Positions 1 to 64,000 of a stretch of DNA of 64,000 nt are shown here, in pieces; position 1 is the stretch's first letter, and each line of letters starts with the position of its first letter. The notes beneath the pieces were generated by a model. The model saw only the letters and a program-made list of their open reading frames with translations. It was not told where the DNA came from and ran no database searches. A program made the position numbers and the translations under genes. Origin of the DNA: Eremomyces bilateralis CBS 781.70 (taxonomy: Eukaryota; Ascomycota; Dothideomycetes; Eremomycetales; Eremomycetaceae); the NCBI RefSeq assembly GCF_010015585.1, contig NW_022985085.1, positions 316,384 to 380,383 on the forward strand, given 5' to 3'.

Positions 1-90
1 AGTGCATAAACATCGTGAAATCCATATCTAGACCAAGTCCCGAATATCCTCATGGGGACGGACCGATCCAATCCTCCCCATCCATACCCT

Positions 91-718
91 TCACGAACTC
101 TCAGCTTTTTGGATTTCAGGGCTTTTTCGTAGCAATGGCGTCTTCTCAGTAACATTCCCCGATATCTCCCTCCTCTCCTCCTCCTTTCGCCTCCTCTCCT
201 CCTCCTTTCGCCTCCTCTCCTTCCTTTTCCGGCCCGCCAATTCCACCACTTCCATTCCCGGGCTCCTCTCCATCCGCTCGAAGAACCGCTGCGTCGCCCC
301 GGGCCAGCACCGCCTACATCCTGCGATGATCGCCCTATAGATGACGGCCCATCCGACTAAGACGATCACCATCGTGAAGCTGGCATACTGCAGAGTGCTC
401 CATATGGGATACGTGATCGACTGCGCAGGATTCCGGTACGGCGTATACCCGGATGTCAGGATGCAGAGAACGAACACAAGAACAGGAGGCAGCCCCAAAA
501 GGATGGCGCGCCATAGGGCGGGCCAGAAGATTTCGAAGGTTTCGCGGTAAGTAAGTCCGTCCCATGGATCGGGCTCTGCATATAAACATCGTCAACGGGG
601 TGGATACGGACATATGGGTAGCATATGACATACCGTCTTCGCTTTCCTCTTCCGCGGCACTACCTGGGTGGATTTCGGATCGCTCTAGATCTCTGGGGAT
701 GGTCTCCTCGACCGCCAT
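91..718 (-). CDS. Small two-helix membrane protein, hypothetical
   Basis: Two exons, 718..634 and 575..91, joined across a GTATGT..GCAG intron, give 189 aa. The start is the first ATG of the frame. The N-terminus is acidic and hydrophilic. Two hydrophobic segments follow, at roughly residues 44-66 and 86-110. The C-terminal third is very charged, with a tandemly repeated RRKEEER unit, and ends in a Thr/Ser/Lys-rich tail. The repeat comes from a duplicated 21-bp unit at about 171-212. I do not recognise the family. It is probably a small integral membrane protein with a cytosolic charged tail. The frame continuity across the splice supports a real gene. The product name is open. Confidence 0.6.
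171..220. repeat. 21-bp tandem repeat inside a coding region
   Basis: Two identical 21-bp units plus a partial third. Because the unit is a multiple of three it expands a charged RRKEEER peptide in the C-terminal tail of the membrane protein without shifting the frame. Confidence 0.8.
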
Positions 719-1105
719 GAAATTAGTCCTTGAGAGGCAGATTGTGGACCGTCCATATGCTTCAAATGGACGCTGTAATATTTGCTTGTCCTTCGATTTC
801 TGTCAGGATTCCACCTTTTAGTTAGGAAGGAGGTGGAGGATGACTTGGAGAGTAAGTTCGTCGAAATATTCCCCTCGAGTGGGTAGACCATGGGGTGGTT
901 CGCCTCGTATCCAGTTCATATGCACTGCGGCACGACTGCTTGGCAATAATGACCAGGCTGCAAAGTAATACCGGAAAAGCATAGAGAACGTACCTAGTCC
1001 ATCAGTACGTATAGCAATTGCTATATACTACCAATCCCAGCACATCCATAAACTCATAGCCACCATGTTATCTAAAGACGAACTCTAGTTGGAAGTAATC
1101 CAGTG
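719..1105. other. Intergenic, nothing recognised
   Basis: Lies between the 5' end of the membrane protein gene and the 3' end of CCE1, both on the minus strand. It should hold the promoter of the former and the terminator of the latter. No gene, RNA or repeat was seen. Confidence 0.6.
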
Positions 1106-2146
1106 CTATCTCCCTGGAACCTCCCCCGCTCCCCAAGCCCTCAACTCCTCCCCCGTCATCCCCTCCATCATCCGCTTATTCCCCTCCCACTTCGCAAACG
1201 CCGCCGCCTGCAGCAAACAATCACTCAAATCATCCAACTTCCCGATCCCCTCCTCCTCTCCCTTTTTCCTCCGCCCCTTCTTCCCCAGCTCCACAAACGC
1301 CCTCGCCATCTCTCCCGCCTGCCCTTCAAACCCCACCGTTATCCCCTCCCCCTCCCCCACCCCCTCCCTCACCCACCGCCCCACGACCTCCACCCTCCTG
1401 CTCTTCTCCCTTTTTCCTTTCCCCTTCCCCCCCTTCCCCCCCTTCTCCCCTCCAACCCACCACCCCACCACCCTCGCCGGACTCACCCCCACCACCTCCC
1501 TCCTTTCCCCATCCCCCATCCCCAACACGCTCCACAGCCCCATCTCCAACAACCCCACCCGCACCGTCCACTGCTGCACCGCCGCCGCCCCGCCCGTCCG
1601 CCACCGCTGCCGCTCGATCAACACCGCAGATGGCTTATGCGGACGCACCCATTCGTCCACCACCCGACGCGCGAGCGAGGCGAGCGCGGAGGGCGCGAAT
1701 GGGTCGGGGGGGAGGTATGTTGTTTGCAGAGAGTCGGAGGGGGTGGGGGAGGGCGAGGGGACGGCAGGGACGAGCTCGATACGCCGCCAGTGGGTGACGG
1801 TAAGGGATGGGGATAACGATGAGGATGCAGGGGGGAAGTCGAGCTGCGCGACGCAGATTCCCAGGTTACGGAGGCCGAGGTCGATGCTGACGATGGTGGG
1901 ACGGGGGGTGGGGGAGAGGCGGTGGAGGTGGAGGGCGGTGCGGAGATTGGTGAGGAGGGTGGGTTTGGTGCCGGTGGTCGGGGCGCCGAGGTGGTGGAGG
2001 AGGGTGCGGAGGTGGGTGGTGGGGAGGGGTGGGATGGAGAGGGAGTGGATGGGGTGGGTGGAATGGATGGGTCGGGTGGATGGGGGGGTACGGAAGGAGG
2101 GGGATGGATGGAGGGTTCGGGAGAGGGTAGATCTAGACGCGTTCAT
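1106..2146 (-). CDS. CCE1: Mitochondrial cruciform-cutting endonuclease (Holliday junction resolvase, Cce1/Ydc2)
   Basis: Single exon, 346 aa. Cce1/Ydc2 enzymes resolve four-way junctions in mitochondrial DNA and have an RNase H-like fold. Visible motifs fit: SIDLGLRNLGIC at about 87-98 (first Asp), LIERQRWR at about 176-183 (Glu) and KLDDLSDCLLQ at about 303-313 (C-terminal acidic pair). The segment at about 44-70 (LRTLLHHLGAPTTGTKPTLL) resembles the SAP-like DNA-binding region found N-terminal to the nuclease in this family. The first 30 residues are rich in Arg, Ser and Pro and nearly free of acids, as in a mitochondrial presequence. Composition is odd: the coding strand is C-rich over the first 40% and G-rich after that, with a basic glycine/lysine insert at about 232-250. 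Confidence 0.85.
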   Translation of the reverse strand: MNASRSTLSRTLHPSPSFRTPPSTRPIHSTHPIHSLSIPPLPTTHLRTLLHHLGAPTTGTKPTLLTNLRTALHLHRLSPTPRPTIVSIDLGLRNLGICVAQLDFPPASSSLSPSLTVTHWRRIELVPAVPSPSPTPSDSLQTTYLPPDPFAPSALASLARRVVDEWVRPHKPSAVLIERQRWRTGGAAAVQQWTVRVGLLEMGLWSVLGMGDGERREVVGVSPARVVGWWVGGEKGGKGGKGKGKREKSRRVEVVGRWVREGVGEGEGITVGFEGQAGEMARAFVELGKKGRRKKGEEEGIGKLDDLSDCLLQAAAFAKWEGNKRMMEGMTGEELRAWGAGEVPGR

Positions 2147-3021
2147 GATATAGAGGTGGACTGAGACTGGTAAGTATCAGGAAACGAAACGAAGAGACAA
2201 AGGAGTGGAAAGTAAATGTATGCGAGCGTCCTTCATTGGAACCATTAAGCAACACAAATCCTCCGGGATCACGGCAAGCATCCACTAATTACCACATTGA
2301 AGTGACAGGCAAAATCATCATATCAACTTTATGAAGGGATGCTGGCCACTCAACAACGACCTGGACGAGATGAAGTTGGACGCGTCGCCAATCATTGGAG
2401 AGCGCGTTTGCACGTGACAGCTCGACTCAAAGCTCAGGATGATTCTGGAGAATAGCACAACACATCGGATGGTCACGAAATCACAATCAATGGAGAATCC
2501 TCTCCAGCTCAGGTAAGTCCTTGTATCTGATATGCCATTATATGGATCCAGATACATCCTAATCGCAGCGGATCGCCACCACTGCTATATATCCAGACGG
2601 CGAGATGCCACGCATCCGCTATATGTTCCATGTCCGAAACCATGCACACCTGTTTCCTCCTCTATAAATCCCCCACTCTCCCACTCATTACCAACAAAGT
2701 GAGTCTTTTAGAATACAAAATATCAACAACCCGGGAGTCCAATCCTTCCACAGGACATAAATGTATCGATACGGCACCGGCAACGAAGCACGGTGCCCGA
2801 AGAAGAAAGCAACAAGCCGCTCGAGTCCCGAACGAGGTTCGAGAAGAAGGATGGAGCCGCCAAACGCAGTCGTGAGCGTCCCATAAGCAAACCCGCAAAG
2901 AACACCAAGCCTGTCTATTTATATTTCGGCACATCATATCCCAACGGCAAAGCAATCGCAAAACAGACACCGGAACCGCATCGCCTCTCGTGGGAGCAGG
3001 GAAGGTCGACGATCGTGCCGA
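2147..3021. other. Intergenic, CCE1 upstream region
   Basis: About 0.9 kb between the CCE1 start and the 3' end of the SKG6-like gene. It is less GC-rich than the flanking genes. Apart from one CACGTG site I saw nothing definite in it. The short open frames here have no splice or family support. Confidence 0.5.
2411..2416. promoter_or_regulatory. CACGTG box upstream of CCE1
   Basis: The palindrome CACGTG, in the context GCACGTGAC, sits about 265 bp upstream of the CCE1 start codon. CACGTG is bound by fungal bHLH factors of the Cbf1 type. Function here is inferred from position only. Confidence 0.3.
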
Positions 3022-5503
3022 TCACGACGGGCCTCGCATGTCCCACTGCGGCTTCAACTGTGCCATGAAATCGTCCTTCGTCCCGACCACCTCCCGCGGG
3101 ATCTTGCCGACCGCCGGCCCGCCGCGGATGGTGTTGAGTGCCACTGCCGACATGCCGGAGCGGTTCGAGCGGATGGAGCCGGCGTCCGACATGTTGTCGG
3201 CGTTGCGGAAGCGGGGGGGTGGGGCGAAGTCCAGGCCGGTGAAGGTGCTGGATTTGCGGAGTTGGTGGCTGGGAAGAGATGTTAGCGGGATTTCATGGTG
3301 GATGGTCACCGAAGGGAGGACTTACGGGGTTGGCATGGCGCTGAGATCGTCGAAACTGCTCGCTAGTGGCGTGAACGGTCGGACACTGGGGCTGTACGGC
3401 CTCTCGATACCCAGGGGCGAATCGGGTCTCCTACCCATCTGCCGATCACGGAATGATGTCGGTGGAGCGAAGTCGGTGGGAGTGAACACCAAGTTGTCCT
3501 CCGTGATCCTTGCTGGCGTCGGGAGGCTGTTCAGTGCTTTCGGTGGGGGTAGAGCTCGACCCGGTGGTGGCATGCGTCCCGATAAGGAAGACATGCCTCG
3601 GGGAGGAAGCTGGTGGTATCGATTCCCGACCGAGGACGCGCCCGACGTACGACTCTGTCCTCCGTTGAAAGAGCGCGGGGGACCACGTGGCGGAGGCGTC
3701 ATGGCGCGGCGACCCATGGGCTGTGCGTATGGAGCGGCGGGACGGCCGCGGTAATCGGGTTCGTAGTGATGAGCGTCGGGTCCATAGTACTCGGCACCAT
3801 AGTCTTCGTAGTATTCTGGACCGGCCTGGTGCGGACCGGCTTGGTATGGGCCGGTCTCATAGTAGTGATTGCGAGGAATGGGCTTGTTTTCGTCGAAATA
3901 CTCCTTGTAAAAGGAGCGAATCCGGTTAGCGCGCTCTTCGGGGTTTTCGACCACGTCGTCCAATTCAGGGAGGGGGCGGATGCCCATGGAAAGTCGACGA
4001 GGATCGAAGCCGTTGTCCTGAACGGTAAGGCCTTCATTGGCGTATTCTTCGACGACCGGAAGTGTGGACCTGTTGGCCTGAGACTGACGATAATCGTCGG
4101 GTGCGCCCTCCAGGGATCCTCGAGGCGGTGTCGCTGCCGTCAGTTTAAAAGCATCGCCATAGTCGCTCACACTGCTGGCCATGCTTGTCGTCTTGGAAGC
4201 ATAGTTTAATGACTGACCACGTGGCGGACGGGATGTTTCGGGCAAGCCTTTGGGTGGCATCGACGGAGCGACCTGCGGAGGGGACGAAGGGATCTCCGGA
4301 AGTGGTGCTTGTGGTTCTAGCCCTCTTGGCGGTTCCTTTTCATGGTCCTGGAATTCGTTTGGCGGTGATAGAGGCTTCGAATTGGTCTGGAACGAGTCCG
4401 ATAACTTGTCCTTATCGAAGTCAAAGGTCGGCAACGGTGCCTCTGACTTCATGTGAGCCGCGCTCGGCGGCATTGGGAACTGCTCATCGAGCGATGGGGC
4501 CGCGGAAGGATCCGCCGTGGAATGATCTGCCGTGGAGGGATCCCCACTATGGATAAAGCTGCCCAGGTAATTATTGCTCGCCCGAATCGCTTTGGCATTC
4601 TTGTCGAAGTACGAATCCCGCGCGGCATCGGCAGTCGGTGGAGCCAAACCAGCACGAGGAGTCCCGCCCGCATGCACGGGTTGCGGTGCTTGTGGTGCCA
4701 TCGAGTCGCCGCGTTGTGGAATCGAATGAGACATCCCCTGGGCATTGCGCATCAGATTGGCGGTGGACTCGGTACCAGCACTGGATCCCGTGAAGGTGGA
4801 GGCATTATCACCACGTACTCTGTTAGAACGGTAAGGACCGTCGTTGGAGCCAAAGGTAACGGGACGATAGGGATCGTGGTTATCGTGCATGGATCGTGAC
4901 AGCGAATGGATCGAGTCTCGCGAGCCTTGCACGGCAGCGGGAAGAAGGTAGGGACTTCCAACCAGATCCATCGACATACCACGACCTCGACCTCGACCTC
5001 GACCCAGAGCTTGCTCCGTATCGGTGATGGTCATTTCGGGGACGTTTCCATTCTTCCTCCCCTTCCTTTTCTTGCCGTCTGGATATCCGTACGATTCGCC
5101 CAAGCCAAAATCCAGGCTTTTGTGTTTGTCCTTAGCATCCTCCTCTCGTTGCTTTCTCACATGTCTTCGGTGTAGGAAGAAAAAGGCAACAATTGCGAAG
5201 AAGACGGGAATCCTGCAATTCTGTTAATGATCTCCTCCATTCCACTCGGGTGCCATAAACATACGCAACGGATAAACCGATGATCAACGAGGTATTACTA
5301 ACGGTTGGCAGCGGGCCACAGGTTCGTTCCTTCGGATCACACGTCTTGCTGGCTTCCTCTCGGGATGTCAAATCCGGCGTCCTGGGTACCAAGGATGGGG
5401 CCAAGAGCTCCGGTTCAGGACCCGGAAGCTTGGGTTCGGTAATGTCGGAGAAGATATCATCGAGTCCACGTCGATGGAGGTGGGAGTGCGAATGGGAGTG
5501 CAT
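3022..5503 (-). CDS. SKG6/AXL2-like single-pass membrane protein
   Basis: Three exons, 5503..5265, 5212..3326 and 3268..3022, encode about 790 aa. The first ATG lies at 5503, with an in-frame stop upstream. It starts with a His/Ser-rich stretch (MHSHSHSHLHRR). One strong transmembrane helix spans the first splice junction (TSLIIGLSVAIPVFFAIVAF, about residues 74-94) and is followed by a basic stop-transfer (HRRHVRKQ). The rest is a long, disordered, Pro/Ser-rich cytoplasmic tail with an RGRGRGRG run, an RIRSFYKEYFDE segment and a Tyr/Gly/Pro-rich patch. A single helix with a long cytosolic tail is the layout of fungal SKG6/AXL2-type proteins, which act at sites of polarised growth. The family call rests on architecture, so the cell-polarity role is an inference. 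Confidence 0.65.
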
Positions 5504-7716
5504 GCTGGCATGCACCAAAGATGTGAGGGTAGATCACTGCGGTGTAGGATACGGGGAGGCAGGAAAGCAGCACGATCGCTGCGATTTGGGTGTCCTCGAC
5601 GGGTTTAGGAGGGGAACATTCGTGAATCCAGTTCCAAACGAATGCCAAAAATTGTTCAATCGTTTCCTCGGGGCGTGACGGTCGTGATGGGATCGGAGGG
5701 AAGTAAAATCGGGAAAACGACGAATAGATTAGTAGCAATAATGATGCTGCATACGCGACAATTAACAGAAAAGGAGTGACGGTCGTTCCCAACGAACGGA
5801 AGTCAAGGTAATCAAGGAATGAAAGACTCGGGTGAGTTTAAAGAATAGCGGAGGACCGAACCGCGTGGGAAGACGAAATCAAGAATAACGAGTGAAGACT
5901 CTGAAGAGAGTTGGATCGGTGCCGAAAGGAGTGGACGGATGAAACATGAAGAAGTAGAGAAGTGAGAGCGAGAGAGAGAGAGGGTGAGGGCAGGAGGTGT
6001 TCTGGGGTGTGGTGTCAGGTGTGCGGTGTTCCTAGTAAGTAGTGGTAGTATGTGTAAGAGCCGGAGAGGCGATGACAGGAATGGCCATGGCGGATAGTGA
6101 ACTGGTTTCTGAGCAAAGGAGGTCTGGCTCCTCACTCCTGGAGTTCTGGCTGTTGGGAGCGTCCTGGGCTGCGTCCGCCTGAGGCTTGAGTGCTTGACAG
6201 CTCGAATGAAGCAGGAACGACTGAGGCTCGGACGGCCCAATGCCGCTAGACAGGGGATCATCCCCGATTTCATTTGACTCGGCGGACCCGCGAGCCCCAA
6301 GCGCGGCCAATTCGGCCAATCAGTAGTCGTTATTTCTGACATCCAAATTCCAATCTGCAAGGGCGACAACCCCGGTCGGCTGCCAATCATACAGGCGATA
6401 GGTAAAACACTAAAACTGCGATTCATGGAGGACAATCAAAGAAGCATGGAGTATATACTATGCAGTGACACGGATTCGATAGATTTGTGTAATCATCTCA
6501 TTACAAAGGCATCCAAACATTGTACCCAAACAATTGTACCAACTACCATCGTGTACTCGAAAGCTTGATCTCCGGTATTCCATCAAGGGCGGGTGACTTT
6601 CCAGTAGCGTCAGGTACGCTTCCTTAGCGACTTGGCACCGGGGTCCCCCTGTGGTTCCCATCATGCTGACACGCCCGAGTCCATTGGGGACACACATCGG
6701 TATGGTTCTTGCATGGGCACATTCCACTTCATCTCCAGTCCAATTTCAACGTCTGGAATCACTTGGAAAGATTGCAAAGGCCGATCTCAACCCACACGTT
6801 GAAAAATACTACGTAAGCAACCGCGACAAGAAGCTCTTCCGGAGCTTGCCTATCGTGGTTCGCGGGGTTCTCCACGCTTGCCAATCAGATTCAAGCATCT
6901 CCAAGCGACCCCGATTGCAACCAGCACAGCTTAAATAGGATCGCCCGGCTGTCAAGTCGGCTTGGCTCTCCTATCTAATAATAAGAATCGTCCGTCCACC
7001 GGTAATCATATTGGAACTTTTTGGCGCGTTTCACTTTCATGGTGGATTGTGAGATTCCTTTGATGAACTTTCAAAGGCAATTGAGTGAATTTGTCCGTGA
7101 GTCCGTTGTGGGCTTGCGGGTTTGCGGCGCTTTGTTGAACGGGCGATTGCACGCACTACGGAGGACGGGTCTCACAGATGACACAGAATGACAGCAGGGA
7201 ACCCACCTTCCCCTGAGCAGGACCACTTCTGCCAGACTGCCGCTCACCACGAGGTCCTCGATGATCTGGTGGAGCAGGTGCATGTGAGCGATATTCACTT
7301 GATGCCTGATAGGCCATGCAGATGAAGTATCGAAGATAGATGTCGATCTTATGAATTATGAAGAATCGACTGCGGTATCATTCCTCTTTGACAGGTCGAT
7401 ATCAATATCCTCTATTTTTCGGTTTTGGCATTGTCCCGTACCACAAAGACGCATCTGACGCAAGGGCATGAGACATCAATTTCCTCCGCTCTAAGTGGGC
7501 CTTTGCTTGCTGACAATAATGACATCCTGCTAAACCACCATGTTGCTTGTGCGATCACGGAATATGGTGGACGGTAAAAACAAGAATCCGAGTTAGGCAT
7601 AAGCAGCCAATGCGATGGTCTATTCTGATCGAGCAATTGATCCTTGAGTGATATCTCCGCCAGCTTTTGTACGCCCAACGAAACCTCACCATCCCAAAGC
7701 GTCACTACCCAAAGCA
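5504..7716. other. Long intergenic region upstream of the SKG6-like gene
   Basis: About 2.2 kb between the SKG6-like start and the 3' end of ELP1. The first 900 bp upstream of the SKG6-like gene are rich in CT/GA runs and are probably promoter and 5' leader. The open frames seen there start at non-ATG codons or look like leader sequence. I found no RNA gene or repeat. Confidence 0.5.
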
Positions 7717-10700
7717 CTACCCGAGCACCGCCAACTTCTCAAATTCCGTCACTAACGGTGGCGCCTTCTTCTTCCCCAGCTCCTCCAACGTCTCCATCAA
7801 CACCCGATCCCCACTCGACATCCCCTCTCCCTCCATATCCCCTCCCCCCTCCACCGCCTCCTCCACCTCAAACACCTCCCCCAAACACCCCCGACACCCC
7901 TCCACCACCTCCTCCATCGCCCGCCCCACCACCCGCGCCTGCTCCCGCATCCGCCTCCTCACCAACCCCTCCCTCAACTTCCCCACCTCCTCTCCCGTCG
8001 CGTTTACCCGCTCCACCAGCCGCCGGATCGAACTGACCAGGTACTCCTCCTCGTACACCGTACCCTTCTTCCCCCGCGCCCGCTTCCGCTCCTCGCGCCG
8101 CCGGTTCTTCGACGTCCGCCGCGACGTCCCCGTCGCGATCGTCCCCGTCACCGCCCCCGTGTACCGCGTCATGAACGTCCCCGTCGTCGACGCGTCCGTC
8201 GGCGCCAGCGAGATGTTGTCCGGGATGTCCGCCGACGTCTCGCCCTCGTAGAACGCGAGCGGGTCCTCAGATTTCTTCTGCCGCAGGTCGCGGAGCCGGG
8301 GGACCTGTGCGGCGAGCTGCGATTTGCAGTCCGCGAGGAGCTCCGTCGTGGAGGCGAACGCGTCGGCGAGGCCGGGGTCGATGATGGAGGCGAGGAGCGC
8401 CGGGCGGTGGGCCTGGGCGATGAGGCGGATGGCTTCGGCGAAGTGATTGCCTTTGCAGAGGAGGCGGAGGGCGCCGTCGAGGTCGTGGAGGTAGTCGAGG
8501 TGGATGCGGGCCGCGGGTTGATATTCTTTGGATTCGGTGAGCGCGTCGGCGAGGTCGGTGGCAAGGGAGGCAATTTTCGTGGAGGGTTGCTCGTCAAGGC
8601 ACGCTGCTGACAATGCCTCGCGCCACATCCCCGCGGATTTGAATGCGTCGGACGCGGAGGCGTAGTCGCCGAGATACTCGTATGCTGTTGATGTCAGTTG
8701 TGATCGAATGCAGCCGGGGAATCAACTCACCGAGTCCTGCAGACTTGAAATCCGGTTTCTCGCACAGCCAATCGGCCTGGATCCGCACGATCTCATCCAG
8801 CCGCTCCTGCTGATACTTCCAAAGCTCCAACGCATTGGAATAGAGCTCGTGTCGTTGCACGTAAACCTTCGCCTCCTCGAACTCGTTCATCGAATGGAGG
8901 TGTGTCAGCGCCTTCCCATGTCGATCCAAATGCTCATCGATGGTGAACTTCCTCCGTAGTTCGGACATTTCCCGGAGACGTTGAAGGAACGGGAGGTACT
9001 CGCGCGGGTCTTTCTGCGACTGTTGGGCGATGAGGACGGCGAGTTCGAGCTCGTACATGCCTAGTGCCGCATCGTACAGTCGGTTGGGGTCCGCGAGGAA
9101 GGAGATGTGCTCGGCCGCTTGGTCGGCGAGCTCGGCGTCGGTGCCTAAACGTTGTGGTTAGGTGTATATACTAACAGTGGAGGGAAGAGACGCACCTTGA
9201 AGACCGCTTACGATCCGCAGCCCACCTTCAAGATCAGGGGGCGACATGCAGACATATGCGGAAACAATGTTCTGCAGGTGTTTATCTGCCCGAGGGCTGA
9301 GAACGGTAAGAAATGCCTTGCATATCCTGTTGACCTTGGATTCGGTGTAATCGATAGTCTTTCCATCACGAGTGTCTGTGTGACCATTCGTCAGAGCATC
9401 TGCGTTGTTCGGATGACCGGCTAATGTATCTTTGTACATCGTCGTGGAGACATCCTCGTTCCTATCGAACTGTCAGCGGAACCGAACGTTGCGTCATACA
9501 AAATCTACCGTACCTCAAGTGAGACAGAAACAAATCGATATGCTCGACCGCTTTAACCTGATCCACAAAAAGCGCAACATTACTCATGAACTGCTCCGGT
9601 GCGTAGTCATGGATGATGTTCATATCCACCCGGTGCACTCGACACGACCGGAACGCATCACCGTAGTTCTTTCGGTCCAGGCTACTCCGTATCCCCGCCA
9701 CGACCAGGGCTCGCGGGTAAATCGTCTCAAGATTGCCTCGCGGCATCTGCAGGACGACCGAGCACGCGCTCGGGATAACGGTCACGATTCGAGCGCCGCG
9801 TTCAATGCTGCGACATCGTTCGTCGGCTTCGGGCTCATCTCCTGGGACGGTGAGGTCTGAAGGGTGTCAGTGCGGTTGAAAGGAAGAAGAACTTCGGCGA
9901 AATTACCTTGCAGGGTTGTTAGGTGCACGAATTTCAGGAGGTGAAGAGTGGTCGTGAAGATGAGATGTGACTCGGTGATGGTGAAGGACGTGCAATTCCG
10001 TGATAGTTTTCGATCGTTTGCATACAGGACTCCGTCCTCTCCTAGTCCAAATGCGATATACTGTAAAGAAGACGTCAGTCACTAATCTGAAAGGACTTGA
10101 GCGGTTATCTTACCTCCCCCTCCACACGGGTTCCTTTTTGCCAGTCGATATTCAGTGGCAATCCAACCATAGACTTGACCGTAATCCACCCGGTCTCTTG
10201 CTCTTGCTTTTTAACCACTTCAATCCCCTCTTGGCCCCAGTCAGCCGATACCCAAAGCGTACTATCGGCTGGATCACAGAAAATGCCCGAAGCAGATTTG
10301 AACCCCATGTTCTCTCTCGCCTTGGGATCGGGTCCATTGCAGTAGTAGATCCAGCTTTCTCCGTACCCCGATTGGCAGAGTACATAAGCCCGCCCTTGCG
10401 AGTCCATTGCGACTTGCTGGGCATGGCCAGCTGATCGGGGCAGTTTATACGTTTCTTGCCGTACGGGTGCGACAATTGACCTTTTCGACATATCCCACGT
10501 CATCAAGGTGACGCTATTGGTGTGCAATGCAGCTATCCCGCCCCCATCCGGACTTATTGACACGTCGAGGATACTTGAGTCGGTGTCAACGTCGTGAAGA
10601 GCCATCGGGGGAGGGACATTCGCATATCGAAGCGGCGTGAGTTTGAGCGTCTTCCCGTCAATTACCGCCACGGCTCCAGCATCTTTGGGCGTTGCGGTTG

Positions 10701-11862
10701 GCCCTTCGCAGACGGCAAAAGCGAATTCAATCACCTTCATGCGGATGGAGTCGTCTTCCATGCCTTGAGGGTCGCTATACGTTTCTCCTAGAGCCAGGCA
10801 AAGTGGCTTTTCCGGATGCCAGCACGCTTGCGGGTTGGCACCGCCAAGAAGGAGTTCTTGCTTCAGATAGTAGTGGTAGTTTCCCATCGTCCATAGCTGG
10901 ACGCGGTCGGCGAATATGACGGCAAGGACGGTGGAATCGGGATTCCACGCGAGCTTGATGGACTTTCCCCACGTCTTTGCTTCGGCTGGGGAAAGACGGA
11001 GGGGAAATTCGCCATGGCGAAGACCGTTGCGCTCGAAGAAAACGACATCGATGCGATCGGCGAATCGTTGGATGCCAGCAATCAGATTTCCTGCAGGTCG
11101 CCAACTCAATGCCCCTTCCAGATAGTCGACCGGTTCGCTGACGCTCTCAAGGATGCCTTCTCTTGAGTACACGCGGATCATTCTTCCGCGACCGGGCTCG
11201 ATTGAGTTGACAGCAACATATTGACCATCTCCTCTCCAGCTGACTGTAACCGTTCCATCATCATCTGGGCTCAGTAGACCTTGATCGACTTTTTCCGGGA
11301 CAGTGGGGTCTCGCAGCGCCTTGGCTCTCTTCCCTTTGAACTGCGTCTCTGCTTTACCCCAGCCGACCGAGACATGGTTGGAAACCTTCGTATCCTCGGG
11401 GTTTAGCGTGACGGTGGTAAGCAGGTCGAATTCCCGGGTCATGAACAGCAAAGTCCTTGCTCTTGTGGAGAGAATCACGATCTCCTCATCTGGCGACCAC
11501 GCCGCCGCATCAATTCCTTCGTCCACGGACCCAATGATCCCGACACGGGACGTTTCGGCACTGGCGTCATCGTTGATCAATTCAATATCCCCTTTGGAGA
11601 ATATCACACTTATGGCACTCTGATCGACCAGGTAGTGAACATCGATGACTTGGTCGCCCCCGCGGTCGTCAAGCGTCAAATATGGCTCCGGTTCGTTGTC
11701 GCCCGTTATTCTGCGGATTTCAACGATTTCGAGGTCCTCCGAAGGACCAAACGCTCCGATACAACCATCGTTGGAAGCATCCCACGTTAAAGCGCTCCAG
11801 GGCAGTGGAGCTCCGAAGTTGACACCACGAAACGTTTGGCCAATATTTCTCAGGTTTCGCAT
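7717..11862 (-). CDS. ELP1: Elongator complex subunit 1 (IKI3/ELP1)
   Basis: Six exons, 11862..10114, 10060..9907, 9856..9514, 9461..9196, 9144..8731 and 8684..7717, give 1297 aa, the usual size for Elp1. Elongator adds the carbonylmethyl modification to wobble uridine of tRNAs; Elp1 is its scaffold. The N-terminal half is WD40-like (repeated blocks such as SWRGDGQYVAVNS and LSWRPAGNLIAGIQ). The C-terminal half is helical TPR-like, with the typical DEHLDRHGKALTHL and DYASASDAFKSAG segments. A basic patch near the C-terminus (SRRTSKNRRREERKRARG) matches the known Elp1 tRNA-binding region. The first ATG is at 11862; the frame runs five codons further only from a TTG. Intron 3 uses an acceptor at 9462, which restores the frame. 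Confidence 0.93.
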
Positions 11863-12219
11863 TTTGCTTGCTATCAAGACACGATGAAGAGCTGGGTATG
11901 GCCGTAATCCTCCAGCAACATATTGAAAATTAAAATATTAGGTGTAGACGGAGATCGACCATAGACAATTTTTGTGGAATATTTTACATCTGCTACAGGC
12001 GATGATTCAATGTTTCGGATAGATCACGTGACTGATCTATATACCACGAAATTCACTCCCAAGCGGTCATTGACAAGCACGACGGTGTTGCTCCAGTTGA
12101 ATAAGGTAATATCTTCATTCCTCTATCTATGCCATCAAGTTTTGTACATGTCCAACCAGTAGAGCGGTTATCACCACAGCATCGGTACCGCGGTAACGGG
12201 AGGAATCGGGAACGAAGAT
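11863..12219. other. Intergenic, ELP1 promoter and COX8 3' flank
   Basis: A short AT-richer gap between the ELP1 start and the COX8 stop. It contains one CACGTG site. Nothing else was recognised. Confidence 0.5.
12025..12030. promoter_or_regulatory. TCACGTGA box upstream of ELP1
   Basis: An 8-bp palindrome TCACGTGA lies about 163 bp upstream of the ELP1 start codon. It is the strongest match in this window to the fungal RTCACRTG (Cbf1-type) consensus. Use by ELP1 is inferred from position. Confidence 0.4.
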
Positions 12220-12592
12220 TTATTTCGGCTTGTACGTTTGCCACACTATACAGGTGTAAGCTCGGTGAACATAATAGCACGACAGCATCTGCATTGCAGA
12301 ATACATACCTGCGATTCCGAAAGGAGCACCGAACCCGACAGCTAGACACGATCAGTAGAAGCCCAACGACGTCTCAAACCGCGAACCTACCCATGAATCC
12401 CCAGTACTTGATCGCGAATCCCCTCTTCAACGGGTCAAAAGGAATGTTGCTTCGTGGTCCCTCGGGGTAATGGAATGGACGATATCCAGGGGACTCGATG
12501 TCTCGTGCTCGTAACCGCGTAGCGTGGAAGCCGCGGCGGGAGACCTGTTGCACGGCCTTGGCGCTCGATCGGGAAACCGTGGAGGACAACAT
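12220..12592 (-). CDS. COX8: Cytochrome c oxidase subunit VIII (Cox8, VIIc family)
   Basis: Three exons, 12592..12391, 12341..12309 (33 nt) and 12245..12220 (26 nt), give 86 aa. The N-terminus is a mitochondrial presequence (Ser/Arg-rich, ending near RRGFHATR). The mature part shows the family signature YHYPEGPRSNIPFDP-like (here FHYPEGPRSNIPFDP), then a single membrane helix read across two introns (KYWGFMAVGFGAPFGIAVWQ) and a short TYKPK tail. Cox8 is a small inner-membrane subunit of complex IV. Both tiny 3' exons keep frame and have good splice signals. A probable 5' UTR intron ends directly before the ATG. Confidence 0.9.
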
Positions 12593-12640
12593 CTATATCT
12601 GTCAGCACATGGCTAGGGGGTCCTCCATTGGAAAACTCAC
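12593..12640 (-). other. Probable 5' UTR intron of COX8
   Basis: A GTGAGT donor at 12640 and an AG at 12594-12593 bracket 48 nt with a CTGACAG near the 3' end. The acceptor AG touches the COX8 start codon. Inferred from sequence signals only. Confidence 0.5.
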
Positions 12641-12979
12641 CTTGAGAGTAATTGGGTTCGTGATGCGGTTGAATCTTCCTGACGGTTGCTGTCACAGGTG
12701 AAGTCGGATGGGGTGATGAGCAGAGCTGCAGCTTGAGAGGCGGCAGATTGTTATTCCATAGCCGACGTTCAGACCCCTGTCAGTTTTCGACACCCATGAC
12801 ATCCATGTCGGATTCTGCGCGGTGAATGTGAGCCACTCATATAAACTTTGTAAAGATCCACCACCGCCAAATTTTCCGGTTTCCCCGATTCGGAATTGTT
12901 TATATTCCGCAAGATCGAGGTGAAACATCCTGCTGCGTGCATTGAGACCAGTCTTCTGTCCTCAGGGCGTCACGGGACC
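12641..12979. other. Shared COX8/MTR4 promoter
   Basis: About 340 bp between two divergent genes, COX8 (minus) and MTR4 (plus). It must hold both core promoters. No specific site was identified. Confidence 0.55.
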
Positions 12980-15900
12980 ATGGATGAGCTCTTCGACGTA
13001 TTCGACGAGGACCCTCAAAAGGCCTCCAAAACTCCCAAAGCCCCAAAAGATGGCGCGAGCAAGAAACGACAGTCGAACGGTCATGTGAAGGCCCCAGCTG
13101 GATCCCCTAAACCAAGCAATGATGAAGATACCGCCATGTTAGACAATGCAGGCGGGTTGGGTGGCGATCAACCTACCACGGTCGGCACCGACGGTCCTGA
13201 TACCAAGCGCCAACGACGGGATGCCGAACCAGAGCCTATGGTGACGGATACATTCGAAACACAACAGTCCCGAGAGATCGCGGCTTCGGCTGGACTTCAA
13301 CCTCAGAAAGATAGTACTGCGGTGGTGCTGTCACATCAAGTCCGACATCAAGTCGCATTACCGCCAAACTACGATTATGTCCCCATCTCCCAACACAAAG
13401 CCCCGGAAACCCCAGCGCGAGTCTGGCCATTCACTCTGGATCCGTTCCAACAGGTTTCGATCGCTTCGATCGAGAGAAACGAGAGCGTCCTCGTGTCGGC
13501 GCATACGAGTGCGGGGAAGACGGTGGTGGCGGAATATGCAATCGCTCAGTGTCTGCGGGACAACCAGAGAGTGATATACACCAGCCCGATCAAGGCGCTT
13601 AGCAATCAGAAGTATCGAGAGTTTGCGCAGGAGTTCCAAGACGTCGGTCTCATGACGGGAGACGTGACCATCAATCCGACGGCGACCTGCCTCGTCATGA
13701 CGACGGAGATTTTACGATCCATGCTCTACCGTGGCTCCGAGATCATGCGTGAGGTTGCCTGGGTGGTCTTTGACGAAGTGCACTACATGAGAGACAAGTC
13801 TCGAGGGGTGGTGTGGGAAGAAACCATCATCCTTCTTCCCGACAAGGTTCACTATGTCTTCCTCTCGGCCACCATCCCGAACGCCATGCAGTTCGCCGAA
13901 TGGATCACGAAGACGCACAATCAGCCGTGCCACGTCGTCTACACCGACTTCCGACCGACGCCGCTGCAACACTACCTTTTCCCTTCCGGCTCCGACGGTA
14001 TACATTTGGTCGTGGACGAGAAAGGCGCCTTCCGAGAGGAGAATTTCCAGAAAGCGATGACGTCGATTTCGCCCGAGGCGGGAAAGAAGAAGAACATGGG
14101 AAAATCGGCGCGGGACAAGAAACAAACTGCCAACCAGAAGCCGCCGCAGTCGGACATCTACAAGATTGTGAAGATGATCATGATGAAGAACTACAATCCC
14201 GTCATTGTTTTCAGTTTCAGCAAGCGAGAGTGCGAGGATCTGGCCCTTCAAATGAGCCAGCTTGCGTTCAACGATGAGACCGAGAAAGGGATGGTCAATA
14301 AGGTCTTCTCGAGCGCCATCGAAATGCTCTCGGAACAAGACCGAGAGCTCCCACAAATTCAGCACATTCTGCCGCTGCTGAGAAGAGGTATCGGTGTCCA
14401 TCACTCGGGATTGCTGCCCATTTTGAAGGAGACCATCGAAATCCTCTTCCAAGAGGGTCTCATCAAAGTTCTCTTCGCCACGGAGACCTTCTCCATCGGA
14501 TTGAACATGCCGGCCAAGACTGTGGTCTTTACGAGCGTCCGGAAATTCGATGGCATATCGCTAAGATGGGTAACCCCCTCCGAGTTCATCCAAATGTCAG
14601 GACGTGCGGGACGACGTGGTCTAGATGACCGAGGGATCGTCATCCTCATGGTCGACGAGAAAATGGAGCCGGCGACCGCACGGGAGATCGTTCGCGGAGA
14701 ACAGGATAAGCTCAATTCGGCGTTCTATCTTGGGTATAACATGATCCTGAACCTGATGCGAGTGGAGGGAATATCCCCCGAGTTTATGCTCGAACGGTGT
14801 TTCTTCCAATTCCAAAATACCGCCAGTGTCTCCGGGTTGGAGAAGGACCTTCTGGAGCTGGAGAGCGAACGGTCGAGCATCGAGATCGCGGACGAAGGAA
14901 CGGTTCGCGACTACTACGAGCTCCGCCAGCAGCTGAACACGTACACGCAAGATGTGCGCGACGTCATCACGCATCCCAACTACTGCCTGTCGTTCATGCA
15001 GAACGGTCGCCTCGTCCGAATTAAGTATAAAGACCATGACTTCGGTTGGGGATCGGTGGTGAACTACACCGCACGCAAACCCGGGAAGGGACAAAATGCC
15101 GCGGACTTTTCTCCACAACAGTCGTATGTGATGGACGTGCTGCTCATCATCGCCAGCGACGCGTCGTTCGGGCCGCAGGTGCTTGATGACCTCCCGCCAG
15201 GTGTGCGACCGCCTCCCCCCGGCGACAAAGGCAAAGCGGAAGTCGTGCCGATTCTGCTTACTTGCGTAGAGGCAATTGGTCAATCCCGTCTATTCCTTCC
15301 CAAGGAGCTCAAATCGGTCGATAGCCGCAACAGTGCCCGGCGGATGTTGGAAGAGGTGAAGCGGAGATTCCCTGACGGAATTGCCATCTTGGATCCCATC
15401 GAGAACATGGGGATAAATGACGAATCGTTCAAGAAGCTGTTGAGGGTAAGTCGCAAGGCGTTCATGAATCAAGGAGAAAGCTAATCGTTGCCCAGAAAAT
15501 CGAAGTCTTGGAATCTCGCCTCTTCTCCAATCCGTTGCACGATTCGCCGAGACTGCCGGAACTCTACGACCAATACCACAACAAAGTCGAGCTTGGGAAG
15601 AAGATGAAACAAACAAAGCAAGAGATCACCAAAGCTCTATCTGTCTTACAGCTCGACGAGTTGAAATGCAGGAAGCGTGTCCTCCGGCGGCTCGGCTTCG
15701 TTAACGAAACCGATGTCATTCAGCTCAAGGCGCGGGTAGCCTGCGAGATCAGCACGGGGGACGAACTAGTCCTGAGCGAGCTTCTCTTCAGCAAATTCTT
15801 CAACGAGCTGACCCCCGATCAATGCGCCGCGGTCCTGAGCGTCTTCATCTTCGAGGAGCAGAGCAAGGACGAGAGCCCGCTGAAGGAGGAGCTCGCGAAA

Positions 15901-16288
15901 CCGTTCCGCGAGATTCAAAGCCAGGCGAGAGCCATCGCGAAGGTCTCCCAAGAGAGCAAATTGGCGTTGAACGAGGATGAGTACGTCAAATCCTTCAAGC
16001 ATCAGCTGATGGAGGTTGTGTTTGCATGGACCAAGGGAGCGACCTTCGCTCAAATATGGTAGGTTCTTCGTCCTATATCGCCCATACCACCGACTGACAT
16101 ATCGCAGCAAAATGACCGACGTATACGAAGGCAGCTTGATCCGCTTGTTCCGGCGTTTGGAGGAACTCCTGCGGCAGATGGCCCAGGCGTCGAAAGTCAT
16201 GGGGAGCGAGGACTTGGAGAAGAAGTTCGAAGAGGCGCTCACCAAGGTCAAGAGGGATATCGTGGCCGCACAATCTTTGTACTTGTAG
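12980..16288 (+). CDS. MTR4: ATP-dependent RNA helicase Mtr4/Dob1 (nuclear exosome cofactor)
   Basis: Three exons, 12980..15445, 15496..16058 and 16108..16288, give 1069 aa, the usual Mtr4 length. Mtr4 is the Ski2-like helicase of the TRAMP complex; it unwinds RNA and feeds it to the nuclear exosome. Visible motifs: Walker A AHTSAGKT at about 172-180, DEVH at about 265, SAT shortly after, and motif [12 protein letters not shown] at about 538. After the helicase core come the arch region and the C-terminal helical bundle, ending AAQSLYL. The N-terminal 100 residues are acidic and low-complexity. The ATG at 12980 has a good context (GGACCATGG) and gives MDELFDVF, the form usual for the family. 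Confidence 0.96.
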
Positions 16289-16677
16289 TTCCGGGATATC
16301 TGGGATGCATGGGGTATGCTGTATAGATTAGACCTAGTTGAATAGGCGAGTTTGGCCACGAAAACCATGGATATGGTAGCTCGGGGATGATATCAGATCG
16401 ACTGCGGGACTTATTGGACCCTGAGCTTATTGCCTTTGTGCCTTGCAGCCTTAAAAGTTCGCCGGAGGGCCGCCCCATTTGTCTGTGCTTCACAATATAT
16501 TTGAAAGTGCCGACAAAATTAACACAGTGTACGGTCCGTTGCAAATTTTTGAGGCCAAGCAAACGGGAGCAACTACTACTGTATCTACTAACTAACTAGT
16601 AACTGGAGTAGACTATGATCATACAGTCTCCATCATTCATGCAAAGATCTGTCGGCAAGAAACACTAAACAAAGAGT

Positions 16678-16683
16678 CACGTG
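16678..16683. promoter_or_regulatory. CACGTG box, distal, upstream of STS1
   Basis: GTCACGTGG about 251 bp upstream of the STS1 start codon. With the copy at 16732 it forms a pair 54 bp apart. Regulatory use is inferred. Confidence 0.35.
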
Positions 16684-16731
16684 GGCCAACACATCAGCGT
16701 GGCCAGTGCGCAATCGGCTGTTACTCCAGCA

Positions 16732-16737
16732 CACGTG
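16732..16737. promoter_or_regulatory. CACGTG box, proximal, upstream of STS1
   Basis: ACACGTGAG about 197 bp upstream of the STS1 start codon; the second of a close pair. Regulatory use is inferred. Confidence 0.35.
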
Positions 16738-16933
16738 AGTGAGTGTAATCACCACCACTTCACTCTCTCCGCTTCAAGTTGCCTCCAAGTTCTTTTTATC
16801 ACCACAACACAACTCCCATCTTGAACACCGAATTTATTGAGAGCAGACTCTCCTGGTGGCTCGGGACGTTCTGTCATCGAGTTCGGGAATTCAAAGCGGT
16901 TTTGATCGATCCTTGAAAGAAGTGGCATCAGCC

Positions 16934-17960
16934 ATGAATACTCTTATCCCTACGCAGCCACTGCTCGCTCCTCATCTGCTCCCAAACTCCCGTCTATCCC
17001 CCTCTCGTTCAAGTATGTATCCTTCTACTCCCGACTTCGTTCTGACTCTTCATATTGACAGCTTCATCTACAGTTTCCTCGCCCGCTACGTCCATGTCAT
17101 CAAGAAAGAGAAAGGCGGACGATGACATCAACAATGAAGACAATGAGATGCGGATGTCCGCCTCCCCATCCAACTCCCCGTCGATGGGCAACCGCCAACT
17201 CCCATCGTTCCCATCACAACGACATACCCAGAAGCGACTCCGACTAAACCGGGATTCCCGCTCCCTCGCCCTTCCTCGGCTGCTCGAAACCCTGGATCAA
17301 AACGAACTCCGCTCCCTCCTCCGAACCATCTGCGACCGGAACCCACAGATCTCTGCGGAAGTATCCCAGTGCGCCCCGCGGCCGAGTGTGGGTGCGGTGT
17401 TCAGCGTGTTATCCAACTACGAAAACGCATATCGTACCGCCCTCCCGTACGGCACCCGGGAGGGGTCCGATTACTCGTACAACCGCGTCCGCCAACCCCT
17501 CCTCGAACTCCTGGACGCCCTCAAAGATTTTACCCCGAACTTCCTCCCCCCGAACGAGCCACAGCCGACCATCTCCCTCGGATACCTCGACCGCGCCACG
17601 GAGATCATCCATCGGCTGCCGGAATGGGACTCCTTCCAACACAACCGACACAAGCACGACGCATACGAAGAACTTGCGGCGGCGTGGGCGGTGGTCATCC
17701 GCGAAGCGTCGAAGCGGGCGGGGGGGATCCAGCTGCATAACGGTGAGTGGGACCAGAAATTGCTCAAGCACAACGAGGCATCCGGCGGACGAATGGAGGA
17801 GGCATTGCAGGTGATGCGGCAGCAGCTGGGGTGGATCAGCGGCGACGTCGGGCGTCCGATGGCGGGATCCTCGCAGCAGGAGCATTCCGAGCCGTCGTCC
17901 ATTCGCCAACAGTTGCTGAACGGGACGTACGCACAGGGGGTCCGGGTGGGGCCGTGGTAA
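16934..17960 (+). CDS. STS1: Nuclear proteasome tether Sts1/Cut8
   Basis: Two exons, 16934..17012 and 17062..17960, give 325 aa. Sts1/Cut8 holds the 26S proteasome in the nucleus. The protein starts MNTLIPTQPLLAPHLLP, then has a Ser/Pro-rich linker and a classical basic signal (SSRKRKADDD) just after the splice. The conserved family segment TQKRLRLNRDSRSLALPRLL follows, then LLETLDQNELRSLLRTICDRNP, and the helical Cut8 domain (LGYLDRATEIIHRLPEWDS). The C-terminal tail is Gly/Gln/Ser-rich. The neighbour MTR4 is also nuclear RNA/protein quality control but no operon-like link is implied. Coding composition changes from C-rich to G-rich near 17650. Confidence 0.9.
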
Positions 17961-18704
17961 ATGACATGTTCCGAGTTTCCTTTGTGAACACTCCTTCCTT
18001 GGCGCTCGGGGGTCGGGAAATAATATCATGACTTGGATGCCTGGTACATTTCGAGAGTTCCTATTTTCCCCCAACTTCTTATACCGCCGACTTTGCATTG
18101 TACGCGGGGTTTTGCATGGGCGACTTGTGTCGGTGACGACAAACGGCCAAGGATCTGCTATCGGTGCACCGAGCATACGTTTATTAGATATTTCACGCAA
18201 TCATGGGAGTACTGAGCCTCTTTTCAAACAATTTACATTGTTCTTCGTCGTGGAAGTGTGATAACGCCTCAACTGTTCCTCGACCTCTTTCCTCGAGGCC
18301 TCCCCAGCACTGCAGTGTCTCGTTCCCTTGATGAGTAACACCAGCGCTCTTTTTAACACACAATAGGTTTCATCTGTTCCAGGTTACCTTCACATATTTC
18401 ATTGTTGCCTAACGTATTGGGGGAAACAGGATTTCATTGTCCATGAATCAATCGCACAAGATCAATAGGAGCCGATGCACATCACTTGCACAATACAGTG
18501 ACAGCTCACCCCTCCAAATCAGCTTAAGTCGTAAACCTCATTTTAGTCTTCATCCTATCACTCTCTTCGCCATACAGCTTTACCAAGGGTTACTTGAGCA
18601 GACTGAAGTTCCTCGGGAAGATAAAGGTTGAGTTTTATTGAATTGTCAAGAATGATTACATTGTCGAGCATGATCGCAACGTTCAACGACTCTAGTTTGC
18701 AACC
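17961..18704. other. Intergenic between STS1 and the broken DUF7918-like copy
   Basis: About 740 bp of AT-richer sequence with no open frame I would support. It has no visible similarity to the first exon of the intact DUF7918-like gene at 20582. Confidence 0.5.
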
Positions 18705-19324
18705 AGCTCAAATTGGTGCCATTCCAGAGAAGGCGATCAAGGGGACAGCCCTATCGCATGGAGTCAAGTAAGTACATTTGAGCGGATCATTCAGTCGAAT
18801 GTCACTACGACCTCAAGGCTCGGTGACCCGGTGATATCGAAGAAGAGCTCCTAGAATACAACGTACCTAGACAAAAAGCCTTTCGCGACGTTTCGGTTCA
18901 AGTACCGGTCAATTGGTAAGGATATTAATCGCGCCTCACTTTCTCACGTCAAGTCCATATGAACGCTTACAATCAGCGGCAGCGTCACTCAAGGCTTTAG
19001 GAATCACCCCTTGAACACCCACCCCAGATCCCCTGGAGGAAAGAGAAATTGAAGATTTGACGATGGAGGAGCTTCGGAAGCGCCTTCGAAAATATGAGGT
19101 GAGCCTAGTTTAACAACTTATTTCACGGGATATTCACTAATTTCGAACGGTCTCGTATCCGAGCCGTCAAATATCAAGCATGAGGGAGTCAAGCAAGAAG
19201 GCATCAAGCCCGAGTGTGAGGTCCTGACTATTCACTAGAACGAGGATGTCGACCAGCGTCCTGCGAAGAGGGCGCGCACGAGGAGGCCAGACATTCCAGT
19301 GATCGAGATCAGTGACGACGAGTG
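18705..19324 (+). pseudogene. Truncated, decayed copy of the DUF7918-like gene at 20582-21772
   Basis: This stretch follows the intact downstream gene segment by segment. 18713-18770 resembles the GTVPEKALKGKA region of its exon 2. 18872-18923 resembles KKPFATFRFKYRSI and its splice donor. 18970-19105 resembles SLKALG through ELRERLRE and the next donor. 19238-19324 resembles the final exon, ending in the same I-E-I-S-D-D-E-stop type of tail. The first exon and start codon are missing. An in-frame stop follows SLKALGIT, and other stops and gaps interrupt the middle. Introns are kept as introns, so this is a DNA-level tandem duplication and not a retrocopy. Boundaries are approximate. Confidence 0.75.
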
Positions 19325-20581
19325 ACCTCTGCTATATCAGCATCGCTTTCAGCACACAAGACTCACGGTTGAGATGGAGCAGAATTCGACGACTCATAGC
19401 ACGGAATAGCTTACTACCCATCACTTATGGGTGCAGTCGTACATCGCCAGCGGTTCCCCGCAAGACCCATGGGGCGGGAAATCAGGAATTGAGAACAAGA
19501 CACGCTTCACGGATGTCAGGCAAAGCGTCATACACCGCTTAGTATGTACTTGCACAATAAGTTGATTCATATCTTTCGAACCGGTCGATTTTACCAGTGG
19601 CACCAGCTGCTCCTCCTCTTCGATGTTCACGATACGGGACTCTTATGGGGTCATTCCTTCCAACGAGTTTCCGAAACATTCGCTATACAAATTAATGCTC
19701 GAGCACTTCCTCGTCTACTATCCTGAGCAGCTCGAATATACTTTCGCGCAGATATATATCCGACAGGTCAGCCATGATCAGTTCATCGCCCATGTGTAGA
19801 TGTGATGGCACCACTGGAGTCCTTGAATTATTTATAGAAATAGCAAATACCGTATCGAAACCACCTCACTGGACTCTCTGGAGAACATATCGGATCCAGA
19901 TATTATGTGCCCAATTCGCCCTGTGGAAGGCGACAGGTCATATTGTATCTCGACCTATTTGAGTCCCCCAACCAGGAACCCACATCATGCGATAGGTAAT
20001 TTAGTAGAGGGGAGCTAGGTATCACTTTCGACGACGAATCCAGCTGCGGTAATGGACCGAAGGTACTTTGGCTGCAGTATTTACATGGCGTTTTCGTACA
20101 CGCAACCATCGACCATTCTTCTCACTGAGACTTTGATGAGAGGAACCGTTTGGTCATCTCAGAATCGTGGCGCGGACGCGCCTTCTCGCTGAACGCTGAA
20201 TGCTGAACGCCGAACGCAATCTTACTTCAGTCTTCAGCTACGGATATTCCAACAACAACCTTCATCACTATTCCCATTAAAACAGGTACAGAATTCATCG
20301 CTCTCGAGTGACAATAGAAGAACCATAGCGTAACCTAGCGCTATGCAGACTACTGGACTACTTAATATCACTTTCAAATGAACCTTGAGCATCAAAGAAT
20401 ATGCAAGACGTCTGTGTTATGCTTTCGTGCATACTGCTATTTTGACATCTGCCTCCGACTCACTCTCTCGCTCTAAAACCCCCTTTCATGCTACAAGTCT
20501 TCTCATTTCAACTGCGGCCTGCGCTGTCTGCTTCACTCCTAGAAGAATCTAACTAGCTAGGAGATCGACGTTATATGCATC
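19325..20581. other. Intergenic between the two DUF7918-like copies
   Basis: About 1.26 kb of AT-richer sequence. No supported gene, inverted repeat or transposon remnant was recognised. It includes the promoter of the intact DUF7918-like gene and a cluster of short CTGAACGC-like direct repeats near 20190-20215. Confidence 0.5.
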
Positions 20582-21772
20582 ATGCGGATTCAAAGGATCC
20601 CTGGGCTCGAGGTCACGATAATTGTGAACGGACAAAGGCTTCGGGAGTACACACATGAGAACGAAGCTCCGACAGAAGCGACAGAAGCAACATGCTACAT
20701 TGAATCAAAACCAAACACGCGATTTCAAGTCTTAGTCTCAGTCGGGCCCCTTGCACAATTTGAACAAGGCGAATGTTTCTTAATTCCGGTGAATATTGAC
20801 GGAGAGAACCCTTCGTCAACGAATTCCATTTTGGAGCTGAAAAGGAAGCCATCCGATTCCAGGGGCGTTCAGTCTTACAACATCCGGGGTGCTACCAGAG
20901 TCAAAGGCGACGAATTATACCTCTACAACTACTGCTTTGCAGATCTGGACATAAGCGGTAAGTAGAGCGAAGCCGCTCTAAGATCCTTAAACTTTGCTGA
21001 TATTACATGGCAAAAGAAGATGCCCGCTTGGCGGATATCGACAGCGCCCGCAAAACTAAGCTTGCAAAGCTCGGAGAAATCGACGTGGCACTGACCAGAA
21101 TCATAAAGAAAGGGTTATCAAAGCCCGCGTCGAAAGGAAGAAAGGCCACTGACATGGGTACTGTGCCGGAGAAGGCTTTAAAGGGCAAAGCAATATCACA
21201 GCAGATCAAGTTCGTATATGTAACGGTTCTAGGGGGGACAATCGCTGATGTATCAAGGCTTGATAGGGGCGAGAGCTATGGTCCGAGCACCGTTTGGAAC
21301 TCTACTTCCCTCGATAAAAAGCCATTCGCAACATTCCGATTCAAGTATCGAAGCATAGGTATAGCAACTCCGCTACCTGAATGGCTACGAACAAAAGCAT
21401 GACCGACTAACGCTCCTGCTAGACTCCCTCAAAGCGTTGGGCGTTGTCCCCCGATCCCCGAGCCCTATTCCGCTGGAGGACAGAAGCATTGACGACCTGA
21501 CTGCCAATGAGCTGCGTGAACGTCTTCGAGAACAGGAGGTGAATAGACAATGTTTTCCCTATGAGCGGTCAACTAACGGCCAGCAGGCACTGAATCGACG
21601 TATCAAACAGGAGAAGGTCAAGCGGGAATTCAATGACATCACCACAGCGGGGGACACCGACGGCGATGATGATGTGGTGGTAGTTGGCGGACGAGTGTCG
21701 AAGCGCTCTCGACTGGGCAACGGCAATAATGGGGGTGAGATTGAGGTAATTGAGCTCAGCGACAATGAGTGA
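20582..21772 (+). CDS. DUF7918-like fungal protein of unknown function
   Basis: Four exons, 20582..20957, 21017..21358, 21423..21538 and 21587..21772, give 339 aa. The N-terminal domain (IPGLEVTIIVNGQRLREY, then TCYIESKPNTRFQVLVSV) has the features of the fungal DUF7918 family, which often begins with a short PGLEV motif followed by a beta-rich domain. A Lys-rich helical middle follows. The C-terminus has a short helix LTANELRERLREQE and a basic/acidic tail ending IEVIELSDNE, resembling a SUMO-interacting motif (I/V-I/V-E-L-S-D). The last intron is 48 nt with a perfect CTAAC branch site, is a multiple of three and contains no stop. Retaining it would add 16 residues. A decayed copy lies 1.3 kb upstream. 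Confidence 0.75.
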
Positions 21773-22435
21773 GCCATGCTTGGACCAAGGTCCGAGAGCA
21801 GTCCCGCAAGCTACAACACGCAATGGGGGGCTTTGAACATATCCTGCGCTGATAAGGAAGAGATGATGGACAAGCTTGAGGAAAGGACATTTGCAAAAAC
21901 GAATTAGGATGACTGTATCGGTCTGAAGGATGCAAAGCTGGTGGATCGTACCGGAACAACGGCAGACGTATCACGGAAGTGTATCAAGAATTCGAGATGC
22001 ATCTCGGAACGAAAATATTCATAATGTCACAATGTTAATTTCAAAACGATTAAGCCGTTTCATGCATTTAACAACTTGATGGCGTAGAATAAAGCATAGA
22101 AATATGCTCTGGATTTGGTGCTTTCGGTTGCTCTAGGAGCCCTGGTCATGAGGTCATCAGCAATCCGAGATACGTTCGAGCCATCGACATTCTGTTCCGT
22201 TCATAATTCATATGAAGGTATTCAACCCGGGGCTATACATGAAGGCCGGTTCTCCTTTCTGACTCTTTCTCCTGATTGTTCAATCAATATTGTAGTCCCT
22301 TCTGGAACCATTCGCAACTTCGAAAGCCACCCGAGATGTGAACATCACCCCTCCAACCCCAGCGACCTCCCGAAACTGAACCGACGATGTACGGCAGCAT
22401 AAAAGCACAGCCGCTGCCCACCACGGTTGCGCAAC
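21773..22435. other. Intergenic, CCZ1 upstream region
   Basis: About 660 bp between two plus-strand genes. No feature recognised beyond the expected terminator and promoter. Confidence 0.5.
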
Positions 22436-25272
22436 ATGGCCTCCTCGAGTCAAGAGGCGCCGAAAGTGATCCCCGCGCAGCTCTCCTTCCTCGCGATCTA
22501 CAACCCGTCGCTCGCGAAGTCCGATGAGACGTTTCGCGACCAGATCCTCTTCTACTATTCACGATCGGCGAAGCTTACGAGGAGGGTGGCTCACGATGAT
22601 ACATCCAAAGACAAGCTACGTGATGAAGAGAACGAGAAGCTGAGGCAGATTGGTTTGGCGCAGGGTATGGTAGCTTTTGCGAGGTATGGATACTCCAACA
22701 ACGAGAGGAGGGCGCGGCTCATCGTCTTCGTAGGGGCTTCAGCGGAAAGGACACGGTCGATAGTATTGAGACCGAGAAGTCCCGGATTGTAGTTGATGAA
22801 CTAGAGTCGGGATGGTGGATTCTTGCTGTATGCGACGCCCAACTACAAGTTAATCCATCTCTAATTCTGCTAGTCCATCGACTTGACGCGAGTGCCCCAA
22901 AACACCCGGTCTCCTGAAAGCAAAGTAGCTGCAGAAGGACGAAATGCAGCGCCGATTTACGAATACTCCTCACGCGAAGTCAGTCCTCCTCTCCTGCTCC
23001 TTCAGCAACTCCGTCGAGCGCACCGCCTCTTCCTTCTCCACCACGGCAATACCCTCGATGCTTTGCTCCGCCGCCTATCGCGAACGAAACTCTGCCACTC
23101 CTTGGACCGGTTCTGGGCGAAGTTTTGCAGCAACTGGGATGTCATGCTACATGGGAGTCCCGCCGTGGACGTGTTCGATGGCATCAAATTGGCCGCGGGA
23201 GGCGAGCTAGGCATGGGGGTTGGAGAAGAGGAATGGGGCAGCGGAGAGCGAGAGGTGCTTGAGGACTTTGCCAGCCGAACCGACGGGCTGGTTGATGTCA
23301 TGATTTCGCGCTTTGGGGAACCATCGAAGGTGCAGCTTCGCAAAGGACGGAATGCAGCTAAGAAAACCAACGCGAAAGATCCCGGTGAACTCGAGCCGTG
23401 GATGGGCACGAATCGGTATCCAGGGCCGAATGACGGAATCGTATTCTCAGGAGTGGGAAACCTGACCCGGGGCTCCATTCGCGACGTCTCGCATTGGATG
23501 GAATGGATATACTCCTACGGCGAGAGTGCGTATGGTGCCAAAGAGAGTCAGCGATCGGACAGACGGCAGGCGAAGAATTCCCGCATACCTAGCCGGAGCC
23601 CAGAAAGTCAGCGATCTACCTCGGGATCAAGCAGACTGGGCGTACCCAAGGCTCAAGGCCATGCTCCCGGAATCCCTCGGCCGATTGTGTCCCCGGTGGA
23701 GAGATCCCTTGACACGGTATTGAACGAGGCCGAAGGACAAAAGCCAACAGAGCCGCAATCGACCGGTGCCGGGGGGGCAACCTCGCTTGGCGATCCGGAT
23801 ACTTGGGTACGGTACTTGACTTTGGGCTATAAGTCCGGGTGGGGAAACACGGACAATACTTCCACGGCATCACAAGCCGTGTCGACGAAGCCCAAGTCGG
23901 TTCGAGACGGACTTGCCGAGGAGAGCACTTCGCCGGAGATGCGACACCTTGAGCCGCAGCCAGAGGAAGACCCCTACGACATCGAGACCAGGTTACGAGC
24001 CAGAGTGCAGAAAGAGAACCGCGGGCAGTTTATCATTGGGCTGCGAGGCAACCTCGAAGAGGACGACGAGGACGCCAACGCGAGTTCGCCGTTCGAGGAC
24101 AATGAAGAATCGGATTCGAACGACGAGCGGGACAACCGGACGCGATTGCGGACCTTGCAGGTCGAACTATCTGGGAAACTGGGGTCAGAGGGAGAGGAAG
24201 TTGAACCTGGGGGGGATGGCGGCGTAGGGACGAGACTACAAGTGCGTGTTGTTGTATACGTGGTAAGCTTGGTCGTGCAACTCGGTCCAGACGCATAATT
24301 GACCCCTTCCAGCACCGGCCGTTCATCTACGCCTTTCTCTTCGAGCCCTCCACCCCGTCTCTCTCCCTCTCGACCTTCTACCGCCATCTCCACGCCTTTT
24401 TCTCCCCGCTCCATCAGCCGTTGAGCAATAGCACCTCTCCCGTTCGATTGGCCGCACGCATCGCCATGGCGCCCCACGCGCAAACGACGAGCACCACGTA
24501 CGGTCCGTCGCCTGCCACGGCCAAGACATCGAGGATGCGGAATCCACATCCGATTTATCATATCGTTCACGACCCGACGACGATGAGCACGCATACCAGC
24601 ATCCCGAACATCCCTGAACTCCACCCTCGACACCCGATGCATATCCTGAACGTCCCTCCGCCGGCGACCCAGCCCCCGAATTGGAGTCGCGTGGAGGCGC
24701 TCCACGTCCATTCGCAGATCATCGCCACCATCGCCGCGACGAGGAAACGGCACCACGACTATGACCCGGGAGAGCCGAACGAGGATTGGAGCATGCGGAG
24801 CGAAGGCGAGAAGGAGGTTGAGCGGACCTGTCGCACGTCGAGAGGCTGGTGGGTGGTGTGGATGAAGATGCTGACCGCTGCCTCGAATGATGAGGTAGAC
24901 CCAAAGATTGGGGAAGGGAGCAAGTCAGACCGTTCTTCAACCACTGAGCCTGCCACAAGCGAACCGTCGACAGGGATGGAATCCGAAACCGAGCACACAA
25001 GCAGCGAATCCCGTTCGGAAGGATCAAAACAGCGGCAGCGCCCATCTCAACTGGTGAAGGAGGCCATCCTGATCCGACAGGCTGGGGATGCCGCCGCGTC
25101 GGCCAAAGACACCCGAAGCACGAGCCTGAACATGGGAATGGGGTTGTTCAACTTCGGCACTTCGGAGCGGACTCCACACTCGACGGTGCCCGTCCCACCG
25201 CAGCGACTGGCCGAAGGGATCGGTGTGGATGCGCGGAGCTACATCGACGGGATCCTGGGCTTAAGCATGTAA
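22436..25272 (+). CDS. CCZ1: Vacuolar fusion protein Ccz1
   Basis: Four exons, 22436..22683, 22734..22827, 22874..24262 and 24313..25272, give 896 aa. Ccz1 with Mon1 is the exchange factor that loads Rab7/Ypt7 on late endosomes and vacuoles. The N-terminal longin region is typical: PAQLSFLAIYNPSL, then DQILFYYSRSA, ENEKLRQIGLAQGMVAFAR and, across two splices, TEKSRIVVDELESGWWILAS-type sequence. The C-terminal block after the last intron, HRPFIYAFLFEPSTPSLSLS, matches the family's second conserved region. Between them are long charged, disordered inserts. The end, RSYIDGILGLSM, is well formed. Neighbours do not hint at function. Confidence 0.88.
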
Positions 25273-25587
25273 ACCACCGAACACGTGTGTCGAGCGGATG
25301 ATGATAATCAAATATCAATTGACTGAGTACGTAGTCGTGTATGTTTCCGTCCCGCCATCATGCAAGCATTCCGCCCACCGGTCCTCAAAACCAAACCTCT
25401 ATAGAAGGGTATATATAATTCGGTGGGGGTAGGTAACTCGTCCTGTGATCTAATCTGAGGGTATTCCCCTTCCAGATGTCCGGATATCCATCCCGTCACG
25501 GCGCCCCACCCCCCTCCATCGCCCAGCGACAGATCCATCTATCCTCTCTGCATCCTAACGCTCCATTCCGCGATCCCTCCCCACCAT

Positions 25588-26093
25588 CTAGGCAAAAAGA
25601 CTCGCCCCCCCGCTCTCAATCGCCTCAATCTCCGCCGCCGACCACTTCATCCGCTGAAACCGGCGCGGCAGCTCGCTCCGGTCGAACAGCTCGCCGCGCG
25701 CGGGCGCGACGGGGCCCAGGTCCTTGCCCGGGTGGGCGCCGATGTGGCGGGCGGGCGGCGGGGGCGCGTTCAGCGGGCCGTGCTGCTGGGCTTTCTGGCG
25801 GTAAGACGCGAAGGAGTTCCAGGTGCTGGGGAGGGAGGAGGTGGGGGATTCGGGGTGGGGGTGGGGGGTATGGTCGATTGCTGAGAGGGGGTTAGTAAGG
25901 GGAGTAGGATTGAGTTTGGGTGGATGAGTTGGAGGGTGGAATGGAGGTGGATAAGCCCATAGAGGGGAGTCCATAGGAGCGATATCTACGGTAGGGCTAC
26001 CCATTCGATCTACGTACTGGCTGGAGTGGCTCTCTTCCCCAAGAACTGAATCATGGGCTGCCTGTGCTGCAACAGCCGTCGCGTCGCGTTCAT
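25588..26093 (-). CDS. KGD4: Alpha-ketoglutarate dehydrogenase subunit 4 (Kgd4/Ymr31)
   Basis: Two exons, 26093..26018 and 25880..25588, give 122 aa. Kgd4 links the E3 component to the core of the mitochondrial 2-oxoglutarate dehydrogenase complex; it was once listed as a mitoribosomal protein (Ymr31, MRPS36). The N-terminal presequence is basic (MNATRRLLQHRQPMIQFLGK). Then come DHTPHPHP, the conserved SYRQKAQQHGPLN block and the C-terminal E3-binding signature ELPRRFQRMKWSAAEIEAIE ending SGGASLFA. An alternative open frame reaching into the intron has an ATG but lacks the presequence, so the spliced form is preferred. It is head to head with MED18. Confidence 0.88.
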
Positions 26094-26952
26094 CGTGACT
26101 TTTGGAAAGGTTGGAAATCCGTCTCGGAAGGATCGGAGCGAATCGGAACGGGATATATCAACGAGAACAGGGGCCGCGGAGCAGGTCTAGAGGCACGATG
26201 AGCCGTCTCGGACGGCGAAGAAGAGAATTAAGACAGATGAGCAGGTTGGATGACGGAGGGAGGTTGTGAGGAAGCGAAAGATTCAGAAGTTGGGGGAGAT
26301 ACTGGGGAATTGGGAGGGATGGTGGTGGAATATATTATTGTGGTGCTGAATCTTCTGCGGTTGGAATGGTTCGGGTGATGATCATCCAACTTCTGGCGCT
26401 GGCTGCTGCTACAGTTCCGACGTGGGGCGCCCATGCCGCCTCCTCCCCCGTCAGTCAGCACCAGCACATCATCTGGCGCAACCGCTGCGGATTTCGGAGT
26501 TGGCCTAGTTCGTCTCAATGGACCATGGTCGTTATCGGAGCATGTGAGATTAATATGAGATTTATTATGAGTGGCTGGTTTGCGAATGGCTTCATGAATT
26601 GAATGCGGACCGAGTCTTGATGCAGAGGACAATAGGAACGTCCGTAGTATTGTGAGCACGTCTATTGAGACCCTCCTATGGAACAGGTATTATTGTTGCA
26701 ATGATTCCTTTACAATTCACTCCGAGTCCAGTGGTTTCCATTTCTATTTCCATGTCCTTTAGCCTACTTCATATTCGACATATCTCTATACCATCAAAGT
26801 TCACTCATTGGCATGTCTAGGCTACATATTCCGTCCAGCGGATAGACAGCTGAATCCATCACCTCCACCATCGCTAAAGACTCCCTCCGAATTCTCGACC
26901 GTCCCATCGCCAAACCATCCTCCACAGTCCCCAACCCCCACCATCCATCACC
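26094..26952. other. Shared KGD4/MED18 promoter region
   Basis: About 860 bp between divergent genes. A 143-codon open frame on the minus strand at 26228-26659 starts at GTG, has no splice or family support and is not called. No other feature recognised. Confidence 0.5.
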
Positions 26953-27863
26953 ATGATCGAACTCCTCCTCTACGGCACCATCCCCTCCTCCCGCCACCTC
27001 CAACTCCTCAACATCCTCGCCGCCCACACCGCCATGAGCCCCGTCCCGGACAACTCCCACAACGTCCTCCTCCGCCCCGCCAAACCTCCCCCCGCCAAAC
27101 CAACCCACCTCGGCGGCTCCCAGGACATCCGTACCGCCCGCTCCCCTAGCCGCGCCGGCGCTCCCCCCGAGCAGCTGTCCATCTGCCGCGTGTCGAAGGA
27201 ACTCGGGCCCGCGGGTCGCTCGGACCGGTCGCGGCGGACGTCACGGCAGGAGGATGCGACGGGACCGGAGGCGGGGACGGAGAGCAGCGCGGTGGAGCTG
27301 GGGAATTCCATGGAGGTGAAGTTCGCGGGGAAAGATAAGACGAGCGGGATCTGGACGATGCGCGTGGAGGAGGTGCCGGAGCCGGGGCAGCGGCCGGTGG
27401 TGGTTCGGACGGTGGTGGAGACGACGCGGATCGAAGGGGATATAGGCGCGTGGGCGGAGGGGATGGGGTATGAGTACGTGCTGCCTCGCCAACCGGATTG
27501 ACCGAAGGAGAAAAAATATGTCCAGCTCACCGTTTCACTAGATTCATTTCCCATCACGTCCTCAGCGGCCACCACCTCGTCCATGGCAACCTCCTCATCC
27601 GCATCCATCGCGTCTCCCTCCTCCCGATGCCGACCGTGCTCGCATCGCTACCAAACGACGCATGTCTGCAGCTGGCGGAGCTGCCGCTGCTGGATCCGGC
27701 GGGGACGTATACCCTGGAGGTGTCGGTCCGCACTATGGACAAGGCGAAGCCGGAGCTGATCCAGGCGGCGACGGCGGAGCTAGAGGCGTTCCGCGCGGAG
27801 ATGAAGGGCGTGGTGGCGTTGAGTGTGCCGGATCGGTTGGCGATGGATACGAGGGTGCGGTGA
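26953..27863 (+). CDS. MED18: Mediator complex subunit 18 (Srb5)
   Basis: Two exons, 26953..27473 and 27542..27863, give 280 aa. Med18 is a head-module subunit of Mediator, which bridges activators and RNA polymerase II. The start MIELLLYGTIPSSRHLQLLNIL is the classical Med18 N-terminus. A low-complexity linker follows. The spliced segment GYEFISHHVLSGHHLVHGN and the C-terminal PLLDPAGTYTLEVSVR and MKGVVALSVPDRLAMDTRVR match the family's beta-barrel core. The donor was set at GA|GTACGT because it restores the frame and the GYEF signature. Each exon changes from C-rich to G-rich within itself, near 27185 and near 27655. Confidence 0.9.
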
Positions 27864-28596
27864 GGTGGTGGGAGGGAGGATTTCCATGGGACGTTTCCTT
27901 GGATGGCTGGAGCAGCTGCTTATGAGGACTGATCCGTTCCAAAAGCGCAATCAATGACCAAACTACAAGCAAGATTTCTAAACCTCAATCACAAATTCAC
28001 GTCCTGAACAACACCTGAAATTATCGTTTGATATTGATTTATGGATATCACCATTCCCGCGGACATTTAACCGCTCCGCATCCCCTGCGCCGACCTAAGA
28101 TGCCAATGCATCAATGGATTAAGCCGCTGAAGAAGCCCGCCGTCAAGGACGGGGACGGCCCCCACTGCCTCATTATGCGGGCCGAGCCACCGACCAAGGA
28201 GAATCCCTCCAGCGTTCCGTGCTGTTAAAGGGGTAGGGGATATCATAAGGGCAAAAGGATATCGTACAACCATGCGTGCCGCCCCAGGAGTCGAGAAAGG
28301 ACATTTCCCTGAAAGAAAAATCTCCAGACTTTTGGCGCGCATTTTCCTGCCCGTTTCCATGTTTTGGGTAGGGTCCGGGAACACCGAGCGAGCGAGCGAA
28401 GCCGTCTAGTCCTCGTGCTAGGCGCTTGGAAGAATAGTGTATATCGTGAGGTGTATATGTTGGTTCCTCGGTAAATGAGCTGCATGGGATATCCTCGGAC
28501 GCGTATCGATCCCATATCGTGATGGTCGTCCCGTTAAAGTCTATTAGATCGTGATCGTCGTGAACAAATGAAATCGTCGCTGGTATCCTCCTCGCG
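27864..28596. other. Intergenic containing one possible micro-gene
   Basis: About 730 bp between the convergent MED18 and the Ser/Pro-rich gene. A GC-rich patch at 28060-28230 contains a 42-codon open frame described separately. The remainder is AT-richer and shows nothing. Confidence 0.45.
28100..28228 (+). CDS. Possible 42-aa cysteine-ended small protein
   Basis: An ATG frame of 42 codons, MPMHQWIKPLKKPAVKDGDG at the start and SSVPCC at the end, lies in a GC-rich patch inside an otherwise AT-richer gap. The sequence is protein-like: basic start, Cys at residue 29, then PCC at the C-terminus. I do not know a family for it. It could equally be the last exon of a gene whose first exon I could not find, or 3' UTR of MED18. 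Confidence 0.25.
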   Translation: MPMHQWIKPLKKPAVKDGDGPHCLIMRAEPPTKENPSSVPCC

Positions 28597-30252
28597 TCAC
28601 CGTCTCCCCTGCCTCGATGCCTTCCACCCCGTCCACAACCTCCACCACCGTTTTCTCGCGTCTCCCGTCCCGGCTCCTTGAACCGACTTCGACTGCACCC
28701 GCACCATCGGCCCGACGATATCCTCGTCGCCTCGGCGCGGGAACTTCCCCTCCGCCTCCTCCGCGCTGACGTTCGGCATGGGCATCGGCGCCGGGGCTGT
28801 CACGTCCAACGCATCCGGCTCGTCCACCTCCTCGTCGTCTACCAGCCACATGACGTGCTTCTCCGCCGCCGTGTCGATCTCGCTGCTCGACGACGAGGCG
28901 AGCGAGTTCTTCGCGACGCCTTTGCGCACTGTCCGCCAGTTCTGGCGCCACTCGGCGTCCAGCTCGGCCCATTTCTTCTCGGTGAGCTTGAACACCTTGC
29001 TGGTGGGGCCGAAGTGGTCGGCAGTGCGCACTTGGTGGCGGGTATAGTTCCCGCGCGCGATCGACCAGTCCCTGAGGAATTGGCGGTACGTCGGCGGGGT
29101 GAGATCGTCGGGGACGTACGGCTCGGGGTCGATGGTGAAGTTGGCGTGGCCGAGACGCGTGGACCAGGCGTCGCGCGGGTGGGAGATGAGGAACGAGGAG
29201 GGCTGCGAGGAGGTCTGCTTGATGGATGTGAGAGATGGGCGGGTCGATAGGGCCGGGGACGAGGTGCAGGTGACGTCGGCGGAGACGGCGGGGAGGGGAA
29301 GGAGCTCAACGGAGGGGCCAAGGACCATGGACATGGGAGAATTCGGATCGGCGACAGTGGGCGACTGGAGCGGTGAGGGTACATCGTCATTGACCTGATC
29401 GTTGGTGTTGAGGAGCGGTGGGAGGAGCGGAGTCGACGCTAGCAATTCTCGATCGATGGGCTCCACGATGGAGCGGTCCGGTATGATGATCTCCTTGGGC
29501 ACTTTCGTTCTCCTTTGCTCCCCATCGGAGGGGTCCGGATGCGGCTCGATACTTTGCGGATCGAGGTTCGGGAAGAAATCGCCTTGCTCGAACCCGGATT
29601 TCACCGAGCTCGTAAGCGACGATGACCGTGTTGATGGCGCCGCAGACAGCGTGAATGGGCCTTGGGAGTTCCGGGCAGTATTTCGCCGTCGTCTTGAGAA
29701 ACGGGTGCCGAGTCGATTGACGACTAGCTCTAGCTGGGTATTACTCGACCGATCCTTCTTGGAGCAATATGGCGAGATGCTGTCGAAGTCTTCGTTGAAG
29801 AAACCGTCCGCAAAGTCGAATTCATGGGGTTGCGTATGGATGACACTCGATCGTGACGCATTTTTGGAATCGTCCTGGACTTCGTTTCTATCGTGTTCAT
29901 CCTCTCCCTCCCAGGGATCCTCCCTCAATTGGGTCAACTTTGGTGCGCGTACCACGGCGCCTTCCAATTGCTCGGTTGACGGTGACGTTGAAGAAAGAGA
30001 GGAGGTAGCGCTTGGTATTCGTGAATGACCGCGCAATGAGAACGTTGGTGTCAATGGCGTTGAGCATTCCGAGCTCATGGATGGAAGCGACTCCCATGAT
30101 GAGATGCCAGCATATTGCGGGGCGGTCGCACCAAGGTTCAGGTTGCCGTCTTGCGAGGAATTTCTTGGAGGGTTCGGATTGCTGTTCCGTTTCGCTGGAA
30201 CGGAGGCACCCGACATGCGCTCCGGCAAAATTAGAGGGCGCAATTCACGCAT
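28597..30252 (-). CDS. Ser/Pro-rich fungal protein of unknown function
   Basis: At least 551 aa counted from the ATG at 30252. The same frame continues upstream as ARDERLKAYAF to an AG acceptor-like site at about 30292, where an upstream stop follows. An unseen first exon is therefore likely, and the true N-terminus is uncertain. Most of the protein is low-complexity (Ser, Pro, acidic). One folded-looking block lies at about residues 385-455: HPRDAWSTRLGHANFTIDPE, then PPTYRQFLRDWSIARGNYTR and KLTEKKWAELDAEWR. The C-terminus is basic and Trp-rich (RKRWWRLWTGWKASRQGRR). The Trp/Tyr block looks like a conserved domain of filamentous-fungal proteins with no assigned role. I give no function. Confidence 0.6.
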   Translation of the reverse strand: MRELRPLILPERMSGASVPAKRNSNPNPPRNSSQDGNLNLGATAPQYAGISSWESLPSMSSECSTPLTPTFSLRGHSRIPSATSSLSSTSPSTEQLEGAVVRAPKLTQLREDPWEGEDEHDRNEVQDDSKNASRSSVIHTQPHEFDFADGFFNEDFDSISPYCSKKDRSSNTQLELVVNRLGTRFSRRRRNTARNSQGPFTLSAAPSTRSSSLTSSVKSGFEQGDFFPNLDPQSIEPHPDPSDGEQRRTKVPKEIIIPDRSIVEPIDRELLASTPLLPPLLNTNDQVNDDVPSPLQSPTVADPNSPMSMVLGPSVELLPLPAVSADVTCTSSPALSTRPSLTSIKQTSSQPSSFLISHPRDAWSTRLGHANFTIDPEPYVPDDLTPPTYRQFLRDWSIARGNYTRHQVRTADHFGPTSKVFKLTEKKWAELDAEWRQNWRTVRKGVAKNSLASSSSSEIDTAAEKHVMWLVDDEEVDEPDALDVTAPAPMPMPNVSAEEAEGKFPRRGDEDIVGPMVRVQSKSVQGAGTGDARKRWWRLWTGWKASRQGRR

Positions 30253-31647
30253 GGCGAATGCATATGCCTTCAATCGTTCGTCTCGTGCACCTGGGCTTAA
30301 GATCGTGGATTATTGCCAGGAATAGAGCTCAAGGAGCTCTGGTAAGGATGTGCACAGACGCGACTGTTGACCCTTGGTGATTTGATAGGGTCTCGTGGAG
30401 AATCCCACCGTGAAATGATGGCGATGCTGGTGACGGAAAATGATAAGATGAAAAGGGAAGAAATCGTCGCAGTGGTAGATCTCGAGTCGAATATAGCTGA
30501 GAGCGCTTGAATCTTCACCTAAATCCAAAATGTCACCGGTGCAGACCTCACTTTCTTAGTGGCAGTGGCGGGTACAACTTTTGTTATGCCACTTGCACTT
30601 CAACCGTCTGGGACCCAAGTTGGTACCGCTACCGCCCCATGAAAGATGTCCCTTGAACCCTTTCGCGTCCCCACGCACCGATTCGCTGTTGGCCGCTGTC
30701 ACGCCGTAATCGGTCTCAGGGTCCGAACAAAAAACGGAACCGACGAAAGGAGTCGCCAGCCAAATGCGTATAAAACCGGGTTTGCGTGTGGAAGGTTGGA
30801 TGAGTGATGTTGGCGAAGAATCGCGAAGAAGCGAACGACGGGTGCGAAGCGGAGTGGCGCGAAGGTATCGATTTCGACGTGCCACGATCGAGAGAGCGAG
30901 ATAGGAGTTTATTGAACACGTTGATGCGTCGTGACTGGCTTGAAAGGCCGGTTGAGTGACTTTGCCCGGTTGCTCGAAGTGTTTGGGGTTCAACCAAGCC
31001 TGAAGCGAGCCTGAGTCGATGGATTTGGCACCGTCTGCAACGCAATCCTTTTCGATTGGCTTCCTTTCGTAGGGGAAGTCGTTGGTCTTGTGTTTACGAC
31101 CAATCCGGATTGAGATGTTTCGTGGATGTGTTGCAGTTTTGGTGTAAGACGGTGGCACGGTGGTCCAGTGTGTATGGTCAGGTGAAAGTGTGCTGGAAAC
31201 CGAAAACACGGTGGTGTTGACAAACCCAGGATTTTCCCTTTTCCGCAGTTGTTTTGAGCGAATGTTGATCAACAAATAGCTGGAAATGGAAACGAAAGAG
31301 CGACTGGGAGGGACGTGGGTTTCAGTACTGCGGTGGAAGTGTGGGAACTGGAAAACGAGAAAAATGGTGATGGGCGGTGCAGGGCGATATTATGACTTTT
31401 GACTCATTTGGGAATTGAGATGACGGGCGGTTCCGCAGTGCTGGGATTTACGTGCTGGCAACACCTCAATTGTCCGGACTTTTAGAGAGAAAGAGAAGGG
31501 ATATTTGGTGGGTTGGACAATTGGACAGTCGGACAAGATGGTCGAAAAGAATCTAACTTCTAACCAAGGATCTAAGTTAACTAAAGCAATTGACAACCGC
31601 CCAGTTCTCCGTTGCGGTGTCTGCGACCAGAAGTGCGACTCCTGCGT

Positions 31648-31668
31648 AGTGCGCAGTGCGCAGTGCGT
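31648..31668. repeat. 7-bp tandem repeat (AGTGCGC x3)
   Basis: Three units of AGTGCGC, the last ending in T. A short simple repeat in non-coding DNA. Confidence 0.7.
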
Positions 31669-32732
31669 GGGATGGATGGATGCGGCTGCAGAAGAAGTCG
31701 GAAAGAATCATGGCCACCGGCTTTTTCTTTCTTTACCAACTTTGACGTATAAGCGATAGTCCGAAGTGACAAGCGGCTTTTCCCACCATATATGATAAGG
31801 CAAATCGCAATGAGAACCGGTAATGTTGTAAATATTGTAATATTCCTCCAGCTCCAGGGGCCCCCCTGCGTTCTTCACTTCGTCCCCTTTGCTCGGGAGA
31901 CGGGGAGGGAATTTCAAGCGAATCACCGGGATATCGCCGTGAAAAATCCAGAATTCCTCCCAATAATCAGACGCTAACTGAACCATCCTGTCCCCACTGG
32001 GTCTGTTAAACGGTCCTTTCCACCTGCATCTCCTGTCTCTAGCGGGCGTTGGGGAATCTGCTAATCGACAGAGTTGACATTTGACAACGCACACGGCACG
32101 CTGGAGTCGTAAGAGCCGTGACCACCTCGTCATATCATCACCTTACTTGTTCCTGTCGCACTTCTGACTCCTGCAGCATGGGGATAGGGGATCATGACGC
32201 GGTAACCGGTTAGTATCTCATTCGCTACTCCGGCCGGGGGAAATACTCTTTTGGAGAACTCCTACATCGGTGTCTGGCGAAAGATGACATCAAACTTTGG
32301 TGGCGTATATTGTACCTGAAAGTTATGTTACGACTTACGAGGCTGCTCTAGGGGTTAGGGCTGACCTACCCTGACTCAGGAGAAGGGACAAAAGGATACC
32401 CCATTCTAACCAACTACAATAATACAGTGGACAACCAAACTGTTTAGAAGCGGAGAGGATCAACAATGTCTAGACCACGATTCTCCATATCTAAAGTCCC
32501 AACAGACATTATTGTCTATTGACCCACGGGAGCCTTTTCTTGCTCCGACGGAGTCTTGACAAGGGGATGGCAGGTCAACTTCTGCTGTGTGAGAATGGTC
32601 CGACATATCACATAATATCTCACTTGCCCATCTCTATGCATCCACTCCGGCTCTCCTTGGTGAAAACCGGTCCGAGGTATTAGGCATTCCATACTGCACA
32701 CCGGTAACGTTTCATGCCGGTCGCGACTCAAT

Positions 32733-32764
32733 GGTCAATTGATCAATTGGTCAATTGGTCAGTC
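32733..32764. repeat. 8-bp tandem repeat (GGTCAATT x4)
   Basis: Four units, GGTCAATT with one or two changes in units 2 and 4. Simple repeat in non-coding DNA. Confidence 0.75.
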
Positions 32765-33533
32765 AGGGCCATCGAAAGCACGTAAATATTTCAACCGTTT
32801 TGCCGGCCGGGCTGGTGGAGCAATGAGGTCTGGACAAAGATGACCTCCACACGCTCGGCCCTACAGCCCAAAATATCCCACTTTTCCCTCCTCTTTTCTC
32901 CGGTTCGAGTTGCTTCAATGGAAGGTGGAGCCGACGACTGTACAGTGGGTACATCGTGACGAATTTTTGCCTGGGTTGACCTCCACAGGCCCAAGCCCAA
33001 AATCCGATATCCTCAGCAGCAAAAATATTCCCGGCCATCTTGGCGTACGTATGGGGCATTTTGGAGCACATGGTTGAGGAGTAATGCTTGATCCCTGGGT
33101 GAAAAGGATCCAGGCGATTTGAATTTTTTGAAACGATATAATGCCGTAGTATGAAGTCTACATCGTGTGAGTACTTGTCGTCATGCCCTACACAATCGTC
33201 CGCGCCCATGATGGTCTCGACGTTGGGTACACGAGCGGTCATGTTGCGCATGTGCGGCGACAACCGGAAAGGGTAATTCATGACAACCGCCGTGGAGAGG
33301 TGTTCGGACAATTCGTCGGTCAAGTCACCGAAGTCAGTCGTCAACTAACCAACGGACAACTCACATAGTCACATGTCGCCATTATCGCACAGCAGACCAA
33401 ATCACAGATGACAGCAGAAGACGACAAGCCCGCTGCCAGCACAGCACGGCATCAGCACAACTCATAAATCACCATGAAGTTGTGCCATGGTACGGAGGAG
33501 TACCACCGTACCTGTTCCTCTGCTTGCCCAAAA

Positions 33534-33561
33534 ACCGCCAACCGCCAACCGCCAACCGCCA
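33534..33561. repeat. 7-bp tandem repeat (ACCGCCA x4)
   Basis: Four perfect ACCGCCA units in non-coding DNA. Confidence 0.85.
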
Positions 33562-34499
33562 ACAAACCAGCCCCTCTCGTAGGATTTCCTTTCCCAGCGT
33601 CCCAGCTCTCACAATCCCGATACGCCAATTGCACTAAACCACGCCCACGGACAGCGATGCAACGATCCTCCCAGCGGCCAGCGCCTCCCCCCAGCCCGGT
33701 CCCTACCGGCTACCAGCCACCAGGCACCCCATCGCCGCCATCCACGTTTTCCGTGCTCGTTAGGGACTTCCTCGCTACCGCCGACCAACGTTGGGTGGGA
33801 GGGGTAGACCAATGGGCGTGGCAGGTTCGCCGGCAAGCGTGCCACCGGCTCAAAGCTTCAAAGAGCCAGGTATCACATGTGCGTCGCGTGAAGAGTGAAG
33901 ACCCTCCCTAGTCCCTACGATTAGAGTGCTAAGGCATGCCACTGATGAAAGTTGACATGTGGTCATCCGCTTCCAATTCAACCCCCAATGACGAATTGAC
34001 GACGCTATAGGCAAATGGAATAAGACGGGAACAAAGCGGTAAACCCCAAGCGAAATGGGCGATGACAGCTATGTTTCCCATCGTGAAACCAAACAGGAAC
34101 CGCCAGCAATCCAATCCCGGATCCTCGCAGAACATGCGAGAAGCAAGCAGTCAGCGCAAAAAAACCGGGGATTCATGGCATTTGCGGGCACATCTCCCGC
34201 GCCGCGCAGATGGTCCGAAACGATTTCGGAGCAGGACAGTCAACGACCGGAAGAAGAGGGAGAGGAAAGCCGATGTCGTGCGCCCAAACCCCCAAGTCGC
34301 AAAATCCCAACAACATCAATGCGCTGGAAAAATTGAGAATCGAGAACCAACCATCCTGCATCACTTCGGCTGTAAGGCGAGAAAATGGAGAGCGCATGCA
34401 GGCCACAAGGCCACAACCGCTCTCCCTTGTCCGGGTCGATTCCCCGATCGCAGATTTGCTGCAGGCGGAACCACGTGACATCCTACCAATGCCCAGCGT

Positions 34500-34549
34500 C
34501 GTCCATTCATTCGTCCATCGTCATTCGTCCATCGTTCATCGTCCATCTC
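34500..34549. repeat. Imperfect CGTCCATC repeat
   Basis: Repeated CGTCCATC and related TCATTCGTC units over about 50 bp. Imperfect simple repeat in non-coding DNA. Confidence 0.6.
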
Positions 34550-36458
34550 CCGCCTCTTGCGTCACCAGGAACACACATCGCCCCGAGGCCCGAGAGAACG
34601 GAGGCGATGGGCTCATGGATCATGGGTTTTTCGTGATTCGTGAGGCTTGATCCCTTTCATCGGTTTCATAATCCATCCATGGTTTTCAGCGCCGTACATG
34701 ATATCAAACCCCAACCCCAACCATTTTTGACAAATGACAACCGACAAGTGACGGCGTATGGGGTACATGATACATAGGGCAGGATGGAGTATAGCATTGC
34801 CTTGATGTCTTTCATGTCGATGCTTTGCCGCACGCCTCTCCGCCTCGTCTAGATCTGCCGTGTTCGCCATGTTACAGCCCATCGCCCACCGTCGTCCCGA
34901 AGTGGGGCGAGCGACTATCATGCCATCGGTCACACACATCTACTACGCCCTTCCCCAACCTCTCCCGCGATTCGGGGCGCATGCGATGCCATGCGATGCA
35001 GATGGAGACCGGTTTTCGCGAGAAGACAAAGACCAGCCTTCGGAACCAGACAGATCTCGTCGCTCCTTCCTGCATTTTGCAGCGAGCCAAAACCAGGGAA
35101 AAGCGGATGGGGTTTGTCTAGATCTCGTCGGCCGTGTCGTGAGGGACCGATTGTTTCAGACGTACGGTTGTTGGGCTGTCGAAAGCGGAGGCAGGCAGGT
35201 AGATAGGCAGATAGCAAGGGAAACAAAACATCTCGATATCAATCCCGTCCCTACTTCCCTACTGGCGCGCAAGGCTGGGCAATCGATATTCCTATCCTGA
35301 ATGCCTAGTCGCAGCGCACGAAAACGCTCTCTCCTGCGCTGGTCATTGTTGCAAGCCGCGAGCAGGCACAAAGCGACGATCAGAACGACGCGGATCAATA
35401 TCTTGCTGGCGTTTGGGAAGCACGAGACGACAGTAATCGTTCACAAGTACCTTACAGGTATGCAAGGGGAGAGGTCGAGGATTCCCTTACCCTTTTGAAC
35501 CGGTTCAAGTTACTAGATATGTAACCGTACCTGTACCTCTTTGACTGTTTGATCGCTGAGATAGAAAGAACGGGGAACAGAGGGTATTGAAGGACGTGGC
35601 GAAGATGCAATTGTAGCGCATAGACAACCACCCCCCCGTCGTTCATATGGCGTGGTCCATTTGGGGACAGGAAGCTGTGTACTCCTTGCTGTCAAGTTAA
35701 GCTTACACTGGCATTGGTAGCTATCAGAAGGAGGCAACGAGAGTCGAGATTTCGGTTGATCTTGTGCCTCCTTTCCAGGCCATGGGCAGCGATATGGTTC
35801 TTGCTTGCGGCGAGCTCCGACGACTCTCCAAGCGTGCAACCGGAGAATTGAGCGCTGTTATTGATATTGTATGTGTCCTAGTCTGTACAATATGAGCTTT
35901 CCGGCGGTCATCAACACTATGGCAACGGCATACGCTGTTGCAAGTGGCTTGTCGATTTCATGGCCAAACAGCCGTAATGCCATCTGGATGTCGCAGGTTC
36001 AGACGACGCACTCAGTATTGATATCTCCTTCGAGACGACATGCCGGCACTATTGGATATGTGAATACGCTTATGCCGCGCTACAATTGTGCAAGATGAGA
36101 TGTTTTGCAGAAGGCGAATGCTGTGAGGCCGTGGGCGTGCCCATCGTGTTCAGGACGACACGGACAACAAAACACTCCATGTCAATAATGGCAGAACTGC
36201 TGTCAAGGTTGTTGCCTTAGTGCCCTCAACAAGTGTTCATTGTTTAGAAACCACCTGATCCACGTCACCCTGGAAGCAGAGGTAGCTAGGCTGTGTAGAA
36301 CGGTCATTCATTCGAGATTGGTCGGCGTGGCCGCCGCGTATTCGTTCCTCCTCTGCCATCCACACATGGCGCAGGACGAGTATGCACTGCGGTATGAAGA
36401 TGCATCTGATCGGAAACCACAGGTATCCTCGGCCGTGGGAGCGAACCAGTCCCTGGCA

Positions 36459-38803
36459 CTAAACCCAATAATGGCTCCATATCTGCCGTTGCTCTGCTGT
36501 GCCTTCGAACTGTTGACAAGCGGGGATTAGGGTTAGTCGAGGTTCGTGGACAAGAGGGGGTGGACGAGCAAGAAACAATGCCATAGTTCGTGAACGAACG
36601 AGCAAGGAAATCGCGAGGACAATGTGAGACCGATAAATTGTTGAAACGTTTCGCAATAACGCCTTGGAAAACCGCTCATACGCACCTGGAAGTTCACCGT
36701 GACGATATCCTGAAAGCCCTCCTCGAGCTTCGGTGGTTGGTATCGTGTCGCAAACCCCGCGAATGCAACCTTCGGCAAGATGTTTCGCTTCTCAGGGTTC
36801 ATCTATAGAACAGAAACGGGTTAGTCGTGATTCCTGTCCAACTGTTTCACCATCATCTGGGGGACTCGAGTCCAATCAGATCTCGACCCTGGACTGGAAG
36901 TCGGAATATGTCGCGGGAGTATACATACCTCCTCGTGGTTTAAAGCTCGCACGACATCGTTGTGCTCGCATACCTCTGAGGGCGCAGTGAACAGGACGCA
37001 TCGGATAGGCACGTTCAGCTTTTTGGCGAGATGGACCCAATGGGCTCGTGTCTCGGGGTCCGCGTTCGTGTTGTCTGGACACCGTCGTTAGGTCTTCTAG
37101 TCTACCAAACATGTGGCCGCTTTGTTGATTGTAACCCGAGACATCAGGTCCCAATATATGTATGTCTTAGATTACCACATATGGTTGCTGGGCAATGTAA
37201 AGCGGGAAAGGGGAGTTTTCGGGGAGTTCCTTACCGACAGCAACAGAGACCTTCTTATCGGTAATGTACTCCGACGCTATTTTTAAACACCGATCTCTCT
37301 GTTCGCCAAGTCAGCCACTGCATATCTCCAGATGTTGTGGAGGGTTACGCAAGGCTCGAAGCCGAGCTACCAGCCATGGAGGGGCTTTCGCAGCATGTCA
37401 AACAAGCTAGCTGTTTGAGCCACTGCTTTATGCCATGCTCATGTGTTGTGCTGATGGAGGTGCATACCGACTTCAACAGGTCTTGGTTGACCCTTTCGTA
37501 CTCCAGTGGCTGAAGGTATTTCCAATAGAATGTTGACTTTCCACACCCTGGACTGCCGCAGAAAAGGACGATATCCAATGAATCGGTCTTGCTGAATAAC
37601 TCGACGCTAACTGGGAACTCTCAGTCAAATGCTCATGGCTATTGAATCCGGAATTCGCTTGGCGAACAGAGGTTTATGCGGGGGTTTATGCGGAGATTTA
37701 TGCGAAACTCACCAGTTCCGTTCTTGATCGCATCTTTGGCGACGTAGTTGATGGGGTCAAAGACTCTCAAGAACACACGAGGCTCTTCATTGAGGAAGAA
37801 CTCCTCCGGTGTCAGATACTTGAGGCCGATGTTGGCGGCGAAGTTCCTGTACGCACGAGCGGATGAGGTTAGGCTCGAGACGCCTCGACACTTAAGAGAA
37901 GATGATATAGAAAGCCAACATACCGGTCTGAACATGAGAAATCCTTCTTCAATTTGCCCTCTGCGGTGCGCCCGCCCGCGTCTCCTACGAACAATGACTC
38001 CTCCAGGTCGATGTCATCGTGCTCCAGGTCGGAGTCGCTCAAGAACTCCCTCCACATCCCAGGCCTTGGTTTCCGGTGCACGTCATTCGCGGTGGCCGCA
38101 TAGATCCCTATGGTCGGAATGTCAAGCTGCGTAAGTACGGCCGCAGCCTTCGACTTGAAGTCATGGAGGCGTTTCGTGTGCGCCTTTGGCAATTTGGGGT
38201 TATGGTTTAGGTTGATTCCTCCTTGATTGCTCACTATCGCAAGAACATACCTGCTCCGGACATGATGTCAGTCCCATTTGGACGGTAAAGGAAGTTTGGT
38301 AGAGGTGGGTAGATGGACCGACCCAAACTTACCCTTTGTCTCGCAAAGATCTCAGGATGCCAGGCACAGATGGATGCCACCACTTCCAATCATTCGCATC
38401 ACGAGCGAACTTGTTGCCCGACAAAGGAGCAATAATTGTTGAGTCCTTTCAATAAGTTAGCCATGATGATCCAACGACGTCCCAACGGTACGAACAAAGT
38501 CAAAAGCGGCGACTTTAATCTTGGCGCCATCAGCGGAGTGGATTTGCTTGGGCGAAAAGTCGGAAAACCGTCCCACGAGAAGGCTCCCATTGACTTCTCG
38601 CCATTTGATAGGATCTGGCAGCTTCTGAGATGACGGGGTAAAGAAGTTTGCGACCGTTTTCTCTACCTCATAGTCAATATCTATTTCTTTCGTTTGGGAG
38701 CTCCGTTCTTACGAGTCGTTGTTGATATTTGTCGTCTTTTTCCAGGAGGCGGCGACACTTTGCCTTCCAGCAAGTTAGGCCTTTTGTCTCCGGCCTTTGA
38801 CAT
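36459..38803 (-). CDS. PNK1: Polynucleotide kinase 3'-phosphatase (DNA end repair)
   Basis: Ten exons: 38803..38713, 38662..38496, 38445..38333, 38250..37924, 37846..37713, 37610..37468, 37298..37235, 37074..36929, 36802..36686 and 36509..36459, giving 450 aa. The enzyme removes 3' phosphates and adds 5' phosphates at DNA breaks. The HAD phosphatase domain shows AAFDFDST at about 83-90 (nucleophile Asp), VSNQGG and [11 protein letters not shown]. The kinase domain shows the P-loop [11 protein letters not shown] at about 294-304, then [10 protein letters not shown]. The end [15 protein letters not shown] is typical. The first 40 residues are basic (PPPGKRRQ) followed by TVANFFTP. An in-frame ATG at 38908 could add 35 residues. 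It is far more intron-rich than its neighbours; every junction keeps frame. Confidence 0.92.
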
Positions 38804-40022
38804 GATCTTTCCAGACAAGTGTGATGTTGTAAGTTGACATGCAGCGTATATCTGGGATTGTCTACACCAGGAAGATGCCGAAGGGAAGGTTCGACAAAAC
38901 ACATTCATATACCATGATTTCGCCCTGATGGACAGAACTATTCACTGATTGATTGACAGCATAGTTTGAAGTGTGTTTTCTACATCCGGAACAGCTGCGG
39001 GTTGAAGGGCGCATGTGGACGCGTCGATTAGCTTCGCCTTTCATGTAATTGTTCACCAATCCGATCTGACCATCATTAAAGATCGTCGCCTTGCCGCCTC
39101 ATCAGCATAATCAGTCAGGCATGAAGTTTTGTTAGCGCCTTATTGAAATCACCCCGGAGGTCGTGGACTGGTGGTATATCTTACTAAGAAATTGAGCACG
39201 TGATCTATATGTGTGAGCGCCTTAGCACCCTAGCTCCTTACTGGGAGGCTGCCTTATTGGCTTATCCCCACTGTACAGCAGAGCGCAAGATAGGGTTTTC
39301 TTAATGGTTAAGTAGCCAAGTACTTGGTTCAACGGTCTAATTCTTCTTGAACAGTCTCCTAACGGTCTTTGAACAGTTGGTTAACTGGTCATAGACGGTC
39401 TTGCTGTTTCGATCGTTGTTGAAGGAAGGAACGGCTACATAACGAGTGCAGGAAACAGGGCCTGCGCCCTGCTGTAGTCTTCCATGTCTATTTGGACGGA
39501 CAAACAGCACTCAAACATTCATTCGTCTATGTATGGACACTTAGACTGAATAGTCAGGTTATAATGGAAGCTCTACACCATTGATATGATTGGTAGTTTG
39601 CATGATCCAAAACTGATTTCCAAGTGACGCTGATAAATGCAATCCTGAGGCCACAAGGCATATAAGTTTCATGTTCCTGAATTAACCAAAACAGGACTAG
39701 CGTGTACCCCTGTTACCTCACATCCCAATCTCCAACGTCTTTCGCCTTCGCGTTTGAAGCTCTCGATTGTCGACTGATTCCAACTTCACTTCCACAACGA
39801 CATCATCCTTTGCCTCCCGGAGCTGCCCTTCTTTTCTTACCTCAGTCCCTCTTTCACTGTACCTGTCAATCATTATTCTTGATACTGACCTGCCCTTTTT
39901 CTACCCCCTTGGTACATTCTTTAATCCTCCCTTTTCTCGATTTCCCCGACTGAACAGCCACTCTCCTTCAACCAGGCCTATATCCCTTACCAATCGAATC
40001 TCCCGTCGAATCTCCCGTCAAA
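38804..40022. other. Intergenic, upstream of PNK1 and of the GPI protein
   Basis: About 1.2 kb between divergent genes. It is AT-richer, with repeated ACGGTCT/GAACAGT words at about 39330-39410 and one CACGTG box. CT-rich runs at 39700-39960 probably belong to the 5' leader of the GPI-protein gene. Confidence 0.5.
39197..39202. promoter_or_regulatory. CACGTG box upstream of PNK1
   Basis: GCACGTGAT about 394 bp upstream of the PNK1 start codon. Regulatory use inferred from position only. Confidence 0.25.
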
Positions 40023-40796
40023 ATGAAGTCCTTCATTGTCGTTGCCCTTGTGGCCCTCGCCCAATTCGCTGTGGCAACACCCCCGGCCTGCATTCTTGCC
40101 GCCGCAAAGTACGCGTCAAGTTCACATTGCTTGGAAAGGAGGGAAGGCTAACACGCATTTTACTGTAGCACCCAGGACAACCCGGCCGACGTGGAAGGCA
40201 TCTGCAAGAATAAAGCGAGCGAAATTCAGGGAAACCTCGCGAGCATTTGCGGAGGCCAGAACGACAACGCCCAGAGTGCCTTTGCGGCGATCTGCAAGTC
40301 CGCGGGAGTTACAGTTTGTATGCTGACTCTTTCGAACCTGCCATGAATCGCAGAAGGATGTTGACAATCTATAGCGCCCTACGTCGCCTCTAGCAGTGGA
40401 ACTTCCAACGGACCATCCAGCGGACCAACCTCTACTGGCTCCCCAACCGGGTCGGAATCTGCTAATACTGGTGGCACTCCTACAGGTACGCTAACATCTC
40501 CTTTTTCCTCCAGCTCTTCATCACCTTCCTTCCTCTCTAGCGCTTCCGGTGCATCCCCCTCAAGCCCCTCCGGTACCAGCCCTCCAGCTGGTTCCTCCGG
40601 TTCAGGCGCGAGCTCCACCTCAAGCCCGGGTTCACCCTCAGGGTCTCCGAATCCACATGAATCCATAGGCTCATCACCGAGTGGTACGTCAGGTTCGGCA
40701 AACCCATCCGACTCGACAGGTGCGGCGTCTCGGAGGGAGTTCGGATCGTTCGCTGCGGTTGCGATCGCCGCGGCCGGCTTGATTATTGCTGTTTAG
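40023..40796 (+). CDS. Secreted GPI-anchored cell-wall protein
   Basis: Three exons, 40023..40108, 40169..40317 and 40375..40796, give 218 aa. The N-terminal signal peptide is clear (MKSFIVVALVALAQFAVA). A small domain of about 55 residues has four cysteines (PPAC, GIC, SIC, AIC). A long Ser/Gly/Thr/Pro-rich stalk follows, suited to O-glycosylation. The C-terminus is a GPI signal: small residues (TGAASRREFG) then a hydrophobic tail (FAAVAIAAAGLIIAV). Similar small proteins occur in many ascomycete walls; the precise role is unknown. Four cysteines are too few for a CFEM domain. Reading through at 40484, where a GT occurs, keeps the frame, and no convincing fourth intron was found. Confidence 0.8.
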
Positions 40797-41344
40797 AGCG
40801 GGAATTGGACACTTCCAACGGGATACCCAGTGGAGCATACATTAGATTGCCAACTTCAAGAGGAGTCTGGCCGGGCGTCTTCGCATCATTCCACAGTGAG
40901 CATTCTTGCTACACCTCAAGTGTTGGATAATTTGATCGGTTATATGGAAATCGGACTTTAAAAGGCATCCTCAACTAAACTGTGTTCAACCATATTAGAG
41001 CATAATCAATCATCTGGATTCTGGTTCATTTCCCATGGCAAAGGATCGTGGCGAAACATTGCGCCTTCCATACGATGTCTTCGCAGTCGTCCAAGCTGTC
41101 TACTTCCCACCTATTGAATATAGATCTAAAAGGATGATAAATAATGATTTAATCGAACCGGGAGGATACCTATTAAAATTTGAAATAGAATTAACTAGCC
41201 GGGAGCGCAACGGGTAGATAGATTGACTGGCCAGTCAGAGTTCGGCCGATGTCGCTTACGAACGACATCCCCAAATTTTGCTTCCCCAGACTTCGAACAC
41301 CCTAGAAACGACAACATCGTAGCATTGAGCTGCAAGACACCAAA
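40797..41344. other. Intergenic, upstream of the aconitase gene
   Basis: About 550 bp of AT-rich sequence between two plus-strand genes. A short open frame at 41035-41217 has no support. Confidence 0.5.
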
Positions 41345-43923
41345 ATGATGGCTGGCAGGACGCGAATATGGCCTTCGGGCAGTTCGAAGGTAGCATCTCA
41401 ATCGATGATTCGGCGATCGACAGCTAACCCATCGTAGGCCTTCCCTCTCCGGACCTGTCAACCCATCCCCATCCGCCATCTTTCCCGCCAGCTCGCAACC
41501 GCAGTCGACTCCTCCAAGTCTCCATATCCCAGCGCCTCAACCGTCGCAGCACGCACTCCGCCCTACGAAAAACTCGTCAACAACCTCCAACAAGTCCGCC
41601 GCATCCTCGGCCCTGCGCGACCGCTCACGCTCGCCGAGAAGATCCTCTACTCTCACCTTGCGTCGCCCGAAGCGAGTCTCCTCGACGGCACGGACAACGG
41701 CCGCAACGTGCGAGGAAATGCTACTCTCAAGCTCAAGCCGGACCGCGTCGCCATGCAAGATGCAAGCGCGCAGATGGCGCTGCTGCAGTTCATGTCGTGC
41801 GGACTGCCGTCCACCGCCGTCCCGGCGAGCATCCACTGCGACCACATGATCGTTGGATCGCGCGGCGCGGATGTGGACTTGCCCGAGAGTATCAAGGGGA
41901 ACAAGGAAGTGTTTGATTTCCTCGAGAGCGCGTCGAAGAGGTATGGCATCGAGTTCTGGCCTCCGGGCGCGGGCATCATTCACCAGACGGTGTTGGAGAA
42001 CTATTCCGCGCCTGGCCTGATGATGTTGGGGACGGACAGCCATACCCCGAACGCAGGTGGTTTAGGAGCTATCGCGATTGGCGTAGGAGGTGCGGATGCC
42101 GTGGATGCGCTGGTTGATGCGCCGTGGGAGTTGAAGGCCCCGAAGATCTTGGGTGTGAGGCTGGAGGGACAGTTGAGCGGGTGGGCAAGTCCCAAGGACA
42201 TCATTTTGAAGATTGCTGGAGAGTTGACGGTCAGGGTGGGTGATATAACCGCTGCCCCTAGAAATGGTTCCAAGTCTAACATGCGTAGGGCGGCACCGGA
42301 TTCATCATCGAGTACTTCGGGCCAGGCGTAGACTCTCTAACTTGTACTGGTATGGCAACGACATGCAACATGGGAGCGGAAGTCGGCGCTACGACGTCTC
42401 TATTCCCCTTATCTCCTGGCCACATACCATACCTGGAGGCAACCCATAGAGGCTCGATTGCTCGCGCCGCCGAGAAACTTGGGAAAGACGCCGGAGACCG
42501 CAACTACCTCACTGCAGACAAAGGTGCCGAATACGACAAAGTCCTCACCATCGATCTTTCGACCCTCGAGCCGCATATTAACGGTCCCTTCACCCCCGAC
42601 TTCTCTACCCCACTCTCCAAATTCTCCGAGACCGTGTCAGAAAACAACTGGCCGGAAACATTTGGCGCTGGCTTGATCGGTAGCTGTACGAATAGTTCCT
42701 TCGAGGACATGACACGCTGCGAATCTCTTGTTAAGCAAGCGGAAGCAGCGGGCCTAAAACCTAAGGCTGACTTCTTCCTTTCCCCTGGCTCGGAACAAAT
42801 CCGAGCTACCGTCTCAACTTCGGGTACATTGGACACATTTACCTCTGCTGGTGCCATTGTACTGGCGAATGCATGCGGCCCCTGTATCGGTCAGTGGACG
42901 CGGACGGACGATGTCAAGAAGGGCGAAAGCAACGCCATCTTCACCTCCTACAACCGGAATTTCCCCGGTCGTAACGACGGTAACCGCGAAACGATGAACT
43001 TCCTAGCTTCCCCCGATCTAGTCACGGCCATGGTCTATTCCGGCCGCACCACCTTCAACCCACTCACCGATACCATCGAAACCCCCTCCGGCACCCCGTT
43101 CAAGTTCGAACCCCCGACCGGCACCGCTCTACCCTCCGCCGGCTTCGAATCCGGAAATCCCGAATTCCTCCCCTCTGCGCCGATCCCCGACCCATCATCC
43201 GAAGTGGCCGTCTCCCCCACCTCATCCCGCCTCGCGCTCCTCGACCCCTTCCCTCCCTTCCCCACCCACGAGCTGTCCCTCCGCGTCCTCCTCCGCGTCA
43301 AGGGCCAATGCACCACCGACACCATCTCCGCCGCCGGCCCCTGGCTCAAATACAAGGGCCACCTCCCCAACATCTCGGAGAATACCCTCATCGGCGCCGT
43401 CAACGCGGACACCGGCGCGACAAACCAAGCCATCGACGTCGACGGCTCGGCGCGTACGATCCCCGAGCTAGCGAAGCGGTGGAAGGCACAGGATCAGGAG
43501 TGGCTCGTGGTCGCGGATAGCAACTACGGCGAAGGCAGTGCCCGCGAGCACGCCGCGTTGCAACCGCGATATCTCGGCGGTCGGGTGATCCTGGCGAAGA
43601 GCTTCGCGCGGATCCACGAGACGAACTTGAAGAAGCAGGGGATCGTACCTTTGACGTTCGCGGATGAGGGCGATTATGATCGGATGAAGGGGTGCGATGA
43701 GGTGGAGACGGTGGGGTTGTTGGAGTGTCTCCAGAGCGGGGGGAAGGGGGAGGTGCAGTTGAAGGTGAAGCGAGATGGGGAGGAGTGGGTGGTGAACGCG
43801 AAACACCAGTTGAGCCCGGATCAGTGCGGGTTTATCCTAGCGGGGAGCGCGTTGAATCTCCTGGCTAGGCAGGGGAAGGAGATGAGGGAGGAAGTTGTCA
43901 GGGAGAATGAGTTGACCGATTAG
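41345..43923 (+). CDS. ACO2: Mitochondrial aconitate hydratase, Aco2-like
   Basis: Three exons, 41345..41389, 41438..42235 and 42289..43923, give 825 aa. The first 50 residues are Arg/Ser-rich, like a mitochondrial presequence. The fold and motifs are those of aconitase: [20 protein letters not shown] at about 213, the 4Fe-4S cysteines in [12 protein letters not shown] (about 412) and [11 protein letters not shown] (about 477 and 480), [24 protein letters not shown] and [12 protein letters not shown]. In bovine aconitase the last two read [13 protein letters not shown] and GEGSSREHAAL. The His and the second Ser are replaced here, while the catalytic Ser (first of the pair) and Arg are kept. 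Those changes and a Pro/Ser-rich insert near 43090-43260 suggest the second, Aco2 clade, linked in yeast to lysine biosynthesis, and not the main TCA enzyme. Confidence 0.85.
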
Positions 43924-44424
43924 GCAGCTATTATATGCAAGGTCAGGGCAACATTAGGTGTGTATATCTCATTGATCGAGTATGGTAGATATATGCAGGC
44001 ATCTGTAAATATAGCATCGCTACGTAGTATGTTTGTTAGATGAGATCGATCCCTAATTTAGCGTTGAAGATCAGCAAGTGTGGTAAACATCCTATTTAGG
44101 GCCGAGAAACCGATGGGAACCTAAATATTAAAGCGGGATGATACCTAAAATTGCCACAGGCGGATTCAGAGAAATTAATTGTACTATTTTCCTTTTGGGG
44201 TATATCCATCGCAGTAGTTATAAACACCGGTTCGTCAAGACGCCGCTAACGGAAAACACCAATCCAACCCTCATGGGAAACATGGCGCAAAGGCCGGACA
44301 TAAACCTGCCAGTAGAAGGACCACCAGGCGCTCGAACTATACACAGTACTGGCACCAACGAGACCAAATGACCATGTCACGGAAGGGACAGACAATCCAA
44401 AACATCACACATCACACATAATAA
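43924..44424. other. Convergent 3' intergenic region
   Basis: About 500 bp of AT-rich sequence between the 3' ends of the aconitase and rhodopsin-like genes. No feature recognised. Confidence 0.55.
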
Positions 44425-45895
44425 TCAAACAATATCCCACTGCCCTCGACGATACTTCGGTCCGCTATGGACCAAATGCCGCTCATCCTCATCTCTCGGA
44501 TTACTCTGCACCGTGATCTCGCGGGTATACTTCACCGCCCGGCTCGGCAACTCGATCCCCCCCATATCATCGCTGGCGGAATCGAAGCTCTTCATGGCGT
44601 GGATCTGCGATTTCGACTGGCTGCCGCCCAGGTCGGTGATGCTCTCGGTCGGCAAGGTCTGGAAGGACTTCTTGACGCTGCTGCGGTTGGAGAACTTCTT
44701 GCTGCGGCCGCCCGAGTAGCCGGCGGCAGCGGAGGAGCCCTGGGTGGTGCCGAAGATGCGGGGGAAGACCTTGGCGAGGATGGGCTTGATGCCGTGGAAG
44801 CAGGAGAAGATCATGCCGAGGTTCCATTCGATGCCGCCGAGGATCCAGATGACGTTACCCTCGTCTGCACCGGGAGGTTAGTGCGAGGTCCGATAGAAGG
44901 GGGAGCATGGCTGCGGCAGACGGCTTACAGAATAGATCGAAGACTTTTGGAGGGATGAAGATAAGGTGGATGTACCAGGCGCGGAGAACACCCACGATGG
45001 AAATGCTGTGACTGCGTCAACGATGCTTCTCGAAGCGTACAGGGAAGGCGGACTAACAGGGAGCCAACCGAGAATACAAAGACGAGCCCTAAGCGCGTCT
45101 TCAACGGTTGCTGGATCTTCCACAGAGCCCGAGATGGCCACCAGTAAATGAGGAAGTCTGTAGCACTATTCAAAGCGCCAGCGGCAATCGAGAAGCCCGA
45201 TCGATTGATACACACTGTTGGCGGGACGCTCAAATCCCAAAACGACTGGACTGGACTGCTTGGATGTAAGCTAAGGAGTACATTGGCATGGTAAGAGGCA
45301 CCACGTACAGGCATTGGAAAATCGTCACCAGCGACATGCTGATCATGAACCCCAGGAGAAAGGCGATCATTAGGTAGCAGAACATGCGGTTCGCTTTGGA
45401 AGGGAAAATCCGCAGGTACGTGAAGCAGAGCGACAGTTTGGGGAACGTGACGTTAACGTTGAACAACGTAGTGGCTGCCAAAGATATCTACCACGTCGTT
45501 AAAAAGTGCGTTCGATGGTTTGGATGGTCGTAAATACCTTCTGGTACCCCCCATACCACTCCATTTTGAAGTCCCATACGTGATAGCCAGCTCCATACTT
45601 CCAATGTATGGTGGCTAACACCGTTGTGCCGATGATGGCTAACTGAAGAGATGTCAATGACGGCCGTTGACTGACTGGCACTTGGAAGCCATACCACACC
45701 AACCATGATGCAATAGTCATCCATTCCAAACCCTTTTGCCAGATTTAATCGGATATATAGTCTCGCAGCGACAAACATTAACATCAAAACCATGCCCGCG
45801 AGGAGGCTGCCCAGAGTAGCGGGGACCATGGTCGAAGGGTTCACATAGTTCGGCGCCGGCCAAGTGGCCATGACCTCAGGAGGAGCAAGCGACAT
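44425..45895 (-). CDS. Fungal rhodopsin-domain integral membrane protein
   Basis: Six exons, 45895..45695, 45642..45538, 45487..45309, 45255..45058, 45005..44929 and 44864..44425, give 399 aa. Seven hydrophobic segments can be read in order: LGSLLAGMVLMLMFVAARLY, MDDYCIMVGVLAIIGTTVLA, FNVNVTFPKLSLCFTYLRIF, CYLMIAFLLGFMISMSLVTI, AGALNSATDFLIYWWPSRAL, LVFVFSVGSLISIVGVLRAW and GGIEWNLGMIFSCFHGIKPI. The R-x-R-x-x-x-x-GxDDY and DFLIYxWP motifs are typical of the large fungal rhodopsin-like/PTH11-related membrane family. The cytosolic tail is Ser-rich. There is no retinal-lysine motif I could recognise, so light sensing is not implied. Ligand and role are unknown. Confidence 0.85.
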
Positions 45896-48158
45896 GATGA
45901 AGCGTGGTCAAGGAAAAAAATCATACGAATGACTGCCAAAGGACGAACGAAGCCAGGGGACGATGACAGATGAACAAACATCATGAAAAAGAAATGGATT
46001 AATAGGCTTCTGTTAAGATAGATATAACCAGGATTTCCGTAGCACCGTCCTGATCATCGGAAATCTGGACAGGAACCATCGTCCCCAGACGCACGCCCCG
46101 GACAGCAGGCTTCTGAACTCTAGGACGACGATCCGAAGCCGTCAACCGGGTCGCTTGACACTCGCTTCGAGGTGGCTTTGTCAATGGGCGACCATCTCCT
46201 GCAGGAAAGGAAATAAACTTCAGGTCCGGCCTGCTTCGTTCACCCCTATCCCCGCTCTTTCGTCCCTGAATCTGTCGGATTTCCCGCGTCGACTCAGACC
46301 TTTCAGGCGTAGAATGGACTGGTACGTAAGAAGGATCGTCTAACTTCCCAGGGGAATTATGCATGAGCGCGAGAGTACCTAACCCGTTCGGTTGAGAAGA
46401 CCGTGAGTGGGGGGGCGATGAGCAGGTGTCGTACTGTCGTTCTTCCGCTAAGGTTACTGAACAGCCTCATGCTTTTCCTAGTTTGTCACGGAGAAACCGG
46501 CGCGAATACCGTCGCAATAGCGTCAATTCCCGTGAATAGTCAGATGATCTACCCCACAAAGGCCCAGAAACTCCATCGACCTTCTCAACATAAAAGGTGC
46601 AAGTTAGTGTGCGGATTTCATCGCACGCGGAAATTGGAAAAAGAAACTATCGAAATTCAGACGATCTAATGAGGAAGAGGACGTGGATCATGGATTGACG
46701 GATGTGGGGATGAGTGCTGTCGCCTGCCACATCCAGGAGAACGGGACGATTGCATGAAATGCATGGCGATGTAGGAATGGCACGGATCTGAAACTGGCCC
46801 CTGACTCGTTCTGTCTCTCCCCTCTCTCTTTCGGCTGTCATCTTCTTGCATGGACCTGTAGTTGGACTGTTGGAGAAGCTTAAACTTTAAACGATTTCGT
46901 GTGTGGCGGTCTGCAGGTCGCAGGATTACAGTCTTGAGTCTATGGAGTACAGTCCGCAGGTTTGCGACAGTAAGTGCGACTCCAACTGTCTGGCGCAAGA
47001 GGATCATCACTTTCATTTACTATTAATAATAACTTAGCGATTCCCTCTTAAAGTTAAGATTTGCGTGAACTTTGGAGCCGAGTACGATGGCTGACAATCA
47101 CTTGAGCTTTGGAGATACGATTCCAACCCGAGATGATGGAGGATGCTTTCATGCGATGATCGATAAATCCAGATTTCAAGTCAGGCATGACCGCATGGGG
47201 AAGGGCATTGACTCAATTGACATCTGGCTTGTAGAATTGCACAAAGGTGCATCCCCACCAGATATCGTATAATCTTGCACAATCCCGGCTGGGGCTGCAC
47301 GCTACGCCTGCCGTGTGGGTTAACGCAAGCAGTGCAGACTTTAAACGAGAGGACCGAGGAGGCTTGTGGACTGTGGACTGTGGAGTGATCTCAGATCTGT
47401 GATATGCTTCGAGTTTCAACAGTTTCATTGCGCCGTTGGGAGAGGACTAGGAGCAAACCATTTTTTGACCGATGTGAATTGACGTTCCGTACATGCATAG
47501 CCGAGAGGTTCCACGAGGCAACTACCTTAATATTCCCATCGCCCAGGTCTCCAGTGAGTCTAGCCTCGAAAGACTAAAGCTAATGGCTGCAGAATTGCGA
47601 TAATTCCGTCATCCGTATTGGCTGTCTTCGTGAAGGAGTTGCCACAACTGGTTGATCGCCGACCTGAAGGTTGAACTGTATCCATTTTTCCACACTCGAG
47701 CAACTTTGCTACATTGGCTCATGACTCGTGGCGACTGACTTTCGCTTGGTGATGGCAATACAGAAAGGTTAATCCAGACCAACATAAAGTGGCTTTTATG
47801 CTATTCGATGGACCGATATGACCCGCCCAATGCGAAGGAATATCACCTCATTGCAACCAATCACGAAGGGAATACGGAGACATCTTCCTCCATCGGAGGT
47901 TGACAACGAGTCAACGATAAGGCAGTTATTCCACAGCGAATGAGCGGCCCCCGAATTCCAAGACGTTATATGCAATTCCCCAAGCGATGGGATGCTCTGA
48001 AGCTCGAAACACGAACCTTGAAAAAATTGTGATAGACGCCCATAAATGCTGACCGTGAGGGTATCGACGTGGAACCCCATGTATTGTACATGTATCGCGT
48101 CAAAATCCCCATGCATGTACCTCTCCAAACGCAATCCAACCAACAAGGCCCAGCCACC
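45896..48158. other. Intergenic, largely featureless
   Basis: About 2.3 kb between the rhodopsin-like gene start and the 3' end of MRPL32, both minus strand. It contains the weak frame at 45999-46364. Nothing else was recognised. Confidence 0.5.
45999..46364 (-). CDS. Possible small basic protein, unsupported
   Basis: A true ATG frame of 121 codons about 100 bp upstream of the rhodopsin-like gene, same strand. The product is Arg/Pro/Ser-rich and ends ATEILVISILTEAY. It has no recognised domain or splice support. It may be part of the upstream region of the rhodopsin-like gene. Confidence 0.2.
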   Translation of the reverse strand: MHNSPGKLDDPSYVPVHSTPERSESTREIRQIQGRKSGDRGERSRPDLKFISFPAGDGRPLTKPPRSECQATRLTASDRRPRVQKPAVRGVRLGTMVPVQISDDQDGATEILVISILTEAY

Positions 48159-48634
48159 TCACTTGGTCTCACTCTCCTGGTCCAGCTTCTGTGGATGCTC
48201 TTTGTGGTGCCAGTAACTCCGTATTGCTGCAGCAGCGTGTAAGCGATGTCTCCTTGTACGGTCGGCCCACGCGAGTCCTTACCTTGAACACAATATGGAC
48301 ATAGGAAATGGGCTTTCTTCGGTCTCCCACATGCTGGGCACTTCACCAGGAACTTGACATCTTTGAGCGCCTTTCCCGCCAGCTGTCTCATCCGCTTTTT
48401 CGAGTGTGTGGTCTTCTTCTTGGGTACGGCACGGAGGACAGAGTCCCATATCTCGCGCAGTATCGCTGATGCTCCAGAGAGAGCTGGTATTAGACTCGGA
48501 AGTGCGATCGCAGGAAGGAATTGCCGTGGTGTCGGTGCTCTCGAGGGTGAAATCGGATATCGCGGGGCAATTTGGTGCAATGGGCGTAGCAGATGCCGAA
48601 GAAATGGCAAAGGTATGAGAGGTATGGCGGCCAT
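48159..48634 (-). CDS. MRPL32: Mitochondrial large-subunit ribosomal protein bL32m
   Basis: Two exons, 48634..48283 and 48226..48159, give 139 aa. The first 70 residues are a long Arg/Pro/Ser-rich presequence. In yeast the m-AAA protease trims this protein before it enters the ribosome. The mature part begins AVPKKKTTHSKKRMRQLAGK, the bL32m signature. The zinc-binding four-cysteine motif CPACGRPKKAHFLCPYC (CxxC...CxxC) is complete. The second exon adds AIRSYWHHKEHPQKLDQ. It is head to head with CDC10. Confidence 0.93.
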
Positions 48635-49110
48635 GATGGAGGTTGTTGGTGGACGGTGGAAGAATCGATCGAATGGCTGAAGAAGCCTCAGTGCAATCTC
48701 AACAGCACAATATCCAGGCGCAGCTATTCATCGGAGCCCAAGTATGGCGGTTGAGAGATGTGAAGGCAGTCACGAGACCATGAGCTGTCGTAGCAATGGC
48801 GTTTCCTTGATGGAGCAGACTCTTTGGATGGGAAGTATCAATCGACAATCGCAAATCCGAAGTTCAACTTTTGGAGATGCTTGGCATGGAACTTTTGAAG
48901 GTAGGTGCGCCTTACTCAAAATGGTTTAGCGGCACTGAACCCCCTTTCCTAAACGCGACTTGGACGTCCAACCCCAGAAACTTCGAAAATTCCCCTATCG
49001 ACCACGTCAACGAGTTACGACTTCACTCTCATACGGAATCCCATTATCCGAATCGTCCTGCGTCAACGTCTTCCATCCATTCGCAGCTCAATCCCCCCAA
49101 ATCCCCCACA
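48635..49110. other. Shared MRPL32/CDC10 promoter
   Basis: About 480 bp between divergent genes. No specific element recognised. Confidence 0.5.
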
Positions 49111-50303
49111 ATGGCTACCGTCAACACCCAAGCACCGCAGACCGTGCACCCCAACACCCACGTCGGTTTCGACAGCATCACCTCCCAGATCGAGAAGAAG
49201 CTGTTGAAGCGTGGGTTCCAATTCAACGTGATCTGCGTTGGTATGTTGCCTCCAATTCATCCCGAGCTCCAGACCACCCCTCTAACGTCGCGAAGGACAA
49301 ACCGGCCTGGGTAAGTCCACGCTCATCAACACCATTTTCGCCTCGCACCTCCTCGACAGCAAAGGCCGCCTGGCCCCCGACGAGCCGATCCGCAGCACCA
49401 CCGACATCCAGACCGTCTCCCACATCGTCGAAGAGAATGGCGTGCGCCTCCGCTTGAACATCGTCGATACCCCGGGCTACGGCGACCTGATCAACAATGA
49501 CCGCTGCTGGGACCCCATCGTCAAGTACATCAAGGACCAGCACAGCGCGTATCTGCGCAAGGAATTGACCGCCCAGCGTGAGCGGTACTTGCAAGACACC
49601 CGGATCCACTGCTGCCTGTTCTTCATCCAGCCGTCCGGCCACGCGTTGAAGCCCATCGACATCGTGGTGCTGAAGAAGCTGTCCGAGTTCGTCAACGTCG
49701 TGCCCGTCATTGCGAAGAGCGATAGCTTGACGTTGGAGGAGCGCCAGGCCTTCAAGGAGAGGATACGAGAGGAGTTCACGTTCCACAATGTGCGCATGTA
49801 TCCGTACGAGAACGAGGAGTACGACCACGAGGAAGTAGTTCTCAACCAGCAGATCAAGGTAGGAAGCACCATCATATTCGACGGCTGCATATGCTAATCC
49901 GCTTTCAGAGCATGATCCCGTTTGCCGTCGTCGGCTCGGAAAAGACCATTGTTGTCGGAGGCAAGCAGGTGCGCGGTCGTCAGAACCGCTGGGGTGTCAT
50001 CAACGGTACGCTTCCCAATAGTCCACCATAACTTAGACCATCCGCTAATATAATTAAACCACAGTCGAGGACGAGTCTCACTGCGAATTCGTCTACCTCC
50101 GCGACTTCCTCCTCCGCACCCACCTCCAGGATCTCATTGAGACCACCTCGCAAATCCACTACGAGTCCTTCCGCGCCAAGCAGCTGCTGGCCCTCAAGGA
50201 GAGCAGCGCCGTCGGCCACTCCGGCAGCCGCCCCATATCCCCCTCGGCCGACCGCGAGCTGAGCCGGAACTCGCAGCGCATGACCATGTCGAACGGCTAC
50301 TAA
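49111..50303 (+). CDS. CDC10: Septin, Cdc10 type (AspD)
   Basis: Four exons, 49111..49240, 49296..49858, 49909..50005 and 50065..50303, give 342 aa. Septins form GTP-binding hetero-oligomeric filaments at septa and growing tips. The G1 motif GQTGLGKST at about 44-52 is completed across the first splice. G3 DTPGYGD and G4 AKSD are present. The basic region before G1 (KKLLKRGFQFNV) and the septin unique element near the end (VEDESHCEFVYLRDFLLRTH, then DLIETTSQIHYE) are clear. There is a very short N-terminus and no C-terminal coiled coil, which identifies the Cdc10 class. A GTAAGT inside the P-loop codons is coding, not a donor. Confidence 0.94.
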
Positions 50304-50992
50304 GCGAACGGTTCCCCCTGGCGTGTTTTTTATATTGGGATGGCCTCGCTTCGTACTTTGTGAAAAGCAAACCGAAACAAGCACAGGAGCGCGGCAAAGT
50401 TGCTCAAGGGCTCAAGCGATCCGTTTTGTTGGTGATACCAGATCCATATTCCCTTCCTCTATGTTTCTTTTATGTGTGGAGTCTCCTTGAGCATGGCCGA
50501 ACCGCTGCACGTCGTGGTTTGTTACCGCCCCCTCAAAAAAATATCCCTTGTTTCGAGCGCAGCGAGCTACAGGTGATTGTGCTTCCGGCTGGTAACGGCG
50601 AACCGTGCTACCTCGCCATTGACTGGCGAAACGACTCATCCCCCTCGAAAGATTCAAGCTATTTGATCTTGCAGCGTAGGTAGCTTAGTTAATAATTTAC
50701 GATTACCTTTGAAAATCGCGTGAGAGCTGCCCATGATTGATCGTATTGCAGACATGATGAGAACACGATGGACGTCTGCTGTTCACCTACGCCACTTCAT
50801 ATTCCGAGCATAGATCGGGTATTATCAACTGTGTAATCCACAACTATAAAGCACATTACATGTACGCCTCCATCAACGAAGGCAACTCCTTTTCGACTCG
50901 TACCACGTACCCTCAACGTGTAGCTAATATTCCACCACCACCCACCATAATCCCCCGACACAGCATGTCGACTGCCAAAACCTTGTCCCCAC
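50304..50992. other. Convergent 3' intergenic region
   Basis: About 690 bp between the 3' ends of CDC10 and the RING-protein gene. No feature recognised. Confidence 0.5.
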
Positions 50993-53371
50993 TCAGTAGA
51001 GTCGCCGACCCGAACTCACCCCAAACGATCCATCCGCTGGCATCCGGCGAGCGAAGTGAAACTCGCCCCCCGCTCTCGCGGAGGTGCTGTAGCGTCGTGA
51101 ATTGGACGCCGACGAGATCGAGGACATGCGTCCGGCCGACTTGAACGGCGTCATCGTCGCCTGCGGCATCGTCGAAGGAAGCGGGGCAGCCCGAGTAAAT
51201 GGAAGGGTGTTGCCACGAGTGACCACTGTGGAAGTTAGTATCTCTGATACAATGGCCATGATAAGCTATACCTGATCGTGAAGGGATTTGACGTGTTTCT
51301 TGAATGTTGAGGCTGCCCAGGTAAGATCGTGGTGTGCTTTGGAAGGAGAAGTGGTCGGGGACTTGATCGACGTGGTTGTCTAGTACGGGTTCTGAGATGA
51401 AGGATAAGGCATTCGCGGATGAGACGAGCTGGCTGGGTATATGTGGAGGCAGTTGCATGGAGCTTGGCCGACTTGGTCTCACAAGTGGTGGCTGAAATCT
51501 TGGAGCTGGCCTGGGTTGGTTGAAGAATTCCCTGCTTTGAGGGTATCTCGGTGTCCCAGATATTGATACTAAACCGTGAGGACGCAGTCGTGATGGTGTC
51601 TGTGGAACTTTACTATAGCGTTGTATCTGGCTCGATTGCAACCGTGGGGTCACGATGCCGGAGTTTGCAAGCGGTCTTGAATCTTGATAGTGATGATTGA
51701 AACTCCTGACACCCCTGATACCCCAGTTAGAAGTTGCCAGTGAGACAGAGCTATAACGTCATACCTAGATGAAACGGAGATACGAGTGCTTGGAGACAGC
51801 ACATCTCGTAGCCCGTCACTTACCGATTCTCGAACATGTCGACCGCTGGAATAGCCCGAGTCTGCAGGCGATGGGCGACTGGAATGACGACTATGAGGTA
51901 GGTGTAGCGTAGCGCTCCCGGAAAATGCCCCCGGGGAAACAATAGCTTGTTCTTTCGTGGCATAAGCGAATGAACTGAGGCGACTGTTTGGCCTGCTAGA
52001 CTGTGATAGATGCTCGGCTAGGGTCATCGTGCCCGGTCGAGGACGAGCTGTTTGAGGCGGGTAGGTTTCCCCGAGAGCGTTTTCCTCGTGGCCCTGGTAC
52101 CCGGATTTCGGATGTGATGCTCTGATCTCGTTGGGTGGTTGATGTTGAGGCGGAACAGGAGGTGGAGGCATCATATCTCGACTGAATGTTCTCGAGTTTC
52201 TTGATAGAGGGTGCCTCATGGTCTCATCGAGTTCCTCATCCTCTAGTCGTCTCTTCTTATGAGATTGGTGTGTAATAGGATGAGCAAATCGACTGACAGG
52301 TCGCTTGAGTAGATGAACTGGATTGGTCGCTGGTAATGTTGCACTGGAGCTCGTTGCTGGATCCGTGAGCGTAGACATTCCAGTTTCTTCGGCAGATCCT
52401 TGCTTTATGGCGGTCGATAAGTTCTCCTCTTGCCTATATTTTGTATGCGGGAATTGGCCTCGAAGACAATTTTCATTGCTGTTGCTGGTCAATTCTGCTG
52501 GCATCACGCCAAGGCGGAGAAGCTGGGCCTTCAACATTCCATTTTGTCTACAATTGATACATTAGCTCAGAATCCAAACCTTCAGAGGACCAAACTTACT
52601 CGACGATGTCTGGGAACTGCGTGAGGTAGTTCTTAATCGTCGTTTCTTTCTCCTTCCAAGATCGGATCTCCTTCTCGCGTTGGTCCAGGTAGGCCATTCT
52701 GGACTTCAACTTTCCGTGTTCCGTTCTAAGTTTTAAGTGGGCGATTTCAAGAGCCGCATAATTACTCTTCGCAGAGACTAAGCTCGACTGCAGGTCCTTG
52801 AGACTCGTAAGAGCGGATGATCCGAACCGAATGAGTGCTCCATAGTGGAACTAACTACGGTCAACGACTGTTACTATCGCACCATTTGTCGGAAGACTTA
52901 CATTCAATGCGTGCATCTCAGTATCGTCATTAGGGAGTTTGACAGGAGGTAACTGGAAGAAGACTTTCGGGATCCGCTTGTCGTACTGGCCGTCTCGTGC
53001 CCCTTTCACCCCGAACAACTTCTTTCCCGTACTGTCGTTGCGATGGGCTGAGCAGAAAGGGCAAGGAGCGACAGGAGCTTCACCATCACGATGAAAAGGC
53101 GCACCTGGATCGTCAGCAGTTGTGACGGATTGCAGACAGGATATGGCCCGAGACAAGACACACCTCCGCCCTCAAGATGCTCGCTACATGTGATATGCGC
53201 GCATTCCGTAAACCATAACTTCGTTGCAATATCGTAGGCTGGATTCACCGATCCATCCCGTTGCGCATCAATCGCCTCGTACACTTCCGTGAGGGTTTTG
53301 TTGCAGATTGAGCAACTGAAGATCAATTCCAGCGGGTGCGCTGTCGTCGGGCTTTGATCTTCCCCTTCCAT
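50993..53371 (-). CDS. RING-finger, coiled-coil, Ser/Pro-rich protein (Zip3/HEI10-like layout)
   Basis: Six exons, 53371..53164, 53104..52902, 52850..52600, 52547..51765, 51714..51272 and 51225..50993, give 706 aa. The N-terminal RING has ligands CSIC, then after about 33 residues TECAHITCSEH, then CPFC (C3HCHC2 order), split by the first intron. A coiled coil follows at about 145-230 (SLKDLQSSLVSAKSNYAALE, then HGKLKSRMAYLDQREKEIRS), running into QNGMLKAQLLRLG. The rest is disordered, Ser/Pro/Arg-rich, ending in a basic TPFKSAGRMSSISSA-like tail. RING, coiled coil and Ser-rich tail is the layout of meiotic SUMO/ubiquitin E3 proteins (Zip3, RNF212, HEI10). The RING spacing is unusual for them, so this is a suggestion only. 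The first ATG of the frame is used. Confidence 0.72.
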
Positions 53372-53874
53372 ATCCGCGTATAGGCCCTGAAGGAGTGACA
53401 GTGCCACCGCAATTCAAACCTGAATCTTAAAATCTTAAAATATGCCTTGGATGAGAAGTTGAAAGTGTTCATGATCGCCTGTGTGGTTGCATCACGTGTT
53501 GTATAAGTTGAGAAGGAACGACACTGGAGGATACTGCAGTTTGCTGCGAGCATACCTACCGTACCTTAACTGTGTGGTCGAAATGATAGAATTCAGAAAT
53601 ACATCAGTTGAACGATAATTTGAGGACTGGGACTAGGATGGCTGGAAGAACTACGAGGGACAATTGACACAATCAAAGGGGGACCCGAAACATCGTACAG
53701 ATGGAATGTTAATCTTCCGTACGTTACCATAACCACGAGATCACCTCAGTATTTACTGACTTCAAATGGAAAGGGATAGTTGAGGTGGCGGTAATCTCTT
53801 TGCAAGAAGCAGATATATACAGAAGTCGCTTCTTCCCGAACGAAGCCACCCGTACGCCGATCTAGACTGAATGG
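53372..53874. other. Intergenic, RING-gene promoter
   Basis: About 500 bp between the RING-gene start and the stop of the complex I subunit, both minus strand. It contains a CACGTG box near the RING gene. Nothing else was seen. Confidence 0.5.
53493..53498. promoter_or_regulatory. CACGTG box upstream of the RING-protein gene
   Basis: ATCACGTGT about 122 bp upstream of the start codon at 53371. Regulatory use inferred. Confidence 0.35.
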
Positions 53875-54590
53875 CTATGCAAACGATCTGCAAGGATAGC
53901 TGCTGAAAGTCCAATGTTAGCGATGTTCCTGGAACCACCCCATTCGACTTTAGAGATTGCCACTATATCAACTCACCTAGTGTCATATCCTTGCTCTGCC
54001 TCCGCCAACAACCGGTAATCCTTTGCTCCCACATTCCCCGTTGTTGGATGCATGTTCGTTGGCATTGGCGGCAGTCCACCGGCTTCCAACACGTCCGCTA
54101 CCGCTTTATCCTTCCCTTGGAAGAACGCCGCCAACCCCTTTTCCCCCGCCTTCAGTTCCACCAGCTGCTTCTGCCCCGCATCACCGATGAGGAGGACATC
54201 CTCTTTGGGCGCCGCCTTGCTGCCAACCGTCAACAGCCCCACGACATCGGCGGGCTTCACAACACTGAGTCGCGCATATCCTCGGCGAACGTCTCGCTTC
54301 CAGTATGGATTGTCCGCCAGGTCCGCAGCAGGAACGGTAACCGGGTCGTCGTATGTATTCGGATCGTTGGCTCCCGGGGGCGGGTTGCGGAATTGAGGGT
54401 TCAGCGGAACACCGGTCGATCGGTCGGGGTCAATGGCGAGCCATTTGTTGATCCAGGCACCAATACCACGAGGTTGGACGGTGTATTTCTACGCATCGGG
54501 ATGACGAAGATCAGCTTGATATCACGTTCGGGGGAAGGTGAGACGGGTGCATACGTAAAAAGTGGATGTCACTTTGCCTGAAGGCGGCAT
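53875..54590 (-). CDS. NADH:ubiquinone oxidoreductase 21.3 kDa subunit (complex I, NUZM type)
   Basis: Three exons, 54590..54555 (36 nt), 54488..53977 and 53902..53875 (28 nt), give 191 aa. This is a supernumerary subunit of fungal mitochondrial complex I. The order of conserved blocks is KYTVQPRGIGAWINKWLAID, PLNPQFRNPPPGA, DNPYWKRDVRRGYARLSVV, VGLLTVGS and the very C-terminal YPCRSFA. The last exon was placed because it has a GCTAACAT branch site, a TTTCAG acceptor, keeps frame and restores the YPCRSF ending. Without it the frame stops at a less typical end. Head to head with the Tcp11-domain gene. Confidence 0.85.
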
Positions 54591-55260
54591 CGTGAATACC
54601 AGATCAGCTGTTTGACGGTGAAACTGACCGGACTCGTGCAATTCAGATGCAATTGACCTTCAAGGTTGGTACGGATCGATGGATTCGACGATACAGGTGT
54701 GAGTATGGGAGAGGATCGGATGGACGCACGTGACCATGACATCCCCGTGGGCGACTTGGCAACAAAACCGTTTTCAGCCTGAGGCAACTTTTGATTGTTT
54801 AAGCAACAATTCCTAAGCAACAATTCCCCACCAAATCATCAATCACGTGCAGCTGGCATGTCTCTCCTTCCTCCATCCATCGAGTTCCATGGCGATGATG
54901 CGACGCTCAGCGACAGCTGCTCTCCGCTGCTGCTTTGATTACGATTCCCTCATCTCGACATGCGACACTTCTAATTTCCCTGTTCACTCCTCCTCGTCCT
55001 CCTTGGATTTTCCTTCTATTGTCTTCTTTATTTACTTCTTCTACACTTGGGTGTCTTGCTATATTCATTTCCCTTTTCTTTATCCTTCGCTTTCACTGTG
55101 AACGTCGCTGACCAGTCATACCGTCGTTTACCACCCGCTCATCCTCGTCCATTCGTCATCAATACTTAGGCTTCCGAGTCTCACCGTCCAGCACCCGGTG
55201 GCATACATACGCTCTACAACACCTTACATCGCGGACAACGGCCACTGCCCGCTGCCCAAT
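54591..55260. other. Shared promoter of the complex I subunit and Tcp11-domain genes
   Basis: About 670 bp between divergent genes. It has a CACGTG box near the middle and a strongly CT-rich stretch at 54940-55110, which is likely the 5' leader of the Tcp11-domain gene. Confidence 0.5.
54844..54849. promoter_or_regulatory. CACGTG box between divergent genes
   Basis: ATCACGTGC about 254 bp from the complex I subunit start and 412 bp from the Tcp11-domain start. Either or both genes could use it. Inferred. Confidence 0.35.
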
Positions 55261-58209
55261 ATGGCTATCAATCCTAAACTGCAAGAGCTGGACTTGCCAG
55301 GCCTCCAAACCGCTGCTGGTATACCTGAAGAAGACGATACCTTGGAACAATCAGTGGAGTCGCCCACGACGCTCAACCCTCCAGCTCGTCTTGCCTCACG
55401 CTTCTATCACTCGTCATCCGCTCGCCGAAAGTCCTCAGCCGCTTCTTCTCGCAGGAACTCCATATCGTCCACCCACTCCCATCAATCGAACCGTTCGTAC
55501 CGAGGCACCAACTGTCAAAGCAATCATGTCGCTCAACATCTCCGTCGCGCTTCTATCATAGAGAGCCGCAAAGCTCGTCTTGCGGATCGAGCTGCACATG
55601 CCGAACAAGTCCGGCTACGTGCCGCATTGGCCAAGGCTGCGACTCGCGCTTCAAACAGCGAAGAACGAGCCCTCGCCGCCCAGCACGCGCGTGAGAAGCA
55701 CCTCGCACAGGTCGCCGCTGCATGCGCCGAGGAGGTCAAACGCGCAAAGAAGGTAGCGGAGGAGATGAAAGAGCGAAAAGCAGCGGAAGAGCAGAGATAT
55801 CGGTTGGAGATGGAGGAGAAGCATGCAGAGGCGGAAAGAAGGCGTGCGGAGTATAAGAAAAATATGAGGAGACCTCGTACCGCCAGTGTACCTGCCACTG
55901 ATGCAAAGAAGGAGCTTGCATCTGGTACTCAGTCACCCAAGAGACTGAGTGACCTGACGGCCGCGGCCACGATTCAGGAAGCCTGGAGAAGGAACCGCCG
56001 GAGAAGAGCGCTGGAAGCTTTCGTCGGGCTCGGCCTTACGGTTGAAAAATCGCAAGAAGCGAGCTTCGATGACATATCGACAGTCCTTGCAGACGACAAA
56101 GTGGTGAATAACACTATCCGCGTCCTGGAGATCTTCAACTTGGATGCAGCGGATGACAAGACAACGGTCCCGACGCGGACATTCCTAAGCGCCTATCTAA
56201 TACTCGGTCACCCGGCATCAGTTCTAAGCAGAGATGGTGCCCAAGAACAAGACCTTATCAACAAAGCAAAAGACCTTATGATCTGCTTTGAAGCGGCGGT
56301 TTTGAAAGCGATGGAATCGAGCCGCTACATGCCGACTCCGACCCAATTGGAACATTTGTCGTTCGCCTTCACGGCTTACCGGCAATCTTTTGGCGATTGG
56401 AAGGCTCGCGACTCCTCTGCACTCATCGAAGCGATGGTCGCTTCCTTTGTTAACCTCGACGCCATATGGCAATCCGTGAAAGACTACACGGATGGCGAAG
56501 TGGCTGCCGATTACCGCGAAGGTATTCGAGAAAATCAAGTCATTCTTCTAAGCAAAATCCGAAAACTGGCTGGCCCTGATAAAACTCATAATCTCATCAA
56601 GCGAGCGATCAGAGAAAGCCGAAGAGCTCGGCCACGACCGAAACCCCTTGGCGACACTCGCCCTAGGGTTGATGTGGACACCGAGGCGGAGAGTTCCAGG
56701 GAACAAGCTACGCCGTCGCATTCACCGGAAGCGACTCATTTGATATCGGCGAGCGGCGCGGAAACTCATGATGAACTCCAGCCGTCAAATTCATTCGGGA
56801 ACTTGTTCTCGCTTCTTCCAACCAACCGTAAACTTGTCCACGAACTTGCCATCAACAAAGAATATCGGATTGAACCCTCACCTCAATCCGATTTCCGTCA
56901 CGTTTTCAGCCGACAACTATGCGATGATATGAAACGCGGTTTCGAGCAAGGTGAAGGTAACCTATGGACGGTCTCGATGGCCGAAAACATTCGAGGCAAA
57001 CTATTGCGACTCCTCCGAGAGGGCAACTCGATGTATAACCTGATCTCCGAGGCGCTCGATCCTTCCTGGGTTGAAAGCCAATGCAACGCGGGAAATTTCT
57101 CCTATGAGAAGTTCTTCAAGTTCATGGCGGACATCCTCCCTCGACTCTGTGCGCCGTTCCGAGACGGGGAAGTCAAGGAGTTGGTGAACGAGCTGCTGGC
57201 GCCTGGTGATTTAGGTGAAATGATCGAGAAGGTTTTCAAACTCCTCCGGACAATTGATCTCCTCTCGCTGGATCATGCGAACTTCATGCTGACAACTGCT
57301 GTCCCTTCGCTCATTGCGGAATCGGCAGGCTATGAACAACGCATGTTCCGACAAGATCTAGAATCCGGAAAGGTTACTCTCGCACAGACTAAACGTTGGT
57401 GGCACAACGCCAGCGTTAACCTGTTTACGGAATTTGACCGCCGCGATCCGGATGCAGTCGGCGGGCCAAATAACCGGCCGACCATGCAACGTATCTATGC
57501 GCGAGGTCTTGTCGATCTCTCCGTCGCCGTCCCCTCCCTCCGTGGCGACGAACTCCCCGAAACCCTTTCCTTTGACCAGGACCGCATTGTGCGCATCCGC
57601 GCGGACACTGTGCGTATTACTACCATCGGCGCGATGTTGCTCACCGCCAAAAACCTGCTCAAGCGCGACGTGCGCAGCCAATGGCGGCCCGAAGCCAACC
57701 GGATCTGGGATCTGCTGAAAAACTCGGGCCACACCTCGATGACGGTTTCATCTTCTCTCCCATCCCCCCCTCCCTCGCCATCTTCATCCGCCGCGCCATC
57801 GGCACTGGCGAACTCCATCCTGCAAATCCTCACCTCCGCTCATCCCATGCCCACGTCTTCTCAATCCACCCTCCTCGCGACGGTCACCCGTCACCTCACC
57901 CAAGCCGCTTCGGGCCGGCTTACTGACCCGGTGTTGAAAGTCCTCTTCTCGCGCCTCCGGGCCCACATATTCGCGCGCGTCGCCGCGAGCAGCTCGGGCG
58001 AGCGTGTACGGAGAGCCGCGACGGCTGGAGAGGGGCTCAGCAGCAGCGGTCTGGGCGAGTTTGTGGAGCGGGTGGAAGGACTGGTCGAGGAGCTTGGGCG
58101 GGTGACGAAGGTGGACTGGGCAGGGCATGCGGAGTGGTACGAGCAGCTAGTCCGGGAGGTGGAGGAGGGTGCAGAACGGGAGGCGAAGGGCGAGAGTCCG
58201 CTCAGTTAA
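55261..58209 (+). CDS. Tcp11-domain protein (Sok1-related)
   Basis: Single exon, 982 aa, from the ATG giving MAINPKLQELDLPGL. The frame extends upstream only from a GTG. After a Ser-rich N-terminus there is a long charged helix, about residues 95-200 (RKARLADRAAHAEQVRLRAA, then ERKAAEEQRYRLEMEEKHAE). An IQ-like motif follows (AATIQEAWRRNRRRRAL, about 237-253). The remaining 700 residues are helical and match the Tcp11 family, with the AILPxLCAPxRDxEV-type block (here ILPRLCAPFRDGEV) and RIYARGLVDLSVA. Yeast Sok1 of this family acts in cAMP/PKA-linked growth control; the molecular function is unclear. It has no introns despite its length, unlike its neighbours. The last 450 bp change from C-rich to G-rich. 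Confidence 0.85.
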   Translation: MAINPKLQELDLPGLQTAAGIPEEDDTLEQSVESPTTLNPPARLASRFYHSSSARRKSSAASSRRNSISSTHSHQSNRSYRGTNCQSNHVAQHLRRASIIESRKARLADRAAHAEQVRLRAALAKAATRASNSEERALAAQHAREKHLAQVAAACAEEVKRAKKVAEEMKERKAAEEQRYRLEMEEKHAEAERRRAEYKKNMRRPRTASVPATDAKKELASGTQSPKRLSDLTAAATIQEAWRRNRRRRALEAFVGLGLTVEKSQEASFDDISTVLADDKVVNNTIRVLEIFNLDAADDKTTVPTRTFLSAYLILGHPASVLSRDGAQEQDLINKAKDLMICFEAAVLKAMESSRYMPTPTQLEHLSFAFTAYRQSFGDWKARDSSALIEAMVASFVNLDAIWQSVKDYTDGEVAADYREGIRENQVILLSKIRKLAGPDKTHNLIKRAIRESRRARPRPKPLGDTRPRVDVDTEAESSREQATPSHSPEATHLISASGAETHDELQPSNSFGNLFSLLPTNRKLVHELAINKEYRIEPSPQSDFRHVFSRQLCDDMKRGFEQGEGNLWTVSMAENIRGKLLRLLREGNSMYNLISEALDPSWVESQCNAGNFSYEKFFKFMADILPRLCAPFRDGEVKELVNELLAPGDLGEMIEKVFKLLRTIDLLSLDHANFMLTTAVPSLIAESAGYEQRMFRQDLESGKVTLAQTKRWWHNASVNLFTEFDRRDPDAVGGPNNRPTMQRIYARGLVDLSVAVPSLRGDELPETLSFDQDRIVRIRADTVRITTIGAMLLTAKNLLKRDVRSQWRPEANRIWDLLKNSGHTSMTVSSSLPSPPPSPSSSAAPSALANSILQILTSAHPMPTSSQSTLLATVTRHLTQAASGRLTDPVLKVLFSRLRAHIFARVAASSSGERVRRAATAGEGLSSSGLGEFVERVEGLVEELGRVTKVDWAGHAEWYEQLVREVEEGAEREAKGESPLS

Positions 58210-60618
58210 GGAATGGAAGTGTAACGAACATGCATGGCGTTGAGGTATTTGGGTGGACGATCATGGGGGATGATGGGCGCTCTCTTAGAGGAGGCACGAC
58301 GATGCTTCCACGCATTCTTTGCATACCCCCTCGGCGTTCTTGGATATCATGCTACGTGGATGGCTGTTCATATACGCGGATATATATGGGGTTGACGACC
58401 TGTACGTCGCCGTCGCTTGGTCCGGCAGTCAATACAGACTTGCAATCATTTCCACGATACACTGGGCCTGAGCGTCTGTCGGAGCGTCTGTGCATTGTTC
58501 GTCGGATTTCCCCGCATTCCCCAGATTTCGTGCGGGTCGGGAGCTGGAGATTGTGCTCGTCATGTTGTACAAACGTCGTTGGAGTCTCTCCAGCTGGGAC
58601 AAGACGGTGGACGATTCTAGCCATCCCTTGTCTGAGAGTACCTGGTACCTTGCTTGAACATGATGCCATACCAATCCTTCGTGTCTGCGGTATTTAGTAC
58701 TCGGGCAGGTTGCTAACCTGTCAAGTCCACGATGCCTCGTGACCATCTATCGAATGAGATCCACTAGGACGTTACAAACGAATGACGCATATGCTGATCA
58801 ATACTGTACCTTGTTGACTTTCCCGCGTGTCAAGTTCGGGGATGAGGTGAATAAGTACTTAACAACTTATCTTTATCTCTCCTGGATATATTCCTTGGGA
58901 TAGTTGATCGGTTCTATTGCTGTAGATTCTATAGCACTAATGGCCTTGTGTTCCTCTATTAATCTGAAAGTGCAATAGATGAACCTCATCCATGTTCTTT
59001 CCAAATCTCCTCAACCCCAAGCCTCGATAGTCGATGTCACGTTGTGGTTTCCTAGACTGGTACATTTCCCCGGGTATGATCCGTTGGGTGCATCCAGGGT
59101 TATCATTTCGCGCCAACCAGAATGCTGCCCACCAATGCCAATTAGGCACAGTACCTAGCTAGTTAGAAAGACGTCAAGACTCAAGACACTGGCGCTGAAG
59201 CTTAACTTGGCCTCTCTTGCAATCTTGCTATCGTAGGCATCTCTTCAGTTTAGGTGTCTTAGAAAATCTTAAGAGCAACGGGAAATTCCCTACGGACGGG
59301 TTTCTGGCTTGGGAATCGTTGCCCGTCCTCCGATACCGCGGCAGAAACTGATAAGAAAGCGGCGATTTCCAATGGGTTGACTGACACGATCCGCATCGCG
59401 CCTATCTTCATCTCCCTCCCTTTGTAGAGCAATATCACAACCAAAGTCATGGCAGTCCTCCGTGTGGTCCCAGGGCATTCTCGGTCCCGCTTCCTTACCG
59501 TTGAGGCTTTGGAGAATCCTGTGGAGTAATTAGGGAGGCAAATGATACTGTGGGTAGAGATAGAACAGATTATGGAGTCTGCTTGAAACCGGGGGCTCTG
59601 TTAGTTACGGTATTTAATCGCAAGATGTTAGTGATGCATCTTGTGTAGGTAGTAGGCAATGCTTGTGGTCACTCGTGGCCGCATTATTCGGACCTTCGGA
59701 TGTCTTTCAGACCCACGGTATGCCTCAACATAGCAATTGTTGGTTCGCCGTCCCAGCCAAACCGTTGCCGTACTTCAAGCTCTAACGGTCACTACTCAAG
59801 GTCGATCGCCAAGCCGTTCCTGTCACATACTAGGGTTCCATTTCGCTGAGGCAGATAGAATTGGCAATGATTTTCTTCATGGCTCCTCGCGGTTCGGAAC
59901 TAGCTGGCTTTCATCCATTGTCTTGGAATCGTGGTGGTCGAATGTGCACCGAAATCGGGTTCATCGACGTCATAACTTCGTTCCCAGATATCTGGATAGT
60001 CTCAATGATTCCCTGTCCTGAAGGTGGTGAGTTTCAAGATTTGGTGGTTCCGAAGCTCCCTATCGGTCGGATGAGGCGACGTTGATTGAGACTTGCCACC
60101 CGGTTTCGGTGCCTCCATATTCGGGGAAGGTTCGGATGGTATTGTTGAACAATTCCCCTCTTGACCAGCTTCTTCGGTTCCTTGGGACAAGCGGAACCGT
60201 ATTTTGTTAAGCAGCCACGCACTATCCATTCCGACTCAGCCAACCATGCGATTTGCATCGCTTATCTATTCGTGCCATGGTTAATCGGTCCCTGGTTGCG
60301 AATGCGTGCTAGGGGCAGTCAGATGATGCCGGCATTCTGGACAACGGATACGGCTGGTTGATAACTACCATATCGCAGTAGAATTATGATCGCCTCAATA
60401 CTAGTATATAGAATCGATGCTTCCCTTGCTCTTTTGCTCACTGCGCGCTACACCGTACGTGTATTGTACGCCTATCCTCTTCCTTGACAGATTCAAGGCG
60501 GCCTCGCCTCGTGGGTTTGAACCCACCACCTGAAGCTGCATCAACTATTATCAGTGCGGAAATCCGGAATTTTGTTCAAGCACCCATAGGAATTCAGAAA
60601 TCGAGCGTCTGAATCCCA
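58210..60618. other. Intergenic, AT-richer, no supported gene
   Basis: About 2.4 kb between two plus-strand genes. Short open frames on both strands lack ATG starts or any domain or splice support. A T-arm-like GTGGGTT..AACCCAC inverted repeat at about 60518-60533 is not part of a complete tRNA. Nothing else recognised. Confidence 0.5.
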
Positions 60619-62242
60619 ATGGCCGACGTCGCTACCTACATCGATGAGGAGAAAGACCTGGCGATGACCCCGCGCACTTTGTCCCCGGAAAATAACGACG
60701 GTGAGGTGGTCATCCCCGGGCAGAAATTGCCCGGGTTTTGGTGGCAGCGTTGGGGACAAGGATTGAATCTGAAGGATCAATTCGCTCATGAAGAGCATCA
60801 AGCGGTGAAGTACAAAGTCCTGGAATGGTGGTAAGTGAACAATGGGAAATTAGTATTTGGCAAAAGCTGACTCGAAGATTAGGCAGGTCGGAGCGTGTAT
60901 GGCCTCTTCTCCGCTACAAGCATGAAATCGAAGGAAACTGACTGATATTCAGTGATGATCGCGGAAACGATTTCGTTAGGCATTCTATCGCTGCCACAAG
61001 CCGTAGCCGCTCTTGGCATGATTCCGTAAGTGCTTCGCCATGCGGCCGTATTCCGATTGCTAACCTGTTCAGAGGCCTGGTCTTCATCTTCGTTATGGGA
61101 GGACTGGCCTGGATCACAGGCAATGAATACGGCAAACTGAAACTCAAGTACCCAGGCATCTGCGACGTGGCTGACTCTGGATACATGCTATTTGGGCGAT
61201 TCGGATGGTACCTTTTCTCGATCGCTCAACTGGTGGTCTTCGTGTTCATCATGGCGGCACATATCACATCCTTCTCGATCATGATGAATGTTGTCACAGA
61301 GCACGGAGCTTGCTCGATTCTGTTTGCTCTGACGGGCTTCGGGGTCTCTTTTATCCTGGCTCTTCCACGGACGCTGAAGTCGCAATCGATCTTCTCCTTC
61401 GTGTCATGCGTATCCGTCACCGCCGCTGTGATTATCACCATGATCAGCGTCGGGGTGACCAAACCAAATCCGAACAATTTCCAGTGGGCCAACACGGCCA
61501 GCGACTTTCCGCATGCCATGGTTGCACTGCTGAACATCATCATGGCATATTCAGGACATGTTGCCTACTTTGGCTTTACCTCCGAATTGAGGGAGCCAAA
61601 GGATTTTTGGAAGTCCTTGACTATGTTACTGGGCAGTTCGTCGGTATTATATATCGTGACTGGCTGCGTAATATATTATTATGTCGGAACGGGAGTGCCA
61701 TCCCCAGCTCTGGGGGCTGCGTCTCCGCTTGTCCGCAAGATTGCATATGGAATCGCCGTCCCGACCATTGTCGTTGCCGGCGTTATCAATGGGCATGTTG
61801 CATCGAAGCACGTTTACCTTCGAGTTTGGCGCGAAACCAGCGTCCCGCATGAGAGGACTTTCAAGTCATGGTCGAGCTGGGTCGGGATCGTCTTTGCTCT
61901 TTGGGTGCTGGCATGGATCATTGCAGAAGCAATCCCGAACTTCCATCACCTCCTAGCGCTCGTGAGCGCATTGTTCTGCGGATGGTTCAGTTTCGGTATC
62001 ACCGGGTTCTTCTACCTGTACCGTAACTGGGAAGACATCAGGCAAGGCAAAAGGAAGCTGGGGGTGGTGTTCAACATCGGAATCGTCATTATGGGTTTCT
62101 TGATCGTGAGTCCATCAATCTTTGGGTCTGGCCCGCGCTAACAGTTGCCCAGTGCATTCTCGGTCTTTATGCATCCATAACAACTCTGAGCCAAGGCGAG
62201 GGTGGATCGCCTTTCTCCTGTGCGGACAACGCTGATGAATAG
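60619..62242 (+). CDS. Amino-acid transporter, AAAP family (Mtr-like neutral amino acid permease)
   Basis: Five exons, 60619..60830, 60883..60896 (14 nt), 60953..61025, 61073..62105 and 62153..62242, give 473 aa. The hydrophilic N-terminus leads into KYKVLEWWQVGALMIAETIS, where the first membrane helix and the family signature SLGILSLPQAVAALG begin. About eleven hydrophobic helices follow, including GLVFIFVMGGLAWITG, MVALLNIIMAYSGHVAYFGF and IAYGIAVPTIVVAGVINGHV. The order and loops fit PF01490 transporters such as Neurospora mtr. A 14-nt exon codes only for QVGA and half codons; without it the frame is lost. The short C-terminal exon ends CADNADE. Likely plasma membrane. Substrate is inferred from family only. 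Confidence 0.85.
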
Positions 62243-63421
62243 GGGGCCTAAGAGGGGTCCTCGTCGCCACGAGAGGCGTGGGAGCTGACTGCTCGATTCC
62301 GATTTGCTTTGATGCAGCGTTTAGCGATGATACCCTATGTGTCGATTAGGAATGGCTCGTCCTGTGATCCGGGTGGTCACACGGGAGAAGCTCATGTACA
62401 TCCGGCGAAGTAGATCTTCAATTTAGCCGATATGAAAGGGAAAATAGACAATCGTCGAGAGTATGTCAACGTCCGTGATCAGGTTCCTGCCCAACGATAT
62501 CATTTCCTGGCTCTTATCACAAACTCGTGTCTTCTCAATGGTCCTTGACGACCGCAGAAGATGGCCGTGGGTAGGGAATGACAATCTGTTCGAGACTTAA
62601 GGATACATAATTACACGGGTCATGTCTCTAAAGGGATGGTAAGAATTCCCAAGATATTGAAGCCGAGGTCTGGTACCTGGAGCAATGCAAGGTTCGAGTA
62701 AAAGGTAGATACGGAAGATCTTGCTGCAGGGGAGATAGATCATTGGTGGGTTAAATATTGCGCGGTACAGGCCGGCGGCGGACGAGCCAACAGCGGGGCC
62801 ATCTCTCCGAATTCTGTGAGAATCCAAGCATTGTCGTCTTTGTTCATCATGTCAAAGCGAAGCAGAGTCCTTTGGCCTCGTCATGATTGGAGCAAGCGGG
62901 TTTCAGTAGCCCTTTCATGCTCCAGGCGCGAAATCCTGAAGTTCTGCCGCCCAAAATGGCTCCCAGGCCCCCTTGGAAATGGCCGGCTGTATCATTGCCC
63001 ATCCCACTGTTAGGGTAACATTGTCTGCAATCATTGCCTTTGAATGAGACAGGATGCGGATCAATTCTGCCATTTACACCCCTTGCTCTGCTTATTTGCT
63101 TTGCCATTGCTATCAATCACGCCGTTGAGCCCTTGGAAGCGGTGATTGGTGCCTTGCACACTCCATACCCGGGCCATCTCATCCCTCCTGCGGTACCTTT
63201 GCTCTGCGACAACTCTTCGAACACTACGATTTTGGCAAATTTCTCGACGGGAACTATAGACCTACCAGAAGAAAGCTTCGAATTGGTACCGAAGAGAAGG
63301 ACCGACGCTGCGTTGGCGATGCACCAACCCAGACCAGACTCGTACTTCATCAAGACCGTCTTATCACCTCCCTCGACCTATAGGCCTGTATAGTGCCGCC
63401 AAATCCGAAGTATTCGAAACC
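62243..63421. other. Intergenic, upstream of the last gene
   Basis: About 1.2 kb with no supported gene. A 119-codon frame at 63034-63393 starts at TTG and has no recognised domain. It could overlap an unrecognised first exon of the gene at 63422. Confidence 0.45.
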
Positions 63422-64000
63422 ATGGTCACGATCGCCGAACCGCCTATGATGACCAGTATCGTACCTCCCGAACCCTCCGAACCCGTCGGACCCGATAGCA
63501 TCACAAACCGCAAAACCAATGGGGTTATTGAGGTTCAGGAAATCGATGTTCCTGAGAAGCCGTCGCTGTTAGTCTTGATAGAGGACGGGCAAGACGAAAT
63601 TCTCAGTATAGTGGCTGATGTGCTCGGGCAGCCATGTTGTCTGGTCTCATCGTGTGATACGGTCCAGCAGGAACCATATCATACAGTCCTCGGTCTTCAT
63701 AGCAAACTCGTCGCAGCGGATGTCCGAAGCTTAGCACCGAGCAGGACGGTCATCCATACTCATTGCGTGGATAATCCAGTCGAAAGTGACCCGGCTCTCT
63801 CACAGATATGTGATTATGAGTATTTGTACTCTATGACCCCGTATCTGAGGAGAGATGTAGCACGATTCCTCGGATTTATCCTCGGCCAGATAGGCCACCA
63901 TCGAGATTTGACGAAGAAGAAACGAACCACTCTGATTTCAACCACATTTCCAGACGTCCATGCTGCTCTTCCCAACCTGGACATCCTTTCTGTCGGAGCG
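63422..64000 (+). CDS. 5' part of a dehydroquinase-like gene (AROM/quinate repressor relative), cut by the window end
   Basis: An ATG in good context (AAACCATGG) opens a frame of 193 codons that runs off the window with no stop. The first 50 residues are Pro-rich and disordered. Then comes SLLVLIEDGQDEILSIVADV, a segment DYEYLYSMTPYLRRDVARFL, and the last visible block RTTLISTTFPDVHAALPNLD followed by ILSVGA. That last block looks like the start of the type I 3-dehydroquinase domain in fungal AROM proteins and quinate repressors (QutR/Qa-1S). No shikimate-kinase P-loop is visible before it, unlike those proteins. The call rests on a short stretch and is tentative. Confidence 0.4.
   Translation, partial: MVTIAEPPMMTSIVPPEPSEPVGPDSITNRKTNGVIEVQEIDVPEKPSLLVLIEDGQDEILSIVADVLGQPCCLVSSCDTVQQEPYHTVLGLHSKLVAADVRSLAPSRTVIHTHCVDNPVESDPALSQICDYEYLYSMTPYLRRDVARFLGFILGQIGHHRDLTKKKRTTLISTTFPDVHAALPNLDILSVGA

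Follow-up and report, generated by a model that had tools for sequence, protein, structure and literature searches.

The window analyzed here, a 64-kb stretch of the 26.6-Mb genome of Eremomyces bilateralis, carries a series of genes in which the forward strand turns from C-rich to G-rich. Pfam matches agree with the gene names CCE1 (Ydc2), ELP1, KGD4, MED18, aconitase, Tcp11, STS1 (Cut8) and CDC10 (septin) given in the initial annotation. The ORFs searched at four further sites (SKG6-like, rhodopsin-like, Ser/Pro-rich, CCZ1) gave no Pfam match. The initial annotation listed 13 C-to-G switches, and the recurrence of such switches is confirmed and wider than first noted. We call an island strong when it is two-sided with at least 50 bits. 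Eight of the 13 sites are strong islands, each at most 30 bp from where it was first placed (flips at 1668, 8247, 24767, 25699, 27189, 28980, 43464 and 57995). Two more, at 17675 (31+17 bits) and 27656 (18+26 bits), lie slightly under the threshold. The remaining three are weak: 3125 is one-sided (9+33 bits), 44573 reaches 9+10 bits, and the switch in CDC10 at 49500 is unsupported (25+3 bits, largest 150-bp step 0.29). The arms and genes are listed in Table 1.

Table 1. Skew islands of the window and the genes that carry them (positions are those of the window)
Feature	Positions	Strand	Remarks
CCE1 gene	1106-2146	minus	Pfam Ydc2-catalyt, E 4.7e-43
CCE1 island, C-rich arm	1110..1668		559 bp, C 0.57, G 0.09
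CCE1 island, G-rich arm	1669..2130		462 bp, G 0.57, C 0.12
ELP1 last exon and 45 nt downstream, C-rich arm	7672..8247	(gene minus)	Pfam ELP1 domains
ELP1 last exon, G-rich arm	8248..8589	(gene minus)	
STS1/Cut8 gene	17094-17960	plus	Pfam Cut8, E 8.9e-82
STS1/Cut8 weaker island	17158..17866		flip 17675; 31+17 bits
Gene first named CCZ1, last exon, C-rich arm	24303..24767	(gene plus)	no Pfam match
Gene first named CCZ1, last exon, G-rich arm	24768..24870	(gene plus)	
KGD4 island, C-rich arm	25466..25699		Pfam Kgd4-YMR31, E 7e-29
KGD4 island, G-rich arm	25700..26380		
MED18 exon 1 and its upstream region, C-rich arm	26856..27189		Pfam Med18
MED18 exon 1, G-rich arm	27190..27480		
MED18 intron, skew returns from G to C	27476..27541	plus	splice signals, assigned by eye
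MED18 exon 2, C-rich arm, sub-threshold	27550..27656		18 bits
MED18 exon 2, G-rich arm, sub-threshold	27657..27879		26 bits
Ser/Pro-rich gene, 3' part of long last exon, C-rich arm	28587..28980	(gene minus)	
Ser/Pro-rich gene, long last exon, G-rich arm	28981..29432	(gene minus)	
Aconitase gene, C-rich arm	42930..43464	(gene plus)	Pfam Aconitase
Aconitase gene, G-rich arm	43465..43914	(gene plus)	stops 9 bp short of frame end
Tcp11 2.9-kb exon, 3' end, C-rich arm	57749..57995	(gene plus)	Pfam Tcp11, E 5e-111
Tcp11 3' end and first 70 nt downstream, G-rich arm	57996..58279	(gene plus)	

The CCE1 island is the strongest of those found, and its ends almost match the limits of the coding region. 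In KGD4, the G-rich arm crosses a predicted intron of 137 nt, in which G is 0.40 and C 0.12, and continues for 287 nt ahead of the predicted start, with G 0.39 and C 0.13. Flips can be clustered: four strong ones lie within 4.2 kb of the window (24.8-29.0 kb), with the sub-threshold flip at 27.66 kb among them, and four lie within 10 kb of another sampled stretch (L009).

The sample of 324 kb was made up of the window and a further 260 kb from this genome. It contains 28 bipolar islands with the order C then G, with arms of about 350 bp and 200-bp skews at the flips that reach about 0.8. Islands with the order G then C number seven, all of which overlap an arm of a C-to-G island. In 60 kb taken once the detector was fixed, the counts were 6 C-to-G and 1 G-to-C. 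Strong islands occur about once per 14 kb (14 in 200 kb picked irrespective of skew). The first description of the order as strand-symmetric, intragenic and sharp stands; its one-sidedness has to be restricted to exons. Raw skew steps over all sequence are nearly equal by direction (129 versus 139 in 264 kb, 100-bp arms, step of at least 0.6; likewise with 150-bp arms in 84 kb around the window), because each C-to-G change must return. Within single exons, C-to-G steps are in excess (46 versus 19 with 100-bp arms and step 0.6; 31 versus 6 with 200-bp arms and step 0.5).

Chance, low-complexity slippage or an annotation artefact might be suspected, since small steps are frequent in both directions and 6 of the 15 tandem-repeat rows of the window fall in three islands (CCE1, ELP1 and MED18), above the sequence share of these. 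However, ten shuffles in blocks of 99 nt gave a mean of only 1.5 C-to-G islands (and 1.2 G-to-C) against the 28 observed, and the same detector found no island of either order in 50 kb of E. coli K-12. The six repeat rows span about 215 bp of the approximately 6.4 kb of islands in the window, runs of at least six C or G are rarer than permuted codons give (36 versus 55), and many flips lie within frames carrying Pfam domains. As a full account, this explanation is refuted, and we consider it extremely improbable.

The flips persist at synonymous sites and are strongest at 4-fold sites. There, 5' arms have C 0.68 and G 0.18, 3' arms have G 0.76 and C 0.11, and sequence outside islands has C 0.35 and G 0.32. 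All three other bases lose to C, and A and T do so to the same extent. Proteins are affected as well: the C-rich and G-rich arms differ in proline (11.0% versus 3.3%), glycine (3.8% versus 12.4%) and glutamate (3.5% versus 10.8%). Across the 28 flips, G+C at 4-fold sites declines from 0.87 at the flip to 0.70 by 525-600 bp, and C excess from 0.66-0.69 at 75-375 bp to 0.06 at 525-600 bp; this is the maximum decaying to both sides that a recombination hotspot would leave, but the profiles are partly circular, as the islands were picked by composition. Peaks picked on G+C alone (at least 0.62) have the C-to-G order in 43 of 48 cases, and in 20 of 20 at G+C of at least 0.66. Among steps picked on skew alone, those of 0.5-0.8 have G+C of 0.60 when directed toward G (107 sampled positions) versus 0.52 toward C (102); for steps of at least 0.8, the values are 0.66 (18 positions) versus 0.53 (2 positions).

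The shape of the arms depends on their position in the exon. C arms also occur deep in long exons: in eight arms whose exon continues for 700 bp or more past the flip, C excess is 0.48-0.62 at 75-450 bp and still 0.2-0.5 out to about 1 kb. In 16 arms cut by an exon edge at 450-700 bp, 4-fold C excess rises toward the edge, from 0.47 at the flip to 0.72-0.77 at 300-525 bp; in 23 arms cut at 150-450 bp, it is flat near 0.8.

Predicted exons contain 24 of the 28 flips, the predicted coding fraction being 0.34. Every exon class goes from C to G, internal exons in 35 of 43 cases (36 of 43 at 4-fold sites). Skew resets over 44 of 63 introns, with a mean step of -0.175 versus +0.089 at equal spacing within exons, which bears out the earlier impression that the return falls in introns or gaps. 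Strong flips prefer the last or only exon (Fisher p 0.0007), where they lie at a median of 404 bp ahead of its end, and in the five flip-bearing exons longer than 1.5 kb all flips are in the 3' part; gene orientation thus matters. In 49 predicted genes, coding-strand skew is -0.24 and -0.26 in two 50-bp bins upstream of start codons and +0.32 in the last 50 bp before stop codons.

The latter pattern has a published counterpart. According to McLean and Tirosh (2011; PMC3315797), genes of most unicellular fungi are C-biased at the 5' end and G-biased at the 3' end, for which these authors suggested mutation linked to transcription or an economy of CTP; they also reported a negative correlation of skew with G+C. 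Their skew and the one found here have in common the C-biased start and G-biased end, the involvement of 4-fold sites, amino acid shifts, promoters and 3' UTRs, and the occurrence in fungi. Theirs is, however, a gene-average ramp without exon units, whereas here flips are sharp, introns reset the skew, G+C peaks at the flip, and bipolar units also occur far inside long exons. A single gradient per gene does not fit, since internal exons have their own gradient and introns reset it. That steps toward G coincide with high G+C is a measure different from the gene-wide correlation of McLean and Tirosh. The initial annotation knew of no standard explanation for the switches; this is half right, since gene-level skew has published proposals, but exon reset, coupling to a G+C peak and a sharp focus were not found in the consulted passages of that paper, and its main text does not contain the word "exon" (PMC3315797).

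Transcription- or repair-linked strand bias, raised already in the initial annotation, is a possible cause. In this explanation, regimes of mutation or repair differ between the start and the end of transcription and are restarted at each intron. Recruitment of the spliceosome may suppress RNA-DNA hybrids and reset the regime at introns. The skewed starts and stops, their published counterpart in most unicellular fungi (PMC3315797), the preference of strong islands for 3'-terminal exons, the intron reset and the rise of skew toward the exon edge in some arms all speak for transcription. Yet transcription is blind to coding edges, where skew falls, and predicts neither a sharp flip nor its G+C peak. 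MED18, a short gene with two C-to-G units (the second sub-threshold), would call for a further rule of resetting, and in KGD4 the arm crosses the predicted intron without reset. We regard this explanation as live, a possibility to be taken seriously.

Non-coding DNA varies with its surroundings. Intron skew is -0.38 ahead of C-rich exon starts (n=18) versus -0.06 ahead of weak ones (n=30); over 80 introns, it correlates with the summed skew of the flanking exons (rho 0.43) and with the downstream exon (rho 0.44), versus rho 0.18 (p 0.11) for the upstream exon. At 200-400 bp from islands that were defined by their coding bases alone, introns have a C excess of 0.40 (5 of 6 islands) and intergenic DNA one of 0.20 with G+C 0.50 (23 islands); the intergenic excess does not exceed ordinary UTR skew. 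Non-coding DNA within 200 bp of the flips of such islands totals only 67 bp.

Selection at the RNA or codon level would act within exons, either on self-folding of a C-rich 5' half with a G-rich 3' half or on C-ending followed by G-ending codons. The signal peaks in exons and drops at their edges, C and G arms of equal size would pair, and in 4 of 23 islands the folding exceeds that of arm-permuted controls by more than 2.4 s.d. Over the islands compared, 23 out of 28, arm-to-arm folding is however on average scarcely above that of codons permuted within each arm (mean z -0.64, p 0.07), and therefore the target seems to be base composition and not specific pairing. The arms differ in amino acids, so that codon choice by itself is insufficient. 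The scarcity of long C or G runs and the tracking of surroundings by intron skew also argue against such selection, which is still live but which we consider rather unlikely.

At replication origins, skew goes from negative to positive, and the initial annotation had considered a bidirectional replication start. In this explanation, breaks and error-prone synthesis would increase G+C at origins and bias base composition over 1-2 kb. For human constitutive origins, such a footprint has been modelled and tied to these two sources (Murat et al. 2022; PMC9645720). It shares with the islands a point centre, a G+C rise with skew and a scale of about a kilobase, and the density of strong islands is possible for origins. 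The human footprint lies, however, at promoters and splice junctions (PMC9645720); here, flips are in coding exons, not in intergenic DNA, sometimes follow one another at a distance below 1 kb and are reset exon by exon. Origins would give one flip each, many kb apart, which the two clusters of four contradict. A replication start is thus unlikely, and we consider this footprint quite improbable.

Two further systems are similar in part. Vertebrate CpG-island promoters, of the RNA-DNA hybrid type, change from negative to positive skew around a bidirectional start. The flips have the same sign change but are without a known promoter, and on the coding strand the starts of fungal genes are skewed toward C (here and in PMC3315797), the opposite sign. 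The G+C peak with its decay, the strength at synonymous sites and the protein change of the islands resemble GC-biased gene conversion. Hotspots of such conversion have a G+C peak that decays over a few hundred bp, is strongest at synonymous sites and can alter proteins. As usually described, this conversion is strand-symmetric and leaves no C-to-G order such as the islands have.

Our preferred explanation, held tentatively, is that the islands are a point-centred, two-sided, strand-asymmetric footprint of repair or conversion, most likely of recombination initiation inside exons. Each island would be a scar left in the course of evolution by a focal process, which begins in a small zone within the exon and spreads a few hundred bp both ways. 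C would be favoured over all other bases on the strand with its 3' end facing the centre (to the left the top strand, to the right the bottom one). A start resembling a double-strand break, followed by resection, would expose just this 3'-ended strand. The centre would then be a break, and a meiotic one. In the simplest form, the islands would be recombination-initiation hotspots where the repair of heteroduplex is biased toward GC and also differs between the strands. Mismatches to which the intact partner contributes a G may, for instance, be repaired toward that partner, and those with a C retained by the invading strand, C/C in particular, may be repaired poorly, so that C would win on the invading strand. 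The sharp exon edges would require selection that keeps introns and UTRs AT-rich.

Of this picture, the data show the geometry, size, the G+C peak at the flip, the effect on 4-fold sites and amino acids, the intron reset and the preference for 3'-terminal exons. Recombination is supported by the point-centred profiles, the C arms deep in long exons, the gain of C over all three other bases and the coupling of the C-to-G order with high G+C. The arm size resembles a resection or conversion tract. Non-coding DNA beside islands leans the same way as the islands, which also counts for recombination. The organism probably has the meiotic break machinery, judging from meiotic and mating matches, all at family level (Spo11-type TP6A_N, Mnd1, HORMA, MutS_IV, MAT-alpha HMG), the TP6A_N matches being partial (25-62 of 62). 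A precedent for the shape comes from human sites of replication initiation, where mutation is tied to breaks, differs between the strands and has been modelled as a rise in local G+C together with skew (PMC9645720). In Zymoseptoria tritici, exons hold 1435 of 2578 recombination hotspots, but hotspot number tracks the number of called sites, without exon preference, and GC-biased conversion was not seen at the 10-kb scale (PMC5844332). Against recombination, the signal shows a steep drop at exon edges, some arms strengthen toward the edge or, deep in exons, persist out to about 1 kb, almost every flip is in a coding exon, and strong flips prefer terminal exons, so that gene orientation matters. 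Furthermore, C excess in non-coding DNA is only 0.20-0.40 versus near 0.67 at 4-fold sites, and a process blind to coding should mark non-coding DNA at least as strongly.

A bolder version, which we consider doubtful, is a strand-asymmetric "C drive" at thousands of exon-internal recombination-initiation points. Repair would favour C on the invading 3' strand over any other base, the initiation zones would be readable to within tens of bp in one genome sequence, and conserved proteins would be rewritten. Such a drive would raise Pro, Thr and His on one side and Gly, Glu, Arg and Val on the other.

The exon-level reset and the point centre coupled to G+C tell against the simplest form of the two gene-wide causes proposed in 2011. 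The flip provides a sharp landmark to which maps of breaks, origins, hybrids and transcription can be aligned. If recombination is the cause, one genome would suffice to locate hotspots, and GC-biased conversion would have a strand-specific part as well, powerful enough to alter protein composition. If the cause acts at the coding level, an unknown selective force would be working exon by exon.

The ordered change from C-rich to G-rich sequence is a real pattern. It was analyzed in 324 kb of the 26.6-Mb, 62-contig genome, comprising the window, 20 other 10-kb stretches and 6 further stretches. The 20 stretches were picked blind to skew at arbitrary places, several being on contigs with matches and two flanking the window. 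The 6 further stretches (60 kb) were chosen because they adjoin two island-rich loci, so that their island density is not representative. Islands, each consisting of a C-rich left arm and a mirror-image right arm that meet at the flip, were called with a two-arm composition model at a threshold of 50 bits. There are 28 islands with C-to-G order. Only 7 islands have the reversed order, and all 7 overlap an arm of a C-to-G island; they are the return between or beside such islands. Shuffling in blocks of 99 nt (ten rounds) left means of 1.5 C-to-G and 1.2 reversed islands, and the same detector found neither type in 50 kb from E. coli K-12. The later 60 kb yielded 6 C-to-G islands versus 1 reversed, a direction count that is independent of the biased choice of stretches. 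When peaks of G+C were chosen blind to skew, C-to-G order was found at 43 of 48 peaks with a G+C of at least 0.62 and at all 20 with at least 0.66. Two AT-richer stretches, L007 and L008 (G+C of 0.46 and 0.49, excluding their 1155 and 1935 masked bases, respectively), are devoid of islands.

The initial annotation listed 13 flips in the window, identified by eye. Eight of these reach at least 50 bits and two nearly do so; the other three are weak, and among them the site in CDC10 is unsupported. The annotation also held that abrupt changes always run from C to G. This does not apply to raw steps in all DNA, which number 129 C-to-G and 139 G-to-C (100-bp arms, 264 kb), and the directions are again about equal with 150-bp arms around the window. 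Because every flip has to return, plain counting of 100-bp flips over all DNA is uninformative. Inside exons, the proposed asymmetry is evident, with 46 C-to-G versus 19 G-to-C steps (100-bp arms, step 0.6) and 31 versus 6 (200-bp arms, step 0.5). The two directions also differ in G+C, which is 0.60 for C-to-G and 0.52 for G-to-C at steps of 0.5-0.8 (107 and 102 sampled positions), and 0.66 versus 0.53 at steps of at least 0.8 (18 and 2 positions only).

Positions of individual features (L-numbers denote other sampled 10-kb stretches of the same genome)
Feature	Position	Strand
Window as part of the sample	C19:316384-380383	forward
STS1/Cut8 gene	window 17094-17960	plus
Long open frame overlapping STS1/Cut8	window 17094-17960	minus
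Unsupported flip in CDC10	window 49500	
Four strong islands within 10 kb	L009:1498-9784	
Flip outside predicted exons	L009:9292	
Island that folds better than its controls	L015:6648 (C6x 16648)	

Genes were modeled with a simple, purpose-written finder, unchecked by RNA; MED18, which it had split, was reassembled manually. Predicted exons hold 24 of the 28 flips, the predicted coding fraction being 0.34. Three of the other four (in L016, L017 and L009) are in open frames with Pfam matches, and the last (in L029) is 50 bp upstream of where a Tpt1-like frame is predicted to start. Of the 24 exonic flips, 19 are in a terminal exon (the last or only one), and the median distance from flip to exon end is 404 bp (all 24). 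When only exons of 400 nt or longer are counted, the 33 terminal ones hold 18 flips and the 35 others hold 5 (p 0.0007). In the five flip-bearing exons longer than 1.5 kb, the flip is found at 0.71-0.93 of the exon. Convergent neighbors, suspected by eye beforehand, were rejected as the cause: with gene gaps below 3 kb, strong 3' islands occur at 13 of 28 convergent versus 8 of 20 tandem gene ends (Fisher p 0.77). Conversion by cDNA would bring a 3' bias; we reason against it, as introns persist and one arm crosses a predicted intron. Replication origins were dismissed because the flips are too dense and exon-bound. The four islands in L009 make the island density very uneven along the genome. 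This stretch has convergent genes for a Ras-like protein and an acyl-CoA dehydrogenase, with an island in each. The minus-strand frame opposite STS1/Cut8 has no convincing Pfam match and is probably an effect of skewed, stop-poor sequence.

The same order is seen in exons generally. Gene-level tests used 49 or 61 predicted genes with a score of at least 25, excluding edge, low-scoring and N-containing genes. With exon halves of at least 150 nt (61 genes), the skew towards G increases from the first to the second half in 14 of 18 single exons, 20 of 24 first exons, 35 of 43 internal exons (p 4e-5) and 28 of 30 last exons. Restricting the comparison to 4-fold sites gives counts of 13 of 18, 19 of 24, 36 of 43 (p 9e-6) and 25 of 30, respectively. 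The skew steps back at 44 of 63 introns that are flanked on both sides by 80 nt or more of exon, with a mean of -0.175 versus +0.089 at equal spacing within exons; the p of 1e-9 is optimistic because the 531 in-exon comparison windows overlap and are non-independent. MED18 illustrates this reset. Each of its two exons forms a C-to-G unit of its own (that of exon 2 below threshold), and the return change is located at its intron, as the initial annotation had suggested. The coding region of CCE1 is filled almost exactly by its island.

For the 24 islands within predicted exons, the median arm on the coding strand is 367 bp (5') and 347 bp (3'). On average, C is 0.46 in the 20-bp bin before the flip and 0.22 in the bin after it, and G is 0.23 and 0.46, respectively; this abruptness is partly due to placing flips by fit. 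With both arms folded onto the C-rich strand, the G+C of 4-fold sites declines from 0.87 at the flip to 0.70 at 525-600 bp; their C excess stays at 0.66-0.69 between 75 and 375 bp and has dropped to 0.06 at 525-600 bp. This decay is less clean once arms are split by exon context. In 16 arms with an exon edge at 450-700 bp, the C excess rises towards the edge, from 0.47 to 0.72-0.77; in 23 arms with an edge at 150-450 bp it is about 0.8 past the first 75 bp; in 8 arms running into long exons it is 0.48-0.62 up to 450 bp and 0.2-0.5 up to about 1 kb. A bias linked to transcription explains these edge-weighted arms and the preference for 3' positions better than our leading reading, a repair or conversion footprint, does; it leaves the point-like center unexplained, and we consider it somewhat less probable than that reading.

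In 5' arms, 4-fold sites have A 0.07, C 0.68, G 0.18 and T 0.07, compared to A 0.17, C 0.35, G 0.32 and T 0.16 outside islands. C thus gains over all three other bases, and an A/T skew is absent. Cytosine deamination on exposed strands would lower G+C; instead, G+C is raised and A and T are equally reduced, from which we reason against it. Codon positions 1 and 2 are also shifted. Proline accounts for 11.0% of residues in 5' arms, 3.3% in 3' arms and 6.7% outside, glycine for 3.8%, 12.4% and 7.6%, and glutamate for 3.5%, 10.8% and 6.9%. Selection on RNA or codons does not explain these amino acid shifts or the apparent lack of specific pairing between the arms; it accounts better for the exon edges, but we regard it as less probable than the other two readings. 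A hairpin fold test (23 of the 28 islands) gave a signal that appears to be mostly base composition. The island in L015 differs from most in folding much better than its arm-permuted controls (z -5.4), and a genuine inverted repeat or RNA structure may be present there; its 1130-aa frame has no Pfam match.

Homopolymers seem to be avoided in island arms despite the skew. In 47 in-exon arms (16.6 kb), there are 100 runs of C or G of at least 5, versus 144 with permuted codons, and 36 of at least 6, versus 55. Selection for G-quadruplexes was discarded because of this scarcity of runs relative to permuted codons; motifs of four G or C runs are present in 15 of 28 islands, as a raw, control-free count. 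Slippage was also rejected: the window has 15 short tandem-repeat rows, and the 6 that fall in three of its islands make up about 215 bp of roughly 6.4 kb of island sequence.

The abrupt loss of signal at exon edges is the chief evidence against a process that is blind to coding. The KGD4 arm does include a predicted intron of 137 nt as well as 287 nt of upstream sequence. Across 80 introns, skew tracks the sum of the skews of the adjoining exons (rho 0.43, p 7e-5); with single flanking exons, significance is reached for the downstream exon only. For the non-coding comparison, 23 islands were redefined on coding bases only. Introns 200-400 bp from these have a C excess of 0.40 (5 of 6 islands lean the same way), and nearby intergenic DNA has one of 0.20 (12 of 16), which does not exceed ordinary UTR skew. 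Non-coding DNA near islands leans less than 4-fold sites, and its G+C, at 0.50, is not elevated.

McLean and Tirosh (PMC3315797) described C-to-G skew at the level of genes in unicellular fungi. The main text of that study does not use the word 'exon', and no exon analysis was found in it; its skew correlates negatively with G+C, and its profile was fitted by ramps. Among the papers listed, no title or abstract opening describes exon-level or G+C-coupled flips, subscription journals being mostly outside this scope; an earlier description in print may exist. We call the flips a variant on a known pattern.

A top of G+C at the center, mirror-image arms, a gain of C over all other bases and bipolar units deep in long exons point to a DNA process that acts from a focus to both sides and treats the two strands differently. 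If a break occurred at the island center and was followed by resection, the exposed 3' strand would be the top strand on the left and the bottom strand on the right, which would coincide exactly with the C-rich strand in each arm. Mismatches with a G of the partner would be corrected, while any that retain a C on the invading strand would be left uncorrected, a rule that would drive C and also raise G+C. C/C mismatches are poorly repaired in yeasts. The genome contains meiotic gene families and a MAT-alpha box family match. Its gene content is that of a fungus, and the MAT-alpha match suggests that this is an ascomycete. In Zymoseptoria, exonic recombination hotspots are described, proportional to called sites, and GC-biased conversion was undetected at the 10-kb scale (PMC5844332). 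The growth of skew towards the exon edge in some arms slightly lowers our confidence in the leading reading and slightly raises that in two rivals. Overall, we tentatively favor a repair or conversion footprint as a possible origin of the islands.
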